DNA of 64,000 bases from an uncultured Bacteroidales bacterium. Lineage in GTDB: Bacteria > Bacteroidota > Bacteroidia > Bacteroidales > Muribaculaceae. The first letter of the stretch is position 1; each line of letters begins with the position of its first letter. The stretch spans positions 62,001 to 126,000 of the forward strand of contig CACYVC010000005.1 in assembly GCA_902777835.1 (NCBI GenBank), written 5' to 3'. The position numbers were made by a program, and so were the translations under genes. The notes under the pieces were generated by a model that saw nothing but the letters and a program-made list of their open reading frames with translations, made no database searches and was not told where the DNA came from. Below, piece by piece: positions 1-64,000 of this stretch.

Positions 1-1121
1 CCGAAATCCTTGCAACACAGCACTATGAGAGCATCGGTGAAATGGCGCAGGCGGTTGGGTTGAAAGCAGCATTACTCACTGGTTCCACCCGCAAAAAGGA
101 ACGCGACAATATTCACGAGCAGCTTATGAGCGGCGAACTCAACATCCTAATCGGCACCCATGCCCTAATTGAAGACACCGTGAAATTCAAGAATTTGGGT
201 CTTGCCATTATCGACGAGCAGCACCGCTTTGGCGTGGCGCAGCGTGCCAAGCTATGGCGCAAGAACACTACCCCACCCCATGTGCTGGTGATGACGGCGA
301 CACCCATCCCACGCACCCTTGCTATGACGGTATATGGCGACCTTGACGTGAGCGTCATTGACGAACTCCCACCAGGCCGCAAACCCGTAACCACAGTGCT
401 TCGCTATGAGAACAACCACATGGCGGTGTATCATTTCATCGGTCAGGAGTTGAAAAAAGGGCGTCAGTGCTACATCGTCTATCCTCTTATAGAGGAAAAC
501 GAGAAACTCGACCTGCGCGCGCTTGAGGAAGGGTATGAAATTATTCGTGAAAATTTTCCAAGCTATAATGTAGCATATGTTCACGGCAAGATGAAACCCA
601 GCGAGAAAGACTATCAGATGGGACTTTTTGCAAGCGGCAAAGCGCATATACTCGTCTCTACCACAGTGATTGAGGTGGGTGTGAACGTGCCTAACGCCAG
701 CGTGATGGTGATTGAGAACGCCGAGCGATTTGGTCTCTCACAGCTGCATCAGCTACGAGGTCGTGTGGGACGCGGAGCCGACCAGAGCTACTGTATCTTG
801 ATGTCAAAATATAAGGTGACAAAAGAAACGCGCCACCGCCTCGAGGTGATGACGCAGACCAACGACGGCTTTGTGGTAGCCGAGGAGGACATGAAACTGC
901 GTGGACCAGGTGACATGGAGGGCACGCAGCAGAGCGGCGTAGCGTTCAACCTGCGCATCGCCAACCTCGCCAGCGACGGCATGGTGCTACAAGCCGCCCG
1001 CGACGAGGCGCAACGCATCCTCGACGAGGACTTCGACCTATCCACCCCCGATGGTCAACTCCTCCAGCGCCACATGCGCTTCCTCTTCTCAAGAGAAACC
1101 AACTGGGGAATGATATCCTAA
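1..1121 (+). CDS. recG: ATP-dependent DNA helicase RecG, C-terminal part (5' end outside window)
   Basis: RecG remodels stalled replication forks and branched recombination intermediates (established for the family). The reading frame is open from base 3, starting with the family motif EILATQHYE, so the gene begins left of the window. Visible SF2 helicase motifs in order: DEQHRFG (motif II), MTATPIPRTLA (motif III), STTVIEVGVNVPNA (motif V) and QLRGRVGRG (motif VI). The RecG-specific stretch EEDMKLRGPGDMEG follows near the C-terminus. It ends with TAA at 1119-1121. The downstream neighbour is on the opposite strand, so the two converge. Nothing suggests damage. Confidence 0.96.
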   Translation, partial: EILATQHYESIGEMAQAVGLKAALLTGSTRKKERDNIHEQLMSGELNILIGTHALIEDTVKFKNLGLAIIDEQHRFGVAQRAKLWRKNTTPPHVLVMTATPIPRTLAMTVYGDLDVSVIDELPPGRKPVTTVLRYENNHMAVYHFIGQELKKGRQCYIVYPLIEENEKLDLRALEEGYEIIRENFPSYNVAYVHGKMKPSEKDYQMGLFASGKAHILVSTTVIEVGVNVPNASVMVIENAERFGLSQLHQLRGRVGRGADQSYCILMSKYKVTKETRHRLEVMTQTNDGFVVAEEDMKLRGPGDMEGTQQSGVAFNLRIANLASDGMVLQAARDEAQRILDEDFDLSTPDGQLLQRHMRFLFSRETNWGMIS

Positions 1122-1154
1122 TACACAAGGCATAATTCACAATTGTGATGCGCG

Positions 1155-2336
1155 TTATTCTAATGCTCTCGCCTCTCTCCTAGCGTTGATTTTATCAACG
1201 ATTAGGGCGATGGCTCCGTCGCCAGTCACGTTGCATGCGGTGCCAAAACTGTCCATAGTGATGTAGAGGGCAATCATCAGGGCCTGCTGCTGGGCGTCGA
1301 AGCCTAAGATTGACTGTATCACTCCTAGCGCCGCCATGATAGCTCCGCCAGGCACTCCAGGCGCGGCCACCATCATCACACCGAGCATGAAGATAAAGCC
1401 CGAGAAGATACCCAAGTCAAAAGGCATCCCTGTCATTAACATTAACGCCACAGAGCATGCCACAATCTTCAGACAGCTTCCTGAGAGATGGATGGTGGCA
1501 CACAACGGCACCACGAAACCGGCAATGCCGTCGCTCACTCCATTCTTAAGCGCGCTTTTCAGAGTCACAGGAATAGTCGCTGCGCTCGATGATGTGCCTA
1601 GGGCGGTGAAATATGCAGGCAGCATGTTCCACAGCAGTTTAAACGGATTGCGGCGAGTAATGGCTCCAGCTATACAGTATTGCAGCACAAGCAGGAAGAT
1701 GTGCAGCAAGAATATCACACCAATTATTGAGATAAACACGTTGAGTACATGCCATGCTTGCCCAGTGTGACTCATCTCGAGGAAAATGCCGAAGATATAC
1801 AATGGCAACAGCGGGATAAGCACAACCTCAATGGTCTTGGCAACGATGTCCTTGAATTCGTCGAAACCCGGTTTGAGCGTCTTAGAACCAAAAAATGCTA
1901 TTCCCAATCCCACGGTGAACGCAGTCACCAATGCCGACATCACATCTACCAGCGGCGGGATATTGATAGTGAAGTACGGTTCAAGTGCCTTCACTTCGGC
2001 AATATGCTCAAGCGCCTGCCCATTACTGATGAGGAACGGAAAAATGCTCGAACTGGTGAAATAGGACAAGTATCCTGAAAACACTGTGTCGCCATATGCT
2101 ATCAATGTGGTGATAAGCAGCAGTTTGCCTGCGCTATTGCCAATGTCGCTAATAGCAGGAGTGATAAGCCCGATGATGATAAGCGGGATTAAAAACTGAA
2201 GGAAATTACTGAAGATGCTATTGAATGTGACAAACAACCTAACCGCGGGCAAAGGCAGTACCAAGCCGAGTCCGATACCTATCGCAATAGCAATTAAAAT
2301 CCGTGCCAGCAATGGCATTTTTTTGAGTTTACTCAT
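1155..2336 (-). CDS. Dicarboxylate/amino acid:cation symporter (DAACS family)
   Basis: Inner-membrane sodium- or proton-coupled carrier of the DAACS family (GltP/DctA/SstT fold), importing C4-dicarboxylates or acidic or small amino acids; the substrate cannot be read from sequence. The serine-rich re-entrant loop motif GTSSSAATIPVTL is plain, as is the later hairpin region around ITMDSFGTACNVTGDGA. There are about eight hydrophobic segments and the length (393 aa) is normal. I take the ATG at 2336 (MSKLKKMPLLARILIA) because it puts a short basic N-terminus directly before TM1; the frame stays open nine codons further upstream. The 3' end converges on recG. The gene upstream is a secreted protein of unknown function on the same strand. 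Confidence 0.9.
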   Translation of the reverse strand: MSKLKKMPLLARILIAIAIGIGLGLVLPLPAVRLFVTFNSIFSNFLQFLIPLIIIGLITPAISDIGNSAGKLLLITTLIAYGDTVFSGYLSYFTSSSIFPFLISNGQALEHIAEVKALEPYFTINIPPLVDVMSALVTAFTVGLGIAFFGSKTLKPGFDEFKDIVAKTIEVVLIPLLPLYIFGIFLEMSHTGQAWHVLNVFISIIGVIFLLHIFLLVLQYCIAGAITRRNPFKLLWNMLPAYFTALGTSSSAATIPVTLKSALKNGVSDGIAGFVVPLCATIHLSGSCLKIVACSVALMLMTGMPFDLGIFSGFIFMLGVMMVAAPGVPGGAIMAALGVIQSILGFDAQQQALMIALYITMDSFGTACNVTGDGAIALIVDKINARREARALE

Positions 2337-2413
2337 TTTATAGCTAAGAAGTATACAAGGCAATAGTATTTTTTAAAACGAGAAAAAGAGTAGTTTTCTG
2401 CCTCAAGGCGGTT

Positions 2414-2442
2414 CACTGTACCACGGCAGCCGTGGTACAGTG
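2414..2442. repeat. 29-nt perfect palindrome just after the stop of the 2448 gene
   Basis: The arms CACTGTACCACGGC and GCCGTGGTACAGTG are exact reverse complements around a single A. The hairpin starts five bases beyond the stop codon of the secreted-protein gene. On the minus strand no T-tract follows directly, so it is not a textbook intrinsic terminator. It could protect the 3' end or bind a protein. Confidence 0.7.
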
Positions 2443-2447
2443 CGGCA

Positions 2448-3647
2448 TCACCTGCGCTTTTTGCCGCCTTTTTTAGACTTGCCAGCCTTTTTCGAGGTGC
2501 TATTTTTTTGCGATGCACCAGCACCGTTGACCATTGTGTTGATAAGGCTCTTGTTGAGGCCCTCAATATCGGTGGGTGCCTTGCGGGCGTTCAAGTATTT
2601 AAGCATCTCCTGCAGAGTAGCCTTGTCGCATAATGCCAGCATGCCGCGAGTGACTGGACGCATCGAGAGCACCGCCCAGCGATCTTTCATGCCCTTGTAG
2701 GGGCTGCGCACCCACTTGAGAGTGAATTTCTCGTCACGGAAGTTGGAATAGAACGCATCAAGACTCTCGTCAAAGGGCTGTGTAAGCTCCACAGCGAGGT
2801 CATTGCCTTGTGGTTTCACCTTCCACATCAATGGTCCATGCAGCGAAGCATGACCGCCGTAACCTGCAGGTCGAGACCTCAGGAACTCAAATTCGTCACG
2901 CGAAATCTCCTTGCCATCAGCGTAATAATGCGGCTCTCCATTATCATCCAATTGCATAGAAGGCTCAGGCATGTGCACACGTTTCATGCGCTCAGGGTAA
3001 TATACCACGTTAAAAAAATCATATAATACAGGCCTACCATCTGAATTGTACCTATATTCCATTCTATAATCAGCTCCAGGATAGAAACCTCCAACAGCAC
3101 CATAGACAGGTCCGAAAACAACCGTGTCGCCAGAGTTCTTGCCTGTTCCGGCATAAACACCATTAATCATATCTTTCAGGTCGGCGATACATTCATCATC
3201 ATTTATGGTGTAATTCTCCTGCTTGAGTAAGGCCACGTCGAGCACGGCGCCACTGGCATTGCGAAACACCAGCATGTCCCAGCGTCCATCCACCTCATGC
3301 TTGACTGTAACACCTTTTTTATTGACAACCACTGGCTTGCCCTTAACTAGTTCCACATCATATTTGTGCTTTTCGAACAATCTCTCATCTTCTGCACAAT
3401 TAAGGTGGAACGACTTGCCCATGGCTATATCATTCTTATCATAAAAGCAATCGACATTACAGTCGTACATACCGTTTTTCCACATTGTGTTGTCATCAAG
3501 TTTGAACACATCGTTAGAACCCTGCTTGAACTTAAGCTTAGCGTCGGCCATTATAGCCTCAATCTCAGAATTTCTATCATTACGATTTGCAGCATTAACT
3601 GCCACAACCGCACAAAATGCTAATGTCATTAAAAAAAATGTTCTCAT
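2448..3647 (-). CDS. Secreted protein of unknown function, paralog A
   Basis: I do not recognise the family. The N-terminus (MRTFFLMTLAFCAVVAVNA, then ANRNDR) is a clear signal peptide without a lipobox, so the product is probably periplasmic or exported. The 399-aa protein matches its upstream neighbour (3678-4724) along most of its length: both have an early EAIMADA-like helix, the phrase GRWDM(L/I)VF, a WVRSPY/WIRSPY motif followed by DRW-VLSMRPVTRGML, and a P-TDIE-LN-SLINT segment near the end. This copy alone ends in a lysine-rich, low-complexity tail (TSKKAGKSKKGGKKRR). The pair is a tandem duplication on one strand, 30 bp apart and probably co-transcribed. No catalytic motif is visible. 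Confidence 0.82.
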   Translation of the reverse strand: MRTFFLMTLAFCAVVAVNAANRNDRNSEIEAIMADAKLKFKQGSNDVFKLDDNTMWKNGMYDCNVDCFYDKNDIAMGKSFHLNCAEDERLFEKHKYDVELVKGKPVVVNKKGVTVKHEVDGRWDMLVFRNASGAVLDVALLKQENYTINDDECIADLKDMINGVYAGTGKNSGDTVVFGPVYGAVGGFYPGADYRMEYRYNSDGRPVLYDFFNVVYYPERMKRVHMPEPSMQLDDNGEPHYYADGKEISRDEFEFLRSRPAGYGGHASLHGPLMWKVKPQGNDLAVELTQPFDESLDAFYSNFRDEKFTLKWVRSPYKGMKDRWAVLSMRPVTRGMLALCDKATLQEMLKYLNARKAPTDIEGLNKSLINTMVNGAGASQKNSTSKKAGKSKKGGKKRR

Positions 3648-3672
3648 AATTATTTATTGTTATTAGTTGTTC

Positions 3673-3693
3673 ACTTACTACTTAACACTTACT
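3673..3693. repeat. 7-nt repeat array (ACTTAAC family) overlapping the 3' end of the 3678 gene
   Basis: Three contiguous heptamers of the ACTTACT/ACTTAAC type. On the coding strand they supply the last codons (V-V-S-V-K) and the TAA stop of the adjacent gene. Confidence 0.75.
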
Positions 3694-4724
3694 ACCGTGT
3701 TAATAAGGCTCCTGTTCAACTTCTCTATGTCGGTGGGATTATCACAACCATCGAGATAGTCAAGCATCTGCTGCTGCGACGTTTTGTCAAAGAACTCCAG
3801 CATGCCACGAGTAACTGGGCGCATCGAGAGCACTGTCCAGCGGTCGTTACGGTCTAAATAGGGACTGCGTATCCAGTGGAGTGTGAATTGCGTGTCGCGG
3901 AATTTGGAGTAATAGGCATCAAGCTCCTCGTCGTAGGGCTTATTGAGCTCCACGGCGAGATTGCCTTGAACATCTTCAATCCACCAGATGATAGGGCCGT
4001 GTTGTGAGCCGTGGCCTCGATAGCCGTTGGTGCCACCATCTATTGATATGGTGCCAGCTCCTTTCACACGCTCTTTCACAAAAACCAGCTTCAGTTGCAT
4101 GCTGTTATCATCATTTTTGCGATAACCATTTATCTCATAATCACTGCCAGGATTCACACGCTTCCATTGGTCTTTGGTTTTATGTATGAACCCAAATTCG
4201 GTCACTGCATCGCTGTCATTGGCCCACACCCCGGCAAACATGTCTTGCATATCACCGTTTTCTGCTTCTTTACGTGAATAACTATTGTGCTCCTCACATT
4301 TGAGCAGCACATCGTGCACCTGGCCATTCTTGTCCTGGAACACAATCATGTCCCATCGCCCAGCCACAAGATGATGAACGGTGAAAGCTGGATGGTTTAT
4401 CACAACGGGCTTGCCATCAATCAATTTTACCTTATATATATTATTGCCATCATCCCAGTTCCGTGTATCTTCAAGCAAGAATCCCACATGGTCGGGGGCA
4501 CCCTGCTCGTTATTAAACGTTTTAATGCGACAATGATTCATTCCGTAGCGCCACTCTGCACTATAGTTCGGCTCGAAGATGTCATTAGAAGCCTGCTCCA
4601 GCGGCAGCAACGCATCGGCCATTATGGCTTTAAGCTCCTCCTCGCATTCGCGTTCAGTTTTCCTGCGGGCATCAACAGTGAGCACGCAGCAAGCCAGTAG
4701 CACAATAGTCAACAACGTCTTCAT
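3678..4724 (-). CDS. Secreted protein of unknown function, paralog B
   Basis: A 348-aa protein of unrecognised family, paralogous to the downstream 2448-3647 gene. The signal peptide is MKTLLTIVLLACCVLTVDA, followed by RRKTERE. Shared landmarks: KAIMADALLPLEQASNDIFE near the N-terminus, AGRWDMIVF in the middle, IRSPYLDRNDRWTVLSM, RPVTRGML, and a closing PTDIEKLNRSLINT. It lacks the basic tail of paralog A. Its final residues VVSVK and stop lie inside a 7-nt repeat array, so the original C-terminus may have been replaced. The 208-bp upstream gap holds other 7-nt arrays and AT-rich sequence. Confidence 0.82.
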   Translation of the reverse strand: MKTLLTIVLLACCVLTVDARRKTERECEEELKAIMADALLPLEQASNDIFEPNYSAEWRYGMNHCRIKTFNNEQGAPDHVGFLLEDTRNWDDGNNIYKVKLIDGKPVVINHPAFTVHHLVAGRWDMIVFQDKNGQVHDVLLKCEEHNSYSRKEAENGDMQDMFAGVWANDSDAVTEFGFIHKTKDQWKRVNPGSDYEINGYRKNDDNSMQLKLVFVKERVKGAGTISIDGGTNGYRGHGSQHGPIIWWIEDVQGNLAVELNKPYDEELDAYYSKFRDTQFTLHWIRSPYLDRNDRWTVLSMRPVTRGMLEFFDKTSQQQMLDYLDGCDNPTDIEKLNRSLINTVVSVK

Positions 4725-4844
4725 AACGGCACAGTTTTCTAGTTAGATTGCAAAGATAGCAAATAGTTTACTCTTTTCCACATAATAAAACAAAAAAACA
4801 AACCGCCACTCCGATTTTCACGAAATGGCAGTCCTTTAGAAGTT

Positions 4845-4930
4845 ATCAGTTTTCAGTTGTCAGTTTTCAGTTAACAGAAAAAACTGTGAACTATGAACTG
4901 TGAACTATGAACTGTGAACTATGAACTATA
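4845..4930. repeat. 7-nt repeat arrays (CAGTTTT and GAACTAT words) between pnp and the secreted paralogs
   Basis: About four units of the CAGTTTT/TTCAGTT type are followed by seven units alternating GAACTGT and GAACTAT, all at exact 7-nt spacing. The array stops within a few bases of the pnp stop codon (4933-4935). Confidence 0.85.
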
Positions 4931-4932
4931 AA

Positions 4933-7257
4933 TTAGTTCCTGTCCTCGTAGCTCTGGTCGTTGCGGTCGTCGCGGCGACGGTCGTTGTTGCGGTTGTCGC
5001 GACGTGGACCACGGTTGTCGTTGCGGCGGGGACCACGATTGTCGTTATGGCGTGGGGCATTACCACCATTGCCATTGCGTGGACCATTGCCGTTGCCGCG
5101 TGGACGGTTGCCACCGTTGCCACCACGACGCTCCTCATAACCCTCAGGCTTCTCTTGAAGAGCACGCATCGAGAGGCGGTACTTGCCAGTCTTCTTGTCA
5201 ATCTCGATGAGTTTCACAGTCACTTCATCGCCCTCGTGCAGACCGCTAGCCTCCATGTCGGCAAGACGCTCCCAGCTTATCTCGCTGATGTGAAGCAAAC
5301 CTTCCTTGCCAGGCATAAACTCAACAAAAGCACCAAACTCAAGGATGCTCTTGATGGGGCCTGTGTAGATGGTTCCCTCCTCGGGCACTGCGATGATAGC
5401 CTTGATGCGCTCAACGGCAGCCTCGATGCTGTCTTTGTTGGCAGCCGAGATTTCGATCTCTCCCTTGCCGTCGATCTCATCGATAGTAATTACGGCGCCA
5501 GTGTCCTCCTGGATGCCTTGGATAACCTCGCCACCCTTGCCAATGATAGCACCGATGAACTCTTTGTCAACAGTCATTGCCACGATGCGTGGAACGTGTG
5601 GCTTGTAATCCTCACGAGGCTCAGGAATTGTCTCGTTGATGATATTAAGAATGTGGAGGCGACCTTCACGAGCCTGGTTCAGAGCTTGCTCCAGAATCTC
5701 ATAAGGCAGACCGTCGCACTTAATATCCATCTGAGTGGCGGTGATGCCGTTCACAGTACCAGTAACCTTGAAGTCCATGTCACCGAGGTGGTCCTCGTCG
5801 CCAAGGATGTCGCTCAGCACGGCGTGCTTAACATTGCCCTCATCGCTGATGAGACCCATAGCAATACCTGCCACTGGGCGTTTCATCTTAACACCAGCGT
5901 CGAGCAGCGCCAAGGTGCCACCGCACACTGTTGCCATCGACGATGAGCCATTACTCTCGAGGATGTCGCTCACGATGCGGCAAGTATAAGGGAAGTCATC
6001 GGGGAACATGCGCTTGAGAGCGCGGTGTGCCAAGTTGCCATGACCTATCTCGCGACGGCTCACGCCACGTGGTGCCCGTGCCTCGCCAGTAGAGAATGCT
6101 GGGAAGTTGTAGTGGAGCAAGAAGCGCTCGTTGCGACGAGTAAGAACGTCGTCAATGAGCTTCTCGTCGAGCTTAGTGCCCAAGGTCACTGTTGCAAGCG
6201 ACTGAGTCTCGCCACGGGTGAAGACTGCGCTTCCGTGAGGACCTGGCACATAGTCGGTCTCGCACCAGATGGGACGGATGTCGGTGGTCTTGCGACCATC
6301 CATGCGGATGCCCTCGTCGAGGATGACGCGGCGCACTGCATCGCGCTGCACGTCGTGGAAGTAGCGATTAATCATTGGAGTCTTCTCCTCACGCTCCTCC
6401 TCGGGAATGGTCTCGATGAAGTCCTCGAGAATCTTGTCGAAGCTGTCGTTGCGCCAGTGTTTATCGGGGTTGCCAGCCTTAGCGATGTCGTAGCAGGGCT
6501 GATAGCACTCCTTGCGCACGCGCTCCTTGATTTCCTCGTCGTCAACTTCGTGGCAATACTCACGCTTAACGACACCGAGCTCAGCAGCGAGCTCCTTCTG
6601 AGCCACACACATAGGCTTGATAGCGTCGTGCGCGAACTTCAGAGCTGCGATAAGGTCTTCTTCTTGAACTTCGTCCATCTCACCCTCCACCATCATAATA
6701 TTGTCGTAAGTAGCACCTACTACCAATTCCATGTCAGCGTTTTCGAGTTGTTCGAAGGTGGGGTTGATAACGAAGTTGCCGTCAATGCGTGCCACGCGCA
6801 CCTCACTGATAGGCTCCTCAAAGGGGATATCACTAACAGCGATAGCGGCACTAGCAGCGAGGCCAGCGAGAGCGTCGGGACAGTCGGCGCCATCGGCCGA
6901 GAACATCAAGATGTGGACGATAGTGTTGGCATGATAGTTCGAAGGGAACAATGGCCTAAGCACGCGGTCCACGAGGCGTGCTGTCAAGATTTCGTAGTCG
7001 CTGGCGCGGCCTTCACGCTTGGTGAAGCCACCAGGGAAACGTCCAAAAGAAGAATATTTCTCCTTATATTCAACTGTGAGGGGCATAAAGTCGGCGCCCT
7101 CTTCGGCATCCTTCGCCGAAACAACGGTCGCTAGCAACATGGTGTTGTTGAAGCGCAATTCAACTGCTCCATCGGCCTGCTTGGCAAGCTTTCCTGTCTC
7201 AAGGGTGATCTCACGTCCGTCACCCAACACGATGGTTTTCTTAGTAGGTGTTAACAT
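4933..7257 (-). CDS. pnp: Polyribonucleotide nucleotidyltransferase (PNPase)
   Basis: Phosphorolytic 3'-to-5' exoribonuclease of mRNA turnover, trimeric in known members. Domains in order: first RNase PH domain (about 1-230), an alpha-helical linker, second RNase PH domain with [13 protein letters not shown] (about 320-545), KH domain with the GxxG loop [13 protein letters not shown] (about 555-620), and S1 domain with [20 protein letters not shown] (about 630-700). The last 65 or so residues are a low-complexity tail of R, G, N, D and P with repeated RGPRR and NDNRG words, absent from the E. coli enzyme; it may be an RNA-binding disordered region. At 774 aa it is slightly long for the family because of this tail. 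The ATG at 7257 matches the family start ([20 protein letters not shown]). Confidence 0.97.
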
Positions 7258-7415
7258 CTAAAATAATATTATATAATATAAAAACTGCTTTCTGCTTTAT
7301 TTCCGCTTTTTCTGCTTTGAAAATTGCAGGATTTCTAAAAAATCGTGCAAAGGTACGAAAAAGTTTTCAATTATCAGTAAATCAGCAACAAGTTTTTTTC
7401 AACAGCCCTTTAAAA

Positions 7416-7478
7416 CAAGAAAGACAAGAAAGATCTAGTGATTCTAGAATTTCTAGAACATCTAGAGATTCTAGAAAT
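7416..7478. repeat. 9-nt tandem repeat array (CAAGAAAGA and TCTAGnnnn units)
   Basis: Seven contiguous 9-mers: two identical CAAGAAAGA units, then five units beginning TCTAG with CTAG at 7435, 7444, 7453, 7462 and 7471. The array sits between pnp and the terminator of the first giant surface-protein gene. Confidence 0.88.
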
Positions 7479-7484
7479 TACAGC

Positions 7485-7513
7485 AAAAAAAGAAGAGCGA
7501 CTCACGCCGCTCT
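7485..7513 (-). terminator. Intrinsic terminator of the 7546-12054 gene
   Basis: On the minus strand, arm AGAGCG (7513-7508), an 8-nt loop, then CGCTCT (7499-7494), followed within two bases by a run of seven T. It lies 33 nt beyond the stop codon. The other two giant genes have similar AGAGCG/GGAGAGCG or GAGGAGCGACT-type hairpins. Confidence 0.88.
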
Positions 7514-7531
7514 CCTCAACAATAAAAAATC

Positions 7532-7550
7532 TTATCTAAAATTTCTTATT
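7532..7550 (-). repeat. 3' copy of the 19-nt inverted repeat bracketing giant gene 1
   Basis: TTATCTAAAATTTCTTATT on the plus strand, overlapping the stop codon of giant gene 1. It is the exact reverse complement of 12058-12076, just before that gene's start codon. Confidence 0.85.
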
Positions 7551-10500
7551 TCAAGATCTTAGTAGTTGTCTTAGAGCCATCGCTGTAGCGAGTAACCACG
7601 ATGTTCACACCCTGGAATGGAGTGTCGCTCTCAATACCAGCCACGTTGTAGTACTTAACGCCCACAACTTCACAAGAGATATTCATATTCTCAACACTGG
7701 TGATTGTGCCACCACCCTTAATCTGTACTGGAATCTCTTGCTCTACGATATAGAACTTGTCATCCTTGCCTTCAGCTTCGCCCTTTGAACCATCAGGCAA
7801 GTTAACAGTGCGAGTGAAGTACATACGAACCTTAAAGTTCAAATTGAGCTCATCGATTACGCCTTCTTCCTCGTCGCCCTCAGTGCGAAGCTTCTGTGCG
7901 CCAAAGGTGCCGATGGTATATGTAATTGTTTGCTCACTGCCGTCAACACCAGTTACAGTCACCTTTTTTTCGGTGCTACCAAGTGGTGCATTATTGGTGA
8001 ATGCATACATCTCTTCGTCATCATCATAATTGATCTCGAACATGAATCTACCATTCACACCCATGCGAGCAGCGATATCCTCAGATTGATTAGCATATTC
8101 CTCACGGAGCAAACCTGGAGCTGGGTTGCCATTTTCATCCAAAATCTGGCGCCATACACGCACTTTGTAGATTGAATAGCCGTTAGGAATTTCTTTAGTG
8201 GGGACATTAAGTTGAATATCATAATAAGCAAATCTCTTTTCCTCGCCATTTACAGTTTCGGTCCAGAAATATGTACTCATTGGTTTAACTCCAGTGAGTT
8301 GCTCAATCTCGAGCTCACCTGTAGCAGTTATTTGCTGCGGGCCACCATAGGTGTTATAGTCTTTACGAGGCACCTTGTTATTATTTTCATCAAGTTCTGA
8401 CATATAACCCTTTGTGAAAAGTTCAACAACAGGAGCATATAAGTACTTGTGAGCGGCACTTGGTGCATAATAGTCAATGAATGTTGCCCAGTTGAAGGGC
8501 TGAGAAGTGGATACAGCAGGCTGGTCATCAGCCGATGCAGCATAATAATACTGACTATTCACATCATTCATTGTCACGGTGTACCACTCGCCTTGATTAC
8601 CAGCAATACCAGTAGGTGGCAAGTCTTGCTCATCTTCACCATCTACTGTGGCAACAATGAAGCGGCCCTCATTCTCATTCCAGCGATAAACGTCATAGCG
8701 AAGAATCTCAGTCTTAGAGCTGAGCTGAACTTTCTCGCTAAATTCCACATCTTCCAGTTCAAGGTTACCAATAGTGTCGCCATCGACTTGCGACTGAGTA
8801 TAGCTATTTATTTTAGAGTCGGTCTTGAAGACTGGCACACGAACATCATTGCTATAAACATCGCCTACTTCCATCTTATAGAGATACTGGAGTGGATGCT
8901 TATTCTCTGACACATCTACAGTGAAGTTGTCCCAGAAGAAGAATCCGTTTGTGAATTGAACATGACCATTAGTAGTGCTATACCTGAACGAAAGAGTATT
9001 GTTGGGGTGATAGCCTGCAGCAGTTCCACTTTGTGAACCGTTAGGATAGTCAGCAACATCACCTTGATTGCTAAGAGCAATGGTTATTGTGCTACCATTT
9101 GCGGTACCAGTAGCAACAGTATCCCTTACAACTGCATCAGCATACTGGATGTTACCCTGTTCATCGGTGAGCACATTGCCATTTTCATCAACTTTGGCAG
9201 GACGGCTCAAACGATAGAAATAGACCTTGTTATTATTAGCAGACAGGTCAGACGCATCCAAAGTAGTACCATTGTTGACCAGCTCAATCTTGTTGCTGTA
9301 GCAGTTCTTCTCATTGTCAGGATTGTAACGACTGTAGTAAGTAGCACCAACCATATGCGCTTTCTCGTTTGGATCAAGACCTGGGATAACGATTTCCTCC
9401 ATGTTCGACATCTGCAGGCTCAAAAATCCGCCCTTGTCGCGTCCACGGATGACATAGGTCTTAGTCTGGCTGCCAGCTTGCATATCCACATACACATTTT
9501 CATATGCAAATTCTGACATGTTTTGACGGTCAAGAACGATGGGCGTTTTTGCCCCGTCAGTCATAACATAGGAACCATCTGCATTGCGATAATATACCGG
9601 CTGATAGCTCAGCACTCCGTACTCGTCAATAACAACCTCCCATAACTCATATTCCTGCATGTCGCCTGGCAAGAAGTCATCAAGATTACTCTTCCATGTC
9701 AACGAATGCTTATAGAGACCAGTCATAGTTTGTTCGTTTGAACTAACAATAGAGCCCGGTTCGATTTCATACTGTTTGATTATAAACATACCCATGGTGG
9801 GCTGGATGGTTGGGTGATATCTGAAGTAATCCTGCTCTGTACCTGAATTACGTGTACTGTGGTCCATCATACGATAGTCGGGGACAAAGAACATCATGTC
9901 GCGCACATCCTGGCAGTCTTTATCTTCACTGAATGTATCATACATCATGAAATGATGACCATTATTAACATAAGGCACATTGGGGCAGTCGTGATTTACG
10001 CCAAATGATTGCATATTTTTGGTCAATTCCTGATAGATATCATCCTTGGTAACATCGGCTCCACCGAGCGCAGGGCTGAACTGCTCAAACATGTGGCACA
10101 AGAACGGATATTTATCATAGTAACTCTTGTCTACAAGTTTATCCACATATTCATCTACACCATTACCCTTAATATAACAAGGATTATCATAGAAGTTTGA
10201 ACCAGTTACTTTACTTGAACCACTAAACCACAACAATTGACCCTTGGCAATGAGATAGAACTTATTCATCTTGTCGCAATCAATCTTGAACATAGTACCC
10301 TTTCCCATACCCTCACCGGTGCGTTTGGACTCAGAAATAATTCGAGCCGACTTGATGGTCTTATCAACACACTCTCTCAGCTGGGCATAACCTTCGGTTT
10401 CAGTCAAATCTACTGCATGGAGCACCTCACCTGTTTCCTCATCTGTTACGGTTGTTGGGGTAAAGTCTTCTTTCAGCTCCAGCAGTAACAATGTCAGACC

Positions 10501-12054
10501 CTCTTTCTCAGGCTCATACTGAGTGGGATCCATATACCAATACTGATAATTGCCCGAAGTGCCATTTAGTTTAGTGACTTCGGAATCCTTAAATTGCCAT
10601 CCATAGGCGTCATTGAAGGTTGCATTGCCATTAGCTACAGACAGTGTTCCAACAGCAGTATATGGCACTACGTCATCATGGTCACGAGTTCCCTCCGAAG
10701 TGAAACCACGTCTCTTATTGCCAGGAATATCCTTATTGGTATAAACCTCTTTGAGCATTGCGATAATCTGGTCGGGGTCGGTTGCAACGTCATCAAGATG
10801 ACCTTCATGAGAAGTGCCTGTGTCGTCCTTCCATGTATATGGGATTGCCGCAATCTCATTGGGTTTCAACACAGTGATCTCTCTCTCCTCATACATGCGT
10901 TCATAACCAAAAGTAACAACAGGCAAATACTTTATACAAGTATTACCATAACTATTATAATAATTAGAATAATATGAAGAATAATAGTCACTTGCCTTCA
11001 AATAAAAAGAGGTATTTCCATTAGTTCCTCGTTCAGTCGTCAAATCAATAAGCAAATTTCCACCTTGATACTCAAATGGTTCATTAAACGTTATCGTCCA
11101 TGCGCTTGTACTTGATTGCGATGGCGTAATCGATGCAACCTCAGTCAACGTGGCATTAACAGGCTGATTACTGCTACCAGAGAATTGAACCTGATCTATT
11201 ACTGCTAACGAGACAGTGACTTTTCCATTATAAAACTTTATACCGCTTTCTGTGTAGAATGTGATACTTTTAAGTTTTGAGTTTTTATAGAAAATGATAC
11301 TTGACTCAGGATAAATCATCTGACTGTGTTGAGCACGTTGTTGACTATACCGGCTTCCATACACGGGCAAATATTGATTAGGCTGGACATTGTCCTTAAT
11401 AGTAGTGCCAGAGTGTCTCGATTTAGCGGTTACAGTAAAAGTACCCTCATCATCAGGCTCACCATATGTACTCTCCCAAATATAAACCCCAGAGGCAAGG
11501 GTTAATGTCTTTGCACCAGGATTATATGTAAATACAATGTCTTCCCATTCATTAGAGCCATTAATTCCATCGAGATAAATCATTTCACCAGAATCACTTA
11601 AACCACATTGTATTTGTCCTCCAAAATTGACTGTAGTACCATCAATAGTACCTTTAATCCATGCATTGTGTACATAATAACACAATCCTCTGATATAGAT
11701 GTAATTTCCATAAACCACAACATCCACATTACTCGTCCAGAAATTGCGAGTTTGCCACCTTAGTTGTCCCAAAATATTAGTGTATGGAGTTTGCCAAGTA
11801 GTTGTTATAGACCATTGCTCAACTGATGCACTAGAAGGCGGAACAACACCTTTTAATGACACTCCATTATTTCGTGAAGAGTCATCTTTTTTCATCTTCA
11901 ATGTGGTTGGCATGCTCTGCTCATTTGCAGAGTTCGCATCTGTCAACTGTGGAACATTCTTTTCCACAGAAGCCACATTCTTTTGTGCCGCCATGGGCTG
12001 CCACAGGGGCAAGGCGATAGCGGCGATTAATAGTAATCTCATAATTCGTGTCAT
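7546..12054 (-). CDS. Giant secreted protein 1 with type IX sorting tail (1502 aa)
   Basis: Exported surface or extracellular protein of unknown function. The start is ATG at 12054 (MTRIMRLLLIAAIALPLWQP, then MAAQ), a signal peptide almost identical to that of the next gene; the frame runs 31 codons further upstream through AT-rich leader, which I reject. About 75-215 is a unique region; about 220-388 is one copy of a module (PVYG, QMIYPES, SITFY, GGNLLID) shared with the other two proteins. From about 390 to the end runs the shared core, beginning DPDQIIAMLKEVYTNKDIPG. The C-terminus YYNVAGIESDTPFQGVNIVV... ending TTTKILK resembles a type IX sorting domain. A roughly 115-residue domain present in proteins 2 and 3 is missing near residue 1065. 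Confidence 0.88.
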   Translation of the reverse strand: MTRIMRLLLIAAIALPLWQPMAAQKNVASVEKNVPQLTDANSANEQSMPTTLKMKKDDSSRNNGVSLKGVVPPSSASVEQWSITTTWQTPYTNILGQLRWQTRNFWTSNVDVVVYGNYIYIRGLCYYVHNAWIKGTIDGTTVNFGGQIQCGLSDSGEMIYLDGINGSNEWEDIVFTYNPGAKTLTLASGVYIWESTYGEPDDEGTFTVTAKSRHSGTTIKDNVQPNQYLPVYGSRYSQQRAQHSQMIYPESSIIFYKNSKLKSITFYTESGIKFYNGKVTVSLAVIDQVQFSGSSNQPVNATLTEVASITPSQSSTSAWTITFNEPFEYQGGNLLIDLTTERGTNGNTSFYLKASDYYSSYYSNYYNSYGNTCIKYLPVVTFGYERMYEEREITVLKPNEIAAIPYTWKDDTGTSHEGHLDDVATDPDQIIAMLKEVYTNKDIPGNKRRGFTSEGTRDHDDVVPYTAVGTLSVANGNATFNDAYGWQFKDSEVTKLNGTSGNYQYWYMDPTQYEPEKEGLTLLLLELKEDFTPTTVTDEETGEVLHAVDLTETEGYAQLRECVDKTIKSARIISESKRTGEGMGKGTMFKIDCDKMNKFYLIAKGQLLWFSGSSKVTGSNFYDNPCYIKGNGVDEYVDKLVDKSYYDKYPFLCHMFEQFSPALGGADVTKDDIYQELTKNMQSFGVNHDCPNVPYVNNGHHFMMYDTFSEDKDCQDVRDMMFFVPDYRMMDHSTRNSGTEQDYFRYHPTIQPTMGMFIIKQYEIEPGSIVSSNEQTMTGLYKHSLTWKSNLDDFLPGDMQEYELWEVVIDEYGVLSYQPVYYRNADGSYVMTDGAKTPIVLDRQNMSEFAYENVYVDMQAGSQTKTYVIRGRDKGGFLSLQMSNMEEIVIPGLDPNEKAHMVGATYYSRYNPDNEKNCYSNKIELVNNGTTLDASDLSANNNKVYFYRLSRPAKVDENGNVLTDEQGNIQYADAVVRDTVATGTANGSTITIALSNQGDVADYPNGSQSGTAAGYHPNNTLSFRYSTTNGHVQFTNGFFFWDNFTVDVSENKHPLQYLYKMEVGDVYSNDVRVPVFKTDSKINSYTQSQVDGDTIGNLELEDVEFSEKVQLSSKTEILRYDVYRWNENEGRFIVATVDGEDEQDLPPTGIAGNQGEWYTVTMNDVNSQYYYAASADDQPAVSTSQPFNWATFIDYYAPSAAHKYLYAPVVELFTKGYMSELDENNNKVPRKDYNTYGGPQQITATGELEIEQLTGVKPMSTYFWTETVNGEEKRFAYYDIQLNVPTKEIPNGYSIYKVRVWRQILDENGNPAPGLLREEYANQSEDIAARMGVNGRFMFEINYDDDEEMYAFTNNAPLGSTEKKVTVTGVDGSEQTITYTIGTFGAQKLRTEGDEEEGVIDELNLNFKVRMYFTRTVNLPDGSKGEAEGKDDKFYIVEQEIPVQIKGGGTITSVENMNISCEVVGVKYYNVAGIESDTPFQGVNIVVTRYSDGSKTTTKILK

Positions 12055-12057
12055 AGT

Positions 12058-12076
12058 AATAAGAAATTTTAGATAA
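12058..12076 (+). repeat. 5' copy of the 19-nt inverted repeat bracketing giant gene 1
   Basis: AATAAGAAATTTTAGATAA on the plus strand, three bases upstream of the ATG of giant gene 1. On the coding strand it reads TTATCTAAAATTTCTTATT, an A/T-rich box covering the ribosome-loading region. Giant gene 3 has a similar box at 25618-25635. Confidence 0.85.
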
Positions 12077-12521
12077 ATATTAATAAAAGTTCTTTCTAAT
12101 TCAAAGTTAGTGTACTTCTGGTAAAACCATCGTGCGTTGCTAATCAATAAATTGAATTCTGTTTGTCACTCGAAATGATCAGATGATTGTGTTATAGCTC
12201 ACATGGCAATCAATAGTGGAATCCATTAATATAGATGCCTAATCATATAATCAAATCAATAAAATACAATTCTAATATAGCAAAAACCATGCAAAAATAT
12301 GACATTTTTATTAATCAAAGTGCATTTCTGCCGAAAAAAATTGTCTTTTTACTGAAATTTTAACATATCAGCCGTGTAATTATGGAATATTTAAGCGCTT
12401 ACTATGCAAAATGATTAACCGCTTTTAATAGGAACATATTTACAACAAACGCGCCAGCATGGGCAATTAAGTATTAAGAATTAGGGCGACATTGTTATTA
12501 ATTGTTCGTAATTGTTTGACT

Positions 12522-12553
12522 AAAAAAGAGGAGCGACTTCACAGTCGTTCCTC
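12522..12553 (-). terminator. Intrinsic terminator of the 12597-18809 gene
   Basis: On the minus strand, GAGGAACGACT pairs with AGTCGCTCCTC around a 4-nt loop (one G-T-type mismatch), followed directly by TTTTTT. It lies 44 nt after the stop. Confidence 0.9.
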
Positions 12554-12576
12554 TTGAAGATCAATTGCATGAAAAA

Positions 12577-12588
12577 CTTATCTAAAAT
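12577..12588 (-). repeat. TATCTAAAAT box in the 3' UTR of giant gene 2
   Basis: CTTATCTAAAAT on the plus strand, 8 nt beyond the stop codon of giant gene 2, in the same orientation and place as the 3' copies of genes 1 and 3. Confidence 0.65.
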
Positions 12589-12596
12589 ATCTTTTC

Positions 12597-15500
12597 TTAC
12601 TTCAAGATCTTAGTAGTAGTCTTAGAGCCATCGCTGTAGCGAGTAACCACGATGTTCACACCCTGGAATGGAGTGTCGCTCTCAACACCAGCAACGTTGT
12701 AGTACTTAACACTAATCGCCTCGCGAGATGTAATCATAGTGTCAATACCAGTAATAGGAGTATCACCCTTAACTGTTACTGGAATAACTTCCTCTACAAC
12801 GTAGAACTTGTCATCCTTACCCTCTGGTATGCCCTTCGAGCCAGTCAAGTTGGCCGAGCGAGTAAAGTACATACGAACCTGGAATTTCAAGTTGAGCTGT
12901 TCGATTACGCCTTGCTCGTCATCGCCCTCGGTGCGAACTTTCTGAGCACCAAAGGTGCCAAGGGTGTAAGTAATGTGGTTTGTATTACCGTTAACACCTA
13001 CTACATCTTCCTCTATCTCATCGCTACCGAGTGGTGAATCATGTTCAAATGCATACATCGCATCGTCATCTTCATAATCGATTTCGAACATGAATCGTCC
13101 ATTTGCATCACCCATGCGAGCAGCAATATCAGGAATTTGAGTAGCATATTCCTCTTTAAGCAATTGTGGAGCTGGGTTACCATTATCATCCAAAATCTGG
13201 CGCCATACGCGCACTTTGTAGATTGAATAGCCGCTAGGAATTTCTTTAGTGGGGACATTAAGTTGAATATCATAATAAGCAAATCTCTTTTCCTCGTCAT
13301 TTACAGTTTCGGTCCAGAAATATCTACTCATTGGAGGAACACCTGTGAGTTGCTCAACTTCTAGCTTACCTACTGCAGTCATACTCTGAGGACCTCCATA
13401 GCTGTTATAATCTTTACGTTTATCAGTAGTAGATCCCTGCTTGTAACCCTTTGTGAAGAGTTCTACAACAGGAGCATAGAGATACTCGTAAGCATCTTCG
13501 ACTTGCGGAGCTTTAGGATAATGGTCGATGAAGTTCGCCCAGTTGTTTGGCTGATCAGTTGACACTTCAGGTTGGTCAGCTTCAGAAGCAGCATAATAGT
13601 AAGTAGTATTAACCTTATTCATTGATACGGTGTACCAATCACCCTGGTTACCAGCTATACCAGTTGGATCCACGTCTTCCTCATCATCACCATCAACTTC
13701 GTCAATGATAGATATGCCATGAGAATTCTTTACAGCTAAGTCTTGTATTTCTTTAGTGCTCCAGCGGTAAGCGTCGTAACGAAGTATCTCGGTCTTAGAA
13801 CTCAACTGAACTTTTGCCTCAAACTCAACATCCTCAGGAATCGTTAAGTTAACTCCATCGTCTGCATCGACTTGATCCTTAGTAAACGAACCATTGATTC
13901 TAGAATCGGTCTTATAGACGGGAACACGCACGTCGTTGGAGTAGGCGTTTCCATTTTTATCACCTGTCCACTCGCCCCAAATATTAAAGCCATCGTCCCA
14001 ATATCCTTTAAGGGTAAATGTACTACCATCGATTGACGCGTAATTATTAGGAGTTTGATTCCAAACAGCATTATCATTATCATTATTATTCCATCTAGGG
14101 ATACCAGTTGCATTAGGATTCATGCGGACAAAATTGATTTTATTATTGGCTGGAATTCCAGCATACTCATAGACGTTGTCGCCCTTGCTGATGCCTGCCA
14201 CCCATTCTCCATCGCCACCATCTGGCCATGTCCAAGCATACCATACTTCATTACCTTGTGAACATGCAGCAGCATTTAGGGTTACAGTTGCAAGGCCTGC
14301 ACCTTCAACCTCCATCTTGTAAAGATACTGGAGAGGATGTGCATTCTTCGAAACATCGACTGTGAAGTTATCCCAGAATTGCAAATGGCGATTGTTATTA
14401 AATTGGACAACACCATTCCTGATTGTATATGGGAACGACAGTGACGAGTTGGCATGATAACCTGCAGCATTTCCACTGGTCACTCCATCGGGATAGTCAT
14501 CTTCATCGCTTTGATTAGAAAGCTCTACGTTGAGATTATTTCCGCTAGCTGTAGCAGTTGCGATAAGTGTCTTTTCTACTTCATCGGCATATTGGATGTT
14601 GCCATTTGCATCAGTAATGACATTGTCGTTAGCATCAAGCTTTGCAGCACGACTCAAGCGGTAAAATTTCATAGGTTTACTCAAGTCGTCAGCAGTCAGC
14701 GTCATACCATTGTTGCTCAACTCCAGCCTGTTGCTATAGCAGTTCATCTCATTCTTAGGGTTGTAGCGGCTATAGTAAGTCGCACCAATCATGTGAGCCT
14801 TCTCGTTGGGGTCAAGACCAGGAATGAAGATTTCCTGCTGGTTCGACATCTGCAGCGACATGAAGTGTTCCTTGTCGCGTCCGCGAATCACGTAAGTCTT
14901 GGTCTGGCTACCAGCTTTCATATCAACATAAACGCTGGTGTAAGAAAACTCCGACATGTCAACTCGGTCAAGAACAATAGGAACTGGCCTACTTACTGCT
15001 GTGCCTTCGGCATCAGTGTACTGTCCTTGTGCGTTACGGTAATATACAGGCACATAGCTCTCTACACCGAACTCATCGACAACTACTTCCCAAAGCTCAT
15101 ATTCCTGTTCCTCACCAGGCAGGTATTTATCAAGGTTACTCGTCCAAGACAACTGATGCTTGTAGAGACCAGTCATTGTTGTCTGGTTCGAGCTAACAAT
15201 AGTACCCTCAGGAATTTCATCCTGTTGAATCACAAACACACCAATTGATGGCTGATGACTTGTATTGTAATTGAAGTAGTCCTGTCTTCTATTAGTAGTA
15301 CTAGTAGAAGTACTTGATTTAGACCCACGACCCGTCCAGTTCATCATACGATAGTCAGGCACGAAGAACATCATGTCACGAATATCCTGACAGTCGGCAG
15401 ATTGACTATCTGCACCATACATCATGAAGTGGTGACCTGTTCCGTAAACGAAAGGCACATTGGGGCAATCATGCTCGATACCGAATGATTTCATCTCGGT

Positions 15501-18500
15501 CACGAACATTTGATAACCATCCGACAATGGTGTCGATGATGCGCTACCTTCTGCAGGACTGAATTGCTCAAACATGTGACACAAGAAAGCGGGCTCAACA
15601 TCAAAATAATTACCATGCAAGCCAATATCAAGATAGGTATCATTATAGTACATTGGATAACTATAGAAACTATAATAATCTGAGCTACTAGCATCCGCCG
15701 AACTCAAATTATTTCTTCTCTGCTGCAGCCAACCCAATTGACCTTTAGCGATAAGAAAGAACTTATTCATCTTGTCGCAGTTAATCTTGAACAGGGTGCC
15801 CGACGAGAAGTCACTCTTATCACCTACGCGTTTTGCCTCAGTAATGACACGAGCCGATTTGATGGACTCACTTACATAGTCTCTTAATTTATTATAGTCG
15901 TGTGTTGGATCGCCATTTGTATTAACTTTCGTTACATCAAAGTTATCATTAATCTCAAGCAACAACAAGGTCACACCTTCGTCATAGGGCTTGTATTGGT
16001 CTTCCTTCATGTACCTGTAACTATAACTGCCACTTGTTCCGCTCAATACAGTACCAGGAATGCTCCAGCCATAAGAGTCGTCACATTCTTCAGCAGTGCT
16101 TGAAGCAATTTTACCTACACCGGTATACATTACATCATCATCATGGTCACTGCCACCAGTCTCACTATAGCCACGCTTGTAGTTGCCAGGGATTGTTCGG
16201 TCCATATAGACCTTGCGAAGCATGGCAATAATCTGATCGGGGTCGGTAGCAATCTCATCAAGAGTAGAAGTGTTGGCTTCGGTCGAGATAGGCCATTTAT
16301 ACTCGATGCCTGCAAAGAATGCCTCGTCACGAACTGCTTCGGGAGATCCTTCAACGCGACCAACACCCTTGAGGACAACATCGATATTCAAGCCAGCGGC
16401 ATTTGCTGTAAGCGTGCCATTGTAGCTTGCTGCAGCAGTAGGTGCGAAAGTCACGGTCACAGTTTGCGAACCGTTGGCAGCAAGAGTGAATGACGTAGGA
16501 TCTACTGAGTAAGCTGCAGGAACATTCAACGTTACTGTAACTGCTTCACTATTGGGGTTGGTGAAAGTAACTGTAAGATCCTTAGTCGCGCCCTTGTTCA
16601 CTGTACCGAAGTCAAGTGTAGAAGGATTGGCAGTGATGGGGTCTAATTCAACACCAACACCTGAAAGTGTCACGGTATAGTTAATGTCAGAATTTGCAGG
16701 ATCTTGAATGGTAAACGAACCAGTAAAGTTTCCTGTTTCCTCAGGAGCGAAAGTAACGGTATAAGTTATGCTCTCACCATTGTCGAGCTTGCCTTCAACA
16801 CCAGTTACCGAGAACGGAGCGGTTGGATCGGTAAATGTCGGGGTGAAATCATTCATACCAGTGTTGGTAATGGTGACGGTGGCTGTGGCATTACCATCAA
16901 CTGCTACGTGACCAAAGTCGATGGTCTGCGGGTCAACCGTTGCAGCATAAGCCATAAGGCCGTTACCACTCAGTGCCACAGTAAAGGTCTCGCCACCAGC
17001 ATTGATGGTGAGCGTGCCTGTCTGTGAACCAATTGCCGTAGGAGTGAGTACAACGGGTATTTCCACCACGCTGCCAGCCTGAACGGTATTGGCAGTAGCA
17101 GTAGTGCTGAACACATTATTGCTGAACGTCCAAGACAGATCAACATCTGAACCTGTACTGTTACCAACAGTAACTGTCTGCGCTGCCGAAGCGGTACCTA
17201 CCGCCACATCACCAAATATCAGCTCGGTCTTGTCGACCGTTACTGCTTCCTCAAACTCAAACGTAATCTTCGGGAGGAAAGTTAAGAGGTTATTACTTGT
17301 TCGGCCATAAATTGATTGATTATTGTCAGTATTTATACCATACCAAGAGGTACTACCATAAGTAGCAGCTGTTTTAACTTTAGTGTCAATAATCAGGTTG
17401 TCCGAAGTGTACTCAAACGGTGTATCAAACTCGATATGCATGACTTGGTCACCCACAGTAGGCGTAATGTCTTTGCTTACAGTAGTGCCCGAAATAGTCT
17501 GGAAAGCAGCTGAAGAAAACGCTGATTCCGTTGTCGTACCCATCGTTACTGTCAACTCACCTCCTCCGAACCTGATGCTTGAAGTAGGATAGAACGTGAT
17601 TGATTTGATTTTCTTTCCAGCAACATTCGTTAACATCGACTCAGGATAAATCATCTGGTGATGTGTTGCATCACTGTCATACCACTGTCCCCAAACGGGC
17701 ACATAAGAATTTGTTGCGGAACCATCGGCCACGGTGGCAGCAATAGAACCTTCACCTTTCAGAGTGGCAGTGCCATTAATATCATTGCTCTCTGGAGCGC
17801 TCAGAGTAAGCGTGCCAGTATATTCCGTAGCTGTGGCTGCAGTAAATGTCACAGTGAATTCACGCGACTCTCCACTTGCAATCTGCGTATTCATATCACC
17901 AGTGATAGTGAAGGCTGCATTGTCTGAATCGAGATGTGGTGTAAAGGGCCTTGTTCCATAATTTATGACCCTAAAGGTTTTATTTGCACTTGTACCCTTT
18001 TGAATTACGCCAAATGCGCCATTGCCAGTGAGTCCTGCATAATAATCCACATCAACATGATCGTATGTGATTTCCATTTTCGGTAAGAAAGATGTAGTAG
18101 CACCAGTGGCGACACTGCTACCAGTACCAAATACACATACGAAAGAAGCGTAAGAGGTATTTACGCCATACCAAGAAACACTTTTATAAGAACCAGAGGC
18201 TGCAGTCTGAAAATCAACAACTAAGTTGCGGCCGTCGTAGATAAAATCTTGACTGAACGTAACTGTCATCTCATTTCCACTGATTGCCAACTGACCTTCA
18301 TAGACCGTAATCTCTTGATCTTCTTCTCTGAATGCTTCAATTTCGTCTAATGACTGTTCGACTTCAGTATCACTGGTGTTTCCGACGCGAACAGTTACAG
18401 TCGCATTACCAATAACATTATCAATAGGATTGCTGGAGCTATAAAACTTCAATCCTGTAATCTTGTCACCAGGTGACAACCCTAAAGTTTCCTTAGGATA

Positions 18501-18809
18501 AACCATCAGCGTTGTCGTACCATAATCGAAATAATAACCATAGACTGGCGCATATTCGCTAGTCCGAGTGCCATCGCATACGGTTTTTGTCATCGTTGTC
18601 CTATTGACATTTAGGAGAGCACTTGGAATTGAAGCCTGCCTACTTGTCTTAGGAGCTCTTGGCACCCTTATCTCTAGAGGCTGCCCTGTCTCTGCTGCAA
18701 TACGGGCTTTTTCTAATTCAGCCTGTTTTTCAGCATCTTGCGCCGCCATGGGCTGCCACAGGGGCAAGGCAATAGCGGCAATTAATAGTAATCTCAAAAT
18801 TCGTGTCAT
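12597..18809 (-). CDS. Giant secreted protein 2 with choice-of-anchor-D-like repeats and type IX sorting tail (2070 aa)
   Basis: Exported surface protein of unknown function, longest of the three. Signal peptide MTRILRLLLIAAIALPLWQP. The recurrent module (VYG or VWG, MIYPES/MVYPKE, I-FY, NL-VD, SWYG-NT) occurs twice, about 75-255 and 356-525. Immunoglobulin-like segments of the ASPM/HYDIN or choice-of-anchor-D type follow the first (about 256-355) and then run as three in a row (about 526-825), with phrases such as LIFGDVAVGT, IDFGHVAVDGN and LDFGTVNKGATKDLTVTF. The shared core starts about 820 (DPDQIIAMLRKVYMDRTIPG near 860). About 1500-1620 is an inserted W-rich domain (EVWYAWTWPDGGDGEW) that could be carbohydrate-binding. 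The tail ends YSDGSKTTTKILK as in its neighbours. PorV at 40720 belongs to the probable export route. Confidence 0.88.
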   Translation of the reverse strand: MTRILRLLLIAAIALPLWQPMAAQDAEKQAELEKARIAAETGQPLEIRVPRAPKTSRQASIPSALLNVNRTTMTKTVCDGTRTSEYAPVYGYYFDYGTTTLMVYPKETLGLSPGDKITGLKFYSSSNPIDNVIGNATVTVRVGNTSDTEVEQSLDEIEAFREEDQEITVYEGQLAISGNEMTVTFSQDFIYDGRNLVVDFQTAASGSYKSVSWYGVNTSYASFVCVFGTGSSVATGATTSFLPKMEITYDHVDVDYYAGLTGNGAFGVIQKGTSANKTFRVINYGTRPFTPHLDSDNAAFTITGDMNTQIASGESREFTVTFTAATATEYTGTLTLSAPESNDINGTATLKGEGSIAATVADGSATNSYVPVWGQWYDSDATHHQMIYPESMLTNVAGKKIKSITFYPTSSIRFGGGELTVTMGTTTESAFSSAAFQTISGTTVSKDITPTVGDQVMHIEFDTPFEYTSDNLIIDTKVKTAATYGSTSWYGINTDNNQSIYGRTSNNLLTFLPKITFEFEEAVTVDKTELIFGDVAVGTASAAQTVTVGNSTGSDVDLSWTFSNNVFSTTATANTVQAGSVVEIPVVLTPTAIGSQTGTLTINAGGETFTVALSGNGLMAYAATVDPQTIDFGHVAVDGNATATVTITNTGMNDFTPTFTDPTAPFSVTGVEGKLDNGESITYTVTFAPEETGNFTGSFTIQDPANSDINYTVTLSGVGVELDPITANPSTLDFGTVNKGATKDLTVTFTNPNSEAVTVTLNVPAAYSVDPTSFTLAANGSQTVTVTFAPTAAASYNGTLTANAAGLNIDVVLKGVGRVEGSPEAVRDEAFFAGIEYKWPISTEANTSTLDEIATDPDQIIAMLRKVYMDRTIPGNYKRGYSETGGSDHDDDVMYTGVGKIASSTAEECDDSYGWSIPGTVLSGTSGSYSYRYMKEDQYKPYDEGVTLLLLEINDNFDVTKVNTNGDPTHDYNKLRDYVSESIKSARVITEAKRVGDKSDFSSGTLFKINCDKMNKFFLIAKGQLGWLQQRRNNLSSADASSSDYYSFYSYPMYYNDTYLDIGLHGNYFDVEPAFLCHMFEQFSPAEGSASSTPLSDGYQMFVTEMKSFGIEHDCPNVPFVYGTGHHFMMYGADSQSADCQDIRDMMFFVPDYRMMNWTGRGSKSSTSTSTTNRRQDYFNYNTSHQPSIGVFVIQQDEIPEGTIVSSNQTTMTGLYKHQLSWTSNLDKYLPGEEQEYELWEVVVDEFGVESYVPVYYRNAQGQYTDAEGTAVSRPVPIVLDRVDMSEFSYTSVYVDMKAGSQTKTYVIRGRDKEHFMSLQMSNQQEIFIPGLDPNEKAHMIGATYYSRYNPKNEMNCYSNRLELSNNGMTLTADDLSKPMKFYRLSRAAKLDANDNVITDANGNIQYADEVEKTLIATATASGNNLNVELSNQSDEDDYPDGVTSGNAAGYHANSSLSFPYTIRNGVVQFNNNRHLQFWDNFTVDVSKNAHPLQYLYKMEVEGAGLATVTLNAAACSQGNEVWYAWTWPDGGDGEWVAGISKGDNVYEYAGIPANNKINFVRMNPNATGIPRWNNNDNDNAVWNQTPNNYASIDGSTFTLKGYWDDGFNIWGEWTGDKNGNAYSNDVRVPVYKTDSRINGSFTKDQVDADDGVNLTIPEDVEFEAKVQLSSKTEILRYDAYRWSTKEIQDLAVKNSHGISIIDEVDGDDEEDVDPTGIAGNQGDWYTVSMNKVNTTYYYAASEADQPEVSTDQPNNWANFIDHYPKAPQVEDAYEYLYAPVVELFTKGYKQGSTTDKRKDYNSYGGPQSMTAVGKLEVEQLTGVPPMSRYFWTETVNDEEKRFAYYDIQLNVPTKEIPSGYSIYKVRVWRQILDDNGNPAPQLLKEEYATQIPDIAARMGDANGRFMFEIDYEDDDAMYAFEHDSPLGSDEIEEDVVGVNGNTNHITYTLGTFGAQKVRTEGDDEQGVIEQLNLKFQVRMYFTRSANLTGSKGIPEGKDDKFYVVEEVIPVTVKGDTPITGIDTMITSREAISVKYYNVAGVESDTPFQGVNIVVTRYSDGSKTTTKILK

Positions 18810-19276
18810 AATAAAATAAATTAAAATCTGATTTTAATGTGTTTTATAATAAAAAAATCTAATTCCATAATTTATAAGTTAAGCGTCACAACGCACAACC
18901 TTCCCGACAATGCCACAGCGGCATTAGCCAAATCTTAATGTTGCTTGAAGTATAGTGATTCCTCTGTTTTAGATAGTAATTTGCATTCAATTCACGAAAT
19001 ACAGATGTAACAAATCTCGTCTAATAAGAAACCACATAACTATCGTAATGGATAACAAGTCAAGCAAAATTTATGCAAATATATGTTAATTTTATCAAGT
19101 GCACAATATTATAATATGCAAAAATCATGCCTGCAATCGTAAAACTATCATTAATAGTTAACCAATCATAGTAGGCGCGTAACTTTTTGATACAAAAAAA
19201 CGATAAATCAATTTATTTGCAAAACCTCTCAAAAATGATAGTTCTCAACACACAAGCGAAAAATTATGCATAAAAA

Positions 19277-19308
19277 TTTGCATGGTTTATAATAATGACA
19301 TAATTTTG
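19277..19308 (+). promoter_or_regulatory. Plus-strand Bacteroidota promoter inside the gap
   Basis: TTTG at 19277-19280, a 20-nt spacer, and TAATTTTG at 19301-19308. This matches the primary-sigma consensus of Bacteroidota. No plus-strand gene follows, only a terminator at 19576-19611. Confidence 0.65.
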
Positions 19309-19538
19309 CAGTCGAAAAACGCGCATTTTATGAAATGCAGCGATGATAAAGTGAGAAACTGATTTGCACAATAACCGCTACGAAAAGCACTTTTCAACTA
19401 GGTTTACATTCACACAAATGCCCGTCACAAGGCATCACACACTCATGTTACGTGGCAGACATGATTTTTTAAATGCCCCATCCCGGGTGACTATTTAGCC
19501 CGCACAAGATTGCACTTTTCATAACAATACAACAATAT

Positions 19539-19556
19539 AATAAAATTTTAGATAGG
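19539..19556 (+). repeat. Orphan TATCTAAAAT box
   Basis: AATAAAATTTTAGATAGG, nearly the same as the 5' box of giant gene 3 (25618-25635). The similarity continues rightwards through a TTAATAA and AACCACTTT-like stretch. Confidence 0.65.
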
Positions 19557-19575
19557 TTTTTAATAAGAACCACTT

Positions 19576-19611
19576 TCGAGGCACGATGCGATATCGAGCC
19601 TCGATTTTTTT
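19576..19611 (+). terminator. Plus-strand intrinsic terminator with no gene before it
   Basis: TCGAGGC (19576-19582) pairs with GCCTCGA (19598-19604), followed by TTTTTT and more T. No plus-strand CDS precedes it. Confidence 0.8.
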
Positions 19612-19813
19612 ATTCGTCCCGAAATACAGAAGCACAGAAGCTTCCAAAAGAACAGAAATAGTCAAGTTAACTTGAAGGTTAAAGGATATTATTGGTTTGG
19701 GATTATCGGTTATTGTTGTGAATTACACTTCAGCCGGATGCTGACCTTTGGGTAACCACCAGTACCGATTGATGTAGAGGGCAAAGCGAACGGAAGAAAT
19801 CGGCACTGGGGGC

Positions 19814-19845
19814 AAAAAAAAGGAGAGCGACTCGCGCCGCTCTCC
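19814..19845 (-). terminator. Intrinsic terminator of giant gene 3
   Basis: On the minus strand GGAGAGCG and CGCTCTCC form a perfect 8-bp stem around an 8-nt loop, followed by a run of eight T. It lies about 275 nt after the stop at 20121, giving an unusually long 3' UTR. The stem closely resembles that of giant gene 1. Confidence 0.85.
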
Positions 19846-20038
19846 GATACGGTAGGTTCTAAAAATTCCCTTTATGTTACTATTTTGTTTTGGTCATATT
19901 TTTCTGCTTGTTGGCATCTTTTGTCTTAGCTATTCAATCCGTAGACCTCTACTGCATTTCACAGCTAAACCAAAATCTACTCAACAATCAATAAAAATAT
20001 GACTCAAGCAATTTATAGAACCCACCTCAATAAAAAAT

Positions 20039-20052
20039 CTTATCTAAAATTT
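20039..20052 (-). repeat. TATCTAAAAT box in the 3' UTR of giant gene 3
   Basis: CTTATCTAAAATTT on the plus strand, running straight into AGATAAAT. The pair makes a near-palindrome, as if a 3' copy and a 5' copy of the box had been joined. Confidence 0.65.
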
Positions 20053-20120
20053 AGATAAATTAGGCTGCGGTTCAGAAATCTCAAACAAGTTTGGATTTCA
20101 TTCACCTTGCACTAATTTTT

Positions 20121-23100
20121 TTATTTCAAGATCTTAGTGGTTGTTGTAGAGCCATCGCTGTAGCGAGTAACCACGATGTTAACACCCTGGAAGGGCTTGT
20201 CGCTCTCAATACCAGCAACGTTGTAGTACTTAACACCTACTACCTCACGAGATGTGATGTTCTCAACAGCGGTAGGAATTCCACCCTTCAAGGTTACTGG
20301 AATCTCCTGCTCTACAATGTAGTACTTGCCATCAGCACCCTCGGCTGCACCCTTTGCAGATGAAAGGTTTGCCGAGCGAGTGAAGTACAAACGAACTACA
20401 TAAGTCAAGTCGAGCTGCTCGATTACCTTCGCCAAATCAGCGGCTTCAGTCTCTGTAGTGCGGAGTTTCTGGGCACCAAAGGTTCCAAGAGCATATTTTA
20501 TATTACTGGGGGTTCCGTTAGCGCCAGTCACAGGAGCGATCAATTCCTTCATTTCAATGCTACCAAGTGATGCTCCGCCCTCGAAATTTGCCATCACCTG
20601 ACCATCTTCCTCGTCGTAGCTGATTTCATACATGTAAGTACCATTTTCGTCACCCATACGAGCTGCAATCTGTGGTGATTGAGTAGCATACTCCTCTTTA
20701 AGCAAATTCTTATCATCTATCTTGCGCCATACGCGAATCTTATAGATATCATAGCCTTCAGGAACCATTTTAACATTTCTGTCAACCGAGAACTGAATAG
20801 TGTAGTAAGCATATCGCTTACCACCGTCCTCCCAATAGTAGCTGCTCATTGGTGCTTCATCAGTATCTCTCTGGCCATCAAATCTGCCAGAAGCAGAGCT
20901 CTGCAATGGACCACCGTAGGTGTTATAGTCACGCTCGCCACGACCAGAGAAGGCCTCTACAATAGGAGCGTAGATATAAGCGCCAGCGTTATCACCTAAG
21001 CCTGGATACTTGTCAACAAAGGTTGCTATATTTGATGTACCACCCGCTACTGACACCTCACCATTTTCTTCATAAGGAGTATCACCATTCATTGTGATAG
21101 TGTAGCTCTCGCCCTGGTTCATGGCCTGACCACTAGGCGCGATATCTTCCTCATCATCGCCATCGGCAGTTTGAACGGTATAACGTGATTCACCTTCTGG
21201 CCAACGATAAGTGTCATAACGCAGAACCTCGGTCTTTGAGTTATGGCTAACTCCTACACCAAATTCCACATTCTCGGGAAGATCAGCATCGGCACCATTT
21301 ATCTTAATCTTACCTACTACACCAGCCTTGTCATTGTCAACATCTGTCTGCGAGAAGATACCGTTGATTTGCGACGATGTCTTGTAGACTGGAATACGGA
21401 AGGTGTTGCCATGGGCGGTGGCATTGTTTGTTTGCTCCCAATAACCACCCATTTTTCCATTTTGTCCATTGTCCCAGCCGGTAATCGTGTATGTGTCATT
21501 AGTACCGAATGTCAGGTCAGCAGTCTGATTCCATATTGTATTGGTGTTATTTTTATCCTTTCGTGCAAAAAGAACATTTGAACCAGGCTTGACTGGACTG
21601 AATTTGAATAGACCATTACCCAAATCTACTCCATCTATCCATGCGTTATTCTCACTTGTCCATGTATAAGCAGACCATATTTCATCTCCATTTGTATAAT
21701 CAGCAGCATTCAAGAATACGGCATTTGAAACGCAAGGATAGTTGGTTGTCACATTATAGATATAACCAAATGGATGGCTGTTGTCATCAGGAATAGCTTG
21801 AACAAAGTTATCGAAGATCACCAACGAGCCAAGTTCGATATTACCGTTATTTACAGTATAAGAACCCTTCCATGAGCAATTGCCTTTGCCATCATTGGTG
21901 ATTTCGTCACCACTGTTGGCATGATAACCAGCTCTTGATTCTTCGTCAGAACACAAGGGGAAATCTTCTTCATCATCAGCTTGACCTGCCATCTGAACAG
22001 TGTAAGTCATAGCACTTGGGTTGAATGTAACAGTAGCTATAGTAACAGGATCGGTTGACACACCAGCGGTGCTACCTGTTGGAACTTGTGCTGTACGAGT
22101 GATGGTCATTTGCGAGCCACTATTAAGGTTGTTCTGCTTCATACCATCAACGTTGTTGTTCATCTCCAACTTGTTAGAGTAAGCATTGCGAACGCGCTCA
22201 GCGTCGAAACGGCTGTAGTGAGTTGCATCAGCGAGGAGCACAAGCTCACTTGGGTCGGTGCCAGGAACGATATAGCTCATCTTGTTAGAATACTGCAAGC
22301 TCAAGAAGTGCTTTCTCTCACCATCCACAATTGTAACATCACGTCCACGGATAATATAAGTCACCTCCTTGCTGGCATCTTCTCGCTTAACATAGACGTT
22401 GGGATAGTTTTTCTCCTTTCCAGGATTCATGGTAAGGACAATGGGGACACGTAAATCTTTGCCATTATCATCGGTATATACCATATTACCGTCTTCATCA
22501 AGATGTCCTTGAATAACACTTCCTTCAGGACCATTGATATATTGACCGTTGGTATTCATATAATAAACTGGAACATAGCTCTCCACACCAGTAGCCTCAT
22601 CAAGAACAACTTCCAGCAACTCAAACTCCTGCTGGTCACTTGGCAGGAAGTCGTCAAGGTTGGTCACCCAGTTGAGGTTGAGCATGTAGTATTCTTCTTC
22701 CTCAACAGTAGTAGTAATCTCGTTCTGACGGATTACATATAGACCCATTGTTGGCTGTTTAAAAGCATTATATCGGAAGTAGTCGAAGAATGAACCATCA
22801 CCTTGTCCTCGATCGGTCCATTTCATCATACGATAGTCGGGAACGAAGAACATCATGTCGCGCACGTCCTGAGCGTCGGCAATCTCTTGACCATCTTCAC
22901 CAGAACCATACATCATAAAATGGTGACCGATATATGGCACATTAGGACAATCATGGATAACACCGAACGACTCCATATTAATCAAATCTTGATAGATATC
23001 ATCTCTAGCTTTAGCATCCTCACTACCAGAACTAGATATAGATGGGCTGAACTGTTCAAACATGTGGCATAAGAAAGCACAAGTTCCCAAATAGTCATCA

Positions 23101-25613
23101 TAATTCAATTCCCAATCAAAATATTGATCTATATCAACTTCTGCTGATGTACCTGTTGTTGAATTATTAAGGGTATAAGTAGCATCAACATAAGCTGGAT
23201 CATCGGTGAATGAGTATAATCCATTTTCATACACATATCTCTGCTTAGCCCACATAAGCTGACCCTTGGCAATAAGATAGAACTTATTCATCTTGTCACA
23301 GTCAATCTTGAATAGGGTTCCTGCCCCCATACCATCACCAGTGCGCTTGGCATCTTTGATTATACGAGCAGACTTGACGGCTCTTGAGAAATAATCTCTC
23401 AATTCCGCATAGTTGCTGGTGCTTTTTGCGATATTTTGTGTCTTTGGGTTAAAATCGTCAACCATCTCCAGCAATAGCAAAGTCAAGCCTTCTTCATTAG
23501 GTCTAAATTCGTCTTTCTTCATATACCAGAAATTACTATTGCTCGGGTCATTAATGACAGTGCCTTTCAAGTCTTCACCCCAGCCATATGAGTCGTTCCA
23601 TATAACGGTGCCACTGCTATTTTTAGCCAATGTTCCCACACCGGTATATAACACTTCATTGTTATGATCATCCGCACCATTTTCGGCAAAACCACGTTTG
23701 ATATTGCCAGGGATATTCTTGTTTGTATAAACCTCCTTGAGCATGGCGATAATCTGGTCTGGGTCTCTAGCTATGGAATCAAGACTACTTGTATGCTTCA
23801 AATTTCCAGTGTCACCGTTCTCATACCAATCATAAGTGAAATTTTTCCATGCTCCAGGATCCAACACTGTAATATCACGTTCCTCCACCTGTGCTGGAAC
23901 ACAATCAATAGTTATCCAAGGAAGGAATGGTACTCGATAAATGTTTTGATCATTAAGTATTCTGATAAGACCCACATAAGAACTGGTATTATTTCCAAGC
24001 CATTGCACACTCGATGCTGTGGCATTTCCGCCTGAACTCTGAGCGTCAATTACAAGATTACCACCATTATATGTGTATGGAGTAGAAAAAGTGAAAGTAA
24101 CCTCTGTTGTGCCAGTATATATATTGGTCAATGATGTTGATGCAAAATTAGTAGTTGACAGGAAAGAACTGGATGACGCTGAAGTATAAACAGATTGATC
24201 TGTCTCACCTATCTTAAGAGTCACAGTGCCACTTTGACCAGGATTTGATGTACTATAATTCTGACGCACGAGTGGATTGTTTGCATGGAATGTAATCTTA
24301 TTAATAACTGTGCCCTTAGTCAATTTCAACTCATTTGCAGGGTATATAATCTGACCATGATTAGAATAATTGAGATATGCTAAATAAAGAGGCAGTATTT
24401 CTTCATCATCACCAACACCAGCACCCAATTCTGCAGTTTGACTACCAACTCCACTTAATTGCTTAGTATAATTGATGGCTGAAGCTTCACTTTCCTGAGC
24501 AGTCAAAGTGAGTGTAGCGCTATAATTTTGCAATGCTGTAGGAGCAAAAGTCACCATGTAATAGCGTGATTCTTTTGGTTCCAACTCGCCATTACCACCG
24601 TTATTTAAAGTGAAAACTTGGTATTGGTCATTAGTAATTGCAACAATTGGTGTGAAAGCATTTTCACCAGTATTAGTCACAGTAAAATAAGCATTACTTG
24701 TTTGGTTCACTACAACCTTTCCAAAATCGCCGTTTCCATCTATTGTTGCCTCATAAGGCACTGAATGGATATAATCAATTTTCATTTTGGGAAGGAAGTT
24801 ACGGGAATTCACAGTTGTGTTTGATGTAGCACCATAAGAATTTTTATACACACACAAACTGGCATTTGTGTAATTATTCAAACCATACCAACCTGTTCTC
24901 TCGTAGTAATCTGATCCTGTACTAGACTGACCAACCACAAAGTCAACAATCAAGTTTCCACCATTCCATGTGTAAGGCTCAGAGAATGTTATTGTAAGCT
25001 CTGATGAGCTACCGCTCACATTCAAACTTCCGTCAAACACCAGAGTACAAGTACCACGATTTGTATTCATTGCTGTTTCGTTTGCGATAGTCGAAGACGT
25101 TGTTTCTCCTATTTTCAAAGTAACATTAGCATGATTCAAATCAGTACTTATATTCTCGCTTGTGATCTGATCATTACTATTAAGAGAACCATATGCATAG
25201 AAAGTCAATGATGTAATCTGATCTCCAGGCTTTAATTCGCTTAATAAACTAGCTGGGTATATCATCTGCGATGATGTACCATAGTCAAAATAAGAACCAT
25301 AGACAGGGAAATAAACGCTAAAATTAGTACCATCACAAATTATTTGTGATTTACTAGTAGCTCTAACAGCTACACGTTTGGGAGCATTTTGACTTTTTAA
25401 AATTTGTACAACTTTAAAATCGTCTTTTAATCCGTTTTGATTGTCTTTATTCTCAACTTTCACATTATCATTGAGAACAGACACCTTTGCTTCACCCTCA
25501 TGTTGCAGCAACTTCTTTAGTTCCAGCTCATTGATGGGTTCTTGTGCCGCTGCGGGCTGCCAGAGTGGCCAGGCGACAGCGGCGATTAATAGAAATCTCA
25601 GAATTCGTGTCAT
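20121..25613 (-). CDS. Giant secreted protein 3 with type IX sorting tail (1830 aa)
   Basis: Exported surface protein of unknown function, paralog of giant proteins 1 and 2. I place the start at ATG 25613 (MTRILRFLLIAAVAWPLWQP, then AAAQ), because this signal peptide matches its neighbours; the 33 codons open upstream are leader. Two copies of the recurrent module (about 98-278 and 404-569; QMIYPASLL and QIIYPANEL) flank a choice-of-anchor-D-like segment with DFGKVVVNQTSNAYFTV (about 284-394). The core begins about 577 and has DPDQIIAMLKEVYTNKNIPG. A W-rich domain (EIWSAYTWTSENNAW) sits at about 1291-1403, in the same place as in protein 2. The tail ends YSDGSTTTTKILK. The core is more diverged than between proteins 1 and 2. 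Confidence 0.88.
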   Translation of the reverse strand: MTRILRFLLIAAVAWPLWQPAAAQEPINELELKKLLQHEGEAKVSVLNDNVKVENKDNQNGLKDDFKVVQILKSQNAPKRVAVRATSKSQIICDGTNFSVYFPVYGSYFDYGTSSQMIYPASLLSELKPGDQITSLTFYAYGSLNSNDQITSENISTDLNHANVTLKIGETTSSTIANETAMNTNRGTCTLVFDGSLNVSGSSSELTITFSEPYTWNGGNLIVDFVVGQSSTGSDYYERTGWYGLNNYTNASLCVYKNSYGATSNTTVNSRNFLPKMKIDYIHSVPYEATIDGNGDFGKVVVNQTSNAYFTVTNTGENAFTPIVAITNDQYQVFTLNNGGNGELEPKESRYYMVTFAPTALQNYSATLTLTAQESEASAINYTKQLSGVGSQTAELGAGVGDDEEILPLYLAYLNYSNHGQIIYPANELKLTKGTVINKITFHANNPLVRQNYSTSNPGQSGTVTLKIGETDQSVYTSASSSSFLSTTNFASTSLTNIYTGTTEVTFTFSTPYTYNGGNLVIDAQSSGGNATASSVQWLGNNTSSYVGLIRILNDQNIYRVPFLPWITIDCVPAQVEERDITVLDPGAWKNFTYDWYENGDTGNLKHTSSLDSIARDPDQIIAMLKEVYTNKNIPGNIKRGFAENGADDHNNEVLYTGVGTLAKNSSGTVIWNDSYGWGEDLKGTVINDPSNSNFWYMKKDEFRPNEEGLTLLLLEMVDDFNPKTQNIAKSTSNYAELRDYFSRAVKSARIIKDAKRTGDGMGAGTLFKIDCDKMNKFYLIAKGQLMWAKQRYVYENGLYSFTDDPAYVDATYTLNNSTTGTSAEVDIDQYFDWELNYDDYLGTCAFLCHMFEQFSPSISSSGSEDAKARDDIYQDLINMESFGVIHDCPNVPYIGHHFMMYGSGEDGQEIADAQDVRDMMFFVPDYRMMKWTDRGQGDGSFFDYFRYNAFKQPTMGLYVIRQNEITTTVEEEEYYMLNLNWVTNLDDFLPSDQQEFELLEVVLDEATGVESYVPVYYMNTNGQYINGPEGSVIQGHLDEDGNMVYTDDNGKDLRVPIVLTMNPGKEKNYPNVYVKREDASKEVTYIIRGRDVTIVDGERKHFLSLQYSNKMSYIVPGTDPSELVLLADATHYSRFDAERVRNAYSNKLEMNNNVDGMKQNNLNSGSQMTITRTAQVPTGSTAGVSTDPVTIATVTFNPSAMTYTVQMAGQADDEEDFPLCSDEESRAGYHANSGDEITNDGKGNCSWKGSYTVNNGNIELGSLVIFDNFVQAIPDDNSHPFGYIYNVTTNYPCVSNAVFLNAADYTNGDEIWSAYTWTSENNAWIDGVDLGNGLFKFSPVKPGSNVLFARKDKNNTNTIWNQTADLTFGTNDTYTITGWDNGQNGKMGGYWEQTNNATAHGNTFRIPVYKTSSQINGIFSQTDVDNDKAGVVGKIKINGADADLPENVEFGVGVSHNSKTEVLRYDTYRWPEGESRYTVQTADGDDEEDIAPSGQAMNQGESYTITMNGDTPYEENGEVSVAGGTSNIATFVDKYPGLGDNAGAYIYAPIVEAFSGRGERDYNTYGGPLQSSASGRFDGQRDTDEAPMSSYYWEDGGKRYAYYTIQFSVDRNVKMVPEGYDIYKIRVWRKIDDKNLLKEEYATQSPQIAARMGDENGTYMYEISYDEEDGQVMANFEGGASLGSIEMKELIAPVTGANGTPSNIKYALGTFGAQKLRTTETEAADLAKVIEQLDLTYVVRLYFTRSANLSSAKGAAEGADGKYYIVEQEIPVTLKGGIPTAVENITSREVVGVKYYNVAGIESDKPFQGVNIVVTRYSDGSTTTTKILK

Positions 25614-25617
25614 AAAA

Positions 25618-25635
25618 AATAAAATTTTAGATAAG
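25618..25635 (+). repeat. TATCTAAAAT box in the leader of giant gene 3
   Basis: AATAAAATTTTAGATAAG on the plus strand, four bases upstream of the start codon. It is the counterpart of 12058-12076 and of the orphan at 19539-19556. Confidence 0.75.
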
Positions 25636-26061
25636 TTATTAATAAAAAACACTTTATAATCTTTATGCGAGACTGTATAATTCATAAATATACAGCAATC
25701 AACTAACGGCATCCAGCCGGCAGTAACCTCTATCCGTTTTAAGACTGCTTTCAGGATGATACCGTTTCCTACTGGCTTAATTTACAATCGTTTGCCCACC
25801 CAATTTAGTTGGTGATTCTACAAAAAAAATAACCATCCTGACTTTCAGCCTTCAAACACAATAGACCAAAATCGGCACAAAATTACAAATTATAATTGAA
25901 AATGCAACCATTTCACACGAAAAAAATACCAACTCACATCAAAATCAAAGACCTTGGCAGGGCATTAACAAAAATTAATATATGGTAATATATTAAGATA
26001 TTATTAATTCACATTTTTCACTAAATACTGAATTTACTCACGCAAAGTTGCACCTTCCGGT

Positions 26062-26071
26062 GTCACAAAGC
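26062..26071. repeat. Left inverted repeat flanking the GxxExxY gene
   Basis: GTCACAAAGC, exact reverse complement of GCTTTGTGAC at 26617-26626; the two bracket the gene at 26107-26568. Confidence 0.7.
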
Positions 26072-26106
26072 CGCGCAAGCACGGTAATGATATATGGATG
26101 CAGCTA

Positions 26107-26568
26107 TTATGAAAAAGCGACTAATCCAATATTATCACCAATATTGCTGTTAGAGTTGACTATTTCATTAAAATCACACATTATAAAAGATTTAATGCCA
26201 TACCGAGTCATGTATGATACACCAAAGTCCATAATCAATCCATAATGTTTACGCATTAGTTTCATGTATGTTAGAATTTGTCTAATGTGAGATTTTTCTA
26301 TTCTCGGAGTTGCTTTCAACTCAATAATTATTTCATTCTCAACAACTATATCAGCATATAGATTTAAATCTAAGGGGTGCCCCTTGTAAAATGTTGGAAT
26401 CTCTACTTGACTTTCAGCATTAATGCCCATGGATCTTAATTCCAACATCAAGGCTTTTTCATAATATTTCTCCACCAAGTAAGGTCCTAATTGTCTCTGA
26501 ACTGTAATTGCCGCCTCTCTTAATTTATAATATAGAGAAAGTCTTACATTATCATTTGATAAATCCAT
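26107..26568 (-). CDS. GxxExxY protein (PDDEXK_3-like)
   Basis: Small protein of the GxxExxY family, whose fold resembles PD-(D/E)XK nucleases; the cellular role is not established. At 153 aa the length is a little above typical. The name-giving region reads LGPYLVEKYYEKALMLEL, where the first E and the Y fit the pattern, and the presumed nuclease-like core follows as DLNLYADIVVENEIIIELKA. The C-terminus ends SNSNIGDNIGLVAFS, beyond the usual end, and could be readthrough into flanking sequence. The gene stands alone between 10-bp inverted repeats with palindrome-rich flanks, and is AT-richer than rlmI next to it. This suggests an acquired cassette. Confidence 0.82.
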   Translation of the reverse strand: MDLSNDNVRLSLYYKLREAAITVQRQLGPYLVEKYYEKALMLELRSMGINAESQVEIPTFYKGHPLDLNLYADIVVENEIIIELKATPRIEKSHIRQILTYMKLMRKHYGLIMDFGVSYMTRYGIKSFIMCDFNEIVNSNSNIGDNIGLVAFS

Positions 26569-26616
26569 TATTTATGTCTTAGTATTTTTACAAAGTATAT
26601 TTTTCCTGCGAAGCAG

Positions 26617-26652
26617 GCTTTGTGACGAACTCTGTTCGCAGCTTTGTGAGAT
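26617..26652. repeat. Right inverted repeat flanking the GxxExxY gene, with a second partial copy
   Basis: GCTTTGTGAC at 26617-26626 and GCTTTGTGAG at 26643-26652. The small palindrome CCTGCGAAGCAGG lies immediately before. Together they form the right border of the cassette. Confidence 0.65.
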
Positions 26653-26668
26653 TATCGCAACGAGCGGC

Positions 26669-27853
26669 TTACTCTACAAAGAGTACCAACCCTTTCAAGT
26701 ACTCGCCTTCGGGGTGGTAGATGTTGATTGGGTGGTCGGCGGGCTGGGTGAGCTGGTGCAGGATGCGCACTTTGCGGCGGCTCTGGGCTGCTGCGGTGAA
26801 GACAGCCACGCGGAACTGCTCTTTGCTCACCGCCTGCGAACATGAGAAAGTAAACAGCACTCCCCCACTCTGTATCTTACTCAACGCCTTGGCATTTAGA
26901 CGGCGGTAGCCAATGAGTGCGTTCTTGAGGGCACTCTTGTGCTTAGCAAATGCTGGTGGGTCGAGGATAATAAGGTCGTAAGCGTCACGCTCCATGCGGT
27001 CGAGGTAATCGAAGGCATCCTCAGCAAATGCTTTGTGGCGCTCGTCACCAGGGTAGTTAAGCTCCACGTTGCGCTCTGTGAGCATCACAGCCTTACCCGA
27101 ACTGTCAACTGAGTGAACCAATTTGGCGCCACCACGCATGGCATAGAACGAAAAACCTCCAGTGTAGCAGAACATATTGAGCACACGGCGGTCACGGCAG
27201 TAGCGCTCCACTAAGGCGCGGTTCTCGCGCTGGTCAACGAAGAAGCCAGTCTTCTGCCCACGCAGCCAATCCACATGGAACTTAAGGCTGTTCTCCATCG
27301 CCACATCGGTGTCGAACTCGCCAATGAGGTACTGGTTCTCAGGATCAAGATGGGCCTTGTAGGGCAACGTTGTCTCGCTCTTGTAATATACATTAATTAT
27401 ATTAGCGCCAGGCAGGTCAACAAGCGCCTGCGCGATAACCTTGCGGGCAAAATGCATTCCCGGCGAGTGGGCCTGAATAACTGCTGTGGAACCATATACG
27501 TCAACCACAAGTCCTGGCAGGAAGTCGCCCTCACCATGCACGAGGCGGAACGAGTTGTTGTCGGGGCGCATGAGTCCAAGTGCCTGGCGCACATGCCACG
27601 CCTGCTCAAGGCGGTCGCGATAGAATGCCTCGTCGATAGCGGTGTCACCCCACGCGAGGATGCGCACCATGATGCTGCCCACCTGGTAATGGCCGTTGCC
27701 AATGTGAGTGCCGTCACTACCGAAGACCGACACCAAGTCGCCTTCCTCTATCGTCTCGTCGGCATGGGCTATAGCCCCCGAGAACACCCAAGGATGAAAC
27801 CGCTTGAGCGACTCCTCCTTGCCACGCCGCAGGGTTATCTTTTTGTAGTTCAT
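26669..27853 (-). CDS. rlmI: Class I SAM-dependent rRNA methyltransferase, RlmI-like
   Basis: Predicted 23S rRNA cytosine-C5 methyltransferase (RlmI/RlmK/RlmL-type, m5C1962 in E. coli). An N-terminal PUA-like domain (about 1-75; RFHPWVFSGAI, EEGDLVSVF) is followed by a Rossmann methyltransferase domain with the SAM-binding region VLNMFCYTGGFSFYA, the acidic VHSVDSS, the motif LDPPAFAKHK and the catalytic-type cysteine in FTFSCSQ. The length of 394 aa is normal. The ATG at 27853 and the next codons (M-N-Y) are formed by the last units of a 7-nt AACTATG repeat array; no alternative start gives a better N-terminus. rseP lies upstream on the same strand across a gap made mostly of repeats. Confidence 0.92.
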   Translation of the reverse strand: MNYKKITLRRGKEESLKRFHPWVFSGAIAHADETIEEGDLVSVFGSDGTHIGNGHYQVGSIMVRILAWGDTAIDEAFYRDRLEQAWHVRQALGLMRPDNNSFRLVHGEGDFLPGLVVDVYGSTAVIQAHSPGMHFARKVIAQALVDLPGANIINVYYKSETTLPYKAHLDPENQYLIGEFDTDVAMENSLKFHVDWLRGQKTGFFVDQRENRALVERYCRDRRVLNMFCYTGGFSFYAMRGGAKLVHSVDSSGKAVMLTERNVELNYPGDERHKAFAEDAFDYLDRMERDAYDLIILDPPAFAKHKSALKNALIGYRRLNAKALSKIQSGGVLFTFSCSQAVSKEQFRVAVFTAAAQSRRKVRILHQLTQPADHPINIYHPEGEYLKGLVLFVE

Positions 27854-27984
27854 AGTTTATAGTTCACAGTTCATAGTTTTCAGTTTTTCTAGATATTCTA
27901 GAAGTTCTAGAGGATCTAGATTATTGCGCTAAAGGCACACTTTGTCCTCACTTAACACTTAAAACTTTACACTTATCACTTACT
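27846..27984. repeat. Composite of three repeat arrays filling the rseP-rlmI gap
   Basis: Left to right: about five 7-mers of the AGTTCAT type (27846-27885), four 9-mers with CTAG at 27889, 27898, 27907 and 27916, a short unique stretch, then five 7-mers of the ACTTAAC type (27950-27984). The left array contains the start codon of rlmI and the right one the stop codon of rseP. Confidence 0.88.
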
Positions 27985-29500
27985 TAACGATAAATCGGTA
28001 GAAATCGTTTCCTAGTGCGAAGACCATTAGAAGCACAATGAAATAGAATCCTATCCTCAAGCAGATATCCATTGTCTTCTCACTGGGTTTCCATCCGGTA
28101 ATCATCTCAATGAGCAGGAAGAGGACATATCCGCCATCCAGGATTGGGATTGGCAGTATGTTCATAAACGCCAATATTATTGACAGATAGGCTGTAAGGA
28201 ACCAGAAGAAATACCAGTTGATTTCTCCGCCAAACAAGCTGCCTATAGCGCCAAAACTACCTAAGCTCTTCACGCCTTCTTTTGAGAAGACATACTTAAA
28301 CATGGTGATGTAGTCAACCAACATGTTCCAGCCTTTTTGGAATCCTAATTTGACAGAAGGCAAGAAACCATATTCAACATATTTTACCTCAAAAATATCG
28401 AAGGCTTGCGATACGCCTATGCCAATCTTTCCGGCATCATCAATAGCAACTTTAGCGCTATCAATTTTCCCGTCACGCTCATAAGAAATTATTGACGTGG
28501 TGTTTTTGTTCTTTGCCATCAAGTCGATGAAATCCCTATAGTCAAGAGCTTTAACGCCATTAATGCTCAACAACTTATCACCAGCTTTAAGACCAGCCTT
28601 CGCTGCTCCATCGCCATTAGACACGCTCTTGATAACCATTGGTACTCTATAGTCCATAAAGAGTTGAGGGTGCTCCTTCTTCTGCTCTGCTTCGGCCTCT
28701 TTATTTGCCTCCATCAGGTAACCATCAGGAATATTGATAGTGACTGTGTCTTTATGGTCACGGAGCACCTTCACCTGCTTGGCATCAAGCAACGCCTGCA
28801 AGTTGCCCACAGGGAGTTCTTTGCCATCGGCACTGAGTGGGATATCACCATCGCGGAAACCGATCTTCTCGGCGCATGGGCTAAAAATCATTCCATCAGT
28901 TGCATTCTCATATGGGATATATTTGTCGCCATAGTGGTAAGTCATTCCAGCAAAGATAATGCAAGCCGCCAAGAAATTAAACAGCACGCCGCCAATCATA
29001 ACGAGGAGGCGCTGCCATGCTGGCCTCGAACGGAACTCCCATGACTTAGGCTTCTCGCTCAACTCCTTAGCGCTAGTGGTCTCGTCAACCATACCTGCGA
29101 TAGAGCAATATCCTCCCAGGGGCACCCAACCAACGCCATACACTGTGTCTCGCCAAGTGGATTTTTCGTCCCCACTCTCTGCACCTTCCTCGGCAACAGG
29201 TTCAGCAACTTTCTCGAGAGCGTTATCATCTGTTTTCTCGTCAGACTTCTCACTTTCGTCACTTGGATTCTTCACGAAGAATCCCAATTTGTGATTCTTA
29301 GGATCCCATCTCACCAAAGAGAACTTAGGATTAAAGAAGAGGTAAAACTTATCTACTCGCATCTTGAACAATCGGGCAAAAGAGTAATGACCGAGTTCAT
29401 GAACAAAAACGAGTAAGCTAAGTGATAGTATTAACTGTAAAGCATTTATCCAAAATGAAGCGGAACCTAATGTCTCAAATAAATTGTGAAAGATATTCAT
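27980..29500 (-). CDS. rseP: RIP metalloprotease RseP (site-2 protease family)
   Basis: Intramembrane zinc protease that cleaves anti-sigma factors or other membrane proteins. The zinc-binding motif HELGH is near residue 35 in TM1, the second metal-site motif PIPILDGG near residue 447, and a PDZ-like domain with KAGLKAGDKLLSINGVKALD lies in between; further TM segments are at the C-terminus. Residues about 77-115, between TM1 and GWVPLGGYC, form an acidic insert rich in E, D, K and S, which makes the protein longer (506 aa) than E. coli RseP (450 aa). The gene is directly downstream of dxr (36 bp), a common bacterial pairing. The stop lies inside a 7-nt repeat array. Confidence 0.95.
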   Translation of the reverse strand: MNIFHNLFETLGSASFWINALQLILSLSLLVFVHELGHYSFARLFKMRVDKFYLFFNPKFSLVRWDPKNHKLGFFVKNPSDESEKSDEKTDDNALEKVAEPVAEEGAESGDEKSTWRDTVYGVGWVPLGGYCSIAGMVDETTSAKELSEKPKSWEFRSRPAWQRLLVMIGGVLFNFLAACIIFAGMTYHYGDKYIPYENATDGMIFSPCAEKIGFRDGDIPLSADGKELPVGNLQALLDAKQVKVLRDHKDTVTINIPDGYLMEANKEAEAEQKKEHPQLFMDYRVPMVIKSVSNGDGAAKAGLKAGDKLLSINGVKALDYRDFIDLMAKNKNTTSIISYERDGKIDSAKVAIDDAGKIGIGVSQAFDIFEVKYVEYGFLPSVKLGFQKGWNMLVDYITMFKYVFSKEGVKSLGSFGAIGSLFGGEINWYFFWFLTAYLSIILAFMNILPIPILDGGYVLFLLIEMITGWKPSEKTMDICLRIGFYFIVLLMVFALGNDFYRFIVK

Positions 29501-29536
29501 TATAGTTGTGTTTTAATTTTCTAAGGTAAGTGAGAA

Positions 29537-30700
29537 TTATGCATTATTAATTAAACTTTCGGCATAGTTGCGTGCCTCAGCGTTGGTGGCGATGTAGTCG
29601 TTATGGGTGGGTGAGGCAATGAATGGCGCCCATGCCATAGTTTTCTCAATCGTGTTATATATGTCGTTAAAGCCTATCTTATCGTGCAGAAATGCGGCGA
29701 CGGCAATTTCGTTAGCAGCATTCATCACACATGGCACGTTACCACCGCGACGGGCAGCCTCATAAGCTGTTCCAAGCAGTGGGAATTTCTCGAAGTCAGG
29801 TTTTTCAAAGGTGAGCGACGCATAGTCGGCAATTGTCATGCGGCGCTCTTTGGTAGCCAAGCGTCCTGGCAGTCCCAGCGCGTAACGTATGGGAAGGTGC
29901 ATATCGGGCAAGCCCAGCTGCGCTTTCACCGAGCCATCCACAAACTCTACCATCGAGTGGACTATCGACTGGGGATGCACCACTATCTCGATGTAGTCTT
30001 GTGAGATGCCGTAAAGCCACTTCGCCTCAATCATCTCAAAGCCTTTGTTCATCATTGTGGCGCTGTCGATGGTGATTTTCGCTCCCATTGCCCAGTTGGG
30101 GTGGCGCAAGGCGTCGTTTTTGGTCACAGTGGTAAGTTGCTCACGCAGCATGGTGCGGAATGGTCCGCCCGAAGCCGTGAGGATGAGTTTGGACACATTC
30201 TTCATATCCTCGCCCACAAGACACTGATAGAATGCTCCATGTTCGCTGTCAACGGGATAAAGCACCGAGTCTGAGTCCTTAAGCAACTCATTGATGAGTT
30301 CTCCTGCCACCACAAGAGTCTCCTTGTTGGCAAGCGCAATCTTCTTGCCAGCCTTAATAGCGGCGATAGTCGATGCAAGACCGCTGTATCCCACCATAGC
30401 GGTAACCACGGTATCAACTTGGGGCTGTGCAACTAGTTCCGACACCACGCTGTCGCCAGTGTGTACGACAATGCCGGTGCCTTCTAGCGCCTGAGCCACT
30501 TTGTCATAGAGGTCATTGCTGGCAATCACCACATTACGGGGATTAAAACGCAGAGCCTGCTCTATGAGCAAGTCTGCACTGCGGTTTGCCACCAGCAGAT
30601 CAACCTCAAAAAGATTGGGGTACTCTGCAGCAATGTCAAGTGTCTGCCTCCCTATCGAGCCAGTACTTCCTAAAACGGCTATTTTACGCTTTTGTTCCAC
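29537..30700 (-). CDS. dxr: 1-deoxy-D-xylulose-5-phosphate reductoisomerase
   Basis: Second step of the non-mevalonate isoprenoid pathway: DXP to MEP, NADPH-dependent. Visible: NADPH-binding GSTGSIGRQTLD at the N-terminus, ANKETLVVAGELI, the metal-site motif DSEHGAFYQC, the flexible-loop region SGGPFR, and ATMMNKGFEMIEA. The length of 387 aa is normal. The start is GTG at 30700 (MEQKRKIAVLG); no in-frame ATG sits close upstream. It probably forms an operon with rseP. The C-terminal NNA and stop come from an ATTATGC-type 7-nt repeat that continues downstream. Confidence 0.96.
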   Translation of the reverse strand: MEQKRKIAVLGSTGSIGRQTLDIAAEYPNLFEVDLLVANRSADLLIEQALRFNPRNVVIASNDLYDKVAQALEGTGIVVHTGDSVVSELVAQPQVDTVVTAMVGYSGLASTIAAIKAGKKIALANKETLVVAGELINELLKDSDSVLYPVDSEHGAFYQCLVGEDMKNVSKLILTASGGPFRTMLREQLTTVTKNDALRHPNWAMGAKITIDSATMMNKGFEMIEAKWLYGISQDYIEIVVHPQSIVHSMVEFVDGSVKAQLGLPDMHLPIRYALGLPGRLATKERRMTIADYASLTFEKPDFEKFPLLGTAYEAARRGGNVPCVMNAANEIAVAAFLHDKIGFNDIYNTIEKTMAWAPFIASPTHNDYIATNAEARNYAESLINNA

Positions 30701-30721
30701 AAAATATGCTTTAAAAACCTA

Positions 30722-30729
30722 CAAAGTTA
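30722..30729 (-). promoter_or_regulatory. Probable -7 element for dxr-rseP
   Basis: TAACTTTG on the minus strand, 22 bp before the dxr start codon. A TTTC-like -33 partner lies about 19-20 bp further upstream. Confidence 0.5.
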
Positions 30730-30790
30730 AGCATTTTCGTTCTCTCAGCGAAACGTATAGACATTTTTAACGATTTCAAACAAATTTTGC

Positions 30791-30828
30791 AAAGAAAAAG
30801 TCCAACATCTCAAATGATGTCGGACTTT
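30791..30828 (-). terminator. Intrinsic terminator of the dockerin/FGE gene
   Basis: On the minus strand AAGTCCGACATC pairs with GATGTTGGACTT (one wobble) around a short AT loop and is followed by TTTCTT. It lies 25 nt past the stop. Confidence 0.88.
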
Positions 30829-30853
30829 AATTATGCATTAATCAATTATCATA

Positions 30854-31810
30854 TTACATAGCGAGACGCAAACCTATGTCATCATCACCAAAGAGAGTTG
30901 ATGCTTTAAAACGCTCCGAGATGCGACATTTTTTATCTTTACCATACCAACTGCCACCACGCATAACTTTCTCGCCACCTGTTTCTGGGCCTGTTGGGTT
31001 GACCTGTGCGCCGGCGCTGTAATCAGCATACCAGTCACTACACCACTCCCACACATTACCGCTCATGTCGTAGATGCCAAGTTCGTTAGGAGCCTTAGTT
31101 GCGACAACATGTGTTTCGTTACCTGAGTTGTTTTTATACCAAGCCACATCGTCAATATTGTTGCTGCCAGAATAAAGATAGCCCTGGCTCTTGTTGCCAC
31201 CGCGTGCGGCAAACTCCCATTCAGCCTCGGTTGGGAGGCGGAAATTCAAGCCAGTCATTTCGTTAAGTTTAGCTATAAAATTCTGACACATCTCATAATT
31301 AACATACTCTACAGGGTATTGCAAGTTACCTTCATGGCCACTGTAGTTCCAGCCCATAACAGCATACCACAGCTCTTGGGTAACCTCGGTTTGACCAATT
31401 GAGAACGAGCTAACCGTCACTTGATGTACAGGGCCCTCATCATAGTAATCTTCATCACTTTGGTAGTTAGGATTACCCATCGTGAATGTTCCTCCCTTAA
31501 CGTTTACCATCACGAAAGTCACACCGTTGACAGTGTACTCTGTTGTACTATTAGGCATGCCATTAAGAAGCGCGTTATAGATCTCAGTAATATCAACAGA
31601 AGTGATGTATCCATCTTTATTAACATCATAAGAACTTTCGGGAAATTCCAAATTTCCATTTAACAAATAATTGTAAATAACTGTAATATCAACACTGGTC
31701 ACGCTGCCGTCACCATTCACGTCCCATTTGCTAGCCGACACTGGCTGAGCAATTGCAACAAGAGCCACTAAAGTTCCTATCACAAATGATAATTTTTTAA
31801 TGGTTTTCAT
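30854..31810 (-). CDS. Secreted dockerin-like plus FGE/SUMF1-domain protein
   Basis: Exported protein of unknown role. The signal peptide (MKTIKKLSFVIGTLVALVA, cleaved about VSA-S) is followed by two calcium-loop repeats like a type I dockerin, DVNGDGSVTSVDI and DVNKDGYITSVDI (about 29-85). A formylglycine-generating-enzyme/sulfatase-modifying-factor domain (about 93-318) then shows MGNPNYQSDE, VTQELW, LPTEAEWEFAARGG, NVWEWCSDWY and RGGSW. The paired cysteines of true copper FGEs are not both present (RGGSWYGKDKKCR keeps one), so the domain may bind ligands rather than oxidise sulfatases; this is inference. The C-terminus IGLRLAM is intact. A longer relative lies at 46061-48075. Confidence 0.9.
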   Translation of the reverse strand: MKTIKKLSFVIGTLVALVAIAQPVSASKWDVNGDGSVTSVDITVIYNYLLNGNLEFPESSYDVNKDGYITSVDITEIYNALLNGMPNSTTEYTVNGVTFVMVNVKGGTFTMGNPNYQSDEDYYDEGPVHQVTVSSFSIGQTEVTQELWYAVMGWNYSGHEGNLQYPVEYVNYEMCQNFIAKLNEMTGLNFRLPTEAEWEFAARGGNKSQGYLYSGSNNIDDVAWYKNNSGNETHVVATKAPNELGIYDMSGNVWEWCSDWYADYSAGAQVNPTGPETGGEKVMRGGSWYGKDKKCRISERFKASTLFGDDDIGLRLAM

Positions 31811-31840
31811 TAGTACTATATTATTAATTAAATCTTTTTA

Positions 31841-31872
31841 CAAAGATAATAAAAATAAAAGATATGAGCAAT
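31841..31872 (-). promoter_or_regulatory. Promoter of the dockerin/FGE gene
   Basis: On the minus strand ATTG (one base off TTTG), a 20-nt spacer, and TATCTTTG, ending 30 bp before the start codon. Confidence 0.6.
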
Positions 31873-31909
31873 AAATATTTAATTAAAAAATAACTATTTA
31901 TTCACATTT

Positions 31910-32824
31910 TCACATTGAAGCTAATGCCGCTGCTGTGCGTGCAGCAAGGCGAGCATTGTTGAGCACAAGTTGGATGTTGGCATCCAAACTGTTACCGCCA
32001 GTAATATCCTTAATTTCAGCAAGCATGAACGGAGTCGTCGCCTTGCCTTTAATGCCAAGTTCCACACTCTTTTTCACCGCCTTGTCGATTGCTGCGTTAA
32101 TGTAGTCGGGATCGAGCGAATATTCCTCGGGAATAGGGTTAGTAACGAGCATGCCGCCTGCAAGACCCATCTCAAGTTTGGCACGGAAAGCGGCAGCGAG
32201 TTCTTCGGGAGTATCGATGCGATAATCAACTTTAAAACCACTGCGACGAGTATAGAATGCAGGCAGTTCTTCTGTACCAAAGCCTATCACTGGCACGCCC
32301 TTAGTCTCAAGATATTCAAGAGTTAACCCAAGGTCTAGAATTGACTTCGCGCCAGCGCAAATCACCATTACAGAAGTCTGCGCTAGTTCTTCTAGGTCGG
32401 CACTGATGTCCATAGTGGTCTCAGCACCGCGATGCACACCGCCAATGCCGCCAGTGGCAAACACCTTGATGCCAGCCATTGCAGCGATTATCATGGTGGT
32501 AGTCACCGTAGTGGCACCATCCTCACCACGAGCTATTAACACCGGTAAGTCACGACGTGATGCCTTGGTCACCGCCTGGCCTTTCTTGCCTAAATACTCG
32601 ATTTCTTCAGGCGTACAGCCTGCTTTGAGTTTACCGCCAATGATGGCTATGGTTGCTGGCACGGCACCATTTTCGCGTATGGTTTGCTCCACTCTCATCG
32701 CAGTCTCCACATTCTGCGGATAGGGCATACCGTGAGAAATGATTGTTGACTCAAGCGCTACAACTGGTTTGCCAGCGGCAAGAGCATCTTTAACTTCTTG
32801 TGAAATTGATAAATATTTATTCAT
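31910..32824 (-). CDS. psuG: Pseudouridine-5'-phosphate glycosidase
   Basis: Cleaves pseudouridine 5'-phosphate into uracil and ribose 5-phosphate (physiological direction in the known pathway). Family hallmarks: VALESTIISHGMPYP near the N-terminus, the catalytic-region GGIGGVHRGAETTMDISADL, then NPIPEEYSLD and the C-terminal KATTPFMLAEI. The length of 304 aa is normal. It sits 39 bp downstream of a PfkB-type kinase on the same strand, which makes the substrate, so the two form a pseudouridine catabolism unit. Confidence 0.95.
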   Translation of the reverse strand: MNKYLSISQEVKDALAAGKPVVALESTIISHGMPYPQNVETAMRVEQTIRENGAVPATIAIIGGKLKAGCTPEEIEYLGKKGQAVTKASRRDLPVLIARGEDGATTVTTTMIIAAMAGIKVFATGGIGGVHRGAETTMDISADLEELAQTSVMVICAGAKSILDLGLTLEYLETKGVPVIGFGTEELPAFYTRRSGFKVDYRIDTPEELAAAFRAKLEMGLAGGMLVTNPIPEEYSLDPDYINAAIDKAVKKSVELGIKGKATTPFMLAEIKDITGGNSLDANIQLVLNNARLAARTAAALASM

Positions 32825-32863
32825 ATAGTTTTAAGTTATCAGTTTTGAGTACTTTGTTATCTG

Positions 32864-33754
32864 TCACGAATCTCGATTTTCAATCCATGCACGCAGTGTT
32901 GCCGTGGGAGATTCAAGGGCCAGAGCAGCGGCTTTAATGCCCAAGGCACAAGCGTCTTGCATGGTGGCACCATTCAATTCGGCATGCACAACAGCTGCCA
33001 TGAACGCATCGCCAGCGCCTGTGGCGTTTACCACTATCACGGCCTGCGAGGGCAGCGCCACACTTTGCTTACCATCGTGGCAATACACACCTCTCGAACC
33101 CATAGTGATGTAGATGCGAGTCACGCCTTGATTGAGGAACCAAAGCGCCATCGCCTCCACATCTCCACGAATGCCCGAGAGTGCTACCGCCTCGGCTTGA
33201 TTTACCTTTACAACTAATGGCGCTTGACGATTGATGCCTAACAGTGCTTTTATCTTCTTCGCTTTAGCGGCTGAAGTCGCATCTATATATAAAGGTGCTG
33301 CGCAGTTCTCCATAAGATATCGCAACACCGCTTCGCTTGGGTTGCAATCGGCAACCACTGCGTCGCTGGCATTAATGCTGGCAATGTGAGTCGCCACCAT
33401 ATCGGGAGTGAGGTGCGTCATCAGCTCCATATCGGCAGCCCCTGCCTGCATCTCGCCATTGTGGTCATTAACACAAATGAAATAGTTACTTCTGGCACCC
33501 GCCACCTCAAGGATTGGGTCAATAGTTATGCCCACGCGGCGACAGTCGTCGCGCAAAGTAAGTGCAATGCTGTCGTCGCCAAACACGGTAAAGAGCCTCA
33601 CCTGCTCGCCCATCAGGCAGAGGTTGTGAGCAATGTTGCGCCCCACCCCGCCAAAGCCAATCTCTACACGACTGGGATTGGAGTCACAAGGCACATATCT
33701 CCCAAGTGGAGAAGCAGTTATATCAACGTTAGCAGCGCCTATTACGGTTATCAT
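32864..33754 (-). CDS. psuK: PfkB-family carbohydrate kinase, probable pseudouridine kinase
   Basis: Ribokinase-fold enzyme, probably phosphorylating pseudouridine for PsuG just downstream. The N-terminus MITVIGAANVDI and the glycine-rich FGGVGRNIAHNLCLMG are typical, and the PfkB signature VNATGAGDAFMA with the catalytic Asp is near the C-terminus. The length of 296 aa is close to the usual size. The pseudouridine assignment rests on adjacency to psuG; the fold alone would fit other nucleoside or sugar kinases. Confidence 0.88.
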   Translation of the reverse strand: MITVIGAANVDITASPLGRYVPCDSNPSRVEIGFGGVGRNIAHNLCLMGEQVRLFTVFGDDSIALTLRDDCRRVGITIDPILEVAGARSNYFICVNDHNGEMQAGAADMELMTHLTPDMVATHIASINASDAVVADCNPSEAVLRYLMENCAAPLYIDATSAAKAKKIKALLGINRQAPLVVKVNQAEAVALSGIRGDVEAMALWFLNQGVTRIYITMGSRGVYCHDGKQSVALPSQAVIVVNATGAGDAFMAAVVHAELNGATMQDACALGIKAAALALESPTATLRAWIENRDS

Positions 33755-33771
33755 TTTCTTTTATAATTGCA

Positions 33772-35346
33772 TTACGAATTATGCATCATGAATTGATGAA
33801 GTGCCTCGGCACAACGTTCGCCGTCAATTGCGCTCGACACTATGCCACCTGCGTAGCCTGCTCCCTCGCCACAAGGATAGAGACCTTTCACGTCGATGTG
33901 ATGCAGCATCTCACTGTCGCGGGTGATGCGCAAAGGCGACGAGGTGCGAGTCTCTACGCCAATGACTATCGCCTCGTTGGTCAAGAAGCCTTTTGCCTGA
34001 CGGCCAAAGAGTTTGAAGGCTTTAGTTAATCTATGACTAATAAACTGGGGCAGCCATTGGTCAAGACGTGAGGGCTGTAAACCTGCCGCAAACGATGAGG
34101 GAGGAATCAACTTTGAGGGTTTACCCTGAACGAAGTCGAGCATACGCTGAGCGCCAGCACACTGGCTATTACCAGCCATCTGATAGCAGCGTTGCTCCAA
34201 TGCTTCCTGAAAGCGCATCACGCGTAGGATACCGTGCTGGTGGAACCGCTTTGGCACGTCATCGGGGCGAACCTCAACCACCATACCACTATTGGCCCAG
34301 TATGTGCCTCGTGTGCTGGGCGACATGCCATTCACCACTAGTTGGCCCGGCTCGCTAGCCGCTGGCACCACGATGCCGCCAGGACACATACAGAAGGAAT
34401 ATACTCCACGGTCATCAATTTGTGTCACAAAACTATACTCCGCTGCTGGCAGATAGTCGCCTCGCCCACCAGAGCGGTGATACTGTATTTGGTCAATTAG
34501 ATGCTGCGGATGCTCCAGGCGCACGCCCACGGCAATCCCCTTCTCCTCCATAGCAATATTGGCATCAAAGAGCATCTGATACACATCGCGCGCCGAATGA
34601 CCTGTAGCAAGAATAACAGGACCATCAAACTCCTCTCCGGTAGCACATTTCACGCCTATAACCTCGTGCTTCTCGTTGATCTTCAACTCAGTAACGCGGG
34701 TATTGAAATGAACCTCTCCCCCATTATCAAGGATAGTATTACGCATATTTTCGATAATACCTGGCAACTTGTCGCTTCCAATGTGTGGATGAGCATCAAT
34801 GAGGATATCCTCGCTCGCGCCATGCTGATGGAAGATGCCCAAGATGCGTTCCACTGACCCACGTTTCTTGCTGCGGGTGTAGAGTTTGCCATCGCTATAG
34901 GCTCCTGCACCACCCTCGCCAAAGCAGTAGTTGCTGTCGGGGTTCACAATGCCGTTTCGTGAGATTGCCGCCACGTCGAGGCGACGGTCTTTCACATTCT
35001 TGCCACGCTCAAGCACGATGGGTTTCACACCAAGTTCTATAAGACGCAAAGCAGCAAAGAGTCCTCCTGGGCCCGCACCAACCACAACGGCTTGCTTGTC
35101 GCCTTTCACATGACGATAGACGATGGGCGGCACCAGATAGTCGGCCTTCATAGGTTCATCTATATAGGCACGAACCTTGAGGTTCACCATCACCTTCTCT
35201 TTGCGGGCATCGATAGAGCGCTTAATTATGCGCACGCCACTCAAGCGTCGGCGCATGATTCCTTCCTGCTTTGCCACCACCTCCTCAACGGCATCGATGA
35301 AATGTGCCGTGCGGGGGTCAAGGCGCAGTTGTATCTCTTTTATCAT
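33772..35346 (-). CDS. NAD(P)/FAD-dependent oxidoreductase (COG2509-type)
   Basis: Uncharacterised FAD flavoprotein of a widespread family. An N-terminal domain of about 80 residues precedes the Rossmann dinucleotide-binding motif VVVGAGPGGLFAALRLIELG (about 87-106). Further marks are YSDGKLYTRSKKRG, ILATGHSARDVYQML and the C-terminal FAD-contact stretch YPCGEGAGYAGGIVSSAIDG. At 524 aa the length is normal. A well-spaced promoter sits right before it, and psuK follows after 17 bp. The last residues (M-M-H-N-S) and stop lie in an ATTATGC-type repeat. The physiological substrate is unknown. Confidence 0.9.
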   Translation of the reverse strand: MIKEIQLRLDPRTAHFIDAVEEVVAKQEGIMRRRLSGVRIIKRSIDARKEKVMVNLKVRAYIDEPMKADYLVPPIVYRHVKGDKQAVVVGAGPGGLFAALRLIELGVKPIVLERGKNVKDRRLDVAAISRNGIVNPDSNYCFGEGGAGAYSDGKLYTRSKKRGSVERILGIFHQHGASEDILIDAHPHIGSDKLPGIIENMRNTILDNGGEVHFNTRVTELKINEKHEVIGVKCATGEEFDGPVILATGHSARDVYQMLFDANIAMEEKGIAVGVRLEHPQHLIDQIQYHRSGGRGDYLPAAEYSFVTQIDDRGVYSFCMCPGGIVVPAASEPGQLVVNGMSPSTRGTYWANSGMVVEVRPDDVPKRFHQHGILRVMRFQEALEQRCYQMAGNSQCAGAQRMLDFVQGKPSKLIPPSSFAAGLQPSRLDQWLPQFISHRLTKAFKLFGRQAKGFLTNEAIVIGVETRTSSPLRITRDSEMLHHIDVKGLYPCGEGAGYAGGIVSSAIDGERCAEALHQFMMHNS

Positions 35347-35369
35347 AAACGATTGCTGTTTTGAAAACG

Positions 35370-35401
35370 CAAAGTTAGTGAATACTTTTCATTTGGACAA
35401 A
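35370..35401 (-). promoter_or_regulatory. Promoter of the FAD oxidoreductase-psuK-psuG group
   Basis: On the minus strand TTTG (35401-35398), a 20-nt spacer, and TAACTTTG (35377-35370). This is a full match to the Bacteroidota consensus. The start codon follows 24 bp after the -7 element. Confidence 0.75.
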
Positions 35402-35440
35402 GAAAAATCGCCGCAGCGATGAAAAATCAAAGCTGCGGCG
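35402..35440 (-). terminator. Intrinsic terminator of the Bax-inhibitor-1 gene
   Basis: On the minus strand CGCCGCAGC and GCTGCGGCG form a perfect 9-bp stem around a 14-nt loop, followed by ATTTTTCTTT. The T-run directly abuts the promoter of the next gene. Confidence 0.88.
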
Positions 35441-35465
35441 ACACATATATGTCTAACACTAAGCA

Positions 35466-36191
35466 TTATTCACGACCACCGAGGAAACGGAGCAGATAGA
35501 GGAAGAGGTTGATGAAGTCGAGATAAAGCGACAGAGCGCCAATAGTGGCGAGTTTACCAGCATTCATCTCATCGGTCTCTTGAGCCATCTCCTTAATCTT
35601 TTGTGTATCCCATGCGGTGAGACCAATGAAGATCACAACTCCTGCAAAGCTGATTATCCAGTCCATTGTACTGTTAGCCAAGAAGATATTCACAACAGAA
35701 CAAATAATCAGTCCAATGAGTGCCATAATCATATAAGTTCCAAGCTTAGTGAGATCTCTCTTAGTGGTGTAGCCATAAATCGACATTGCCAAAAACACTC
35801 CCGAAGTAACGAAGAATGTGAGAGCTATTGATGAGCCTGTATAGATGAAGAATATAGGCGCCAATGTTATGCCGTTAAGAATGGCGTAGGCATAGAACAA
35901 TGCTGTTGCCACCGCTGGTTTCAACTTATTGATAGCAAGCGAGAGAGTAAACACCAAGGCAAGCTCTGCTACAACAAGAACTAGGAGCATTTTACCCAAT
36001 GCCATAATAATTTGTGGGTTTGCTGCAACAAACAACGACACAAGCGCTGTAACGAGCAGTCCCAACATCATTTTCACATATACCTTACGCATCACTTGCG
36101 ACATATAGGTGCTCAGTGACCATTCACTCTGATAAGGTGCTGCCTGCGTCACATGCGACTGTGGCAGCGGGGGAAGATTGTTGTAATTCAT
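35466..36191 (-). CDS. Bax inhibitor-1/YccA family membrane protein
   Basis: Inner-membrane protein of the BI-1/YccA family (TMBIM), members of which act as pH-sensitive calcium leak channels or interact with FtsH. About seven hydrophobic segments are visible (for example VKMMLGLLVTALVSLFVAA, MLLVLVVAELALVFTLSLAI, IISFAGVVIFIGLTAWDTQK). The aspartate in the last cytoplasmic-side segment (LTAWDTQKIKEM) and the C-terminal ALSLYLDFINLFLYLLRFLG are family hallmarks. It has 241 aa and a short soluble N-terminus. argS lies upstream on the same strand. Confidence 0.92.
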   Translation of the reverse strand: MNYNNLPPLPQSHVTQAAPYQSEWSLSTYMSQVMRKVYVKMMLGLLVTALVSLFVAANPQIIMALGKMLLVLVVAELALVFTLSLAINKLKPAVATALFYAYAILNGITLAPIFFIYTGSSIALTFFVTSGVFLAMSIYGYTTKRDLTKLGTYMIMALIGLIICSVVNIFLANSTMDWIISFAGVVIFIGLTAWDTQKIKEMAQETDEMNAGKLATIGALSLYLDFINLFLYLLRFLGGRE

Positions 36192-36257
36192 ATCTTATAA
36201 GTTTTTATTTGTTTGTTCTATTTTCTTTCAACAATAAGCAAAAAGCATGCCAAAACT

Positions 36258-38039
36258 CTACATACGCTCGGGAACTTCAATTCCCAACAATGAGAAAGCG
36301 CGCTTGATGACGCTTGCTACAGTGCGAGAGAGCTCCAGGCGGAACACTTTCACGTTCTCGTCTTCCTCCTTTAGGATGCTATAGTCATGGTAGAACTGGT
36401 TAAACTCCTTGGCAAGTTCGTAAGTGTAGTTCGCAATAAGTGCAGGACTGTAGGTCTTTCCAGCCTCTTCAACCACAGCAGGGAAGTCAGCTACACGTTG
36501 AATTATGGCGATTTCCTTGTCATTAGGAGTGACAGCTTCCACATTAAGCATTGGCAAATTGTCGCCAGCCTTGCGCTGCAGCGACTGGATGCGAGCGTAG
36601 GTATATTGGATGAAAGGACCTGTGTTGCCATTGAAGTCGATACTCTCTTCAGGGTTGAAAAGCATGTTCTTGCGTGGATCAACCTTAAGGATGAAATACT
36701 TGAGTGCACCCATGCCAATGATGCGTGCCACTTCGCGCTTCTCATCATCGGTCATGTCCTCGAGGCGGTCGCTTGTCATCGCCATAGCGTCGTCAACCAT
36801 CTTGTCCATAAGGTCGTCGGCATCAACCACTGTTCCCTCGCGTGATTTCATCTTGCCGTGAGGCAACTCAACCATACCATAAGAGAAGTGAATAAGGTTC
36901 TTTCCCCACTTGAAGCCTAATTTGTCAAGCAAGAGCGACAACACCTGGAAGTGGTAGTTCTGCTCATTGCCTACCACATATATCATCTTGTCGATGGGAT
37001 AATCTTGATAGCGAAGCTTGGCGGTGCCTATATCTTGAGTCATATATACGCTGGTGCCATCACTGCGGAGCAAGAGTTTGTGGTCAAGACCATCAGGGGT
37101 AAGGTCGGCCCACACGCTGTTGTCTTCCTTGCGGTAGAACACGCCTTTCTCAAGGCCTTCTTCAACTTTTTCTTTACCCTCAAGATAGGTCTGACTCTCG
37201 TAGTAAATCTTGTCAAAATCTACGCCCATGCGCTTGTAAGTCTCGTCAAAGCCAGCATAAACCCAAGAGTTCATCTTCTCCCACAGACTGCGCACCTCGG
37301 GATCATTATCCTCCCATTTCTTGAGCATCTCGCGGGCCTCCTGCATGAGTGTTGACTGCTTCTCGGCTTCTTCCTCGCTGATGCCTTGAGAGGCTGCTAT
37401 CTCCTTGATTTCGGCCTTGTACTTCTTGTCAAAAAGCACATAGAAGTCGCCAATCAGGTGATCGCCCTTCTTGCCCGTGCTCTCGGGAGTCGCTCCGTTG
37501 CCCCACTTCTGCCATGCAAGCATCGACTTGCAGATGTGAATTCCGCGGTCGTTAACGATGTTGGTCTTAACCACCTTGTTGCCATTGGCCTTCATAATCT
37601 GCGACAAGCTGAAACCCAACAGGTTGTTACGCACGTGACCCAAGTGAAGTGGCTTGTTGGTATTGGGCGAACTATATTCAATCATCACAAGTTTGCTCTC
37701 AGGAGTTTCCTGCTTAAAACCGTAGTTCTCATCACGGCATATATTGTCGAGTAACTGAGCCCAGAACGAAGGCTTGATAGTGATGTTTAGGAAGCCCTTG
37801 ATAACGTTGAATTTCTCCACAGCTTCGCAGTGAGCAGCCAAATACTCGCCAATCTCTTGCGCTGTAGCGTCTGGTGCCTTGTGCGAGGCCTTCAGGAAGG
37901 GAAAAACCACGATGGTCAGGTTTCCCTCAAACTCCTTGCGAGTGGCTTGGGGCACAATGGTTTGTGGCTCAACTGTTAAGCCATATAATTCATTAACCGC
38001 CTGTGCGGTAGCTTGTGAAAGTATATTCTCAATTGACAT
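36258..38039 (-). CDS. argS: Arginyl-tRNA synthetase
   Basis: Class I aminoacyl-tRNA synthetase charging tRNA-Arg. It has an N-terminal additional domain (about 1-105), then the HIGH-type signature in SSPNTNKPLHLGHVRNN. The Rossmann core and the KMSKS-equivalent KMKSREGTVVDADDL follow. The C-terminal DALR anticodon-binding domain ends with LSLLGIEVPERM. The length of 593 aa is normal. The ATG at 38039 gives the family start MSIENILSQATAQAV. The upstream 243-bp region, shared with a divergent transporter, contains a 7-nt AGATGTA repeat. Confidence 0.96.
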   Translation of the reverse strand: MSIENILSQATAQAVNELYGLTVEPQTIVPQATRKEFEGNLTIVVFPFLKASHKAPDATAQEIGEYLAAHCEAVEKFNVIKGFLNITIKPSFWAQLLDNICRDENYGFKQETPESKLVMIEYSSPNTNKPLHLGHVRNNLLGFSLSQIMKANGNKVVKTNIVNDRGIHICKSMLAWQKWGNGATPESTGKKGDHLIGDFYVLFDKKYKAEIKEIAASQGISEEEAEKQSTLMQEAREMLKKWEDNDPEVRSLWEKMNSWVYAGFDETYKRMGVDFDKIYYESQTYLEGKEKVEEGLEKGVFYRKEDNSVWADLTPDGLDHKLLLRSDGTSVYMTQDIGTAKLRYQDYPIDKMIYVVGNEQNYHFQVLSLLLDKLGFKWGKNLIHFSYGMVELPHGKMKSREGTVVDADDLMDKMVDDAMAMTSDRLEDMTDDEKREVARIIGMGALKYFILKVDPRKNMLFNPEESIDFNGNTGPFIQYTYARIQSLQRKAGDNLPMLNVEAVTPNDKEIAIIQRVADFPAVVEEAGKTYSPALIANYTYELAKEFNQFYHDYSILKEEDENVKVFRLELSRTVASVIKRAFSLLGIEVPERM

Positions 38040-38092
38040 AATATTATATGTGTTTATAGATTTCCAAACTGCAAAATTACAAAAAAGTTTTT

Positions 38093-38113
38093 AGATGTAA
38101 GATGGAAGATGTA
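38093..38113. repeat. 7-nt repeat array (AGATGTA)
   Basis: Three contiguous units, AGATGTA, AGATGGA, AGATGTA, in the divergent argS-transporter gap. Looser CAGTTTT/ACTGATA-type heptamers continue to about 38195. Confidence 0.6.
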
Positions 38114-38204
38114 AGAAATCAGTTTCCTATTATCAGTTTTTTTGTGATTTTGAATATTTGACCGAAAACTGACAACTAATTACTGATATCTGAAATCTTT
38201 TTAC

Positions 38205-38212
38205 TATCTTTG
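38205..38212 (+). promoter_or_regulatory. -7 element of the 38284 transporter gene
   Basis: TATCTTTG on the plus strand, followed by CACTTT. This is a strong match to the Bacteroidota -7 box, 71 bp before the start codon; no clear TTTG lies at -33. Confidence 0.55.
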
Positions 38213-38283
38213 CACTTTAAAATAAAAGATTTGCAACACCTATTGAAAAAGGTGGAAAAAACTGAATACTATTTTTTGAGGCA

Positions 38284-39960
38284 ATGAATTGGTTCACAGA
38301 TATATTGACTGGTACTGGAGTGGCACATTCCATTTTTATCTACGCCATAGTGATTGCTCTTGGTGTGATTTTAGGCAAGGTAAAGATAAAAGGCATCTCG
38401 CTTGGTGCCACATTTGTGCTCTTTGTGGGCATCCTTGCTGGACATTTGGGTCTAGAGATTGACACGAATACCCTGAAATTCATCCAAGAGTTTGGTCTCA
38501 TTTTGTTCATCTTCTCCATAGGTCTTCAGGTTGGTCCATCATTCTTCTCGTCGTTCAAACACGGTGGCTTGCTGCTCAATGGACTGGCTGTCACTATTAT
38601 ATTCCTAAATATCACCGTAGCATTAGGCATCTATTTTGGCATAGGCGGAGTTAATATCACCGACATGGTGGGAATTCTCTCTGGTGCTGTCACTAATACG
38701 CCTGGACTCGGTGCTGCTCAACAGACCCTTATTGAGACCCAAGGCGATGCCGCAATACCTCTCAACGAGTCGATGTCGATGGGTTATGCAGCAGCCTACC
38801 CTCTTGGCGTTGTGGGCATTATATTATCATTCATTGTGCTGAAAGCGATTTTCAATATTGGTGTTGACAAAGAAGCAAAAGAGATTGAAGACGAAAACAC
38901 CAACTCTCAACTTCAGCCACACCTTGTGACATATAAGGTTACAAACCAACTCATTATAGGCAAGACCATCCATCACCTGCATCAGATTATTGACCACAAC
39001 TTCATCATCTCACGCATCCGCAAGGGTGATGGTCATGTTCACATCCCTGTGAGCGAGACGATTATCGAAGAGGGCGACCTACTGCTTGTGGTAATGAGTC
39101 AGCAAGACGAGGAGATGTTCGACGCTGTGCTCGGGCCTCACGAGAAGATGGACTGGAAAGCCGATCCTGATCCAGTGACAGCAAGGCACATACTCGTGAC
39201 TAAGAGTGAGTTGTCGGGGCGCAAACTCGGTTCGTTGCGCTTGCGCATGGGTTACAAAGTCAACGTCACTCGCGTGCACCGTGCCGGTCTTGACCTGCTC
39301 GCCAGCCCAAATCTTGCCTTGCAGGTGGGAGACCGCCTCACCGTGGTTGGCAACATTAACGACATCAACCGCCTTGCCAAGCGCATGGGCAACTCTGAGA
39401 AAACCCTTGACCACCCCAACATCTTCACGATGTTCATTGGCATTGTGCTGGGCATCATTTTGGGTAGCATACCACTTATGCTGCCAGGCATGAGTGTTCC
39501 TATGAAACTTGGTTTGGCTGGTGGACCACTCATCGTGGCAATCCTGCTCGGACGTTATGGCTACAAATTCAAACTCATCACCTACACTAGCAGCAGCTCC
39601 AACCTGCTGTTGCGCGAACTCGGCATCTGCCTCTTCCTCGCAAGCGTGGGCATCGCCGCTGGCGGAAACTTTGCCGAAACGGTGTTTAACGCTCAAGGTG
39701 CGCGGTGGGTACTTTATGGTTTCATGATTACTTTCATACCATTGTTGATTGTCACAATCGTGGCGCGCGGCAAGTTCAAACTCAACTACTGCACCATAAT
39801 GGGAATGGTGTCAGGCGCAACTACCGACCCTCCCGCCCTAGCCTACGCTAACAAAACGGCAAGCAACGACGCTCCAGCAGTGGCTTATAGTACCGTCTAT
39901 CCACTCACCATGTTCCTGCGAGTGATAACGGCCCAGCTTATCATCCTAGCACTGGCGTGA
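38284..39960 (+). CDS. Putative transporter, AspT/YidE family with two RCK_C domains
   Basis: Inner-membrane protein of the AspT/YbjL/YidE exchanger family. Two hydrophobic halves (about 1-200 and 380-558) flank two TrkA-C/RCK_C-like domains (about 215-375; VTNQLIIGKTIHHLHQI, GRKLGSLRLRMGYKVNVTR, LQVGDRLTVVGN). Each half has the family's glycine-rich repeat: SGAVTNTPGLGAAQQTL in the first and SGATTDPPALAYA in the second, supporting internal duplication. The length of 558 aa is typical. The substrate is unknown; aspartate/alanine exchange is known only for AspT itself. MarC follows after 76 bp on the same strand. Confidence 0.9.
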   Translation: MNWFTDILTGTGVAHSIFIYAIVIALGVILGKVKIKGISLGATFVLFVGILAGHLGLEIDTNTLKFIQEFGLILFIFSIGLQVGPSFFSSFKHGGLLLNGLAVTIIFLNITVALGIYFGIGGVNITDMVGILSGAVTNTPGLGAAQQTLIETQGDAAIPLNESMSMGYAAAYPLGVVGIILSFIVLKAIFNIGVDKEAKEIEDENTNSQLQPHLVTYKVTNQLIIGKTIHHLHQIIDHNFIISRIRKGDGHVHIPVSETIIEEGDLLLVVMSQQDEEMFDAVLGPHEKMDWKADPDPVTARHILVTKSELSGRKLGSLRLRMGYKVNVTRVHRAGLDLLASPNLALQVGDRLTVVGNINDINRLAKRMGNSEKTLDHPNIFTMFIGIVLGIILGSIPLMLPGMSVPMKLGLAGGPLIVAILLGRYGYKFKLITYTSSSSNLLLRELGICLFLASVGIAAGGNFAETVFNAQGARWVLYGFMITFIPLLIVTIVARGKFKLNYCTIMGMVSGATTDPPALAYANKTASNDAPAVAYSTVYPLTMFLRVITAQLIILALA

Positions 39961-39999
39961 AACAAGGAGGTAAGTTAATGAATTTAAACACTAAATGTC

Positions 40000-40034
40000 A
40001 TTATGCATTTTGCATTATGAATTATGCATTAGAT
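40000..40034. repeat. 7-nt repeat array (ATTATGC)
   Basis: Five units in a row of the ATTATGC type (with ATTTTGC, ATTATGA, ATTAGAT variants), ending three bases before the ATG of the MarC gene. Confidence 0.82.
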
Positions 40035-40036
40035 AA

Positions 40037-40606
40037 ATGAATTTCTCTCAGATATTAAGTTCGGCATTGGTGCTGCTCAGCATCATTGATATTGTGGGCT
40101 CAGTGCCCATTATAATGGATTTGCGCTCTAAAGGTCGCGAAGTAAATGCTTGGAAAGCAACAATATACTCTGCCATCCTAATGGTGGGATTCTATTACGG
40201 CGGCTACTGGATTCTCGAGATTTTCAACTGCAACATCCAGTCGTTTGCCGCAGCTGGCGGCTTCTTGATGTTCCTAATGGCGCTTGAGATGATTCTCGAT
40301 GTGGAAATCTTCAAGAACAACACTCCAGGCGGCGGGGCAACACTTGTCCCCATGGTGTTCCCGCTCATTGCAGGGGCTGGAGTACTCACCACACTAATCT
40401 CACTCAAGGCTATGTATGCCGACGTGAACATACTCATTGGCTTAGCGATCAATATGGTGTGGGTGTTTGTCGTCATTAAGTCCACCGACAAGATACAAAA
40501 GTTCCTTGGCGAAGGAGGCATCTTCTTCCTGCGTAAGTTCTTCGGCATCATCTTACTTGCCATGTCGGTAAAGATGATGAGCGAAAACCTTGCTAAATTG
40601 TTCTAA
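40037..40606 (+). CDS. MarC family integral membrane protein
   Basis: Small polytopic protein of the MarC/UPF0056 family. The E. coli namesake is not needed for antibiotic resistance, and the function is unknown. About six hydrophobic segments are visible; family landmarks include SIIDIVGSVPIIMDL near the N-terminus and TLVPMVFPLIAGAGVLTTLI in the middle. The length of 189 aa is at the lower end of the family. It lies between the AspT-like transporter and porV on the same strand. Confidence 0.92.
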   Translation: MNFSQILSSALVLLSIIDIVGSVPIIMDLRSKGREVNAWKATIYSAILMVGFYYGGYWILEIFNCNIQSFAAAGGFLMFLMALEMILDVEIFKNNTPGGGATLVPMVFPLIAGAGVLTTLISLKAMYADVNILIGLAINMVWVFVVIKSTDKIQKFLGEGGIFFLRKFFGIILLAMSVKMMSENLAKLF

Positions 40607-40719
40607 CACGCCAAAAAGAACAATCCACTACTTTCATTTATGAAAGACAAAATACAATAAAAGCGGCATATTGGAGTTATATATACATAATGAAACTCTA
40701 ATTTGTCTGTTTTTTGATT

Positions 40720-41910
40720 ATGAAGAAATCATCAAGAATACTCGTGGCACTGGCGTTGCTGATGACTAGCACCGCAGTTTTTGCCGACGATGACATTGTA
40801 AAAGAAGAATTCAACCCAATCACCACTGGCGTAACATCGCTGAGCATCACACCCGATGCACGTGGTGCTTCAATGGGTGACCAGGGTGCCGCTACCGACC
40901 CCGACGTGAACTCGCAATTCTGGAACCCATCAAAATATGCTTTTGCCTATAGCAAGGCAGGTGTTTCTATATCATACACCCCCTGGCTGCGCAAACTCGT
41001 AAACGACATCTTCCTTGCAAACCTTTCGGGTTACTGGAAGATAGGTAGTAACGACAATCAATCGGTGAGTGCGTCTATGCGTTATTTCTCTCTTGGTGAA
41101 ATCAACAGTGCCGACGATGGCGGCAACTCACTGGCAAGCATCAACCCCTTTGAGATGGCGTTCGACGTTGGTTACTCACGCAAGTTGAGTGAGAAATTCT
41201 CTATGGGCGTAGTGCTGCGTTACATCTATAGCGACCTGGGATACTCCAGCTACAGCGGTACCGACCAGACTACTGGCGCTTCGGCATTCTCAGCCGACAT
41301 TTCAGGCTTCCTCTGCACCTATCCTATGGTAGGACGCAACGAGTGCCAATGGACTCTGGGTTTCAATATCTCTAACATCGGTTCAAAGGTGAGTTACAAC
41401 GGCGGTGATGACCCCGCATTCTTACCCACCAATTTCAAACTCGGTACTGCGTTCACCTTCCCACTTGCCGACTACCACAACCTCACACTCAGTGGTGAGC
41501 TCAACAAACTGCTTGTGCCGGCACGTCCGCGCTTGACAAACTATGAGAACCAAGAGGCTTATGAGCAGGCATTGCAGAATTGGAAGGACATGTCGTCAAT
41601 TACGGGTATCTTCAAGTCATTTAACGATGCTCCCGGCGGCTTCAAAGAGGAGTTGCGAGAGATAAACTTCTCGATTGGTGCTGAATATAGTTACAATCAA
41701 CAGTTCTTCTTGCGTGGCGGTTACTTCAGCGAGAACAAGTACAAGGGTAATCGTAAGTACTTCGGTCTCGGTGCCGGATTTGCGCTCAGTGTCATAAAGC
41801 TCGACGCTGCCTACATGATTGCAACAGCACAGAACAGCCCACTCGACCAAACACTGAGGTTCACCCTTACGTTTGACATGGACGGCATACGCAACTTGTT
41901 TAACAAGTAA
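40720..41910 (+). CDS. porV: Type IX secretion system outer-membrane protein PorV
   Basis: PorV (LptO) is an outer-membrane beta-barrel of the T9SS that carries cargo from the SprA channel to the attachment complex, interacting with C-terminal sorting domains. Here the signal peptide MKKSSRILVALALLMTSTAV-FA is followed by the typical FNPITTGVTSLSITPDARGA (residues 23-42 or so), MGDQGAATDPDVNSQFWNPS and a C-terminal FTLTFDMDGIRNLF. I use the ATG at 40720 rather than the TTG two codons upstream. With 396 aa it is of normal size. It supplies the route for the three giant proteins at 7546-25613. A terminator-like inverted repeat follows. Confidence 0.94.
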   Translation: MKKSSRILVALALLMTSTAVFADDDIVKEEFNPITTGVTSLSITPDARGASMGDQGAATDPDVNSQFWNPSKYAFAYSKAGVSISYTPWLRKLVNDIFLANLSGYWKIGSNDNQSVSASMRYFSLGEINSADDGGNSLASINPFEMAFDVGYSRKLSEKFSMGVVLRYIYSDLGYSSYSGTDQTTGASAFSADISGFLCTYPMVGRNECQWTLGFNISNIGSKVSYNGGDDPAFLPTNFKLGTAFTFPLADYHNLTLSGELNKLLVPARPRLTNYENQEAYEQALQNWKDMSSITGIFKSFNDAPGGFKEELREINFSIGAEYSYNQQFFLRGGYFSENKYKGNRKYFGLGAGFALSVIKLDAAYMIATAQNSPLDQTLRFTLTFDMDGIRNLFNK

Positions 41911-41935
41911 TTTTCAAAAGTTAAATTTTGATATA

Positions 41936-41983
41936 AGAAAAAGGAAGAGAAAGTTGCAAAAGCACCTTTTTGTTCCTTTTTCT
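41936..41983 (+). terminator. Probable terminator downstream of porV
   Basis: AGAAAAAGGAA (41936-41946) is complementary to TTCCTTTTTCT (41973-41983) around a 26-nt loop. AT-rich and without a strong T-run after it, so only moderately convincing. Confidence 0.5.
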
Positions 41984-42040
41984 CATTCTTATAGAAGAGA
42001 TTGCAATGCTTGAAATCATTGCACTGTCTTCGATAAACAA

Positions 42041-42096
42041 CGATAAACGACCAACGATAAACGATAAACGATAAACGACCAACGATAAACGATAAA
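42041..42096. repeat. 7-nt repeat array (CGATAAA)
   Basis: Eight contiguous heptamers: six exact CGATAAA and two identical CGACCAA variants at units 2 and 6. Another CGATAAA lies three bases to the left. The array ends five bases before the ispF start codon. Confidence 0.92.
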
Positions 42097-42101
42097 CGAA
42101 T

Positions 42102-42578
42102 ATGCGCATAGGATACGGCTTCGACGTTCACCGCCTGGTAGAAGGCAGAGAGTTATGGATTGGTGGCGTGAAAATCGACCACGACAAGGGACTGCTGGGA
42201 CATAGCGATGCCGATGTGGCAATTCATGCCCTTTGCGACGCGCTGCTCGGTGCAGCAGCTCTGCGCGACATAGGCTATCACTTCCCCGACAGCGACCCAC
42301 AATACAAGGGAATCGACAGTCGCAAACTCCTGCGTGAAGTGATGCGTCTGCTAGGCGAGAAAGGCTACACGCTGGGCAACTGCGATATCACCATCTGCGC
42401 CGAGCAGCCCAAGATGAACCCGCACATCCCAGCCATGCAGCAGCAGCTTGCAGAGTGCATGGACTGCGACCCATCACAGGTGTCCATCAAAGCCACTACC
42501 ACCGAGCGCCTAGGCTACACCGGCCGTGGCGAAGGCATAGCCGCCCACGCCGTAGCAATTATAATGCACAAAGCATGA
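42102..42578 (+). CDS. ispF: 2-C-methyl-D-erythritol 2,4-cyclodiphosphate synthase
   Basis: Forms MEcPP from CDP-ME 2-phosphate in the non-mevalonate pathway; trimeric zinc enzyme. The metal ligands D and H are in GYGFDVHRL (residues 8 and 10), the third ligand and loop in [19 protein letters not shown], then [18 protein letters not shown] and a C-terminal [20 protein letters not shown]. The length of 158 aa is normal. The last residues (IIMHKA) and the region after the stop blend into an ATTATGC-like repeat and then a 9-nt CTAG array. It converges with glpB. Confidence 0.97.
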
Positions 42579-42581
42579 ATT

Positions 42582-42640
42582 GTTTAGATTATCTAGAGGA
42601 TCTAAACTATCTAGTAGTTCTAGACAACTGATAACTGACA
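42582..42640. repeat. 9-nt repeat array (TCTAG) followed by 7-nt CAGTTAT-type units, ispF-glpB gap
   Basis: TTAG or CTAG/CTAA words recur at 42584, 42593, 42602, 42611 and 42620, exact 9-nt spacing. They include the inverted pair GTTTAGAT/ATCTAAAC (42582-42607). Two or three AACTGAT/AACTGAC heptamers follow. Confidence 0.82.
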
Positions 42641-42641
42641 A

Positions 42642-43880
42642 TCACATCTGCCTTGCCACCTGCAGGGCAGTCATTACTGCTACACCAGTGTCATCGGCGA
42701 GTTTGAGGCTATTATGGCCACTCAATATTGAGCCAATAGCATAGAGGTTCTCTATGACTTGACCATCCTTGATGGCATGAAACTCGTTATCTGTTGCAAC
42801 GCCAAATTCCATATATGGTTGGGCGTCAAACATACATTCCTTGCTCCATTCGCCTCGCTTGCCTACATAGTCCACGTCAAGTCCAAAAATAGGTTCTACA
42901 ATTCCCTCTTCGCTCGACTGAAGTCCTCCACTCATGAACGACCCTGTTGCAAGCACAAAGTTATCGGCGACAATATCCTGGTCGGGGAAGTTTTTAGCTT
43001 CAACACTCACTACCCTATTATCTACTATCTTGCCGTTTTTCACCATACTACCCAGCAAGAATGTGCCACCATTTTTCACAAAGAGTTTACGCAGCTTCGA
43101 TAGTAGGAAAGAACCTGCGATGCTTGGGGGCAGAGTGGACACAAACTTCACTGGAGCCTTAACTTGATGAGCAATCTTAGCTGCTGTGTCGTCGCCATCA
43201 AGTCCAAAAACTGCTGGCAACACTACAACCTCAGCATCGCCCATGTTAGACCTAATCTTGCGTGCCAAGTCATTGAGCACGCCATCATTCTGCATGAGCT
43301 TGGCAACAGCAGTAGAGCGCATCACAGTGGGGTTGCTAGTAAGTTTATCCACAGTGCCTAACTTTATGTCACACATATGGCAATCACAACCCAGGCGGGT
43401 CATCGCAGCTGCTATGAAATCGGCCGAGAAATCAAGGAATCCATGAATATTGACAAGCGCCACCTTGCGCCAAGGCAAAGAGTTAGCATCATCGGTCGTC
43501 ACATAATTGTCGAGAGTAAGCCATGAGGGGCGCAAGAGGCCCATCGGTGTCATGCGATAATGGTTGTGACTGCTGTCGCCATAAAAATTCAACCCTGCAC
43601 CCGAGAATATCACTGGAGCCATAGCCGAGTTATGCGCTACATTCGACACGCCCATCTTTGAATAAGGGTGATTGGGACTAAGACCACCTATCGCATCGAG
43701 AGGCCGTAACACCTCATTACCCTGCTCGTCAAAGCCAAGCAGGTCGATAGATCCAGAACTGAAGTTGAGTTTGCTCTGTCCTTTCACCATCAGGGCAACG
43801 TTCTTGCCATTAGCGGCAAGGGCTATTCCACACGAGATGGCACTCATTCCGCCACCTATCACTATCACATCATATCTCAT
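42642..43880 (-). CDS. glpB: Anaerobic glycerol-3-phosphate dehydrogenase subunit B
   Basis: Flavin-containing subunit that with GlpA oxidises glycerol 3-phosphate to dihydroxyacetone phosphate. The N-terminal Rossmann motif is VIVIGGGMSAISCGIALAAN; later landmarks are LNFSSGSIDLLG, FVLATGSFMSGGLQ and the C-terminal AIGSILSGHNSL. The length of 412 aa is normal. It begins 7 bp after glpA ends, so the two are an operon. The usual third subunit GlpC (iron-sulfur membrane anchor) is not encoded next to them here: the gene beyond glpB is ispF on the other strand. Confidence 0.93.
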   Translation of the reverse strand: MRYDVIVIGGGMSAISCGIALAANGKNVALMVKGQSKLNFSSGSIDLLGFDEQGNEVLRPLDAIGGLSPNHPYSKMGVSNVAHNSAMAPVIFSGAGLNFYGDSSHNHYRMTPMGLLRPSWLTLDNYVTTDDANSLPWRKVALVNIHGFLDFSADFIAAAMTRLGCDCHMCDIKLGTVDKLTSNPTVMRSTAVAKLMQNDGVLNDLARKIRSNMGDAEVVVLPAVFGLDGDDTAAKIAHQVKAPVKFVSTLPPSIAGSFLLSKLRKLFVKNGGTFLLGSMVKNGKIVDNRVVSVEAKNFPDQDIVADNFVLATGSFMSGGLQSSEEGIVEPIFGLDVDYVGKRGEWSKECMFDAQPYMEFGVATDNEFHAIKDGQVIENLYAIGSILSGHNSLKLADDTGVAVMTALQVARQM

Positions 43881-43887
43881 GGCATCA

Positions 43888-45507
43888 TTATTTTGAATTA
43901 TTCATATTCAGTCCGCATAGACCTTCATAAATTAGTGTCGTGAGTTGAGCCTCGCTGAGGGTAGAGCCCCACGCCACAGGACGCATGCCCTTCCAGCGTT
44001 CGTTCATAAACGACGCCAGGTCGGCAAGTACAGCCTCGGCATCACCACCTGCCTTGCACAGCAATGTAGCGGCGCGGCAAGCACAAAGCTTGCCCTGACA
44101 CGACCCCATACCCATGCGGGTGCGGCGGCGCAAGTTGGTGAGATTGCTCACGTGCAGTTTCTCGATGGCATATTTCATCTCACCCACGCTGGCATGCTCA
44201 CATTCACACACCATTGCTTTGTCCTCAGCGCTCTTTTCCTTAATTTCTTTAGTCAACGAGCCATGACGGTCCTGAGCCGCCTTCACCGTGACAGCGTGCT
44301 GATGACCTCGCTTCTTGGGGGCCTTCTCGTCACTGCCTGGCAATGGCAGGATAGCGGTAGTGCAGGCACCCACTTTGTTGATCTTTTGGCACACCAAGTC
44401 GGTGGCCCTTTCGGCCATGAGCCTATAGGTCATCAGCTTGCCACCAGTGATGGTGATGAATCCGTCCATGCCATCACGCTCCTTATGGTCGAGACACACA
44501 ATGCCGCGGCTGATGCTGCGACCCGACGGATCGTCGTCGCTGGCAACCAGTGGACGCACACCGGCATAAGCGCGCAAGATGCGCGTGCGTGCCAATGTGG
44601 GCACCATTTTAACGCCCTCTTTGAGCAGTATCTCCACTTCTTCGGGAGTAACACGCATGTTATCAATCTCTGTGATGGGCACGCGGTCACTTGTGGTGCC
44701 AAGCATACTCACTATCTTGTCAGGAACCAGGATGTCGCCGTTGGCAGGCTTGCGGCAGCGGTTGATAACCATGTTGTTAACACGGCGACTGAAGATGAGT
44801 AGCGAGCCCTTTGCTGGGAACATATTGATGATAATACCAGCTTGCTTAGCAATGAGTGTGCCCCAAATGCCGGCAGCATTAACGGTGACAGGAGCATAGG
44901 CTGTGCTAATCTCACCTGTGAGGTTATTACGCAGCTTCACACCTATCACACGGGCATTCTCAACTATCATCTCAATAACCTCATGATAAGTGAGTGCCAC
45001 AGCGCCATAACGGCGAGCATCGAGCAGATTGGCGGTCGTCAAAGTGAAAGGGTCGATAGAAGCATCAGGCACTCGCACTGCGCCTATTATCGTTGGGTTG
45101 ACCGAGGGTTCTATCATTCGTGCCTCGGCGGGATCGATAATCTCAGCATTGATGCCAGCCCGCAGACATGCCTCAACGAAGGTCGCCTGATAGGCCAAGT
45201 CGTCATCGGGAAGGGTGACAAACAAGCCATCGGTCTCTTCAATGCAGTGGCGGGCAATTTGGCGCAATATCATGTTCTCGCCTATGCACTCCTCGGCGCT
45301 CTCCTGGTCGGTGACGGCATAGCGCGCTCCACTGTGCAGCAAGCCGTGGTTACGGCCCGTGGCGCCGTGAGTGAAGTCGAAGCGCTCCACCAGCAGCACC
45401 TTCAGGCCACGCAGCGCGCAGTCTCGTGCCGTGCCGGCTCCAGTGATGCCACCACCTATTATTATGACATCATATTCTTGAGTAAAAGGATTGTTATTCT
45501 CTTGCAT
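43888..45507 (-). CDS. glpA: Anaerobic glycerol-3-phosphate dehydrogenase subunit A
   Basis: Catalytic FAD subunit of the anaerobic sn-glycerol-3-phosphate dehydrogenase. The FAD-binding motif is DVIIIGGGITGAGTARDCAL. DAO-fold features include GATGRNHGLLHSGARY and ITGGKLMTYRLMAERATDLV. The C-terminal BFD-like [2Fe-2S] domain shows cysteines in VCECEHASVGEM and GSCQGKLCACR. The length of 539 aa matches the family. The ATG at 45507 is followed by MQENNNPFTQEY. It is first in the glpAB operon; a -7 box TATCTTTG lies about 50 bp upstream. Confidence 0.95.
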   Translation of the reverse strand: MQENNNPFTQEYDVIIIGGGITGAGTARDCALRGLKVLLVERFDFTHGATGRNHGLLHSGARYAVTDQESAEECIGENMILRQIARHCIEETDGLFVTLPDDDLAYQATFVEACLRAGINAEIIDPAEARMIEPSVNPTIIGAVRVPDASIDPFTLTTANLLDARRYGAVALTYHEVIEMIVENARVIGVKLRNNLTGEISTAYAPVTVNAAGIWGTLIAKQAGIIINMFPAKGSLLIFSRRVNNMVINRCRKPANGDILVPDKIVSMLGTTSDRVPITEIDNMRVTPEEVEILLKEGVKMVPTLARTRILRAYAGVRPLVASDDDPSGRSISRGIVCLDHKERDGMDGFITITGGKLMTYRLMAERATDLVCQKINKVGACTTAILPLPGSDEKAPKKRGHQHAVTVKAAQDRHGSLTKEIKEKSAEDKAMVCECEHASVGEMKYAIEKLHVSNLTNLRRRTRMGMGSCQGKLCACRAATLLCKAGGDAEAVLADLASFMNERWKGMRPVAWGSTLSEAQLTTLIYEGLCGLNMNNSK

Positions 45508-45554
45508 TTCGAGAGAGTTGTTCGTTTAATTTTTAAAGGCTATGAACCAAACGA

Positions 45555-45562
45555 CAAAGATA
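45555..45562 (-). promoter_or_regulatory. -7 element of glpAB
   Basis: TATCTTTG on the minus strand, 48 bp before the glpA ATG. No clear -33 TTTG is seen at the usual distance. Confidence 0.5.
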
Positions 45563-45639
45563 CAACAAAAATAATCTTCCACATCGTTTTTAACCCTTTT
45601 TATTAACACTTTTCAAAAAAATCATCCTATCGGTGTCAA

Positions 45640-45770
45640 AAATGCTCACGCTCGCAAGGTATTGAGCAAACTCATGCTTTTGACTCGCTTAACCGCATTT
45701 TTAAATAAAATGCTCACGCTCGCAAGGTATTGAGCAAGCTCATACTTTTGACTCGCTTAACCGCATTTTT
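45640..45770. repeat. 68-nt-period tandem duplication
   Basis: Two copies of a roughly 63-nt unit starting AAAATGCTCACGCTCGCAAG, 68 nt apart and differing at two positions (AAACTCATGC versus AAGCTCATAC). Each unit contains the inverted pair TGCTCA/TGAGCA and ends in a T-run. Confidence 0.9.
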
Positions 45771-46009
45771 CTGAGAAATCTAAAATAATGAATATTATAA
45801 TCTTTTGAAAATCAATTTCTAAAATATCAAAATATTCAGAAGTTTCAGTTTTTTATAATTTCGTTCAAATTTTGACTCACTCTCAGCTAATTACATGATA
45901 TCTTACACTCTGTGAAGTCATTAATCTACTTAAGAAACTTGTATTTGAAATTTTTGCCCTCGCTAACGCTCGGGCAAGATTATGTATCGCCTCACGAAAT
46001 CGCATTAAC

Positions 46010-46064
46010 ATGATTTTGCCTTTTTAGGCACGGCTTCGCACGAGCCATATTTTGGCAAAATCAT
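46010..46064. repeat. Imperfect hairpin element at the 3' end of the dockerin/FGE gene
   Basis: ATGATTTTGCC (46010-46020) and GGCAAAATCAT (46054-46064) are exact reverse complements. Inside is a second palindrome-like segment with GGCACGGC and GAGCC. The right arm supplies the stop codon of the overlapping gene, at the point where the FGE domain would end. Confidence 0.8.
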
Positions 46065-47686
46065 CCGAGGCCGTTGCGGCGGTCCTCGGGGTAGTAGTAG
46101 TTGCGATTCGACACGCGACAGGCCCCGGCATTGTTGCTCCAGCAGCCACCACGGGGCACACGGTCATAGCCCGACACAGGACCGGTGGGGTTGGTCTGTG
46201 CACCTGCACTGTAGCTGCCATACCAGTCCTGACACCACTCCCACACGTTGCCGCTCATGTCATAGATGCCAAGCTCATTGGGCTGCTTGGTCGCTACAGT
46301 GTGAGTGCCGTAGTCAGGACTGCTACTTCCAACATTATATGCATTATCCCTATACCACGCCACATCATCAATATTGTTGCTGCCACTGTACTTGTAGCCC
46401 TGGCTGAGGCTGCCCCCACGCGCGGCGTACTCCCACTCAGCCTCGGTGGGCAGGCGGAAATTCTTTCCCGTCATCTGGTTCAGTTTCATGATAAACTCCT
46501 GGCAGTCGCCCCAATTTACCTTTTCCACTGGACGCTGCAGATTGGTGCCGTAAGACCCCCCGTTGAAATGGCTTGGGTTGCTGCCCATCACCGCTTGCCA
46601 TAGTTCCTGAGTCACCTCGGTCTGACCTATGCTGAAACTGCTCAATGTCACTTGATGGGTAGGATACTCCGTATCGTATGCGTCACTGCCCTGCTCGGCG
46701 GTGGCACCCATCGTGAACGTGCCGCCCTCAACTGAAATCATCTTGAACGTGACGCCATTAACGGTGTATTCTGTCTCGTTGTTGAGTTGTGGGTTGCCAT
46801 TCAAGAGAATATTGTACATGACTGTGATGTCAACGCTGGTGATATATCCATCGCCGTCAATGTCGCTTGTGGCGGCGAAGGTCTCGTCACCATTGAGCAG
46901 GTAGTTGTAAATACAGGTTATGTCAACACTAGTCAAGCGGCCATCACCATTCACATCGCCAAAAGGCCGCTTCACGGTCACCTCGCAGGTGGCGGGCACA
47001 GCATTACCATCGCTCGAGCCCACTGTGATTACCGCAGTGCCGGGCTTAGTGGCAAGAAGCCTTATCTGGCCATTTTTCCACTGTGTTGCTATTACATCGT
47101 TGTCGCTACAGGTGAAGGTATATTCTACTGGGATAATATCAGGAGAGTGAGAGGGTGTAATTGTCGCAATATCATCCATATTGAGAGTGAGTTCAGTCTT
47201 GTCAAGCGATATAACCACTGTCTCCTCCTCAACTGTGACATGGCAAGTGGCGAAATGCGCCCCGCATATTACAACAATATCGGCCTCACCTACCGCTTTA
47301 GTCGATAGCGAGCCATTACTGCCCACCTCAACCACACTTGAGTTGGTCGAGAACCATAGCGTTGACATGCCTGTGGGGATTGAATCTATTGACGCGGTCA
47401 GTTGGGCCGTCTCGCCAATCTTCATGGTGAGAGCCACTTCGCTTAATGTGATGTTCACATTCTCTACCCACACCGCATCGTCATTGAACGAGTCAAATTC
47501 TCCCCAATAATCATCCATAAAATAAGGCGCGAGGGTTTGGGGCGGCACATGCAGGGTACCTGAGTAGCTGTTGAAGGTGCTGGCGTCGCACACTGCAGGC
47601 TCTGCGCCATAGCAATAGACCTGATAGGGTGAGATGCCCAGGCCCTTGATGCTGGTCACGCTCGGAGCGAGGTAGAGGTTGCGCAC
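46061..47686 (-). CDS. 3' part of a frameshifted surface protein: Ig-like, dockerin and FGE/SUMF1 domains
   Basis: Larger part of a broken or frameshifted gene whose 5' part is 47695-48075. The frame is open upstream of the GTG at 47686 and reads SSVRNLYLAPSVTSIKGLGI, the natural continuation of the leucine-rich repeats in the 5' part. After that come a bacterial Ig-like segment (about 60-140; NITLSEVALTMKIGETAQLT), two dockerin-like calcium loops (DVNGDGRLTSVDI, DIDGDGYITSVDI) and an FGE/SUMF1 domain (MGATAEQGSD, LPTEAEWEYAARGG, NVWEWCQDWYGSY). It stops at RRNGLG inside a hairpin, lacking the final RLxL-type residues seen in its relative at 30854. The FGE Cys pair is not conserved. The start is uncertain because translation probably begins in the 5' part. 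Confidence 0.78.
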   Translation of the reverse strand: MRNLYLAPSVTSIKGLGISPYQVYCYGAEPAVCDASTFNSYSGTLHVPPQTLAPYFMDDYWGEFDSFNDDAVWVENVNITLSEVALTMKIGETAQLTASIDSIPTGMSTLWFSTNSSVVEVGSNGSLSTKAVGEADIVVICGAHFATCHVTVEEETVVISLDKTELTLNMDDIATITPSHSPDIIPVEYTFTCSDNDVIATQWKNGQIRLLATKPGTAVITVGSSDGNAVPATCEVTVKRPFGDVNGDGRLTSVDITCIYNYLLNGDETFAATSDIDGDGYITSVDITVMYNILLNGNPQLNNETEYTVNGVTFKMISVEGGTFTMGATAEQGSDAYDTEYPTHQVTLSSFSIGQTEVTQELWQAVMGSNPSHFNGGSYGTNLQRPVEKVNWGDCQEFIMKLNQMTGKNFRLPTEAEWEYAARGGSLSQGYKYSGSNNIDDVAWYRDNAYNVGSSSPDYGTHTVATKQPNELGIYDMSGNVWEWCQDWYGSYSAGAQTNPTGPVSGYDRVPRGGCWSNNAGACRVSNRNYYYPEDRRNGLG

Positions 47687-47694
47687 GCTCGATG

Positions 47695-48075
47695 CTAGCA
47701 GCCCGAGAACACATTACTGCCCATTGTTGTTACCGATTGAGGAATTGCCACAAAGGTCAAATTGCTGCAGCCTCTGAAGGCCTGGCTGCCAATCGAGGTC
47801 ACCGAGCCTGGGATAATCACAGCACTCAAGCCAGAGCAATTATAAAAAGCCTGGTCGCCAATAGCGGTAACGGAGTAGCTGGTGCCGTTGTAAGTGACAC
47901 TTTCAGGAATAATGACCGCGTCGGCATAACTGCCGCCGCTGGTAACAGTCACGGTGCCATCGCCGTTGAGGTTATAGCACAAGCCATCGGCCATAAAGTC
48001 GTAGGCACTCGCCAGCTGCGGCACAAGAGCCGCTATTATAGCGAGCAGGAAGGTTTTGAATAGAGTTTTCTTCAT
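47695..48075 (-). CDS. 5' part of the frameshifted surface protein: signal peptide and BspA-type leucine-rich repeats
   Basis: Starts [20 protein letters not shown] (signal peptide, cleaved about ASA-Y). BspA/LRR_5 repeats follow: [20 protein letters not shown], then [22 protein letters not shown] and [13 protein letters not shown]. The frame closes with TAG (within GCTAGC) exactly where the next repeat should read C-S-S-V. The next frame carries that continuation, so a net loss of one base or gain of two near 47690-47700 separates the parts. Restored, the protein would have about 670 aa. A sequencing error or phase-variable switch are both possible. Confidence 0.78.
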
Positions 48076-48144
48076 TGTGTTTTCAATTTATGTTAATATT
48101 TTCTTTTGCTCTGTAGGTTTAACTTGCAAATTTACATTAATATA

Positions 48145-48176
48145 TTTGCTACTTTCACAGAAAAAAGGTATTTTTG
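48145..48176 (+). promoter_or_regulatory. Promoter of the nucleotide-sugar dehydrogenase gene
   Basis: TTTG at 48145-48148, a 20-nt spacer and TATTTTTG at 48169-48176. The start codon follows 27 bp later. On the other strand TAAATTTG (48134-48127) could serve the divergent surface gene. Confidence 0.75.
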
Positions 48177-48203
48177 TTCGCACTTTTAAAAAATATCTAA
48201 ATC

Positions 48204-49514
48204 ATGAATATTCTTATCGTTGGAACAGGATATGCCGGGCTTGTTACTGGAGCCTGTTTTGCCGACCTCGGCGTAAATGTAACTTGTGTCGATTCTGATG
48301 CGCGAAAAATCAACTTGCTGCTCTATGGTGGTCTGCCCATCTACGAGCAAGGCCTTGAAGACATGGTAAAACGCTCGGTAGCAGCCCGAAGGCTCAACTT
48401 CACGAGCAATTTTGCCAACGTGTTCGACAATGTAGATTATGTGTTCTGTGCTGTTGACACACCACCTGCCGAGAACGGTGGCACCGACCTCACACAAGTG
48501 AAAAACACAGCAATACAGTTTGCCCAAAACATTAACAACTATGCCGTGTTTATCATCAAATCGACAGTGCCTTTGGGCACTTCCAAAAAAATCAAGCAGC
48601 TCATAAAGGAGATTCTCGACGAGCGACACGTAGATTTCGATTTCGATGTGGTATCTAACCCCGATTTCCTCACCGAAGGCAACGCCATCAAGAACTTCAT
48701 GAAACCCGACCGCATCATCCTCGGCGTGGATAACGAGCGTTCACGCAAAGCGATGGATACACTCTATCACCCACTAAAGTTCAAGTATTTCCCTGTAATA
48801 TATACCGACTCGACAACTGCCGAGATGATTAAATATGCAGCCACCTCAATGCTCGCCACTCGAGTGAGCTTTATGAACGAAATCGCCAATCTGTGCGAGA
48901 TTGTGGGAGCCGACATCAACACTGTGCGCCACGGCGTGGGTACCGACAGCCGCATAGGCTCTAAATACATCTACCCTGGTTGCGGATACGGCGGCACACT
49001 ATTTCCTAAAGACATCAACGACCTTATCAATATTGCCGAGGAAAACGGATATTCAATGGAGGTGCTTAAAGCCGTTGACAAGGTCAATACCAAGCAGAAA
49101 CATCGACTCTTTGAGAAGTTCCGCGACTTTTACGGAGGCGATATCAAGGGCAAGACAGTAGCATTGTGGGGACTCTCATTCAAGCCCAACACCGATGACA
49201 TCCGCGAGTCGCCATCAATCACCACCATCGATCTACTCCTGCAGGCGGGCTGCCACGTGCGCGTCTATGACCCAGTGGCCATGAACGCCATCAAGTTCCG
49301 CTGGAACGACATTTACTGCGCTCTCGACATCTACGATGCCGTCAATAAGGCCGACGCCGTGATGCTCGTCACCGAGTGGCGACAGTTCCGCGTGCCATCA
49401 TGGGAAAAGGTGAAAGAATCAATGAACACCCCCCTTGTCATCGACGGCCGCAACATCTACGACGGCAAAGAACTTGAAGAAAAGGGATTCAGCTACTTTT
49501 GCATTGGCAAATAA
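48204..49514 (+). CDS. ugd: UDP-glucose/GDP-mannose dehydrogenase family protein, probable UDP-glucose 6-dehydrogenase
   Basis: NAD-dependent four-electron oxidation of a nucleotide sugar to its uronic acid, precursor of surface polysaccharides. The N-terminal Rossmann motif is NILIVGTGYAGLVTGACFAD; then VVSNPDFLTEGNAIKNF, the central helix TAEMIKYAATSMLATRVSFM, and the catalytic cysteine in YPGCGYGGTLFPKD (Ugd-type). The C-terminal domain has WGLSFKPNTDDIRESPS. The length of 436 aa is normal. UDP-glucose is the likeliest substrate, but UDP-N-acetylhexosamines cannot be excluded. It is monocistronic with its own promoter, followed directly by a 7-nt repeat array. Confidence 0.92.
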   Translation: MNILIVGTGYAGLVTGACFADLGVNVTCVDSDARKINLLLYGGLPIYEQGLEDMVKRSVAARRLNFTSNFANVFDNVDYVFCAVDTPPAENGGTDLTQVKNTAIQFAQNINNYAVFIIKSTVPLGTSKKIKQLIKEILDERHVDFDFDVVSNPDFLTEGNAIKNFMKPDRIILGVDNERSRKAMDTLYHPLKFKYFPVIYTDSTTAEMIKYAATSMLATRVSFMNEIANLCEIVGADINTVRHGVGTDSRIGSKYIYPGCGYGGTLFPKDINDLINIAEENGYSMEVLKAVDKVNTKQKHRLFEKFRDFYGGDIKGKTVALWGLSFKPNTDDIRESPSITTIDLLLQAGCHVRVYDPVAMNAIKFRWNDIYCALDIYDAVNKADAVMLVTEWRQFRVPSWEKVKESMNTPLVIDGRNIYDGKELEEKGFSYFCIGK

Positions 49515-49549
49515 GTGTTAAGTGTTAAGTAGTAAGTGTTAAGTGTTAA
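49515..49549. repeat. 7-nt repeat array (GTGTTAA), left flank of the four-helix-bundle gene
   Basis: Five contiguous heptamers, four exact GTGTTAA and one GTAGTAA, starting at the base after the ugd stop codon. The word is the reverse complement of the ACTTAAC family on the other side of the pseudogene (with a shift of register). Confidence 0.92.
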
Positions 49550-49574
49550 GTCATTTTTCTTTGAAAAATAAACA

Positions 49575-49954
49575 ATGACTCGGTCTTTTATGGAACAAGA
49601 TGTCAAGCGTATTAAATCAAGAGATTTTGCACTTAGGATAATTAAATTATATCGCTTTCTAGTAGATAAAATAAAAAAGCTTTTGAGATAGGCAAACAGA
49701 TTTTACGGTGTGGAACATCTATAGGTGCAAATGTTGCAGAAGCTGAATGTTCTGAAAGTGATAGTGACTTTGTCCATAAACTCACAATTGCCCTTAAAGA
49801 AGCTAATGAAACAGAGTTTTGGTTGGATTTGTTATGGAGGTCAGACCTGATATCAACACAACAATATGAATCTCTTAATGAAGATTGCGTCGAATTAATA
49901 AAGATATTAAAGTCTATTATTAACTCAATGAAGCAAAAGAAGAAAAAGCCTTAA
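49575..49954 (+). pseudogene. Four-helix-bundle protein (23S rRNA intervening-sequence type), frameshifted
   Basis: The frame from ATG 49575 reads MTRSFMEQDVKRIKSRDFAL then RIIKLYRFLVDKIKK and stops at TGA. In a second frame the family sequence goes on: AFEIGKQILRCGTSIGANVA, then EAECSESDSDFVHKLTIALK, EANETEFWLDLLWRSDLIST and the C-terminal IKILKSIINSMKQKKKKP, ending TAA at 49952-49954. One A is missing, probably from the A-run at 49672-49678. The family comprises small bundles encoded in rRNA intervening sequences and as free-standing genes, related to Avd of diversity-generating retroelements. It sits between inverted 7-nt repeat arrays, next to no rRNA gene. Too short and broken to be seen as one ORF. 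Confidence 0.88.
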
Positions 49955-49970
49955 TTTTTAAGGCTTTTTT
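49943..49970. terminator. Bidirectional intrinsic terminator between the four-helix-bundle gene and rluD
   Basis: AAAAAGCCTTAA and TTAAGGCTTTTTT pair around a few T; the A and T runs make it usable from both sides. It overlaps the last codons of the pseudogene and precedes the rluD 3' repeat. Confidence 0.88.
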
Positions 49971-50028
49971 ACTTAACACTTTACACTTAAAACTTAAAAC
50001 TTTACACTTAACACTTAACACTTAAAAC
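49971..50028. repeat. 7-nt repeat array (ACTTAAC), right flank of the four-helix-bundle gene
   Basis: Eight contiguous heptamers of ACTTAAC, ACTTAAA and ACTTTAC. They encode the last residues (about V-L-S-V-K-C) and stop of rluD on the minus strand. Confidence 0.9.
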
Positions 50029-51108
50029 AAACTCTTCCCATCGCTTTATTAGTCCTGCCATGTCAGGTGGCAATTCGCTGTCGAAATCCATCTGCTGGCC
50101 TGTTGTGGGGTGGACGAAGCCTAACGTCTTGGCATGAAGGGCTTGTCGTGGACACAACTTAAAGCAATTATGGATAAACTGAGTGTAGCTCGACGAGGTG
50201 TTGCCGCGCAGTATCTTGTCGCCACCATAGCGCTCGTCATTGAAGAGCGGATGCCCTATGTGGCGCATGTGCACCCTTATCTGATGAGTGCGGCCTGTCT
50301 CGAGTTGGCACTGCACCACTGCCACATGGTTTAGGTTCTCAATGGTGTGATAGTGAGTGACGGCATGCTTGCCCTGATCACCTTCAGGGAACACCGCCAT
50401 CTGCAAGCGATCGCGCAAGCTGCGCCCAATGTTGCCCTCGATGGTTCCGTCAAGTTCCTTCATAGCGCCCCACACCACTGCGATGTACTGTCGCTTGGTT
50501 GTCTTGTTGAAAAACTGCAAACCAAGCGACGTCTTGGCATTAGGCGTCTTTGCGACAACAAGCAGGCCGCTAGTGTCCTTGTCGATGCGGTGCACCAGTC
50601 CCATGCGCGGGTCGGTGACATCATAGTCAGGATTGTCCTTGAAGTGCCAAGCGAGAGCATTGACCAGCGTGCCGTCGTAATTTCCATGCCCTGGATGCAC
50701 ACACATCCCGGCAGGCTTGTTCACCACTAGCAGGTCATCATCTTCATAGACAATATTAAGGGGAATGTCTTGAGCAATTATCTCGTTCTCATAACGCGGA
50801 CGGTCCATCACCACCGATATCTCGTCGCCGGGATGCACACGGTAGTTGCTCTTAACAGGGCGGCCGTTCACACGAATGCACTGCGCCTCGGCGGCGTTCT
50901 GAATTCGGTTGCGTGATGTGCCCTTGATGCGCTCAACCAAGTACTTGTCGATGCGCAGCAACACGTGACCTGGCTCCACCACATAGTGGTAGTGCTCCCA
51001 GTAGTCACGTCCGTTCTCAGTAAAATCGGGATCGGAGAAGTCACTCTGAATCTCTAGCCCAGAGTCATCTATCAAATCCTCGTAATCGGCATTCATTGCA
51101 AAAAACAT
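50008..51108 (-). CDS. rluD: RluA family 23S rRNA pseudouridine synthase, RluD-like
   Basis: Isomerises uridines in helix 69 of 23S rRNA if truly RluD (assignment by family and architecture). An S4 RNA-binding domain (about 50-110; LLRIDKYLVERIKGTSRNRI) precedes the catalytic domain with MGLVHRIDKDTSGLLVVAK, where the Asp in HRIDKDTSG is the nucleophile, and QLETGRTHQIRVHMRHIGHP. The length of 366 aa is normal with an acidic N-terminal extension. ATG 51108 or ATG 51096 could be the start. The PASTA gene lies 40 bp upstream. The C-terminal VLSVKC comes from a repeat array. Confidence 0.94.
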   Translation of the reverse strand: MFFAMNADYEDLIDDSGLEIQSDFSDPDFTENGRDYWEHYHYVVEPGHVLLRIDKYLVERIKGTSRNRIQNAAEAQCIRVNGRPVKSNYRVHPGDEISVVMDRPRYENEIIAQDIPLNIVYEDDDLLVVNKPAGMCVHPGHGNYDGTLVNALAWHFKDNPDYDVTDPRMGLVHRIDKDTSGLLVVAKTPNAKTSLGLQFFNKTTKRQYIAVVWGAMKELDGTIEGNIGRSLRDRLQMAVFPEGDQGKHAVTHYHTIENLNHVAVVQCQLETGRTHQIRVHMRHIGHPLFNDERYGGDKILRGNTSSSYTQFIHNCFKLCPRQALHAKTLGFVHPTTGQQMDFDSELPPDMAGLIKRWEEFVLSVKC

Positions 51109-51147
51109 GAAAGGTGGGTTCTACACAATATAGCCCCCACCTAACTA

Positions 51148-51804
51148 TTAATTAAATCCATTTGCTTTATCCTCGGCACGTGCCTTCTCGCGTTGTTTCT
51201 GCTGCAGGGAGTCTTTCTCGCTGTCGGGAATCACGTCAAATGGCATCTCGTTGATGCGTCCATCGCCCACTTCGATGCTCACCTGGTCGGTAATCGACAC
51301 CTTGCTACCTGGAGCCACTGGATGTCCATTTACCTTTACAGCGAGAACAAGTCCTCGGTCGGCACTTGGCACGGTATCAATAATGACATGCTTAAATCCC
51401 ATATTTTTCAACCTGCTCTCAGCATCTCGGCACGATGTCTCGGCAAGTGGAGGCAAGTTCACCATCATGGGATTGAAAGCATTGATAGTAAGGCGTATGG
51501 GACGGGTCTTCTTTGCCATCGTGTTGCCTCTGGGCTCCTGCTCAAGCACCATACCAGGCTTTATCTCACTATTGTATAGCGAGTCTGAGATTTCCCACTC
51601 AAATCCCGCCTCCTCAATCTTGCGAATGGCATTATCGAGGGTCATGTTCCTCACACTAGGCACCTTAACCTCCTTGCCGTGCTGCGTGAACACGTCGAAG
51701 AGCATATACATGGCATACAATCCCGCCATTAGCACTATTATAACACCCAAGCAATTAAGCATTACTGGATGCTTTTTTCCAAATTCTCCAAACATATTTA
51801 CCAT
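51148..51804 (-). CDS. PASTA domain membrane protein
   Basis: Bitopic protein with one N-terminal TM segment (LNCLGVIIVLMAGLYAMYML) and PASTA domains in the periplasm (about 45-110: VKVPSVRNMTLDNAIRKIEE; 115-180: MVNLPPLAETSCRDAESRLK). The C-terminus is charged and probably disordered. PASTA domains bind peptidoglycan or beta-lactams in other proteins. No kinase or transpeptidase domain is attached here. The 218-aa form next to an RluD gene is a recurrent Bacteroidales arrangement as far as I know. Probably co-transcribed with rluD and the TPR gene. Confidence 0.85.
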   Translation of the reverse strand: MVNMFGEFGKKHPVMLNCLGVIIVLMAGLYAMYMLFDVFTQHGKEVKVPSVRNMTLDNAIRKIEEAGFEWEISDSLYNSEIKPGMVLEQEPRGNTMAKKTRPIRLTINAFNPMMVNLPPLAETSCRDAESRLKNMGFKHVIIDTVPSADRGLVLAVKVNGHPVAPGSKVSITDQVSIEVGDGRINEMPFDVIPDSEKDSLQQKQREKARAEDKANGFN

Positions 51805-51833
51805 CAGTTATCAGGTGTCAGTTGGGCGCAGCC

Positions 51834-51861
51834 ACTTAACACTTAAAACTTGAAACTTAAA
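51834..51861. repeat. 7-nt repeat array (ACTTAAC)
   Basis: Four contiguous units, ACTTAAC, ACTTAAA, ACTTGAA, ACTTAAA, ten bases beyond the TPR-gene stop. A few looser CAGTTAT units follow before the PASTA gene (51803-51823). Confidence 0.82.
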
Positions 51862-51871
51862 AATTTAACTC

Positions 51872-53476
51872 TTATCGCTCCTGGAAATTGAGTTGCGACT
51901 GGTTGATGAGCATGTTGAACGTGGGCTCGCTACGCAACGGAGCAAGGTTCACATAGGGAGCCTCGTTAATCTTGATATCATAGAGTCCACCATAGCCATT
52001 AGCGAGGCACGACTCAAGATATTTCATGGCTTGAGCCTTATTGCCCATGGCAGCATGCAAAGCAGCAGCATAGTAGTAAGACTCTCCACCAGTAGCTGAT
52101 GTCTCTTTGATTTTTTGCTCAGCCCATGCGGCAGCTTCACTATCACGACCTAACTCATGCAGAGCAAAACCACGCAGCGAAGTGACATCGTCATCGGGTA
52201 AACTGAGCACCTTCTGGAAGTCGGTAGTAGCAGCTGATGCATTCTTCAGGTGGCTCTTATTTAGCCATCCACGCAGCATGAGCAACTCGGTATTCTCAGG
52301 CTCGGCAGCAACAGCCTTGTCAAGAAGTGGAAGCGCCTCTTTATACTTCTTTTGCTCGATGAGCAGTCGTGCCTTCTCCTTCAGTGCTGAAACATTGTTG
52401 GGGTCAATCACCAAGGCTTGGTCAAGAGTGTTGATAGCAGTGGTGAAATTGTTGCCCTTGCCTTGACGGCGCTCTATCAAGCTACGCTGCACATAACCCT
52501 CTGGAAGAGTGGGATCGCTAGCAATAGCTTTGTTGGCATAAATATATGCCTGGTCGTAGTCGCCAAGCTGGTACAGGCATTTAGCCACATCATTATAGAT
52601 AGAAGGATATTCTAGCAGATTGTTGTCGGTAATAGCCTTGAGATCGCGCAACGCTTGACCATAGTGGTTATACTTGAGTGCAATGGCCGAGCACACACGA
52701 TAGAAAATACCCACACGAGGGTTGTCGTCGGTAACGCCGCGCAGAGTAGCTATCACGTCGTCGTAGTGGTTATCGGCAAGATCAAAGATGCGGCTAATCG
52801 ACTCACCATTGTCATCGGTAGAACTCATAGCAATGAGATAGGTTTCGCAGGCATCACGGTACTTACCGAGTTGCTCCTGAACGTGGGCACGATTCAAATA
52901 AACCTGAGGCTCAGCAGGGAATATCCCTACAGCCTGGTTCACCCAGTTCATTGCTTCTTCTGAATTGCCCTTATCAGCCTCTATGCAAGCGAGGCCATAC
53001 ATCGCGTCGAAGTTGCGTGGCACACGTTGCAAAATAGTCTTAAACTGGGCCGCAGCAGTTTCGAAGTCACCTTTAGCGTAAGCAATCTTACCCTTCATAT
53101 CCACCCATGCGAGGCTGGCAGGATCGATAGTGGAAGCCTTATCAACATCGGCAAGGGCTGCGTCATAGTTTCTTCTTAACTCATAAAGCTTTGCGCGCAG
53201 CATATAAGCGTCAAAGAGCAGTTCAGTCTCTTTAGCAGGAGCCAATTGAATAGTACGGTCCACATCGTTCAATGCAGCATCGTAGTTTCCATTGAAATAA
53301 TGCTGATTACTACGCATGAAAAGGGTGTTGTAATCGTTAGGATTTTTGGCGATATAATCGTCATAAACCTTCATCACCGCCTGGGTGATTTTGTCTTCGC
53401 CCTGAGCGGCAACTTGAAAGATAGTGCCCGAAACAAGCACAAGTGCTACAAGCACTAAAAATTTCTTGATTTTCAT
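51872..53476 (-). CDS. Tetratricopeptide repeat protein
   Basis: Exported TPR protein with a signal peptide (MKIKKFLVLVALVLVSGTIF, then QVAAQ). Nearly the whole chain (about 30-500) consists of TPR units, such as YNTLFMRSNQHYFNGNYDAA, LAWVDMKGKIAYAKGDFETA and YPSIYNDVAKCLYQLGDYDQ. No enzymatic domain is seen. It probably acts as a periplasmic scaffold; the partner is unknown. The length is 534 aa. kdsA ends 24 bp upstream of the start, and the PASTA gene follows, so all may be one transcript. Confidence 0.88.
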   Translation of the reverse strand: MKIKKFLVLVALVLVSGTIFQVAAQGEDKITQAVMKVYDDYIAKNPNDYNTLFMRSNQHYFNGNYDAALNDVDRTIQLAPAKETELLFDAYMLRAKLYELRRNYDAALADVDKASTIDPASLAWVDMKGKIAYAKGDFETAAAQFKTILQRVPRNFDAMYGLACIEADKGNSEEAMNWVNQAVGIFPAEPQVYLNRAHVQEQLGKYRDACETYLIAMSSTDDNGESISRIFDLADNHYDDVIATLRGVTDDNPRVGIFYRVCSAIALKYNHYGQALRDLKAITDNNLLEYPSIYNDVAKCLYQLGDYDQAYIYANKAIASDPTLPEGYVQRSLIERRQGKGNNFTTAINTLDQALVIDPNNVSALKEKARLLIEQKKYKEALPLLDKAVAAEPENTELLMLRGWLNKSHLKNASAATTDFQKVLSLPDDDVTSLRGFALHELGRDSEAAAWAEQKIKETSATGGESYYYAAALHAAMGNKAQAMKYLESCLANGYGGLYDIKINEAPYVNLAPLRSEPTFNMLINQSQLNFQER

Positions 53477-53499
53477 AGTTTTATATTATTTGTATGTTA

Positions 53500-54312
53500 T
53501 TATTTATCAATCTCGTTTATCGCCTGTTTCAACGTTGTCAGGCGTGATAATAGACCATCGAGCAAGTCGAGCTGCAGCATATTGGCGCCATCACTCTTGG
53601 CCACGGCAGGGTTGGGATGGGTCTCGATGAAGATGCCATCGGCACCAGTGGCGATTGCAGCTCGGGCAACAGTCTCGATGAGCTCAGGGCGACCTCCAGT
53701 AACACCGGCGCTCTGATTGGGCTGTTGCAACGAATGAGTGATGTCCATAATAACCGGAGCATATTGCTTCATAACAGGTATGCCACGGTAGTCAACCATC
53801 AGGTCATGATAGCCAAAGGTAGTGCCACGCTCAGTGATTGCCACCTCGTTGTTTCCCGAGTCAATTACTTTTTGAACAGCAAAGCGCATAGACTCTGGAG
53901 AGAGAAACTGCCCTTTCTTGATGTTCACCATCTTGCCGGCACGTGCTGCTGCCACTAGCAACTCGGTCTGGCGGCACAAGAATGCAGGTATCTGCAAAAT
54001 ATCGACATATTGCGATGCCATTGCAGCCTCATCAGGGGTGTGGATATCGGTCACCACAGGTATGTGGAAGGTCTCACCCACCTTGCGCAGAATCTTCAAC
54101 GCCTTCTCATCGCCAATTCCTGTGAACGAGTCGAGGCGTGAGCGGTTCGCCTTGCGGTAGCTGCCTTTAAAAACATAGGGAATGTTAAACCTAGTGGTTG
54201 ACTCAAGCACTCTCTCGGCAATGCTGAGCGCCATCTCTTCCCCCTCGATGACACATGGTCCGGCAAAGAGGAAAAAATTACCCGTAGATGATGATTTCAG
54301 ATAGTCAAGCAT
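53500..54312 (-). CDS. kdsA: 3-deoxy-8-phosphooctulonate synthase
   Basis: Condenses phosphoenolpyruvate and arabinose 5-phosphate to Kdo 8-phosphate for the lipopolysaccharide inner core. Motifs: FAGPCVIEGEEMALSIAE near the N-terminus, FKGSYRKANRSRLDSFTGIG, TDIHTPDEAAMASQYVDILQ, IKKGQFLSPESM, and IFIETHPNPAVAKSDGANML. The length of 270 aa is normal. It lies between rsmE (upstream) and the TPR gene. A standalone kdsA away from other Kdo genes is common in Bacteroidales. Confidence 0.96.
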   Translation of the reverse strand: MLDYLKSSSTGNFFLFAGPCVIEGEEMALSIAERVLESTTRFNIPYVFKGSYRKANRSRLDSFTGIGDEKALKILRKVGETFHIPVVTDIHTPDEAAMASQYVDILQIPAFLCRQTELLVAAARAGKMVNIKKGQFLSPESMRFAVQKVIDSGNNEVAITERGTTFGYHDLMVDYRGIPVMKQYAPVIMDITHSLQQPNQSAGVTGGRPELIETVARAAIATGADGIFIETHPNPAVAKSDGANMLQLDLLDGLLSRLTTLKQAINEIDK

Positions 54313-54360
54313 TTTATTCTTCTAAAGAAGGAGTTAAACTATATCACTTACGTCCTCTAC

Positions 54361-54395
54361 ACTTATCACTTAATACTTACTACTTAACACTTAAT
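54361..54395. repeat. 7-nt repeat array (ACTTAAC) overlapping the rsmE 3' end
   Basis: Five contiguous units (ACTTATC, ACTTAAT, ACTTACT, ACTTAAC, ACTTAAT). The last two encode I-K-C and the stop codon of rsmE. Confidence 0.88.
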
Positions 54396-55094
54396 GACAT
54401 GCATCGTTGCCACTGCCATTAGGGCGGCAGTCTCGGTGCGCAGGCGACTCTCGCCCAAGGTCACTGGCACAAAACCAGCTTTCAATGCAGCCTCTACCTC
54501 CTGCGGGTCGAAGTCGCCTTCGGGACCAATCAACACCACTGCGTCGCGACTAGAATCATAAACTTGCGCCAGCGATTTGCGCTCATCGCGTGGCAATGAC
54601 TCGTCGCAGTAGGCAATGAAACGCTGAGCATCGCTATTCTCGGCGAGGAAGTCCTCGATGGGTGTGAGCTCGTCGAGTTGTGGCAACTGTGCCTTGAGCG
54701 ACTGCTTCATGGCTGCTACTATTATCTTGTGTAACCGCTCAGTTTTCAGCACCTTGCGCTCGCTGTGACGGCATAGCAGCGGTGTGAAGCGATCTACACC
54801 CATCTCGGTGCATTTCTCGGCCATCCACTCGATGCGGTCGAGGTTCTTGGTGGGCGCTACAGCTATCATTATCTTGCTGCCCCAATGCGGCGGGCAAGAC
54901 TCCTGAGAGATGATTTCAACCCCACAATGCTTGGCGTGAGCCATTGCAATGCGGCAGTTATATAGCATGCCAGCGCCATCAATCACCTCGATTTCGTCGC
55001 CCTCGACAAGCCTCAACACTCGCACGCAGTGGCGAGACTCCTCCTCAGGAAGAGCAAGCGTAGCAGCTATGTCGGGGGCGAAAAATCGATGCAT
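54384..55094 (-). CDS. rsmE: 16S rRNA (uracil(1498)-N(3))-methyltransferase
   Basis: SPOUT-class methyltransferase adding m3U1498 to 16S rRNA. The N-terminal PUA-like part (MHRFFAPDIAATLALPEEES, RHCVRVLR) is followed by the knotted SAM domain with ALVLIGPEGDFD-type sequence (VVLIGPEGDFDPQEVEAALK) and the C-terminal VTLGESRLRTETAALMA. The length of 236 aa is normal. The final K-C and stop derive from the overlapping 7-nt repeats. It lies upstream of kdsA and downstream of a nucleoside permease. Confidence 0.95.
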   Translation of the reverse strand: MHRFFAPDIAATLALPEEESRHCVRVLRLVEGDEIEVIDGAGMLYNCRIAMAHAKHCGVEIISQESCPPHWGSKIMIAVAPTKNLDRIEWMAEKCTEMGVDRFTPLLCRHSERKVLKTERLHKIIVAAMKQSLKAQLPQLDELTPIEDFLAENSDAQRFIAYCDESLPRDERKSLAQVYDSSRDAVVLIGPEGDFDPQEVEAALKAGFVPVTLGESRLRTETAALMAVATMHVIKC

Positions 55095-55106
55095 CTCTTT
55101 ATTTCT

Positions 55107-55136
55107 AAATGCATAATGCTCAATGCATAATGCACA
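55107..55136. repeat. 7-nt repeat array (ATAATGC)
   Basis: About four units (AAATGCATAATGC..., with TCAATGC and ATAATGC) just upstream of the rsmE start codon. Confidence 0.75.
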
Positions 55137-55156
55137 ATTATAATGAACTCAAAATG

Positions 55157-56452
55157 TTACGCAGTCTTAAGTCTTTCAGCCTCTTCCTTTCGGGGGTCCT
55201 TAAAGATGAAGAAGAATGAAACAGCAACCACAAGGGCATAAGCGGCAAAAATGTACCATGATGTGGCCCAACCACTCATCACTGCCTCTGAACCTTTATC
55301 AATCACTTCTTGGGCATTTACAAAATGGTCAACAATAGCCTGAGCGCTCAATGTTCCGATTGTAGCACCAATACCGTTGGTCATTACCATGAACAAGCCC
55401 TGCGCACTACTGCGAATTGAGGCATCAGTCTGTTGGTCAACATATAGAGCTCCCGAGATGTTGAAGAAGTCGAAAGCCACACCATAAACCACACAAGAGA
55501 GTACAAACAAGATAACGCCAGGCATTCCAGGATTACCCATACCAAAGAAACCAAAGCGGAATACCCAAGCAAACATTGCTATGAGCATCACGTTCTTGAT
55601 TCCGAAGCGTTTCATGCAGAATGGGATGAGCAGGATGCACAACGTTTCACTAATTTGTGATAACGAAATCAGCGCATTAGCGTGTTGAGCAGCAAATGTG
55701 TCGGCATACTCCTTAATGCCCTCAAAGGCAGTAAGGAATGGATTGGCAAAGCCATTGGTAATCTGAAGTGACACACCAAGAAGCATCGAGAAGATGAAGA
55801 ATATCGCCATCTTCTTTTGCTTGAACAGTGTGAAGGCACGAAGACCAAATACATCGACCAGTGAACTGCTCTCTGCATTCTTATTAACTGGGCACTTAGG
55901 CATGAACAGAGCATATAAGGCAAGAAGCAAACTGAAACCTCCCGACATGAAGAACTGTCCATAGTTGTGCTGAAGACCAGTAAAGTCAACGGTGAGCATT
56001 GCACAAATGAAACCTATGGTGCCAAACACACGAATGGGCGGGAAGGCCTTGACTGTATCCATTCCTGCCTTTGTCAATGCATTAAAAGCAACCGAGTTGG
56101 CAAGTCCAATAGTTGGCATGAAGAATGCTACACTGATTGTATAGGGCAAGAACAATGGCCAGAATGATGGGTTATCGCCTGCCGACATAGCATAAGTTCC
56201 TGCAATGAGCATGAACACACCTGCTATAACATGAGCCAAACTAAGAACCTTCTGTGCCTGAATCCAACGGTCAGCAACAATACCAAGCAAAGCTGGCATA
56301 AACAGTGACACAATACCCTGAATTGCATAGAACCATCCTATATCGCCTGCTAGGCCATGAGTGGCTAAATACCCTCCCATGCAAGTAAGATAAGAACCCC
56401 ACACAGCGAACTCCAGGAAGTTCATGATGATCAACTTAATCTTTAGATTCAT
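55157..56452 (-). CDS. MFS nucleoside:H+ symporter (NupG/XapB-type)
   Basis: Inner-membrane permease of the NHS branch of the major facilitator superfamily, importing nucleosides. About twelve hydrophobic segments are visible. The N-terminal MNFLEFAVWGSYLTCMGGYL, the FPPIRVFGTIGFICAM stretch and LGVSLQITNGFANPFL are typical of this family, and so is VVYGVAFDFFNISGALYVDQ. The length of 431 aa fits. Specificity among purine and pyrimidine nucleosides, or pseudouridine, cannot be read. It lies between the bifunctional nuclease gene and rsmE. Confidence 0.88.
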   Translation of the reverse strand: MNLKIKLIIMNFLEFAVWGSYLTCMGGYLATHGLAGDIGWFYAIQGIVSLFMPALLGIVADRWIQAQKVLSLAHVIAGVFMLIAGTYAMSAGDNPSFWPLFLPYTISVAFFMPTIGLANSVAFNALTKAGMDTVKAFPPIRVFGTIGFICAMLTVDFTGLQHNYGQFFMSGGFSLLLALYALFMPKCPVNKNAESSSLVDVFGLRAFTLFKQKKMAIFFIFSMLLGVSLQITNGFANPFLTAFEGIKEYADTFAAQHANALISLSQISETLCILLIPFCMKRFGIKNVMLIAMFAWVFRFGFFGMGNPGMPGVILFVLSCVVYGVAFDFFNISGALYVDQQTDASIRSSAQGLFMVMTNGIGATIGTLSAQAIVDHFVNAQEVIDKGSEAVMSGWATSWYIFAAYALVVAVSFFFIFKDPRKEEAERLKTA

Positions 56453-56488
56453 AGTGATTTTTGTTTTTGTGTTATTATATAATTTTTA

Positions 56489-57088
56489 TTATTCTGCTAT
56501 ATCATCAGTTTTTGGCTCATTGCCAAGTTTCTCGTTGATAGCCTTTTGTATGCTAGCAGCGAGTTCATATTTCTCAAGTGCTACAGCACGGTTGAGTTTC
56601 TTTTGCAACTCGTCAACCGTCATGTCGCTTAAAGTGCGCTTGGGTTTCACTGCCACTTTGCCTTGTTCACCGTCTTTGATAAGAAAACCAGTCTTATCAA
56701 GCACCTCCTGAGTGGTGTAGATAGGAGAATTGGTACGCAATGCTAGAGCGATGGCGTCACTGGTGCGTGACTCGAGTTCTATGTCTTGGTCGTTGGTCGA
56801 GAGTTTAAGTTTCGACATAAACACGCCTTCACTGAACTTGTAAATCAGCACCTCGTCGAGACTGATACCAAAGGCATGAAACATGCTCACCATCAAGTCG
56901 TGTGACAAGGGTCGAGGCGGAATCACATGCTCGAGTCGCATGGCGATGGACTGAGCTTCGGGCACACCTACCACAATAGGCACCCTCAGGTCGCCGTCAC
57001 GCTGCTTAAGCAATAGGGCATAAGCACCAGACTGAATCTGGCTATATGTAATGCCCATAACGTCCATTTCTATCTTGTTTTCAGTCAT
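56489..57088 (-). CDS. Bifunctional nuclease family protein (DUF151) with UVR motif
   Basis: Soluble protein of the BFN/DUF151 family; plant members have DNase and RNase activity, while bacterial roles are uncertain. The DUF151 domain (about 1-135) shows MGITYSQIQSGAYALLLKQR, VPIVVGVPEAQSIAMRLE and ESRTSDAIALALRTNSPIY. The C-terminal UVR-like helical pair is DELQKKLNRAVALEKYELAA. The length of 199 aa is normal for the form with UVR. It lies downstream of mnmA and upstream of the nucleoside permease. Confidence 0.92.
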   Translation of the reverse strand: MTENKIEMDVMGITYSQIQSGAYALLLKQRDGDLRVPIVVGVPEAQSIAMRLEHVIPPRPLSHDLMVSMFHAFGISLDEVLIYKFSEGVFMSKLKLSTNDQDIELESRTSDAIALALRTNSPIYTTQEVLDKTGFLIKDGEQGKVAVKPKRTLSDMTVDELQKKLNRAVALEKYELAASIQKAINEKLGNEPKTDDIAE

Positions 57089-57112
57089 TTATCTTAATAT
57101 TTCCTAGAATCC

Positions 57113-57147
57113 ACTTAAAACTTAATACTTACTACTTAACACTTAAA
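57113..57147. repeat. 7-nt repeat array (ACTTAAC) at the mnmA 3' end
   Basis: Five contiguous units (ACTTAAA, ACTTAAT, ACTTACT, ACTTAAC, ACTTAAA). The last unit contains the mnmA stop codon. Confidence 0.88.
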
Positions 57148-58210
57148 GAGTTATCACTCCACTGCCGTAACATAGGTGCTGTTCTTTATCGTAGATTACT
57201 GCAAACTGCCCTGGTGCAATGCCTTGGATATCCTCATCACTCTCAATGAGCCACTGGTTGCCATCAACGTGTGAAATATGCCCCTTGGCAAAGTGCGGAG
57301 TGTGACGGTTCTTGAAAGTAATTTCGTGAGTGCCACCACTCCCCTGCCACGGGTTGCCGCTGATGAAGTGCATCTCATCGAGATGTATCTCACGACCATA
57401 TTGCTTGCTTGTGCCATAGCCGTTGCTCACATATATGGCGTTGTCCATGATGTTTTTCTTTACCACATACCAAGGACCGCCACTTAGTCCCAAACCCTTA
57501 CGCTGGCCTATGGTGTGGAACCAGTATCCATTGTGCTCGCCCAGTTTGCGACCAGTCTCAATCTCGATGATGGGCCCCTTTTTCACACCCAAATGGCGTC
57601 GTATGAAGTCGTTATAGTTAATCTGACCCAGAAAGCAGATGCCTTGGCTGTCTTTGCGGCTTGCGTTGGGAAGCTTCACTTGCTGAGCAATCTCACGCAC
57701 ACGCGCCTTGGGCATCGACCCAATGGGGAAGATAAGGTGCTTGAGCTGGTCGTAGGTAATCTGGGCCAGGAAATCGGTCTGATCCTTTACTGCATCGGCT
57801 GCTGTGGCAAGATATTTGGTACCATCAATCTCACAGGTGGTGGCATAGTGACCAGTAGCTGTTAAGTCAAAGTCCTTGCCCCATCGCTGCTCAAAATACC
57901 CAAACTTAATCATGCGGTTGCACATCATGTCGGGGTTAGGAGTGAGACCTGCCTTGACGGTGCGCAGAGCATATTCCATCACATTGTCCCAATACTCCTC
58001 GTGAAGCGACACCACTTCAAGAGGCAGACCATAGCGGTGAGCAATGAGGTTGCACATCTCAATGTCTTCCTCGGCACTGCAGTCGCCCTCGTCGTTGTCC
58101 ATGCCAATGCGTATGTAGAACAACTGCAAGTCATGCTGAGCCTGCTCCACAAGCTCATGCACAACTACTGCGCTGTCAACTCCACCCGATACAAGAACCG
58201 CTATATTCAT
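57143..58210 (-). CDS. mnmA: tRNA-specific 2-thiouridylase MnmA
   Basis: Thiolates U34 of tRNA-Lys, -Glu and -Gln. The PP-loop ATPase motif [16 protein letters not shown] is at the N-terminus. The first catalytic cysteine is in [13 protein letters not shown] and the second, which carries the persulfide, in [12 protein letters not shown]. The C-terminal beta-barrel (about 280-355) binds tRNA. The length of 355 aa is normal. The end GVITL is followed by TAA provided by a repeat array. Confidence 0.95.
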
Positions 58211-58240
58211 ATTTTAGCTTTAGTTGTACGTGTTATAACC

Positions 58241-58275
58241 ACTTAAAACTTAACACTTACTACTTAACACTTAGT
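58241..58275. repeat. 7-nt repeat array (ACTTAAC)
   Basis: Five contiguous units, two bases beyond the stop codon of the DoxX gene and about 30 bp before the mnmA start. Confidence 0.88.
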
Positions 58276-58277
58276 TA

Positions 58278-58772
58278 TCACGCTTTCTCTAGCACCTCGC
58301 TCTCCTCGTCATCTTTCTCACTAATAGTGTGGATAGCAATTAGGTAGTCGAGTGAAATCTTGCCAGGACCAGCGAGCAACATATACACAAAAATTCCCAA
58401 GAACATGATGGGATAACCTGGCTCAAAGAAGAACATCTGCTGAGCCGCACCCGCCACGTTAGTGGCACTAGGCATTATCGTCTCGGCGTAAATCATCACA
58501 CCTATCGAAGGCAGTAGTGCAAAACGCGTGAGTAGTCCTAAAATGATAAACACTGAGCACACGATTTCTATAACCACTATTGCCGCCATAGCAGTCTCAC
58601 TGAGCCCCATTGCAGTGTGGGTAAACTCGTTGAGGTGCATCATCTGTCTTACTCCAAGCTGCAGGAACATCAAACCTGTGAACAGACGCAGGAACAAGCG
58701 CGACAAGTTACTGTAGGTGTGGCCCACATTTATCATGAACAGGTTCTGAAACCACTTTGGAATCTTTGTCAT
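58278..58772 (-). CDS. DoxX family membrane protein
   Basis: Small four-helix membrane protein of the DoxX/DoxD-like family, of uncertain role (quinol oxidase-associated in archaea, redox-stress related in mycobacteria). Four hydrophobic segments: LFTGLMFLQLGVRQMM, AAIVVIEIVCSVFIILGLLT, FALLPSIGVMIYAETIM and YPIMFLGIFVYMLLAGPGKI. Charged tail IHTISEKDDEESEVLEKA. The length of 164 aa is normal. The DUF5106 gene lies 34 bp upstream on the same strand. Confidence 0.87.
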   Translation of the reverse strand: MTKIPKWFQNLFMINVGHTYSNLSRLFLRLFTGLMFLQLGVRQMMHLNEFTHTAMGLSETAMAAIVVIEIVCSVFIILGLLTRFALLPSIGVMIYAETIMPSATNVAGAAQQMFFFEPGYPIMFLGIFVYMLLAGPGKISLDYLIAIHTISEKDDEESEVLEKA

Positions 58773-58806
58773 AGTCTTTATAGTGTTTGATTGTTTACTT
58801 GATGAT

Positions 58807-59697
58807 TTAATTCGACACCATGTTTTTCATGAAATCGACTGTCTTGTTCTTGGCTATCACGCGGAACTCCTCGTCGAGGACATACAGGCATGGCATTATG
58901 CGCATATCAAGTTTACTGGCAACGTCCTTGCTGGCGCCCACCTCCCACTTCTCGCTATAGTTGCGTGAGTCGGCATCCCACTGCTTGGGGACATCTCCAA
59001 TAATGATATTTATAACCTTGATATGCCCCTGCTCAACAAGCTGGCCAAAGGTGATGTCGGTGCTCAAGCGCATACGCTCTATCGAACTGCCACTATCACC
59101 ATCACTGAAAATCACCACATACAAAGCAGCACCTTCGGAGCGGTTGTCGGTAAGGTGGCGACGAGCACCTGTGATTGATGTATATTCAAAGTCGAGTAGC
59201 GGCTGCCCCAGCTTACTGGTGCTCAGTCGTTTGATTTGCTCGCTATAGTGATTGCGAACCTCCTTCTTTGCCCAACTAGCATCGGCAACGCTCTGTGCGA
59301 ATGTAAGATACAGATCATCAACCACATCAGTATCATGATAAAAAAGTATATACTCGGCTATACTTGCCAACTTCAAGAAGTTGTCGTGATTGGCCTGCGA
59401 CTTGAACATGAGGTTACGAACTGAACCCAACGATACATTCACATTGGCACCAGCTTTCATAATATCGAAATAAGTGAGCATTGCCTCAATCAAGAGGCTG
59501 TCGTTTTCCTCAGCTAAGGGCTTAGTGAGCTCGCAGTTGTCCCAAAAATGCTGGACGCTATAGTTGCAACGGCTTTCGATGCTCGTACATGTATCGGGGG
59601 CAACCGGATACTCAAACAAAGTGGCCACCTGACACAACGCATTACTTGCTGAAAACAAACCTATTACAACTAATATTAAACGTAAAATCTTATTCAT
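58807..59697 (-). CDS. DUF5106 domain-containing secreted protein
   Basis: Exported protein with signal peptide MNKILRLILVVIGLFSASNA, then LCQ. The first half (about 35-160) fits DUF5106 (SVQHFWDNCELTKPLAEEND, MLTYFDIMKAGA); the second half is thioredoxin-like in outline (LYVVIFSDGDSGSSIERMRL, then a late MPCLYVLDEEFRVIAKNKTV) but has no CxxC, so redox activity is unlikely. The length of 296 aa is ordinary for this Bacteroidota family. Function unknown. It is probably co-transcribed with the DoxX gene. Confidence 0.85.
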   Translation of the reverse strand: MNKILRLILVVIGLFSASNALCQVATLFEYPVAPDTCTSIESRCNYSVQHFWDNCELTKPLAEENDSLLIEAMLTYFDIMKAGANVNVSLGSVRNLMFKSQANHDNFLKLASIAEYILFYHDTDVVDDLYLTFAQSVADASWAKKEVRNHYSEQIKRLSTSKLGQPLLDFEYTSITGARRHLTDNRSEGAALYVVIFSDGDSGSSIERMRLSTDITFGQLVEQGHIKVINIIIGDVPKQWDADSRNYSEKWEVGASKDVASKLDMRIMPCLYVLDEEFRVIAKNKTVDFMKNMVSN

Positions 59698-59797
59698 CTA
59701 TATAAATAATAATTATTATATTACTATTTAACTTGCTAAGGTACGGCAAAAAAAAACAACACACAAACATATTGCACTAAAAAAAACTTAAAGCCAT

Positions 59798-59833
59798 AAA
59801 AAATCCCCCTCCAGCAAATGCTGCCAGAGGGGG
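59798..59833 (-). terminator. Intrinsic terminator of tRNA-Thr
   Basis: On the minus strand CCCCCTC and GAGGGGG arms with an inner CAGCA/TGCTG pair form a strong hairpin, followed by ATTTTTT. It begins 8 nt after the tRNA 3' end. Confidence 0.88.
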
Positions 59834-59840
59834 AAGAAGG

Positions 59841-59913
59841 AGCCACGAACGGGACTCGAACCCGTGACCTACGCGTTACGAATGCGTTGCTCTACCGACT
59901 GAGCTATTGTGGC
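59841..59913 (-). tRNA. tRNA-Thr (anticodon CGT)
   Basis: Cloverleaf read by eye: acceptor GCCACAA/TCGTGGC, D arm GCTC-AGTCGGTA-GAGC, anticodon loop TTCGTAA (CGT, reads ACG), T arm ACGGG-TTCGAGT-CCCGT, discriminator T. CCA is not encoded. Two A-C mismatches occur, one at the sixth acceptor pair and one closing the anticodon loop (A31-C39); both would be A-U with a single C-to-T change. Single tRNA with its own terminator. Confidence 0.93.
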
Positions 59914-59930
59914 TAATATAGCTGTTGTAG

Positions 59931-61355
59931 CTAATATAATATCTGCTTACTATAGGTAAGTATTATCTTTGCATCTAGGAGATTAAGCTTCGCCAGACAC
60001 GGCCGAGACACCGCAGGAGCTATCTTTGTGACAACTTCGCTATTAGCGCTCGATGTGTAGTAATAGTAACTCGAAGTGGTGTTAGTGTATTTTGTCACAT
60101 CGATAGGCATAATCACAAAGTTCATGTCGTCTTCAGTGGCTATGCCACCCTTTTTGTTGATGATGTCAAGAACATAGCTTCTAAGACCAGAGAACGTATA
60201 GACCTTTTCCTGTTCATTGTACTCGGCATAGAATGCGTCTTTGTTGTTGGTCAACGAGTCCTTTTCAAAGAAAGTATCACGATATCCCTCTTTCACCATC
60301 AGCAGATACTTGGGAGGAGCTATATCATATTTGTTAGCAATCTCAATCACAGGAATCTCAAGGGTCAAATTATTGATGACACTCAACGCATCGCGTGAAT
60401 CTTCGTTGAAGTGGTTGATGATTTCCTGAATTGGGAAATGAGCATGAATCTCATATCCTGCGGGACCCATCACAATGGCATCGCCAGCAGCGATTTTAGA
60501 AAGCACCGATGGCGCCGCATCAAGAGAGATGTTGTTGTTATACACCACCTCGGGTGTTACTGCCATATAGCTCTGTTTCATAGCAGGATATATGGTGTCG
60601 GTAGTCTCATCAAGTTTCTCATACTTGCGATAATAGCTCACAAACTCAATATCATAGAAGTTCATCACGTGGCCCTCGCCATAACTATTCTTGATGTAGA
60701 TACCTGGAAAGTAGGAAGCGAAATCTTTAGGAGTTTTAAATGTTGAGGGATTCGCTTTGTACTCATTGAAAATATCACGAGCATAGCTCACAGGTACAGG
60801 AACCTTAATCTCGTAATAACTTACAGATGCGCCACTTTGAGACGTATATTCAGTTTTTAACGACATATCGTCAGCCGAATATGCAACCGAGCCCATCAGC
60901 GCGTCTTCGCTATAGTAACCTTCGGGATTAAAATCGGTGTAAATGGGATTAGGAAGCTGCTTGTTGAGCTTATACACGTTCATGCGCATAGGTGCCAACT
61001 TGTCGCCAACAACGTCGCTAGTAGCCACCCTCATCACCAGGAAGCATGAATCCACCCACTGAGCTCCGCCATGCACGCCCACAGTGTCGATAGTAGTAGA
61101 TGGCATGAACTGCGCCACCACATCACTGGAGAGGGCGCCATAACCATCGGCAGTCACCTTGCCTATGAGCTGGATGCTGCTGCGTGAGCGCAAGTGTGAA
61201 CTTCTTACACTCGTTCCACCAATGACAAAACTATCATCCTCAATTACCGCAGAATGAATGTCGGAGATTGATGTGCCTATCACATCATCGGTACAAGAGT
61301 TAAAGCCAACAACAATGGCAAGAGTTGACAGTAACGCAAAAAATATCTTTCTCAT
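59931..61355 (-). CDS. DUF4270 family lipoprotein
   Basis: Predicted lipoprotein: MRKIFFALLSTLAIVVGFNS then C, with a lipobox-like VGFNSC. The domain is a Bacteroidota-specific DUF4270 of unknown function (IQLIGKVTADGYGALSSDVV, FNPEGYYSEDALMG, GIYIKNSYGEGHVMNFYDIE, LVIDKI-like C-terminal strands). The length of 474 aa is typical. It follows the glycogen-synthase N-domain gene by 46 bp, an arrangement I know from other Bacteroidales. Its 3' end comes within 20 bp of tRNA-Thr. Confidence 0.88.
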   Translation of the reverse strand: MRKIFFALLSTLAIVVGFNSCTDDVIGTSISDIHSAVIEDDSFVIGGTSVRSSHLRSRSSIQLIGKVTADGYGALSSDVVAQFMPSTTIDTVGVHGGAQWVDSCFLVMRVATSDVVGDKLAPMRMNVYKLNKQLPNPIYTDFNPEGYYSEDALMGSVAYSADDMSLKTEYTSQSGASVSYYEIKVPVPVSYARDIFNEYKANPSTFKTPKDFASYFPGIYIKNSYGEGHVMNFYDIEFVSYYRKYEKLDETTDTIYPAMKQSYMAVTPEVVYNNNISLDAAPSVLSKIAAGDAIVMGPAGYEIHAHFPIQEIINHFNEDSRDALSVINNLTLEIPVIEIANKYDIAPPKYLLMVKEGYRDTFFEKDSLTNNKDAFYAEYNEQEKVYTFSGLRSYVLDIINKKGGIATEDDMNFVIMPIDVTKYTNTTSSYYYYTSSANSEVVTKIAPAVSRPCLAKLNLLDAKIILTYSKQILY

Positions 61356-61401
61356 TTTAAATCAATACTCATTAACGACCTGTTTTCGTTTTTCTAACCA
61401 C

Positions 61402-62214
61402 TTACAAACTGTGATAGAATTCTATACAACGGTCAACAAAAGTGCTATCGTCCGACTCTTGGTAAGGCAGGAATGGAAGCCCCGATTCCTCTACCATCTT
61501 CAACACCTCGGGGTTGACATTCTCACTGCATTGCACCACCGCCTGACAATGCTCAAGAGCAAGACGCATCAAATCAACATAATTGGCACTTCTGTCCATA
61601 ATGGGAGCAAGATCCTCATCGCTGAAGCCGTCAAACTTAAGTTTCTTATAGAGGTCCTCACTGAGAGGGCTCACCATTTCCTCATCAAAGAGCGACATCA
61701 CAACTTTTGAGTCACGGAACGAAGGATCATCACCATAAATCTTACTGATATACAATGGGGCAAGAGCCGTAATCCAGCCGCTGCAATGGATAATACCAGG
61801 AGCCCAACGCTGCTTCTTCACAGCCTCAAGCACACCGCGAACATAAAATATTGAACGCTCATCGTTGTCCTCGGGGTGAGAGTTTATCTCCAATTCCTTG
61901 GTGATTTCGGGAGTGAAATAGTCGTCACTGAAAATGAAATACACCTGCAAGCGAGCTGGTTGCAAAGTTGCAACCTTGATTATCAGGGGATGATCCATGT
62001 CATCAATGATAAGGTTCATTCCTGACAGACGAATCACGGGATGCAATTGGTTGCGGCGGTCGTTGACAAATCCATACTTAGGCATGAAAGTGCGAACCTC
62101 AGCACCTTTCTCCTGAACTCGCTGCGCTAACTGGCGGCTGAAGTTTCCCATCTCGCTCTCGGGAAGATAGGGAGATATCTCCTGCAATATGAACAGAACT
62201 TTATTGAAATCCAT
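61402..62214 (-). CDS. Glycogen/starch synthase N-terminal-domain protein
   Basis: Resembles only the N-terminal GT5 domain of glycogen synthase: FILQEISPYLPESEMGNFSR, GAEVRTFMPKYGFVNDRRNQ, PGIIHCSGWITALAPLYI, SPLSEDLYKKLKFDGF. With 270 aa it lacks the C-terminal GT-B Rossmann domain that binds the nucleotide sugar (full GlgA is about 480 aa) and ends at IEFYHSL with no sign of a truncated continuation. It is probably a stable short form rather than an active synthase, though this is inference. I use ATG 62214 (MDFNKVLFILQEISPYLPES) instead of the 27-codon upstream extension, which overlaps the promoter. Confidence 0.85.
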   Translation of the reverse strand: MDFNKVLFILQEISPYLPESEMGNFSRQLAQRVQEKGAEVRTFMPKYGFVNDRRNQLHPVIRLSGMNLIIDDMDHPLIIKVATLQPARLQVYFIFSDDYFTPEITKELEINSHPEDNDERSIFYVRGVLEAVKKQRWAPGIIHCSGWITALAPLYISKIYGDDPSFRDSKVVMSLFDEEMVSPLSEDLYKKLKFDGFSDEDLAPIMDRSANYVDLMRLALEHCQAVVQCSENVNPEVLKMVEESGLPFLPYQESDDSTFVDRCIEFYHSL

Positions 62215-62246
62215 TGTGAAGTGTATAGTTATCTTTAATTTAATTG

Positions 62247-62254
62247 CAAAGGTA
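62247..62254 (-). promoter_or_regulatory. -7 element of the glycogen-synthase-domain/DUF4270 operon
   Basis: TACCTTTG on the minus strand, 33 bp before the ATG at 62214. No good -33 box is visible. Confidence 0.5.
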
Positions 62255-62344
62255 GCATTTTTTCTCCTAATAAAGAAATTAATCGCCAAATGCACAAAGT
62301 TTTTAACTTAATTTTAATCACAACACATCACAAGGAATACTTTT

Positions 62345-62383
62345 TTAAGAAAAAACGAGCAAAGTATAAACCCTGCTCGTTTT
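62345..62383 (-). terminator. Intrinsic terminator of asnS
   Basis: On the minus strand AAAACGAGCA and TGCTCGTTTT pair around a 12-nt loop, with the T-run TTTTTTCTT after it. It lies 33 nt past the asnS stop. Confidence 0.85.
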
Positions 62384-62415
62384 CGCTTTTATTGATATAG
62401 TAACAAATACTTTCT

Positions 62416-63810
62416 TTAGAACTCGCAATTATTGGGAGTACGGGGGAAGGCGATGACGTCGCGTATGTTGGCCATGCCAGTCACAAATAGTACAAGACGC
62501 TCAAAGCCAAGGCCGAAGCCACTGTGAGGCACAGTGCCATACTTGCGTGTGTCGAGATACCACCACATGTCTTTCATAGGTATTCCAAGCTCATTGATGC
62601 GGGTCAAGAGCTTATCATAATCGGCTTCACGCTCTGAGCCACCGATGATTTCGCCAATCTGGGGGAACAGCACGTCCATAGCGCGTACCGTCTTGCCATC
62701 GTCGTTCTGTTTCATGTAGAACGCCTTGATTTCCTTAGGATAATCGGTAAGGATTACAGGACGCTTGAAGTGCTTCTCCACCAAGTAACGCTCATGCTCG
62801 CTCTGCAAGTCAACGCCCCATTTCACTGGGAACTCAAACTTGGCACCACTCTCCTCAAGAATCTTGATGCCCTCGGTATATGTCAAGCGCACAAACTCAT
62901 CTTTGAGCACGCTATTGAGGCGCTCAATAAGGGTGTTGTCATACATCTTGTTCAGGAACTCGATGTCGTCCTGGCAATGGTCAAGAGCATACTTCACGCA
63001 ATATTTGATGAATTCCTCTGCGAGGTCCATATTGTCATTGATGTCGTAGAATGCCATCTCGGGTTCAATCATCCAGAACTCAGCCAAGTGACGGGGAGTG
63101 TTGCTGTTCTCAGCGCGGAAAGTGGGACCAAAGGTGTAGATGGCACCTAGCGAGGTGGCGCCAAGCTCACCCTCGAGCTGACCACTCACTGTGAGACTTG
63201 TCATCTTGCCAAAGAAATCCTTGCTGTAATCAATCTTGCCGTCCTCGGTGCGGGGCATGTCGTTCACGTCGAGGGTAGTAACTTGGAACATCTCACCTGC
63301 TCCCTCGGCATCACTTGAGGTGATGAGAGGAGTGTGAAGGTAGAAGAACCCCTTATCGTTGAAGAACTTGTGAATGGCAAATGCCAAATGGTGACGGATG
63401 CGGAAGATGGCACCAAAGGTGTTGGTGCGCATGCGCAAGTGTCCTATTTCACGCAGGAACTCTAGAGTGTGGCCCTTCTTCTGCAAAGGATACTCCTCGG
63501 CCGATGCAGTGCCATACACCTCAATCTCCTCGGCCTGAACCTCATAGCTCTGACCCTTGCCCATCGAAGCAACTAGCGTACCTATCACGCACAGGCTGGA
63601 GCCAGTGGTGATGGGTTTGAGCTGCTCATCGGTGAATTTCTCAAGATTTACAACGATTTGAAGGTTGTTGATAGTGGAGCCATCGTTAAGTGCGATAAAC
63701 TGCACGTGCTTGTTGCCACGACGGGTCCTAACCCAACCTTTCACACACACTTGTTGGCCTTCGAGTTCGCCACTGAAGACGTCAACAATTTTTGTTCGTT
63801 TTATTGCCAT
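62416..63810 (-). CDS. asnS: Asparaginyl-tRNA synthetase
   Basis: Class IIb aminoacyl-tRNA synthetase charging tRNA-Asn. An N-terminal OB-fold anticodon-binding domain (about 15-115; [19 protein letters not shown]) is followed by the catalytic domain: motif 1 region around [20 protein letters not shown], motif 2 with [20 protein letters not shown], and motif 3 [16 protein letters not shown]. The C-terminal [15 protein letters not shown] is typical. The length of 464 aa is normal. It is preceded by an rluB-like gene on the same strand across a gap with CACTAAT repeats. Confidence 0.97.
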
Positions 63811-63876
63811 AATAAATTATATCTTTTAAATGCTATGAGGCGCTTCACTGTTCCCAAATCGGGGCGCGAAGCACCT

Positions 63877-63904
63877 CACTAATCACTAATCTCTAATCCC
63901 AAAT
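63877..63904. repeat. 7-nt repeat array (CACTAAT)
   Basis: Four contiguous units, CACTAAT, CACTAAT, CTCTAAT, CCCAAAT, between asnS and the rluB-like gene. Confidence 0.8.
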
Positions 63905-63932
63905 CTCATTTTTTGTTCAAAAAACGAATGAA

Positions 63933-64000
63933 TTATTCAAATGAGTTTTGTTTCAAGAAGTTAACCTCTTCCTGTGTGAGGTAGCGCCACTTGCCGCGAG
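63933..64000 (-). CDS. Pseudouridine synthase, RluB-like, C-terminal end (5' part outside window)
   Basis: The frame open to the right edge reads RGKWRYLTQEEVNFLKQNSF then E and TAA. This matches the C-terminal end of RluB/RsuA-type pseudouridine synthases (RGKWRxLT-EE-NFL). Adjacent rluB and asnS genes are seen in other Bacteroidales. Only 22 residues are visible, so the assignment is tentative. Confidence 0.6.
   Translation of the reverse strand, partial: RGKWRYLTQEEVNFLKQNSFE

Follow-up and report, generated by a model that had tools for sequence, protein, structure and literature searches.

Heptamer arrays with a four-nucleotide core and outward polarity at gene borders in an uncultured Bacteroidales genome

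Why should the gaps between genes be filled, in one stretch of DNA, with rows of a unit that is nearly always seven nucleotides long but seldom spelled the same way? The question arises from the window, a stretch of 64,000 nucleotides from an uncultured Bacteroidales bacterium of the family Muribaculaceae, a gut bacterium of the rumen. A first-pass annotation had located such arrays, described their words as different but their period as always seven, attributed them to a process in common, as opposed to a single dispersed repeat, and read them as cassettes placing stop codons in all frames. Arrays are indeed present where it had placed them, with TRF reporting period 7 at 15 of them, while the one at 3673 amounts to about three ACTT-core units and falls under the score threshold. 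An Rfam search of the window returned a single tRNA. The arrays, with the limits given by TRF where these were recorded, are as follows.

4841 to 4872, plus strand: AGTTNNN array (CAGTTTT words), the far side of a mirrored pair; TRF period 7.
4882 to 4935, minus strand: AGTTCAY array (AACTGTG and AACTATG alternating on the plus strand; TRF 4882-4929), with a period-14 unit in 3.3 copies at 100%, adjoining the stop of gene 4933-7257 (RNase PH, KH and S1 domains).
27846 to 27887, plus strand: AGTTNNN array at the start of ORF 26669-27853 (TRF 27846-27878).
27887 to 27920, no strand: period-9 TCTAGA+NNN array in mid-gap, its core palindromic and without polarity.
27949 to 27982, minus strand: TTAAGTG array (ACTTAAC on the plus strand; TRF) holding the stop of M50 peptidase gene 27980-29500.
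38093 to 38116, plus strand: AGATGTA array of about 3 units (TRF), away from any border.
39999 to 40031, minus strand: AATGCAT-type array (TRF), 5 nt upstream of ORF 40037-40606.
42039 to 42099, minus strand: CGTTTAT array (AACGATA on the plus strand; TRF), 8.7 copies, 2 nt upstream of YgbB-family gene 42102-42578.
49512 to 49551, plus strand: TAAGTGT array (TRF), opening with the stop codon of UDP-glucose/GDP-mannose dehydrogenase-family gene 48204-49514.
49971 to 50028, minus strand: TTAAGTG array (ACTTAAC on the plus strand) of about 8 units (TRF 49971-50025, 7.9 copies), extending 21 nt into RNA pseudouridylate synthase-family gene 50008-51108 and including its stop.
51833 to 51868, minus strand: TTAAGTG array (TRF 51834-51862) beside the stop of TPR gene 51872-53476, its opposite end abutting GGCGCAGCC.
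54360 to 54394, minus strand: TTAAGTG array (TRF 54359-54394) holding the stop of RNA methyltransferase-family gene 54384-55094, whose product ends in Lys-Cys where the ends of relatives are longer and different.
55108 to 55138, plus strand: AATGCAT array (TRF), in a gap with related words in several relatives.
57113 to 57146, minus strand: TTAAGTG array (TRF 57113-57147), whose first TAA is the stop of tRNA_Me_trans-family gene 57143-58210.
58241 to 58273, minus strand: TTAAGTG array (TRF 58240-58273) beside the stop of DoxX-family gene 58278-58772.
63876 to 63908, plus strand: CACTAAT array (TRF 63876-63898).

The gap-side end of several TTAAGTG arrays abuts a GC-rich palindrome.

Over 464 kb of the genome to which the window belongs, identity within intergenic DNA rises sharply at lag 7, to 0.329 from 0.28-0.30 at lags 5-6 and 8-13, and peaks again at lags 14 (0.311) and 21 (0.310). 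Coding DNA shows no such excess: its identity at lag 7, 0.249, is level with that at the remaining lags not divisible by 3. At a score of at least 9, 74 period-7 arrays lie in 42.8 kb of intergenic DNA against 10 in 421 kb of coding DNA; among the other periods from 4 to 13, none has more than 7 arrays in intergenic DNA, and period 14 has 29. The 254 gaps of at least 20 nt hold 71 period-7 arrays, distributed over 52 gaps, against a mean of 1.27 and a maximum of 3 in 30 dinucleotide shuffles. By extrapolation from the 464 kb, the genome carries about 460 arrays; densities were taken from this set alone because an enlarged own-genome set had been picked at contigs with ACTTAAC matches and is enriched for that word. 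Genes were called by the crude rule of the longest ORF, and start borders are therefore approximate; no array was listed within 60 nt of tRNA or tmRNA genes, which is uninformative for tRNA borders. Seven is the main period, though not the only one as had been claimed, since period-9 rows of TCTAGA+NNN occur in mid-gap, including 27887-27920 of the window; these were found by a CTAG pattern search, in which CTAG is fixed by the pattern itself.

The words are many, with 32 canonical ones among 64 arrays of 31% GC, but they are not unrelated, many of them being one 4-nt core with 3 variable bases. Array pairs with the same word number 90, against 5.8 expected by chance (maximum 21), which excludes independent slippage of arbitrary local words. 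A single dispersed repeat was rejected on the multitude of words and on the finding that loci of the ACTT family, the sole family tested, do not share unit order in excess, and a shared process, as proposed at the outset, is upheld by many words on one main period and by other word dialects in congeners.

The unit is made up of a near-invariant core (AGTT, AAGT or CGTT) followed by a variable 3-nt spacer. Across 109 arrays, the cross-validated mismatch rate is 9% and 14% at positions 1-2 of the core, 5-6% at its TT and 23-37% in the spacer, and in AGTT arrays position 6 is A or T in 291/296 units (a count that takes in all 192 arrays, including 20 that lie mostly within ORFs). In 122 arrays, mutations fall unevenly on the seven unit positions (sum of squares 2103, null maximum 1699) and invariant columns number 535 (null maximum 464), which excludes uniform decay over unit positions. 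It is extremely improbable, in our judgment, that the arrays are neutral, microsatellite-like decay products of ordinary slippage under no special rule: heptanucleotides are the commonest long simple sequence repeats in most genomes, according to Mrazek (2007) as relayed in excerpts of MacGregor (2015; PMC4679880), but the uneven mutation refutes the simple form of this reading, against which the recurrence of words and the border polarity described below also weigh. Simple slippage predicts identical neighbors, yet neighboring units in the window's own genome resemble each other less than they do once their order is shuffled (AGTT arrays, 0.118 against 0.192, 0/1000; AAGT arrays, 0.258 against 0.334, 1/1000), while lag-2 spacer identity lies above shuffled order, indicating an alternation of units. 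Congeners had no depletion of like neighboring units. The heptamers are not palindromic, a palindromic look being limited to the period-9 TCTAGA units and some gap centers.

Arrays hug gene borders. Within 6 nt of a coding sequence lie 94/167 of them, against 39 (maximum 53) under uniform placement in the same gaps, and 40/73 in an unselected sample, against 16.7 (maximum 25). The gene-facing end is, as expected, the nearer one in 50/51 ACTT/AAGT and 40/46 AGTT arrays, a count restricted to the 119 arrays in which 70% or more of the units carry a listed core (167 without the core rule), and when ORFs of at least 150 aa are used in the unselected sample, the keto-rich (G/T) strand runs outward from the start or stop border in 45/49 border arrays. 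The outward keto fraction is 0.58 at stop and 0.66 at start borders, compared with 0.47 and 0.52 in array-free gaps, and the outward G fraction of arrays is 0.22. As the same polarity is found at start and stop borders and in co-directional, convergent and divergent gaps, it is not tied to one mRNA strand, and as both border types are G/T-rich outward, two-sided gaps become mirror images: among 35 gaps with at least two arrays, 26 are mirrored, 1 opposite and 8 same-sided, with core pairs AGTT+AAGT (9), AGTT+AGTT (4), AAGT+AAGT (3) and otherwise other words. A hairpin between the two sides is unlikely to be their purpose because the sides often carry different cores. A signal at the RNA level is also unlikely, given that the words at start borders are the reverse complement of those at stop borders and that the NNTT core strand is the sense strand in 39/98 co-directional arrays. 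No decay gradient that would reveal a direction of growth was seen along the arrays.

Much of this placement is familiar from another quarter. Excerpts of Rehm et al. (2015; PMC4692102) describe G-rich heptamers, GGGAATC and GGGGA(C/T)T, in Xanthomonas and Nostoc PCC 7120, in which the 5′ side of the G-rich strand is nearer the ORF irrespective of ORF orientation, convergent pairs number 70 and 75 in two Xanthomonas genomes but are few in Nostoc, and repeats overlap stop codons. Common to those repeats, as excerpted, and the present ones are a degenerate intergenic 7-nt tandem unit, the 5′ end of one strand beside the nearest ORF in any orientation (the 50/51, 40/46 and 45/49 above, and, more weakly, 37:18 in unselected congener loci), paired convergent arrays (the 26/35 mirrored gaps) and the overlap of stop codons. 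Unlike them, the arrays described here are, judged by composition, A/T-rich (31% GC, outward G 0.22), have several cores per genome, 1-2 G per typical unit and a core of 4 with a spacer of 3, and belong to Bacteroidota. Given the same placement, the arrays are an A/T-rich form of a known but unexplained kind, the border heptamers already reported, in those excerpts, as G-rich in Xanthomonas and Nostoc. This suggests that the border-polarity rule is not confined to G-rich, quadruplex-forming repeats but extends to A/T-rich ones, and hence that quadruplexes are not its general reason.

A second precedent is the TAACTGA direct repeat of marine Beggiatoaceae, some Cyanobacteria and Bacteroidetes, for which excerpts of MacGregor (2015; PMC4679880) already note three-frame stops and report forward repeats within several nt before starts and one reverse set after a stop; a 7-nt polymerase contact, proposed by Mrazek (2007) for heptanucleotide repeats, is relayed there too. 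The word itself is shared, since AACTGAT arrays are present here, and AGTT arrays, with AACT on the sense strand, likewise occur at start borders. In the Beggiatoaceae genome, as excerpted, essentially a single exact word is used, with few related heptamers, whereas here many degenerate words have one shared core, and exact TAACTGA is not the unit, its class accounting for 3/64 arrays. The STRR tandem heptamers of heterocystous cyanobacteria, which Mazel is said to have described in 1990, reportedly use words other than those found here, and we know of no description of their polarity. Sequence of three Nostocaceae plasmids, 450 kb of it, had 13 intergenic period-7 arrays, against 1-6 at periods 5, 6, 8, 9 and 11, but no lag-7 excess, and their 5 border arrays (3 keto, 2 amino) are too few for polarity. 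Heptamer terms are absent from the excerpted text of a survey of short tandem repeats published in 2025 (PMC12699852).

Could the arrays be functional border elements, whose 4-nt cores at a 7-nt pitch are bound in DNA by a putative orientation-sensitive factor? Gene ends would then be marked or insulated, for instance by stopping polymerases that leave or enter a coding sequence, and selection, not the writer, would keep core and polarity. We regard this as possible, though doubtful. It fits a core held while spacers vary widely, one polarity at both borders in all three gap types, an AGTT core found in rows in 31/37 genomes of the genus with spacers differing by eye, and the same placement in Xanthomonas and Nostoc (excerpts of Rehm et al., 2015; PMC4692102). 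It fits less well with several cores in one genome and often two in one gap, with arrays in only 52/254 gaps, and with their gain and loss at orthologous borders between sister species.

The reading first proposed, that the arrays are all-frame stop cassettes selected to end translation, fares worse. Closure of all frames is mostly arithmetic: 27 (plus strand) and 32 (minus strand) of 64 arrays achieve it, in line with the 28.0 ± 3.7 of random gap heptamers made tandem, and the distinct words closing on either strand, 29/34 in the unselected and 39/52 in the enlarged sample, compare with a null mean of 21.5/32 (range 14-29). What survives is a weak sense bias and the reuse of TAA. Closure is 25/50 in sense and 21/50 in antisense in co-directional gaps; border arrays close sense only against antisense only in the ratio 17:11 in the unselected sample (p=0.35) and 35:15 in the enlarged, ACTTAAC-enriched one (p=0.007), and 19/106 close neither strand. 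Of 34 TAAGT-type arrays next to a stop, 15 supply the gene's own stop codon through their in-phase TAA, and the stop of two window genes lies within an array. Yet many arrays lie upstream of starts, and the polarity rule is not derivable from stops. A stop cassette as main cause is very unlikely; our best guess is that termination is a side effect of AT-rich heptamers, opportunistically used as the gene's stop.

Relatives, compared with one genome per species so that differences in unit number are those between sister species, point to arrays that change in place. The array at 49971-50028, of about 8 units, has about 2.7 in relative L022 between the same flanks, and in the gap orthologous to 58211-58277 TTAAGTG next to the stop and NGTT words next to the start are common to several relatives, in differing unit numbers. 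Loci picked by these cores in 19 other genomes are 35 keto to 5 amino of 42 after removal of duplicates (26:5 of 32 with ORFs of at least 150 aa), while genus loci not picked by core have a weaker polarity, 37 keto to 18 amino of 56, which is even in G016 and L035-059.

REP/BIME elements, with their associated RAYT, are likewise intergenic, form species-specific families and stand in mirrored pairs at gene ends; a REP, however, is a hairpin with a guide tetranucleotide, and the present heptamers lack palindromic form. The arrays might have spread as a REP/RAYT-like mobile element or together with one, or a reverse transcriptase or telomerase-like enzyme might have added units from a template at the 3′ end pointing away from the gene. 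This reading would accord with 350 genome matches to the ACTTAAC pattern (at most 3 mismatches, many overlapping) against 64 to the reversed pattern, with the resemblance of the outward G/T-rich strands of mirror pairs to healed ends, with the palindrome beside several TTAAGTG arrays and with the presence of Y1 transposase genes. Those genes (Y1_Tnp) occur, however, in 38/41 genomes, array-rich and array-poor alike, unit order is not shared in excess between loci of the ACTT family, and target duplications were not noticed in gaps inspected by eye; as a whole, this reading is distinctly unlikely. A reverse transcriptase as writer was rejected, RVT_1 matches being absent from array-bearing G007, G009, G027 and G030, which are incomplete genomes.

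The account we favor, at even odds, treats the arrays as one family of polar heptamer repeats at gene borders, built in place by short tandem duplication. Strand slippage or misaligned synthesis during repair would lengthen an array unit by unit, by 7 nt or, especially, 14 nt at a time. Each further step would need the core to pair, or else the core would be what some factor recognizes; the spacer, exempt from matching, would drift into species dialects. Arrays would reach as far as the gene border and be kept in one orientation, the G/T-rich strand outward, core and orientation being retained by selection or by directional growth; the polarity may stem from directional growth stopped by selection at the coding sequence, or from selection for a border function. 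The account draws on the intergenic excess at 7, 14 and 21 nt, the contrast of core and spacer, the border placement, the polarity, the mirrored gaps and the raised lag-2 spacer identity. Growth in place is consistent with the 8 and 2.7 units on the same flanks and with the lack of excess shared unit order in the ACTT family. Slippage alone leaves unexplained the polarity and the same core across many loci and species (the 90 same-word pairs against 5.8), and the weaker polarity of unselected genus loci (37:18) and the lack of a decay gradient along arrays count against the account as a whole.

An excess of heptamers in bacterial genomes has reportedly long been known, with Mazel in 1990 and Mrazek in 2007 named for it; new here are the core-and-spacer units, the hugging of borders, the G/T-rich outward polarity and the mirrored gaps in A/T-rich words. 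The role of heptamer repeats is left open in the excerpts of both MacGregor (2015; PMC4679880) and Rehm et al. (2015; PMC4692102). Rather speculatively, several phyla might share a gene-border system of polar cores at a 7-nt pitch with a free 3-nt spacer, written or kept outward from both ends of the coding sequence in a direction independent of transcription, with species dialects and with non-polar, palindromic 6+3 rows in mid-gap; gene borders would then, if this is true, have a dedicated writer or reader acting on DNA. With some 460 arrays in one genome by extrapolation, several cores side by side and spacer dialects among congeners, this clade offers a sharp handle on the problem, and the contrast of core and spacer, the mirror symmetry and the alternation of units place quantitative constraints on slippage, end repair, selection and templated addition.

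Arrays were confirmed at the places listed in the first-pass annotation, and their period was measured in an unselected sample of 464 kb, comprising the window and 400 kb of own-genome stretches chosen without regard to arrays. Intergenic identity at lag 7 is 0.329, against 0.28-0.30 at adjacent lags, with extra peaks at lags 14 and 21, and no lag-7 excess was found in the coding DNA of this sample. Segment scoring yields 74 period-7 arrays in 42.8 kb of intergenic sequence versus 10 in 421 kb of coding sequence (genes being longest-ORF calls), 29 intergenic arrays at period 14, and 0-7 at each other period from 4 to 13. Gap shuffles (30 rounds) leave a mean of 1.27 and a maximum of 3 period-7 arrays where 71 were observed, and arrays occur in 52 of the 254 gaps. 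Because the lag-7 excess is intergenic and absent from coding DNA, and arrays so exceed their shuffled number, the observation survives the test set for it (no intergenic excess, or arrays equally common in genes). The assembly containing the window has 2.89 Mb in 52 contigs; the window's tRNA_Me_trans-family protein matches proteins of fourteen MAGs (mostly ruminant-derived; labelled Muribaculaceae, Prevotellaceae, Porphyromonadaceae or Bacteroidales) at 90-96% identity and those of Candidatus Sodaliphilus MAGs at 79%.

The period-7 unit is a core of four nucleotides plus a spacer of three. Across the 252 units of 56 ACTT arrays, every core position is conserved in 246-251, with variation at positions 5-7. 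The 296 units of 56 AGTT arrays conserve the core in 285-289; position 5 takes any base, position 6 is limited to A or T in 291, and A stands at position 7 in 12. As picking arrays by their core biases such counts, each array was split, one half fixing phase and consensus and the other being scored. The anatomy rests on these held-out mismatches (109 arrays), which are low in the core (central TT, 5-6%; first and second positions, 9% and 14%) and high in the spacer (last three positions, 23-37%), and on a concentration of mismatches in columns beyond random in an alignment-choice-free measure (122 arrays; sum of squares 2103, at most 1699 in the null).

The claim that the period is exactly seven has to be amended, since TCTAGA followed by three bases also forms rows of period 9, by eye a palindromic six-nucleotide core with a three-nucleotide spacer. 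There are 16 such rows of at least three units in 858 kb, three of them inside ORFs, and 2 of the 13 intergenic ones come as close as 12 nt to a CDS, where 5.8 would be expected; gap-centre examples occur at window 27887-27920 and in sampled stretches L016 (4081), L165 (9353) and L170 (14468). Rows of CCGGA type were seen in a relative (L030). Different from the heptamers is a tandem duplication of 68 bp at window 45639-45770, to which TRF gives a score of 250 with 96% matches.

Arrays gather at gene borders: 94 of 167 are no farther than 6 nt from a CDS, versus 39 (maximum 53) under uniform placement within their own gaps, and the unselected sample has 40 of 73 there, versus 16.7 (maximum 25). 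The median distance is 2 nt at stop borders and 6 nt at start borders, a wider berth expected if leader function limits their approach. Oriented by core, arrays turn the same end to the gene in 50 of 51 cases for ACTT/AAGT and 40 of 46 for AGTT/AACT, whether the border is a start or a stop; the 12 CGTT arrays follow no such rule (7:5). Reading outward from the CDS into the gap gives (TAAGTGT)n, (AGTTCAT)n, (AGTTATC)n and similar rows at both kinds of border. Outward strand composition, counted with no core named, is keto-rich (G+T) in 98 and amino-rich (A+C) in 14 of the 114 arrays no more than 10 nt from a CDS; the ratio is 18:6 for distances of 11-40 nt, 8:12 for 41-100 nt and 4:4 farther out. 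Arrays have an outward keto fraction of 0.58 at stop borders (0.47 in array-free gaps) and 0.66 at start borders (0.52 in array-free gaps); a stringent set (ORFs of at least 150 aa, unselected 464 kb), spanning co-directional, convergent and divergent gaps, gives 45 keto to 4 amino. Among 35 gaps with two or more arrays, 26 are mirror-symmetric outward, 1 is the reverse and 8 are same-sided.

Genus loci picked by the ACTT or AGTT pattern in 19 other genomes show 35 keto to 5 amino (n=42), counting as one locus near-identical TTAAGTG arrays at three sites of one congener (G030; L183, L188, L200), perhaps parts of a repeated gene region. Polarity is weaker at loci not so picked (37:18, n=56), in part owing to the low skew of words like AATTCAC; it is even in genome G016 (6:5) and in stretches L035-059 with L082 (3:3), and other Bacteroidales loci give 2:2. 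Support for the outward rule is thus good where the core is AGTT or AAGT and weaker for other cores.

According to Rehm et al. (2015; PMC4692102), G-rich heptamers lie "almost exclusively" closer to the 5' neighbouring ORF, whatever its orientation; two Xanthomonas genomes have 70 and 75 convergent pairs, Nostoc few. As there described, they share the polarity of the arrays and, in Xanthomonas, also the mirror rule. MacGregor (2015; PMC4679880) reports TAACTGA rows upstream of starts, one reverse set downstream of a stop, and stops in three frames. Among the matches listed in full-text literature searches there was no account of such arrays in Muribaculaceae, of a core-plus-spacer unit or of a polarity rule for A/T-rich words, though papers beyond the library searched may contain one. 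An unnamed multi-phylum gene-border system of polar cores at 7-nt pitch, written or kept outward from CDSs, seems unlikely, the weaker polarity of unpicked genus loci lowering its chances slightly.

Same-word pairs between loci of the own genome number 90 (null 5.8), and in the ACTT family unit runs are common to different loci no more than under unit shuffling, which argues against whole-array copying. The AGTT pattern (AGTTNWB, three units plus core) occurs in 31 of 37 genus genomes searched, own included, against 13 matches in total for its reversed control, and by eye its spacers differ from species to species. ACTTAAC rows occur in 17 of 61 genomes, own included, and in none of the 24 order-level genomes among them. 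Their reversed control is itself a heptamer row, common in a few other genomes; the abundance of these AATTCAC words in some congeners and one order-level genome (G034, G016, G010, G028, G046) indicates that other heptamer dialects exist. The own genome has a strong lag-7 excess and its nearest relatives a weaker one; none is visible in loci pooled from other congeners, from other Muribaculaceae or from other Bacteroidales. Short samples of G034, G016, G030 and G032 hold 9, 14, 7 and 7 intergenic period-7 arrays of other words.

Gap 49515-50007 has its centre and flanks in common with relative L022, the right-hand array having about 8 units versus 2.7. By eye, the small ORF between its two outward arrays seems open in L022 and broken in the window, where it has a 5-nt insertion. 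TAAGT-type arrays at the stop of the tRNA_Me_trans-family gene differ in length between the window and, by eye, L021, L022, L023, L030 and L032. In long arrays of L009 (18035-18143, 19703-19814) the word shifts stepwise in 7-nt register, as in GTGGAAG, GGGAACT, GACAACT, GTGAACT. The gap-side end of several TTAAGTG arrays directly meets either GC-rich palindromes such as GCGCCTACGGCGC or the sequence GGCTGCGCC (own genome, for example L155 17692, L158 15453, L160 12689, window 51805-51833), which may be a separate REP-like family.

Identical spacers two units apart are enriched in the own genome (AGTT 0.326 versus 0.194 shuffled; AAGT 0.422 versus 0.335) and identical neighbours depleted (0.118 versus 0.192; 0.258 versus 0.334), a pattern that 14-nt duplication steps with loss of identical neighbours would produce. 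Congeners show the lag-2 enrichment for AAGT (0.440 versus 0.300), a slight rise for AGTT (0.379 versus 0.337, reached by 95 of 1000 shuffles) and no lag-1 depletion. The explanation we favour, at about even odds, is local tandem duplication at gene borders, in which the core would be what pairs or is recognised. Of its steps, polarity is explained least well; growth might be directional, ending where purifying selection on the CDS starts. The alternative, selection for an orientation-sensitive border function, is possible, if rather unlikely. The mirror geometry would also suit templated 3'-end addition that runs away from the gene, but in the genomes searched, some of them incomplete, neither RVT_1 reverse transcriptases nor Y1 transposases appeared to track the arrays.

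As for the suggestion that arrays are all-frame stop cassettes, closure does not exceed chance: 27 and 32 of 64 arrays close all frames, versus 28.0 ± 3.7 for random gap heptamers tandemised to equal length. Perfect tandems of the observed consensus words would close more often (43 and 43 of 64), a figure swayed by the recurrence of ACTTAAC. Distinct words closing on either strand number 29 of 34 in the unselected sample and 39 of 52 in an enlarged one enriched for ACTTAAC contigs, versus 21.5 of 32 (range 14-29) in the null; sense-strand bias is 17:11 (not significant, p=0.35) and 35:15 (p=0.007), respectively. At stop borders, the in-phase TAA of TAAGT arrays is the gene's own stop in 15 of 34, and the genes at 50008-51108 and 54384-55094 have array-encoded Lys-Cys-stop ends, those of relatives being different. 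Local use of array stops by genes is clear.
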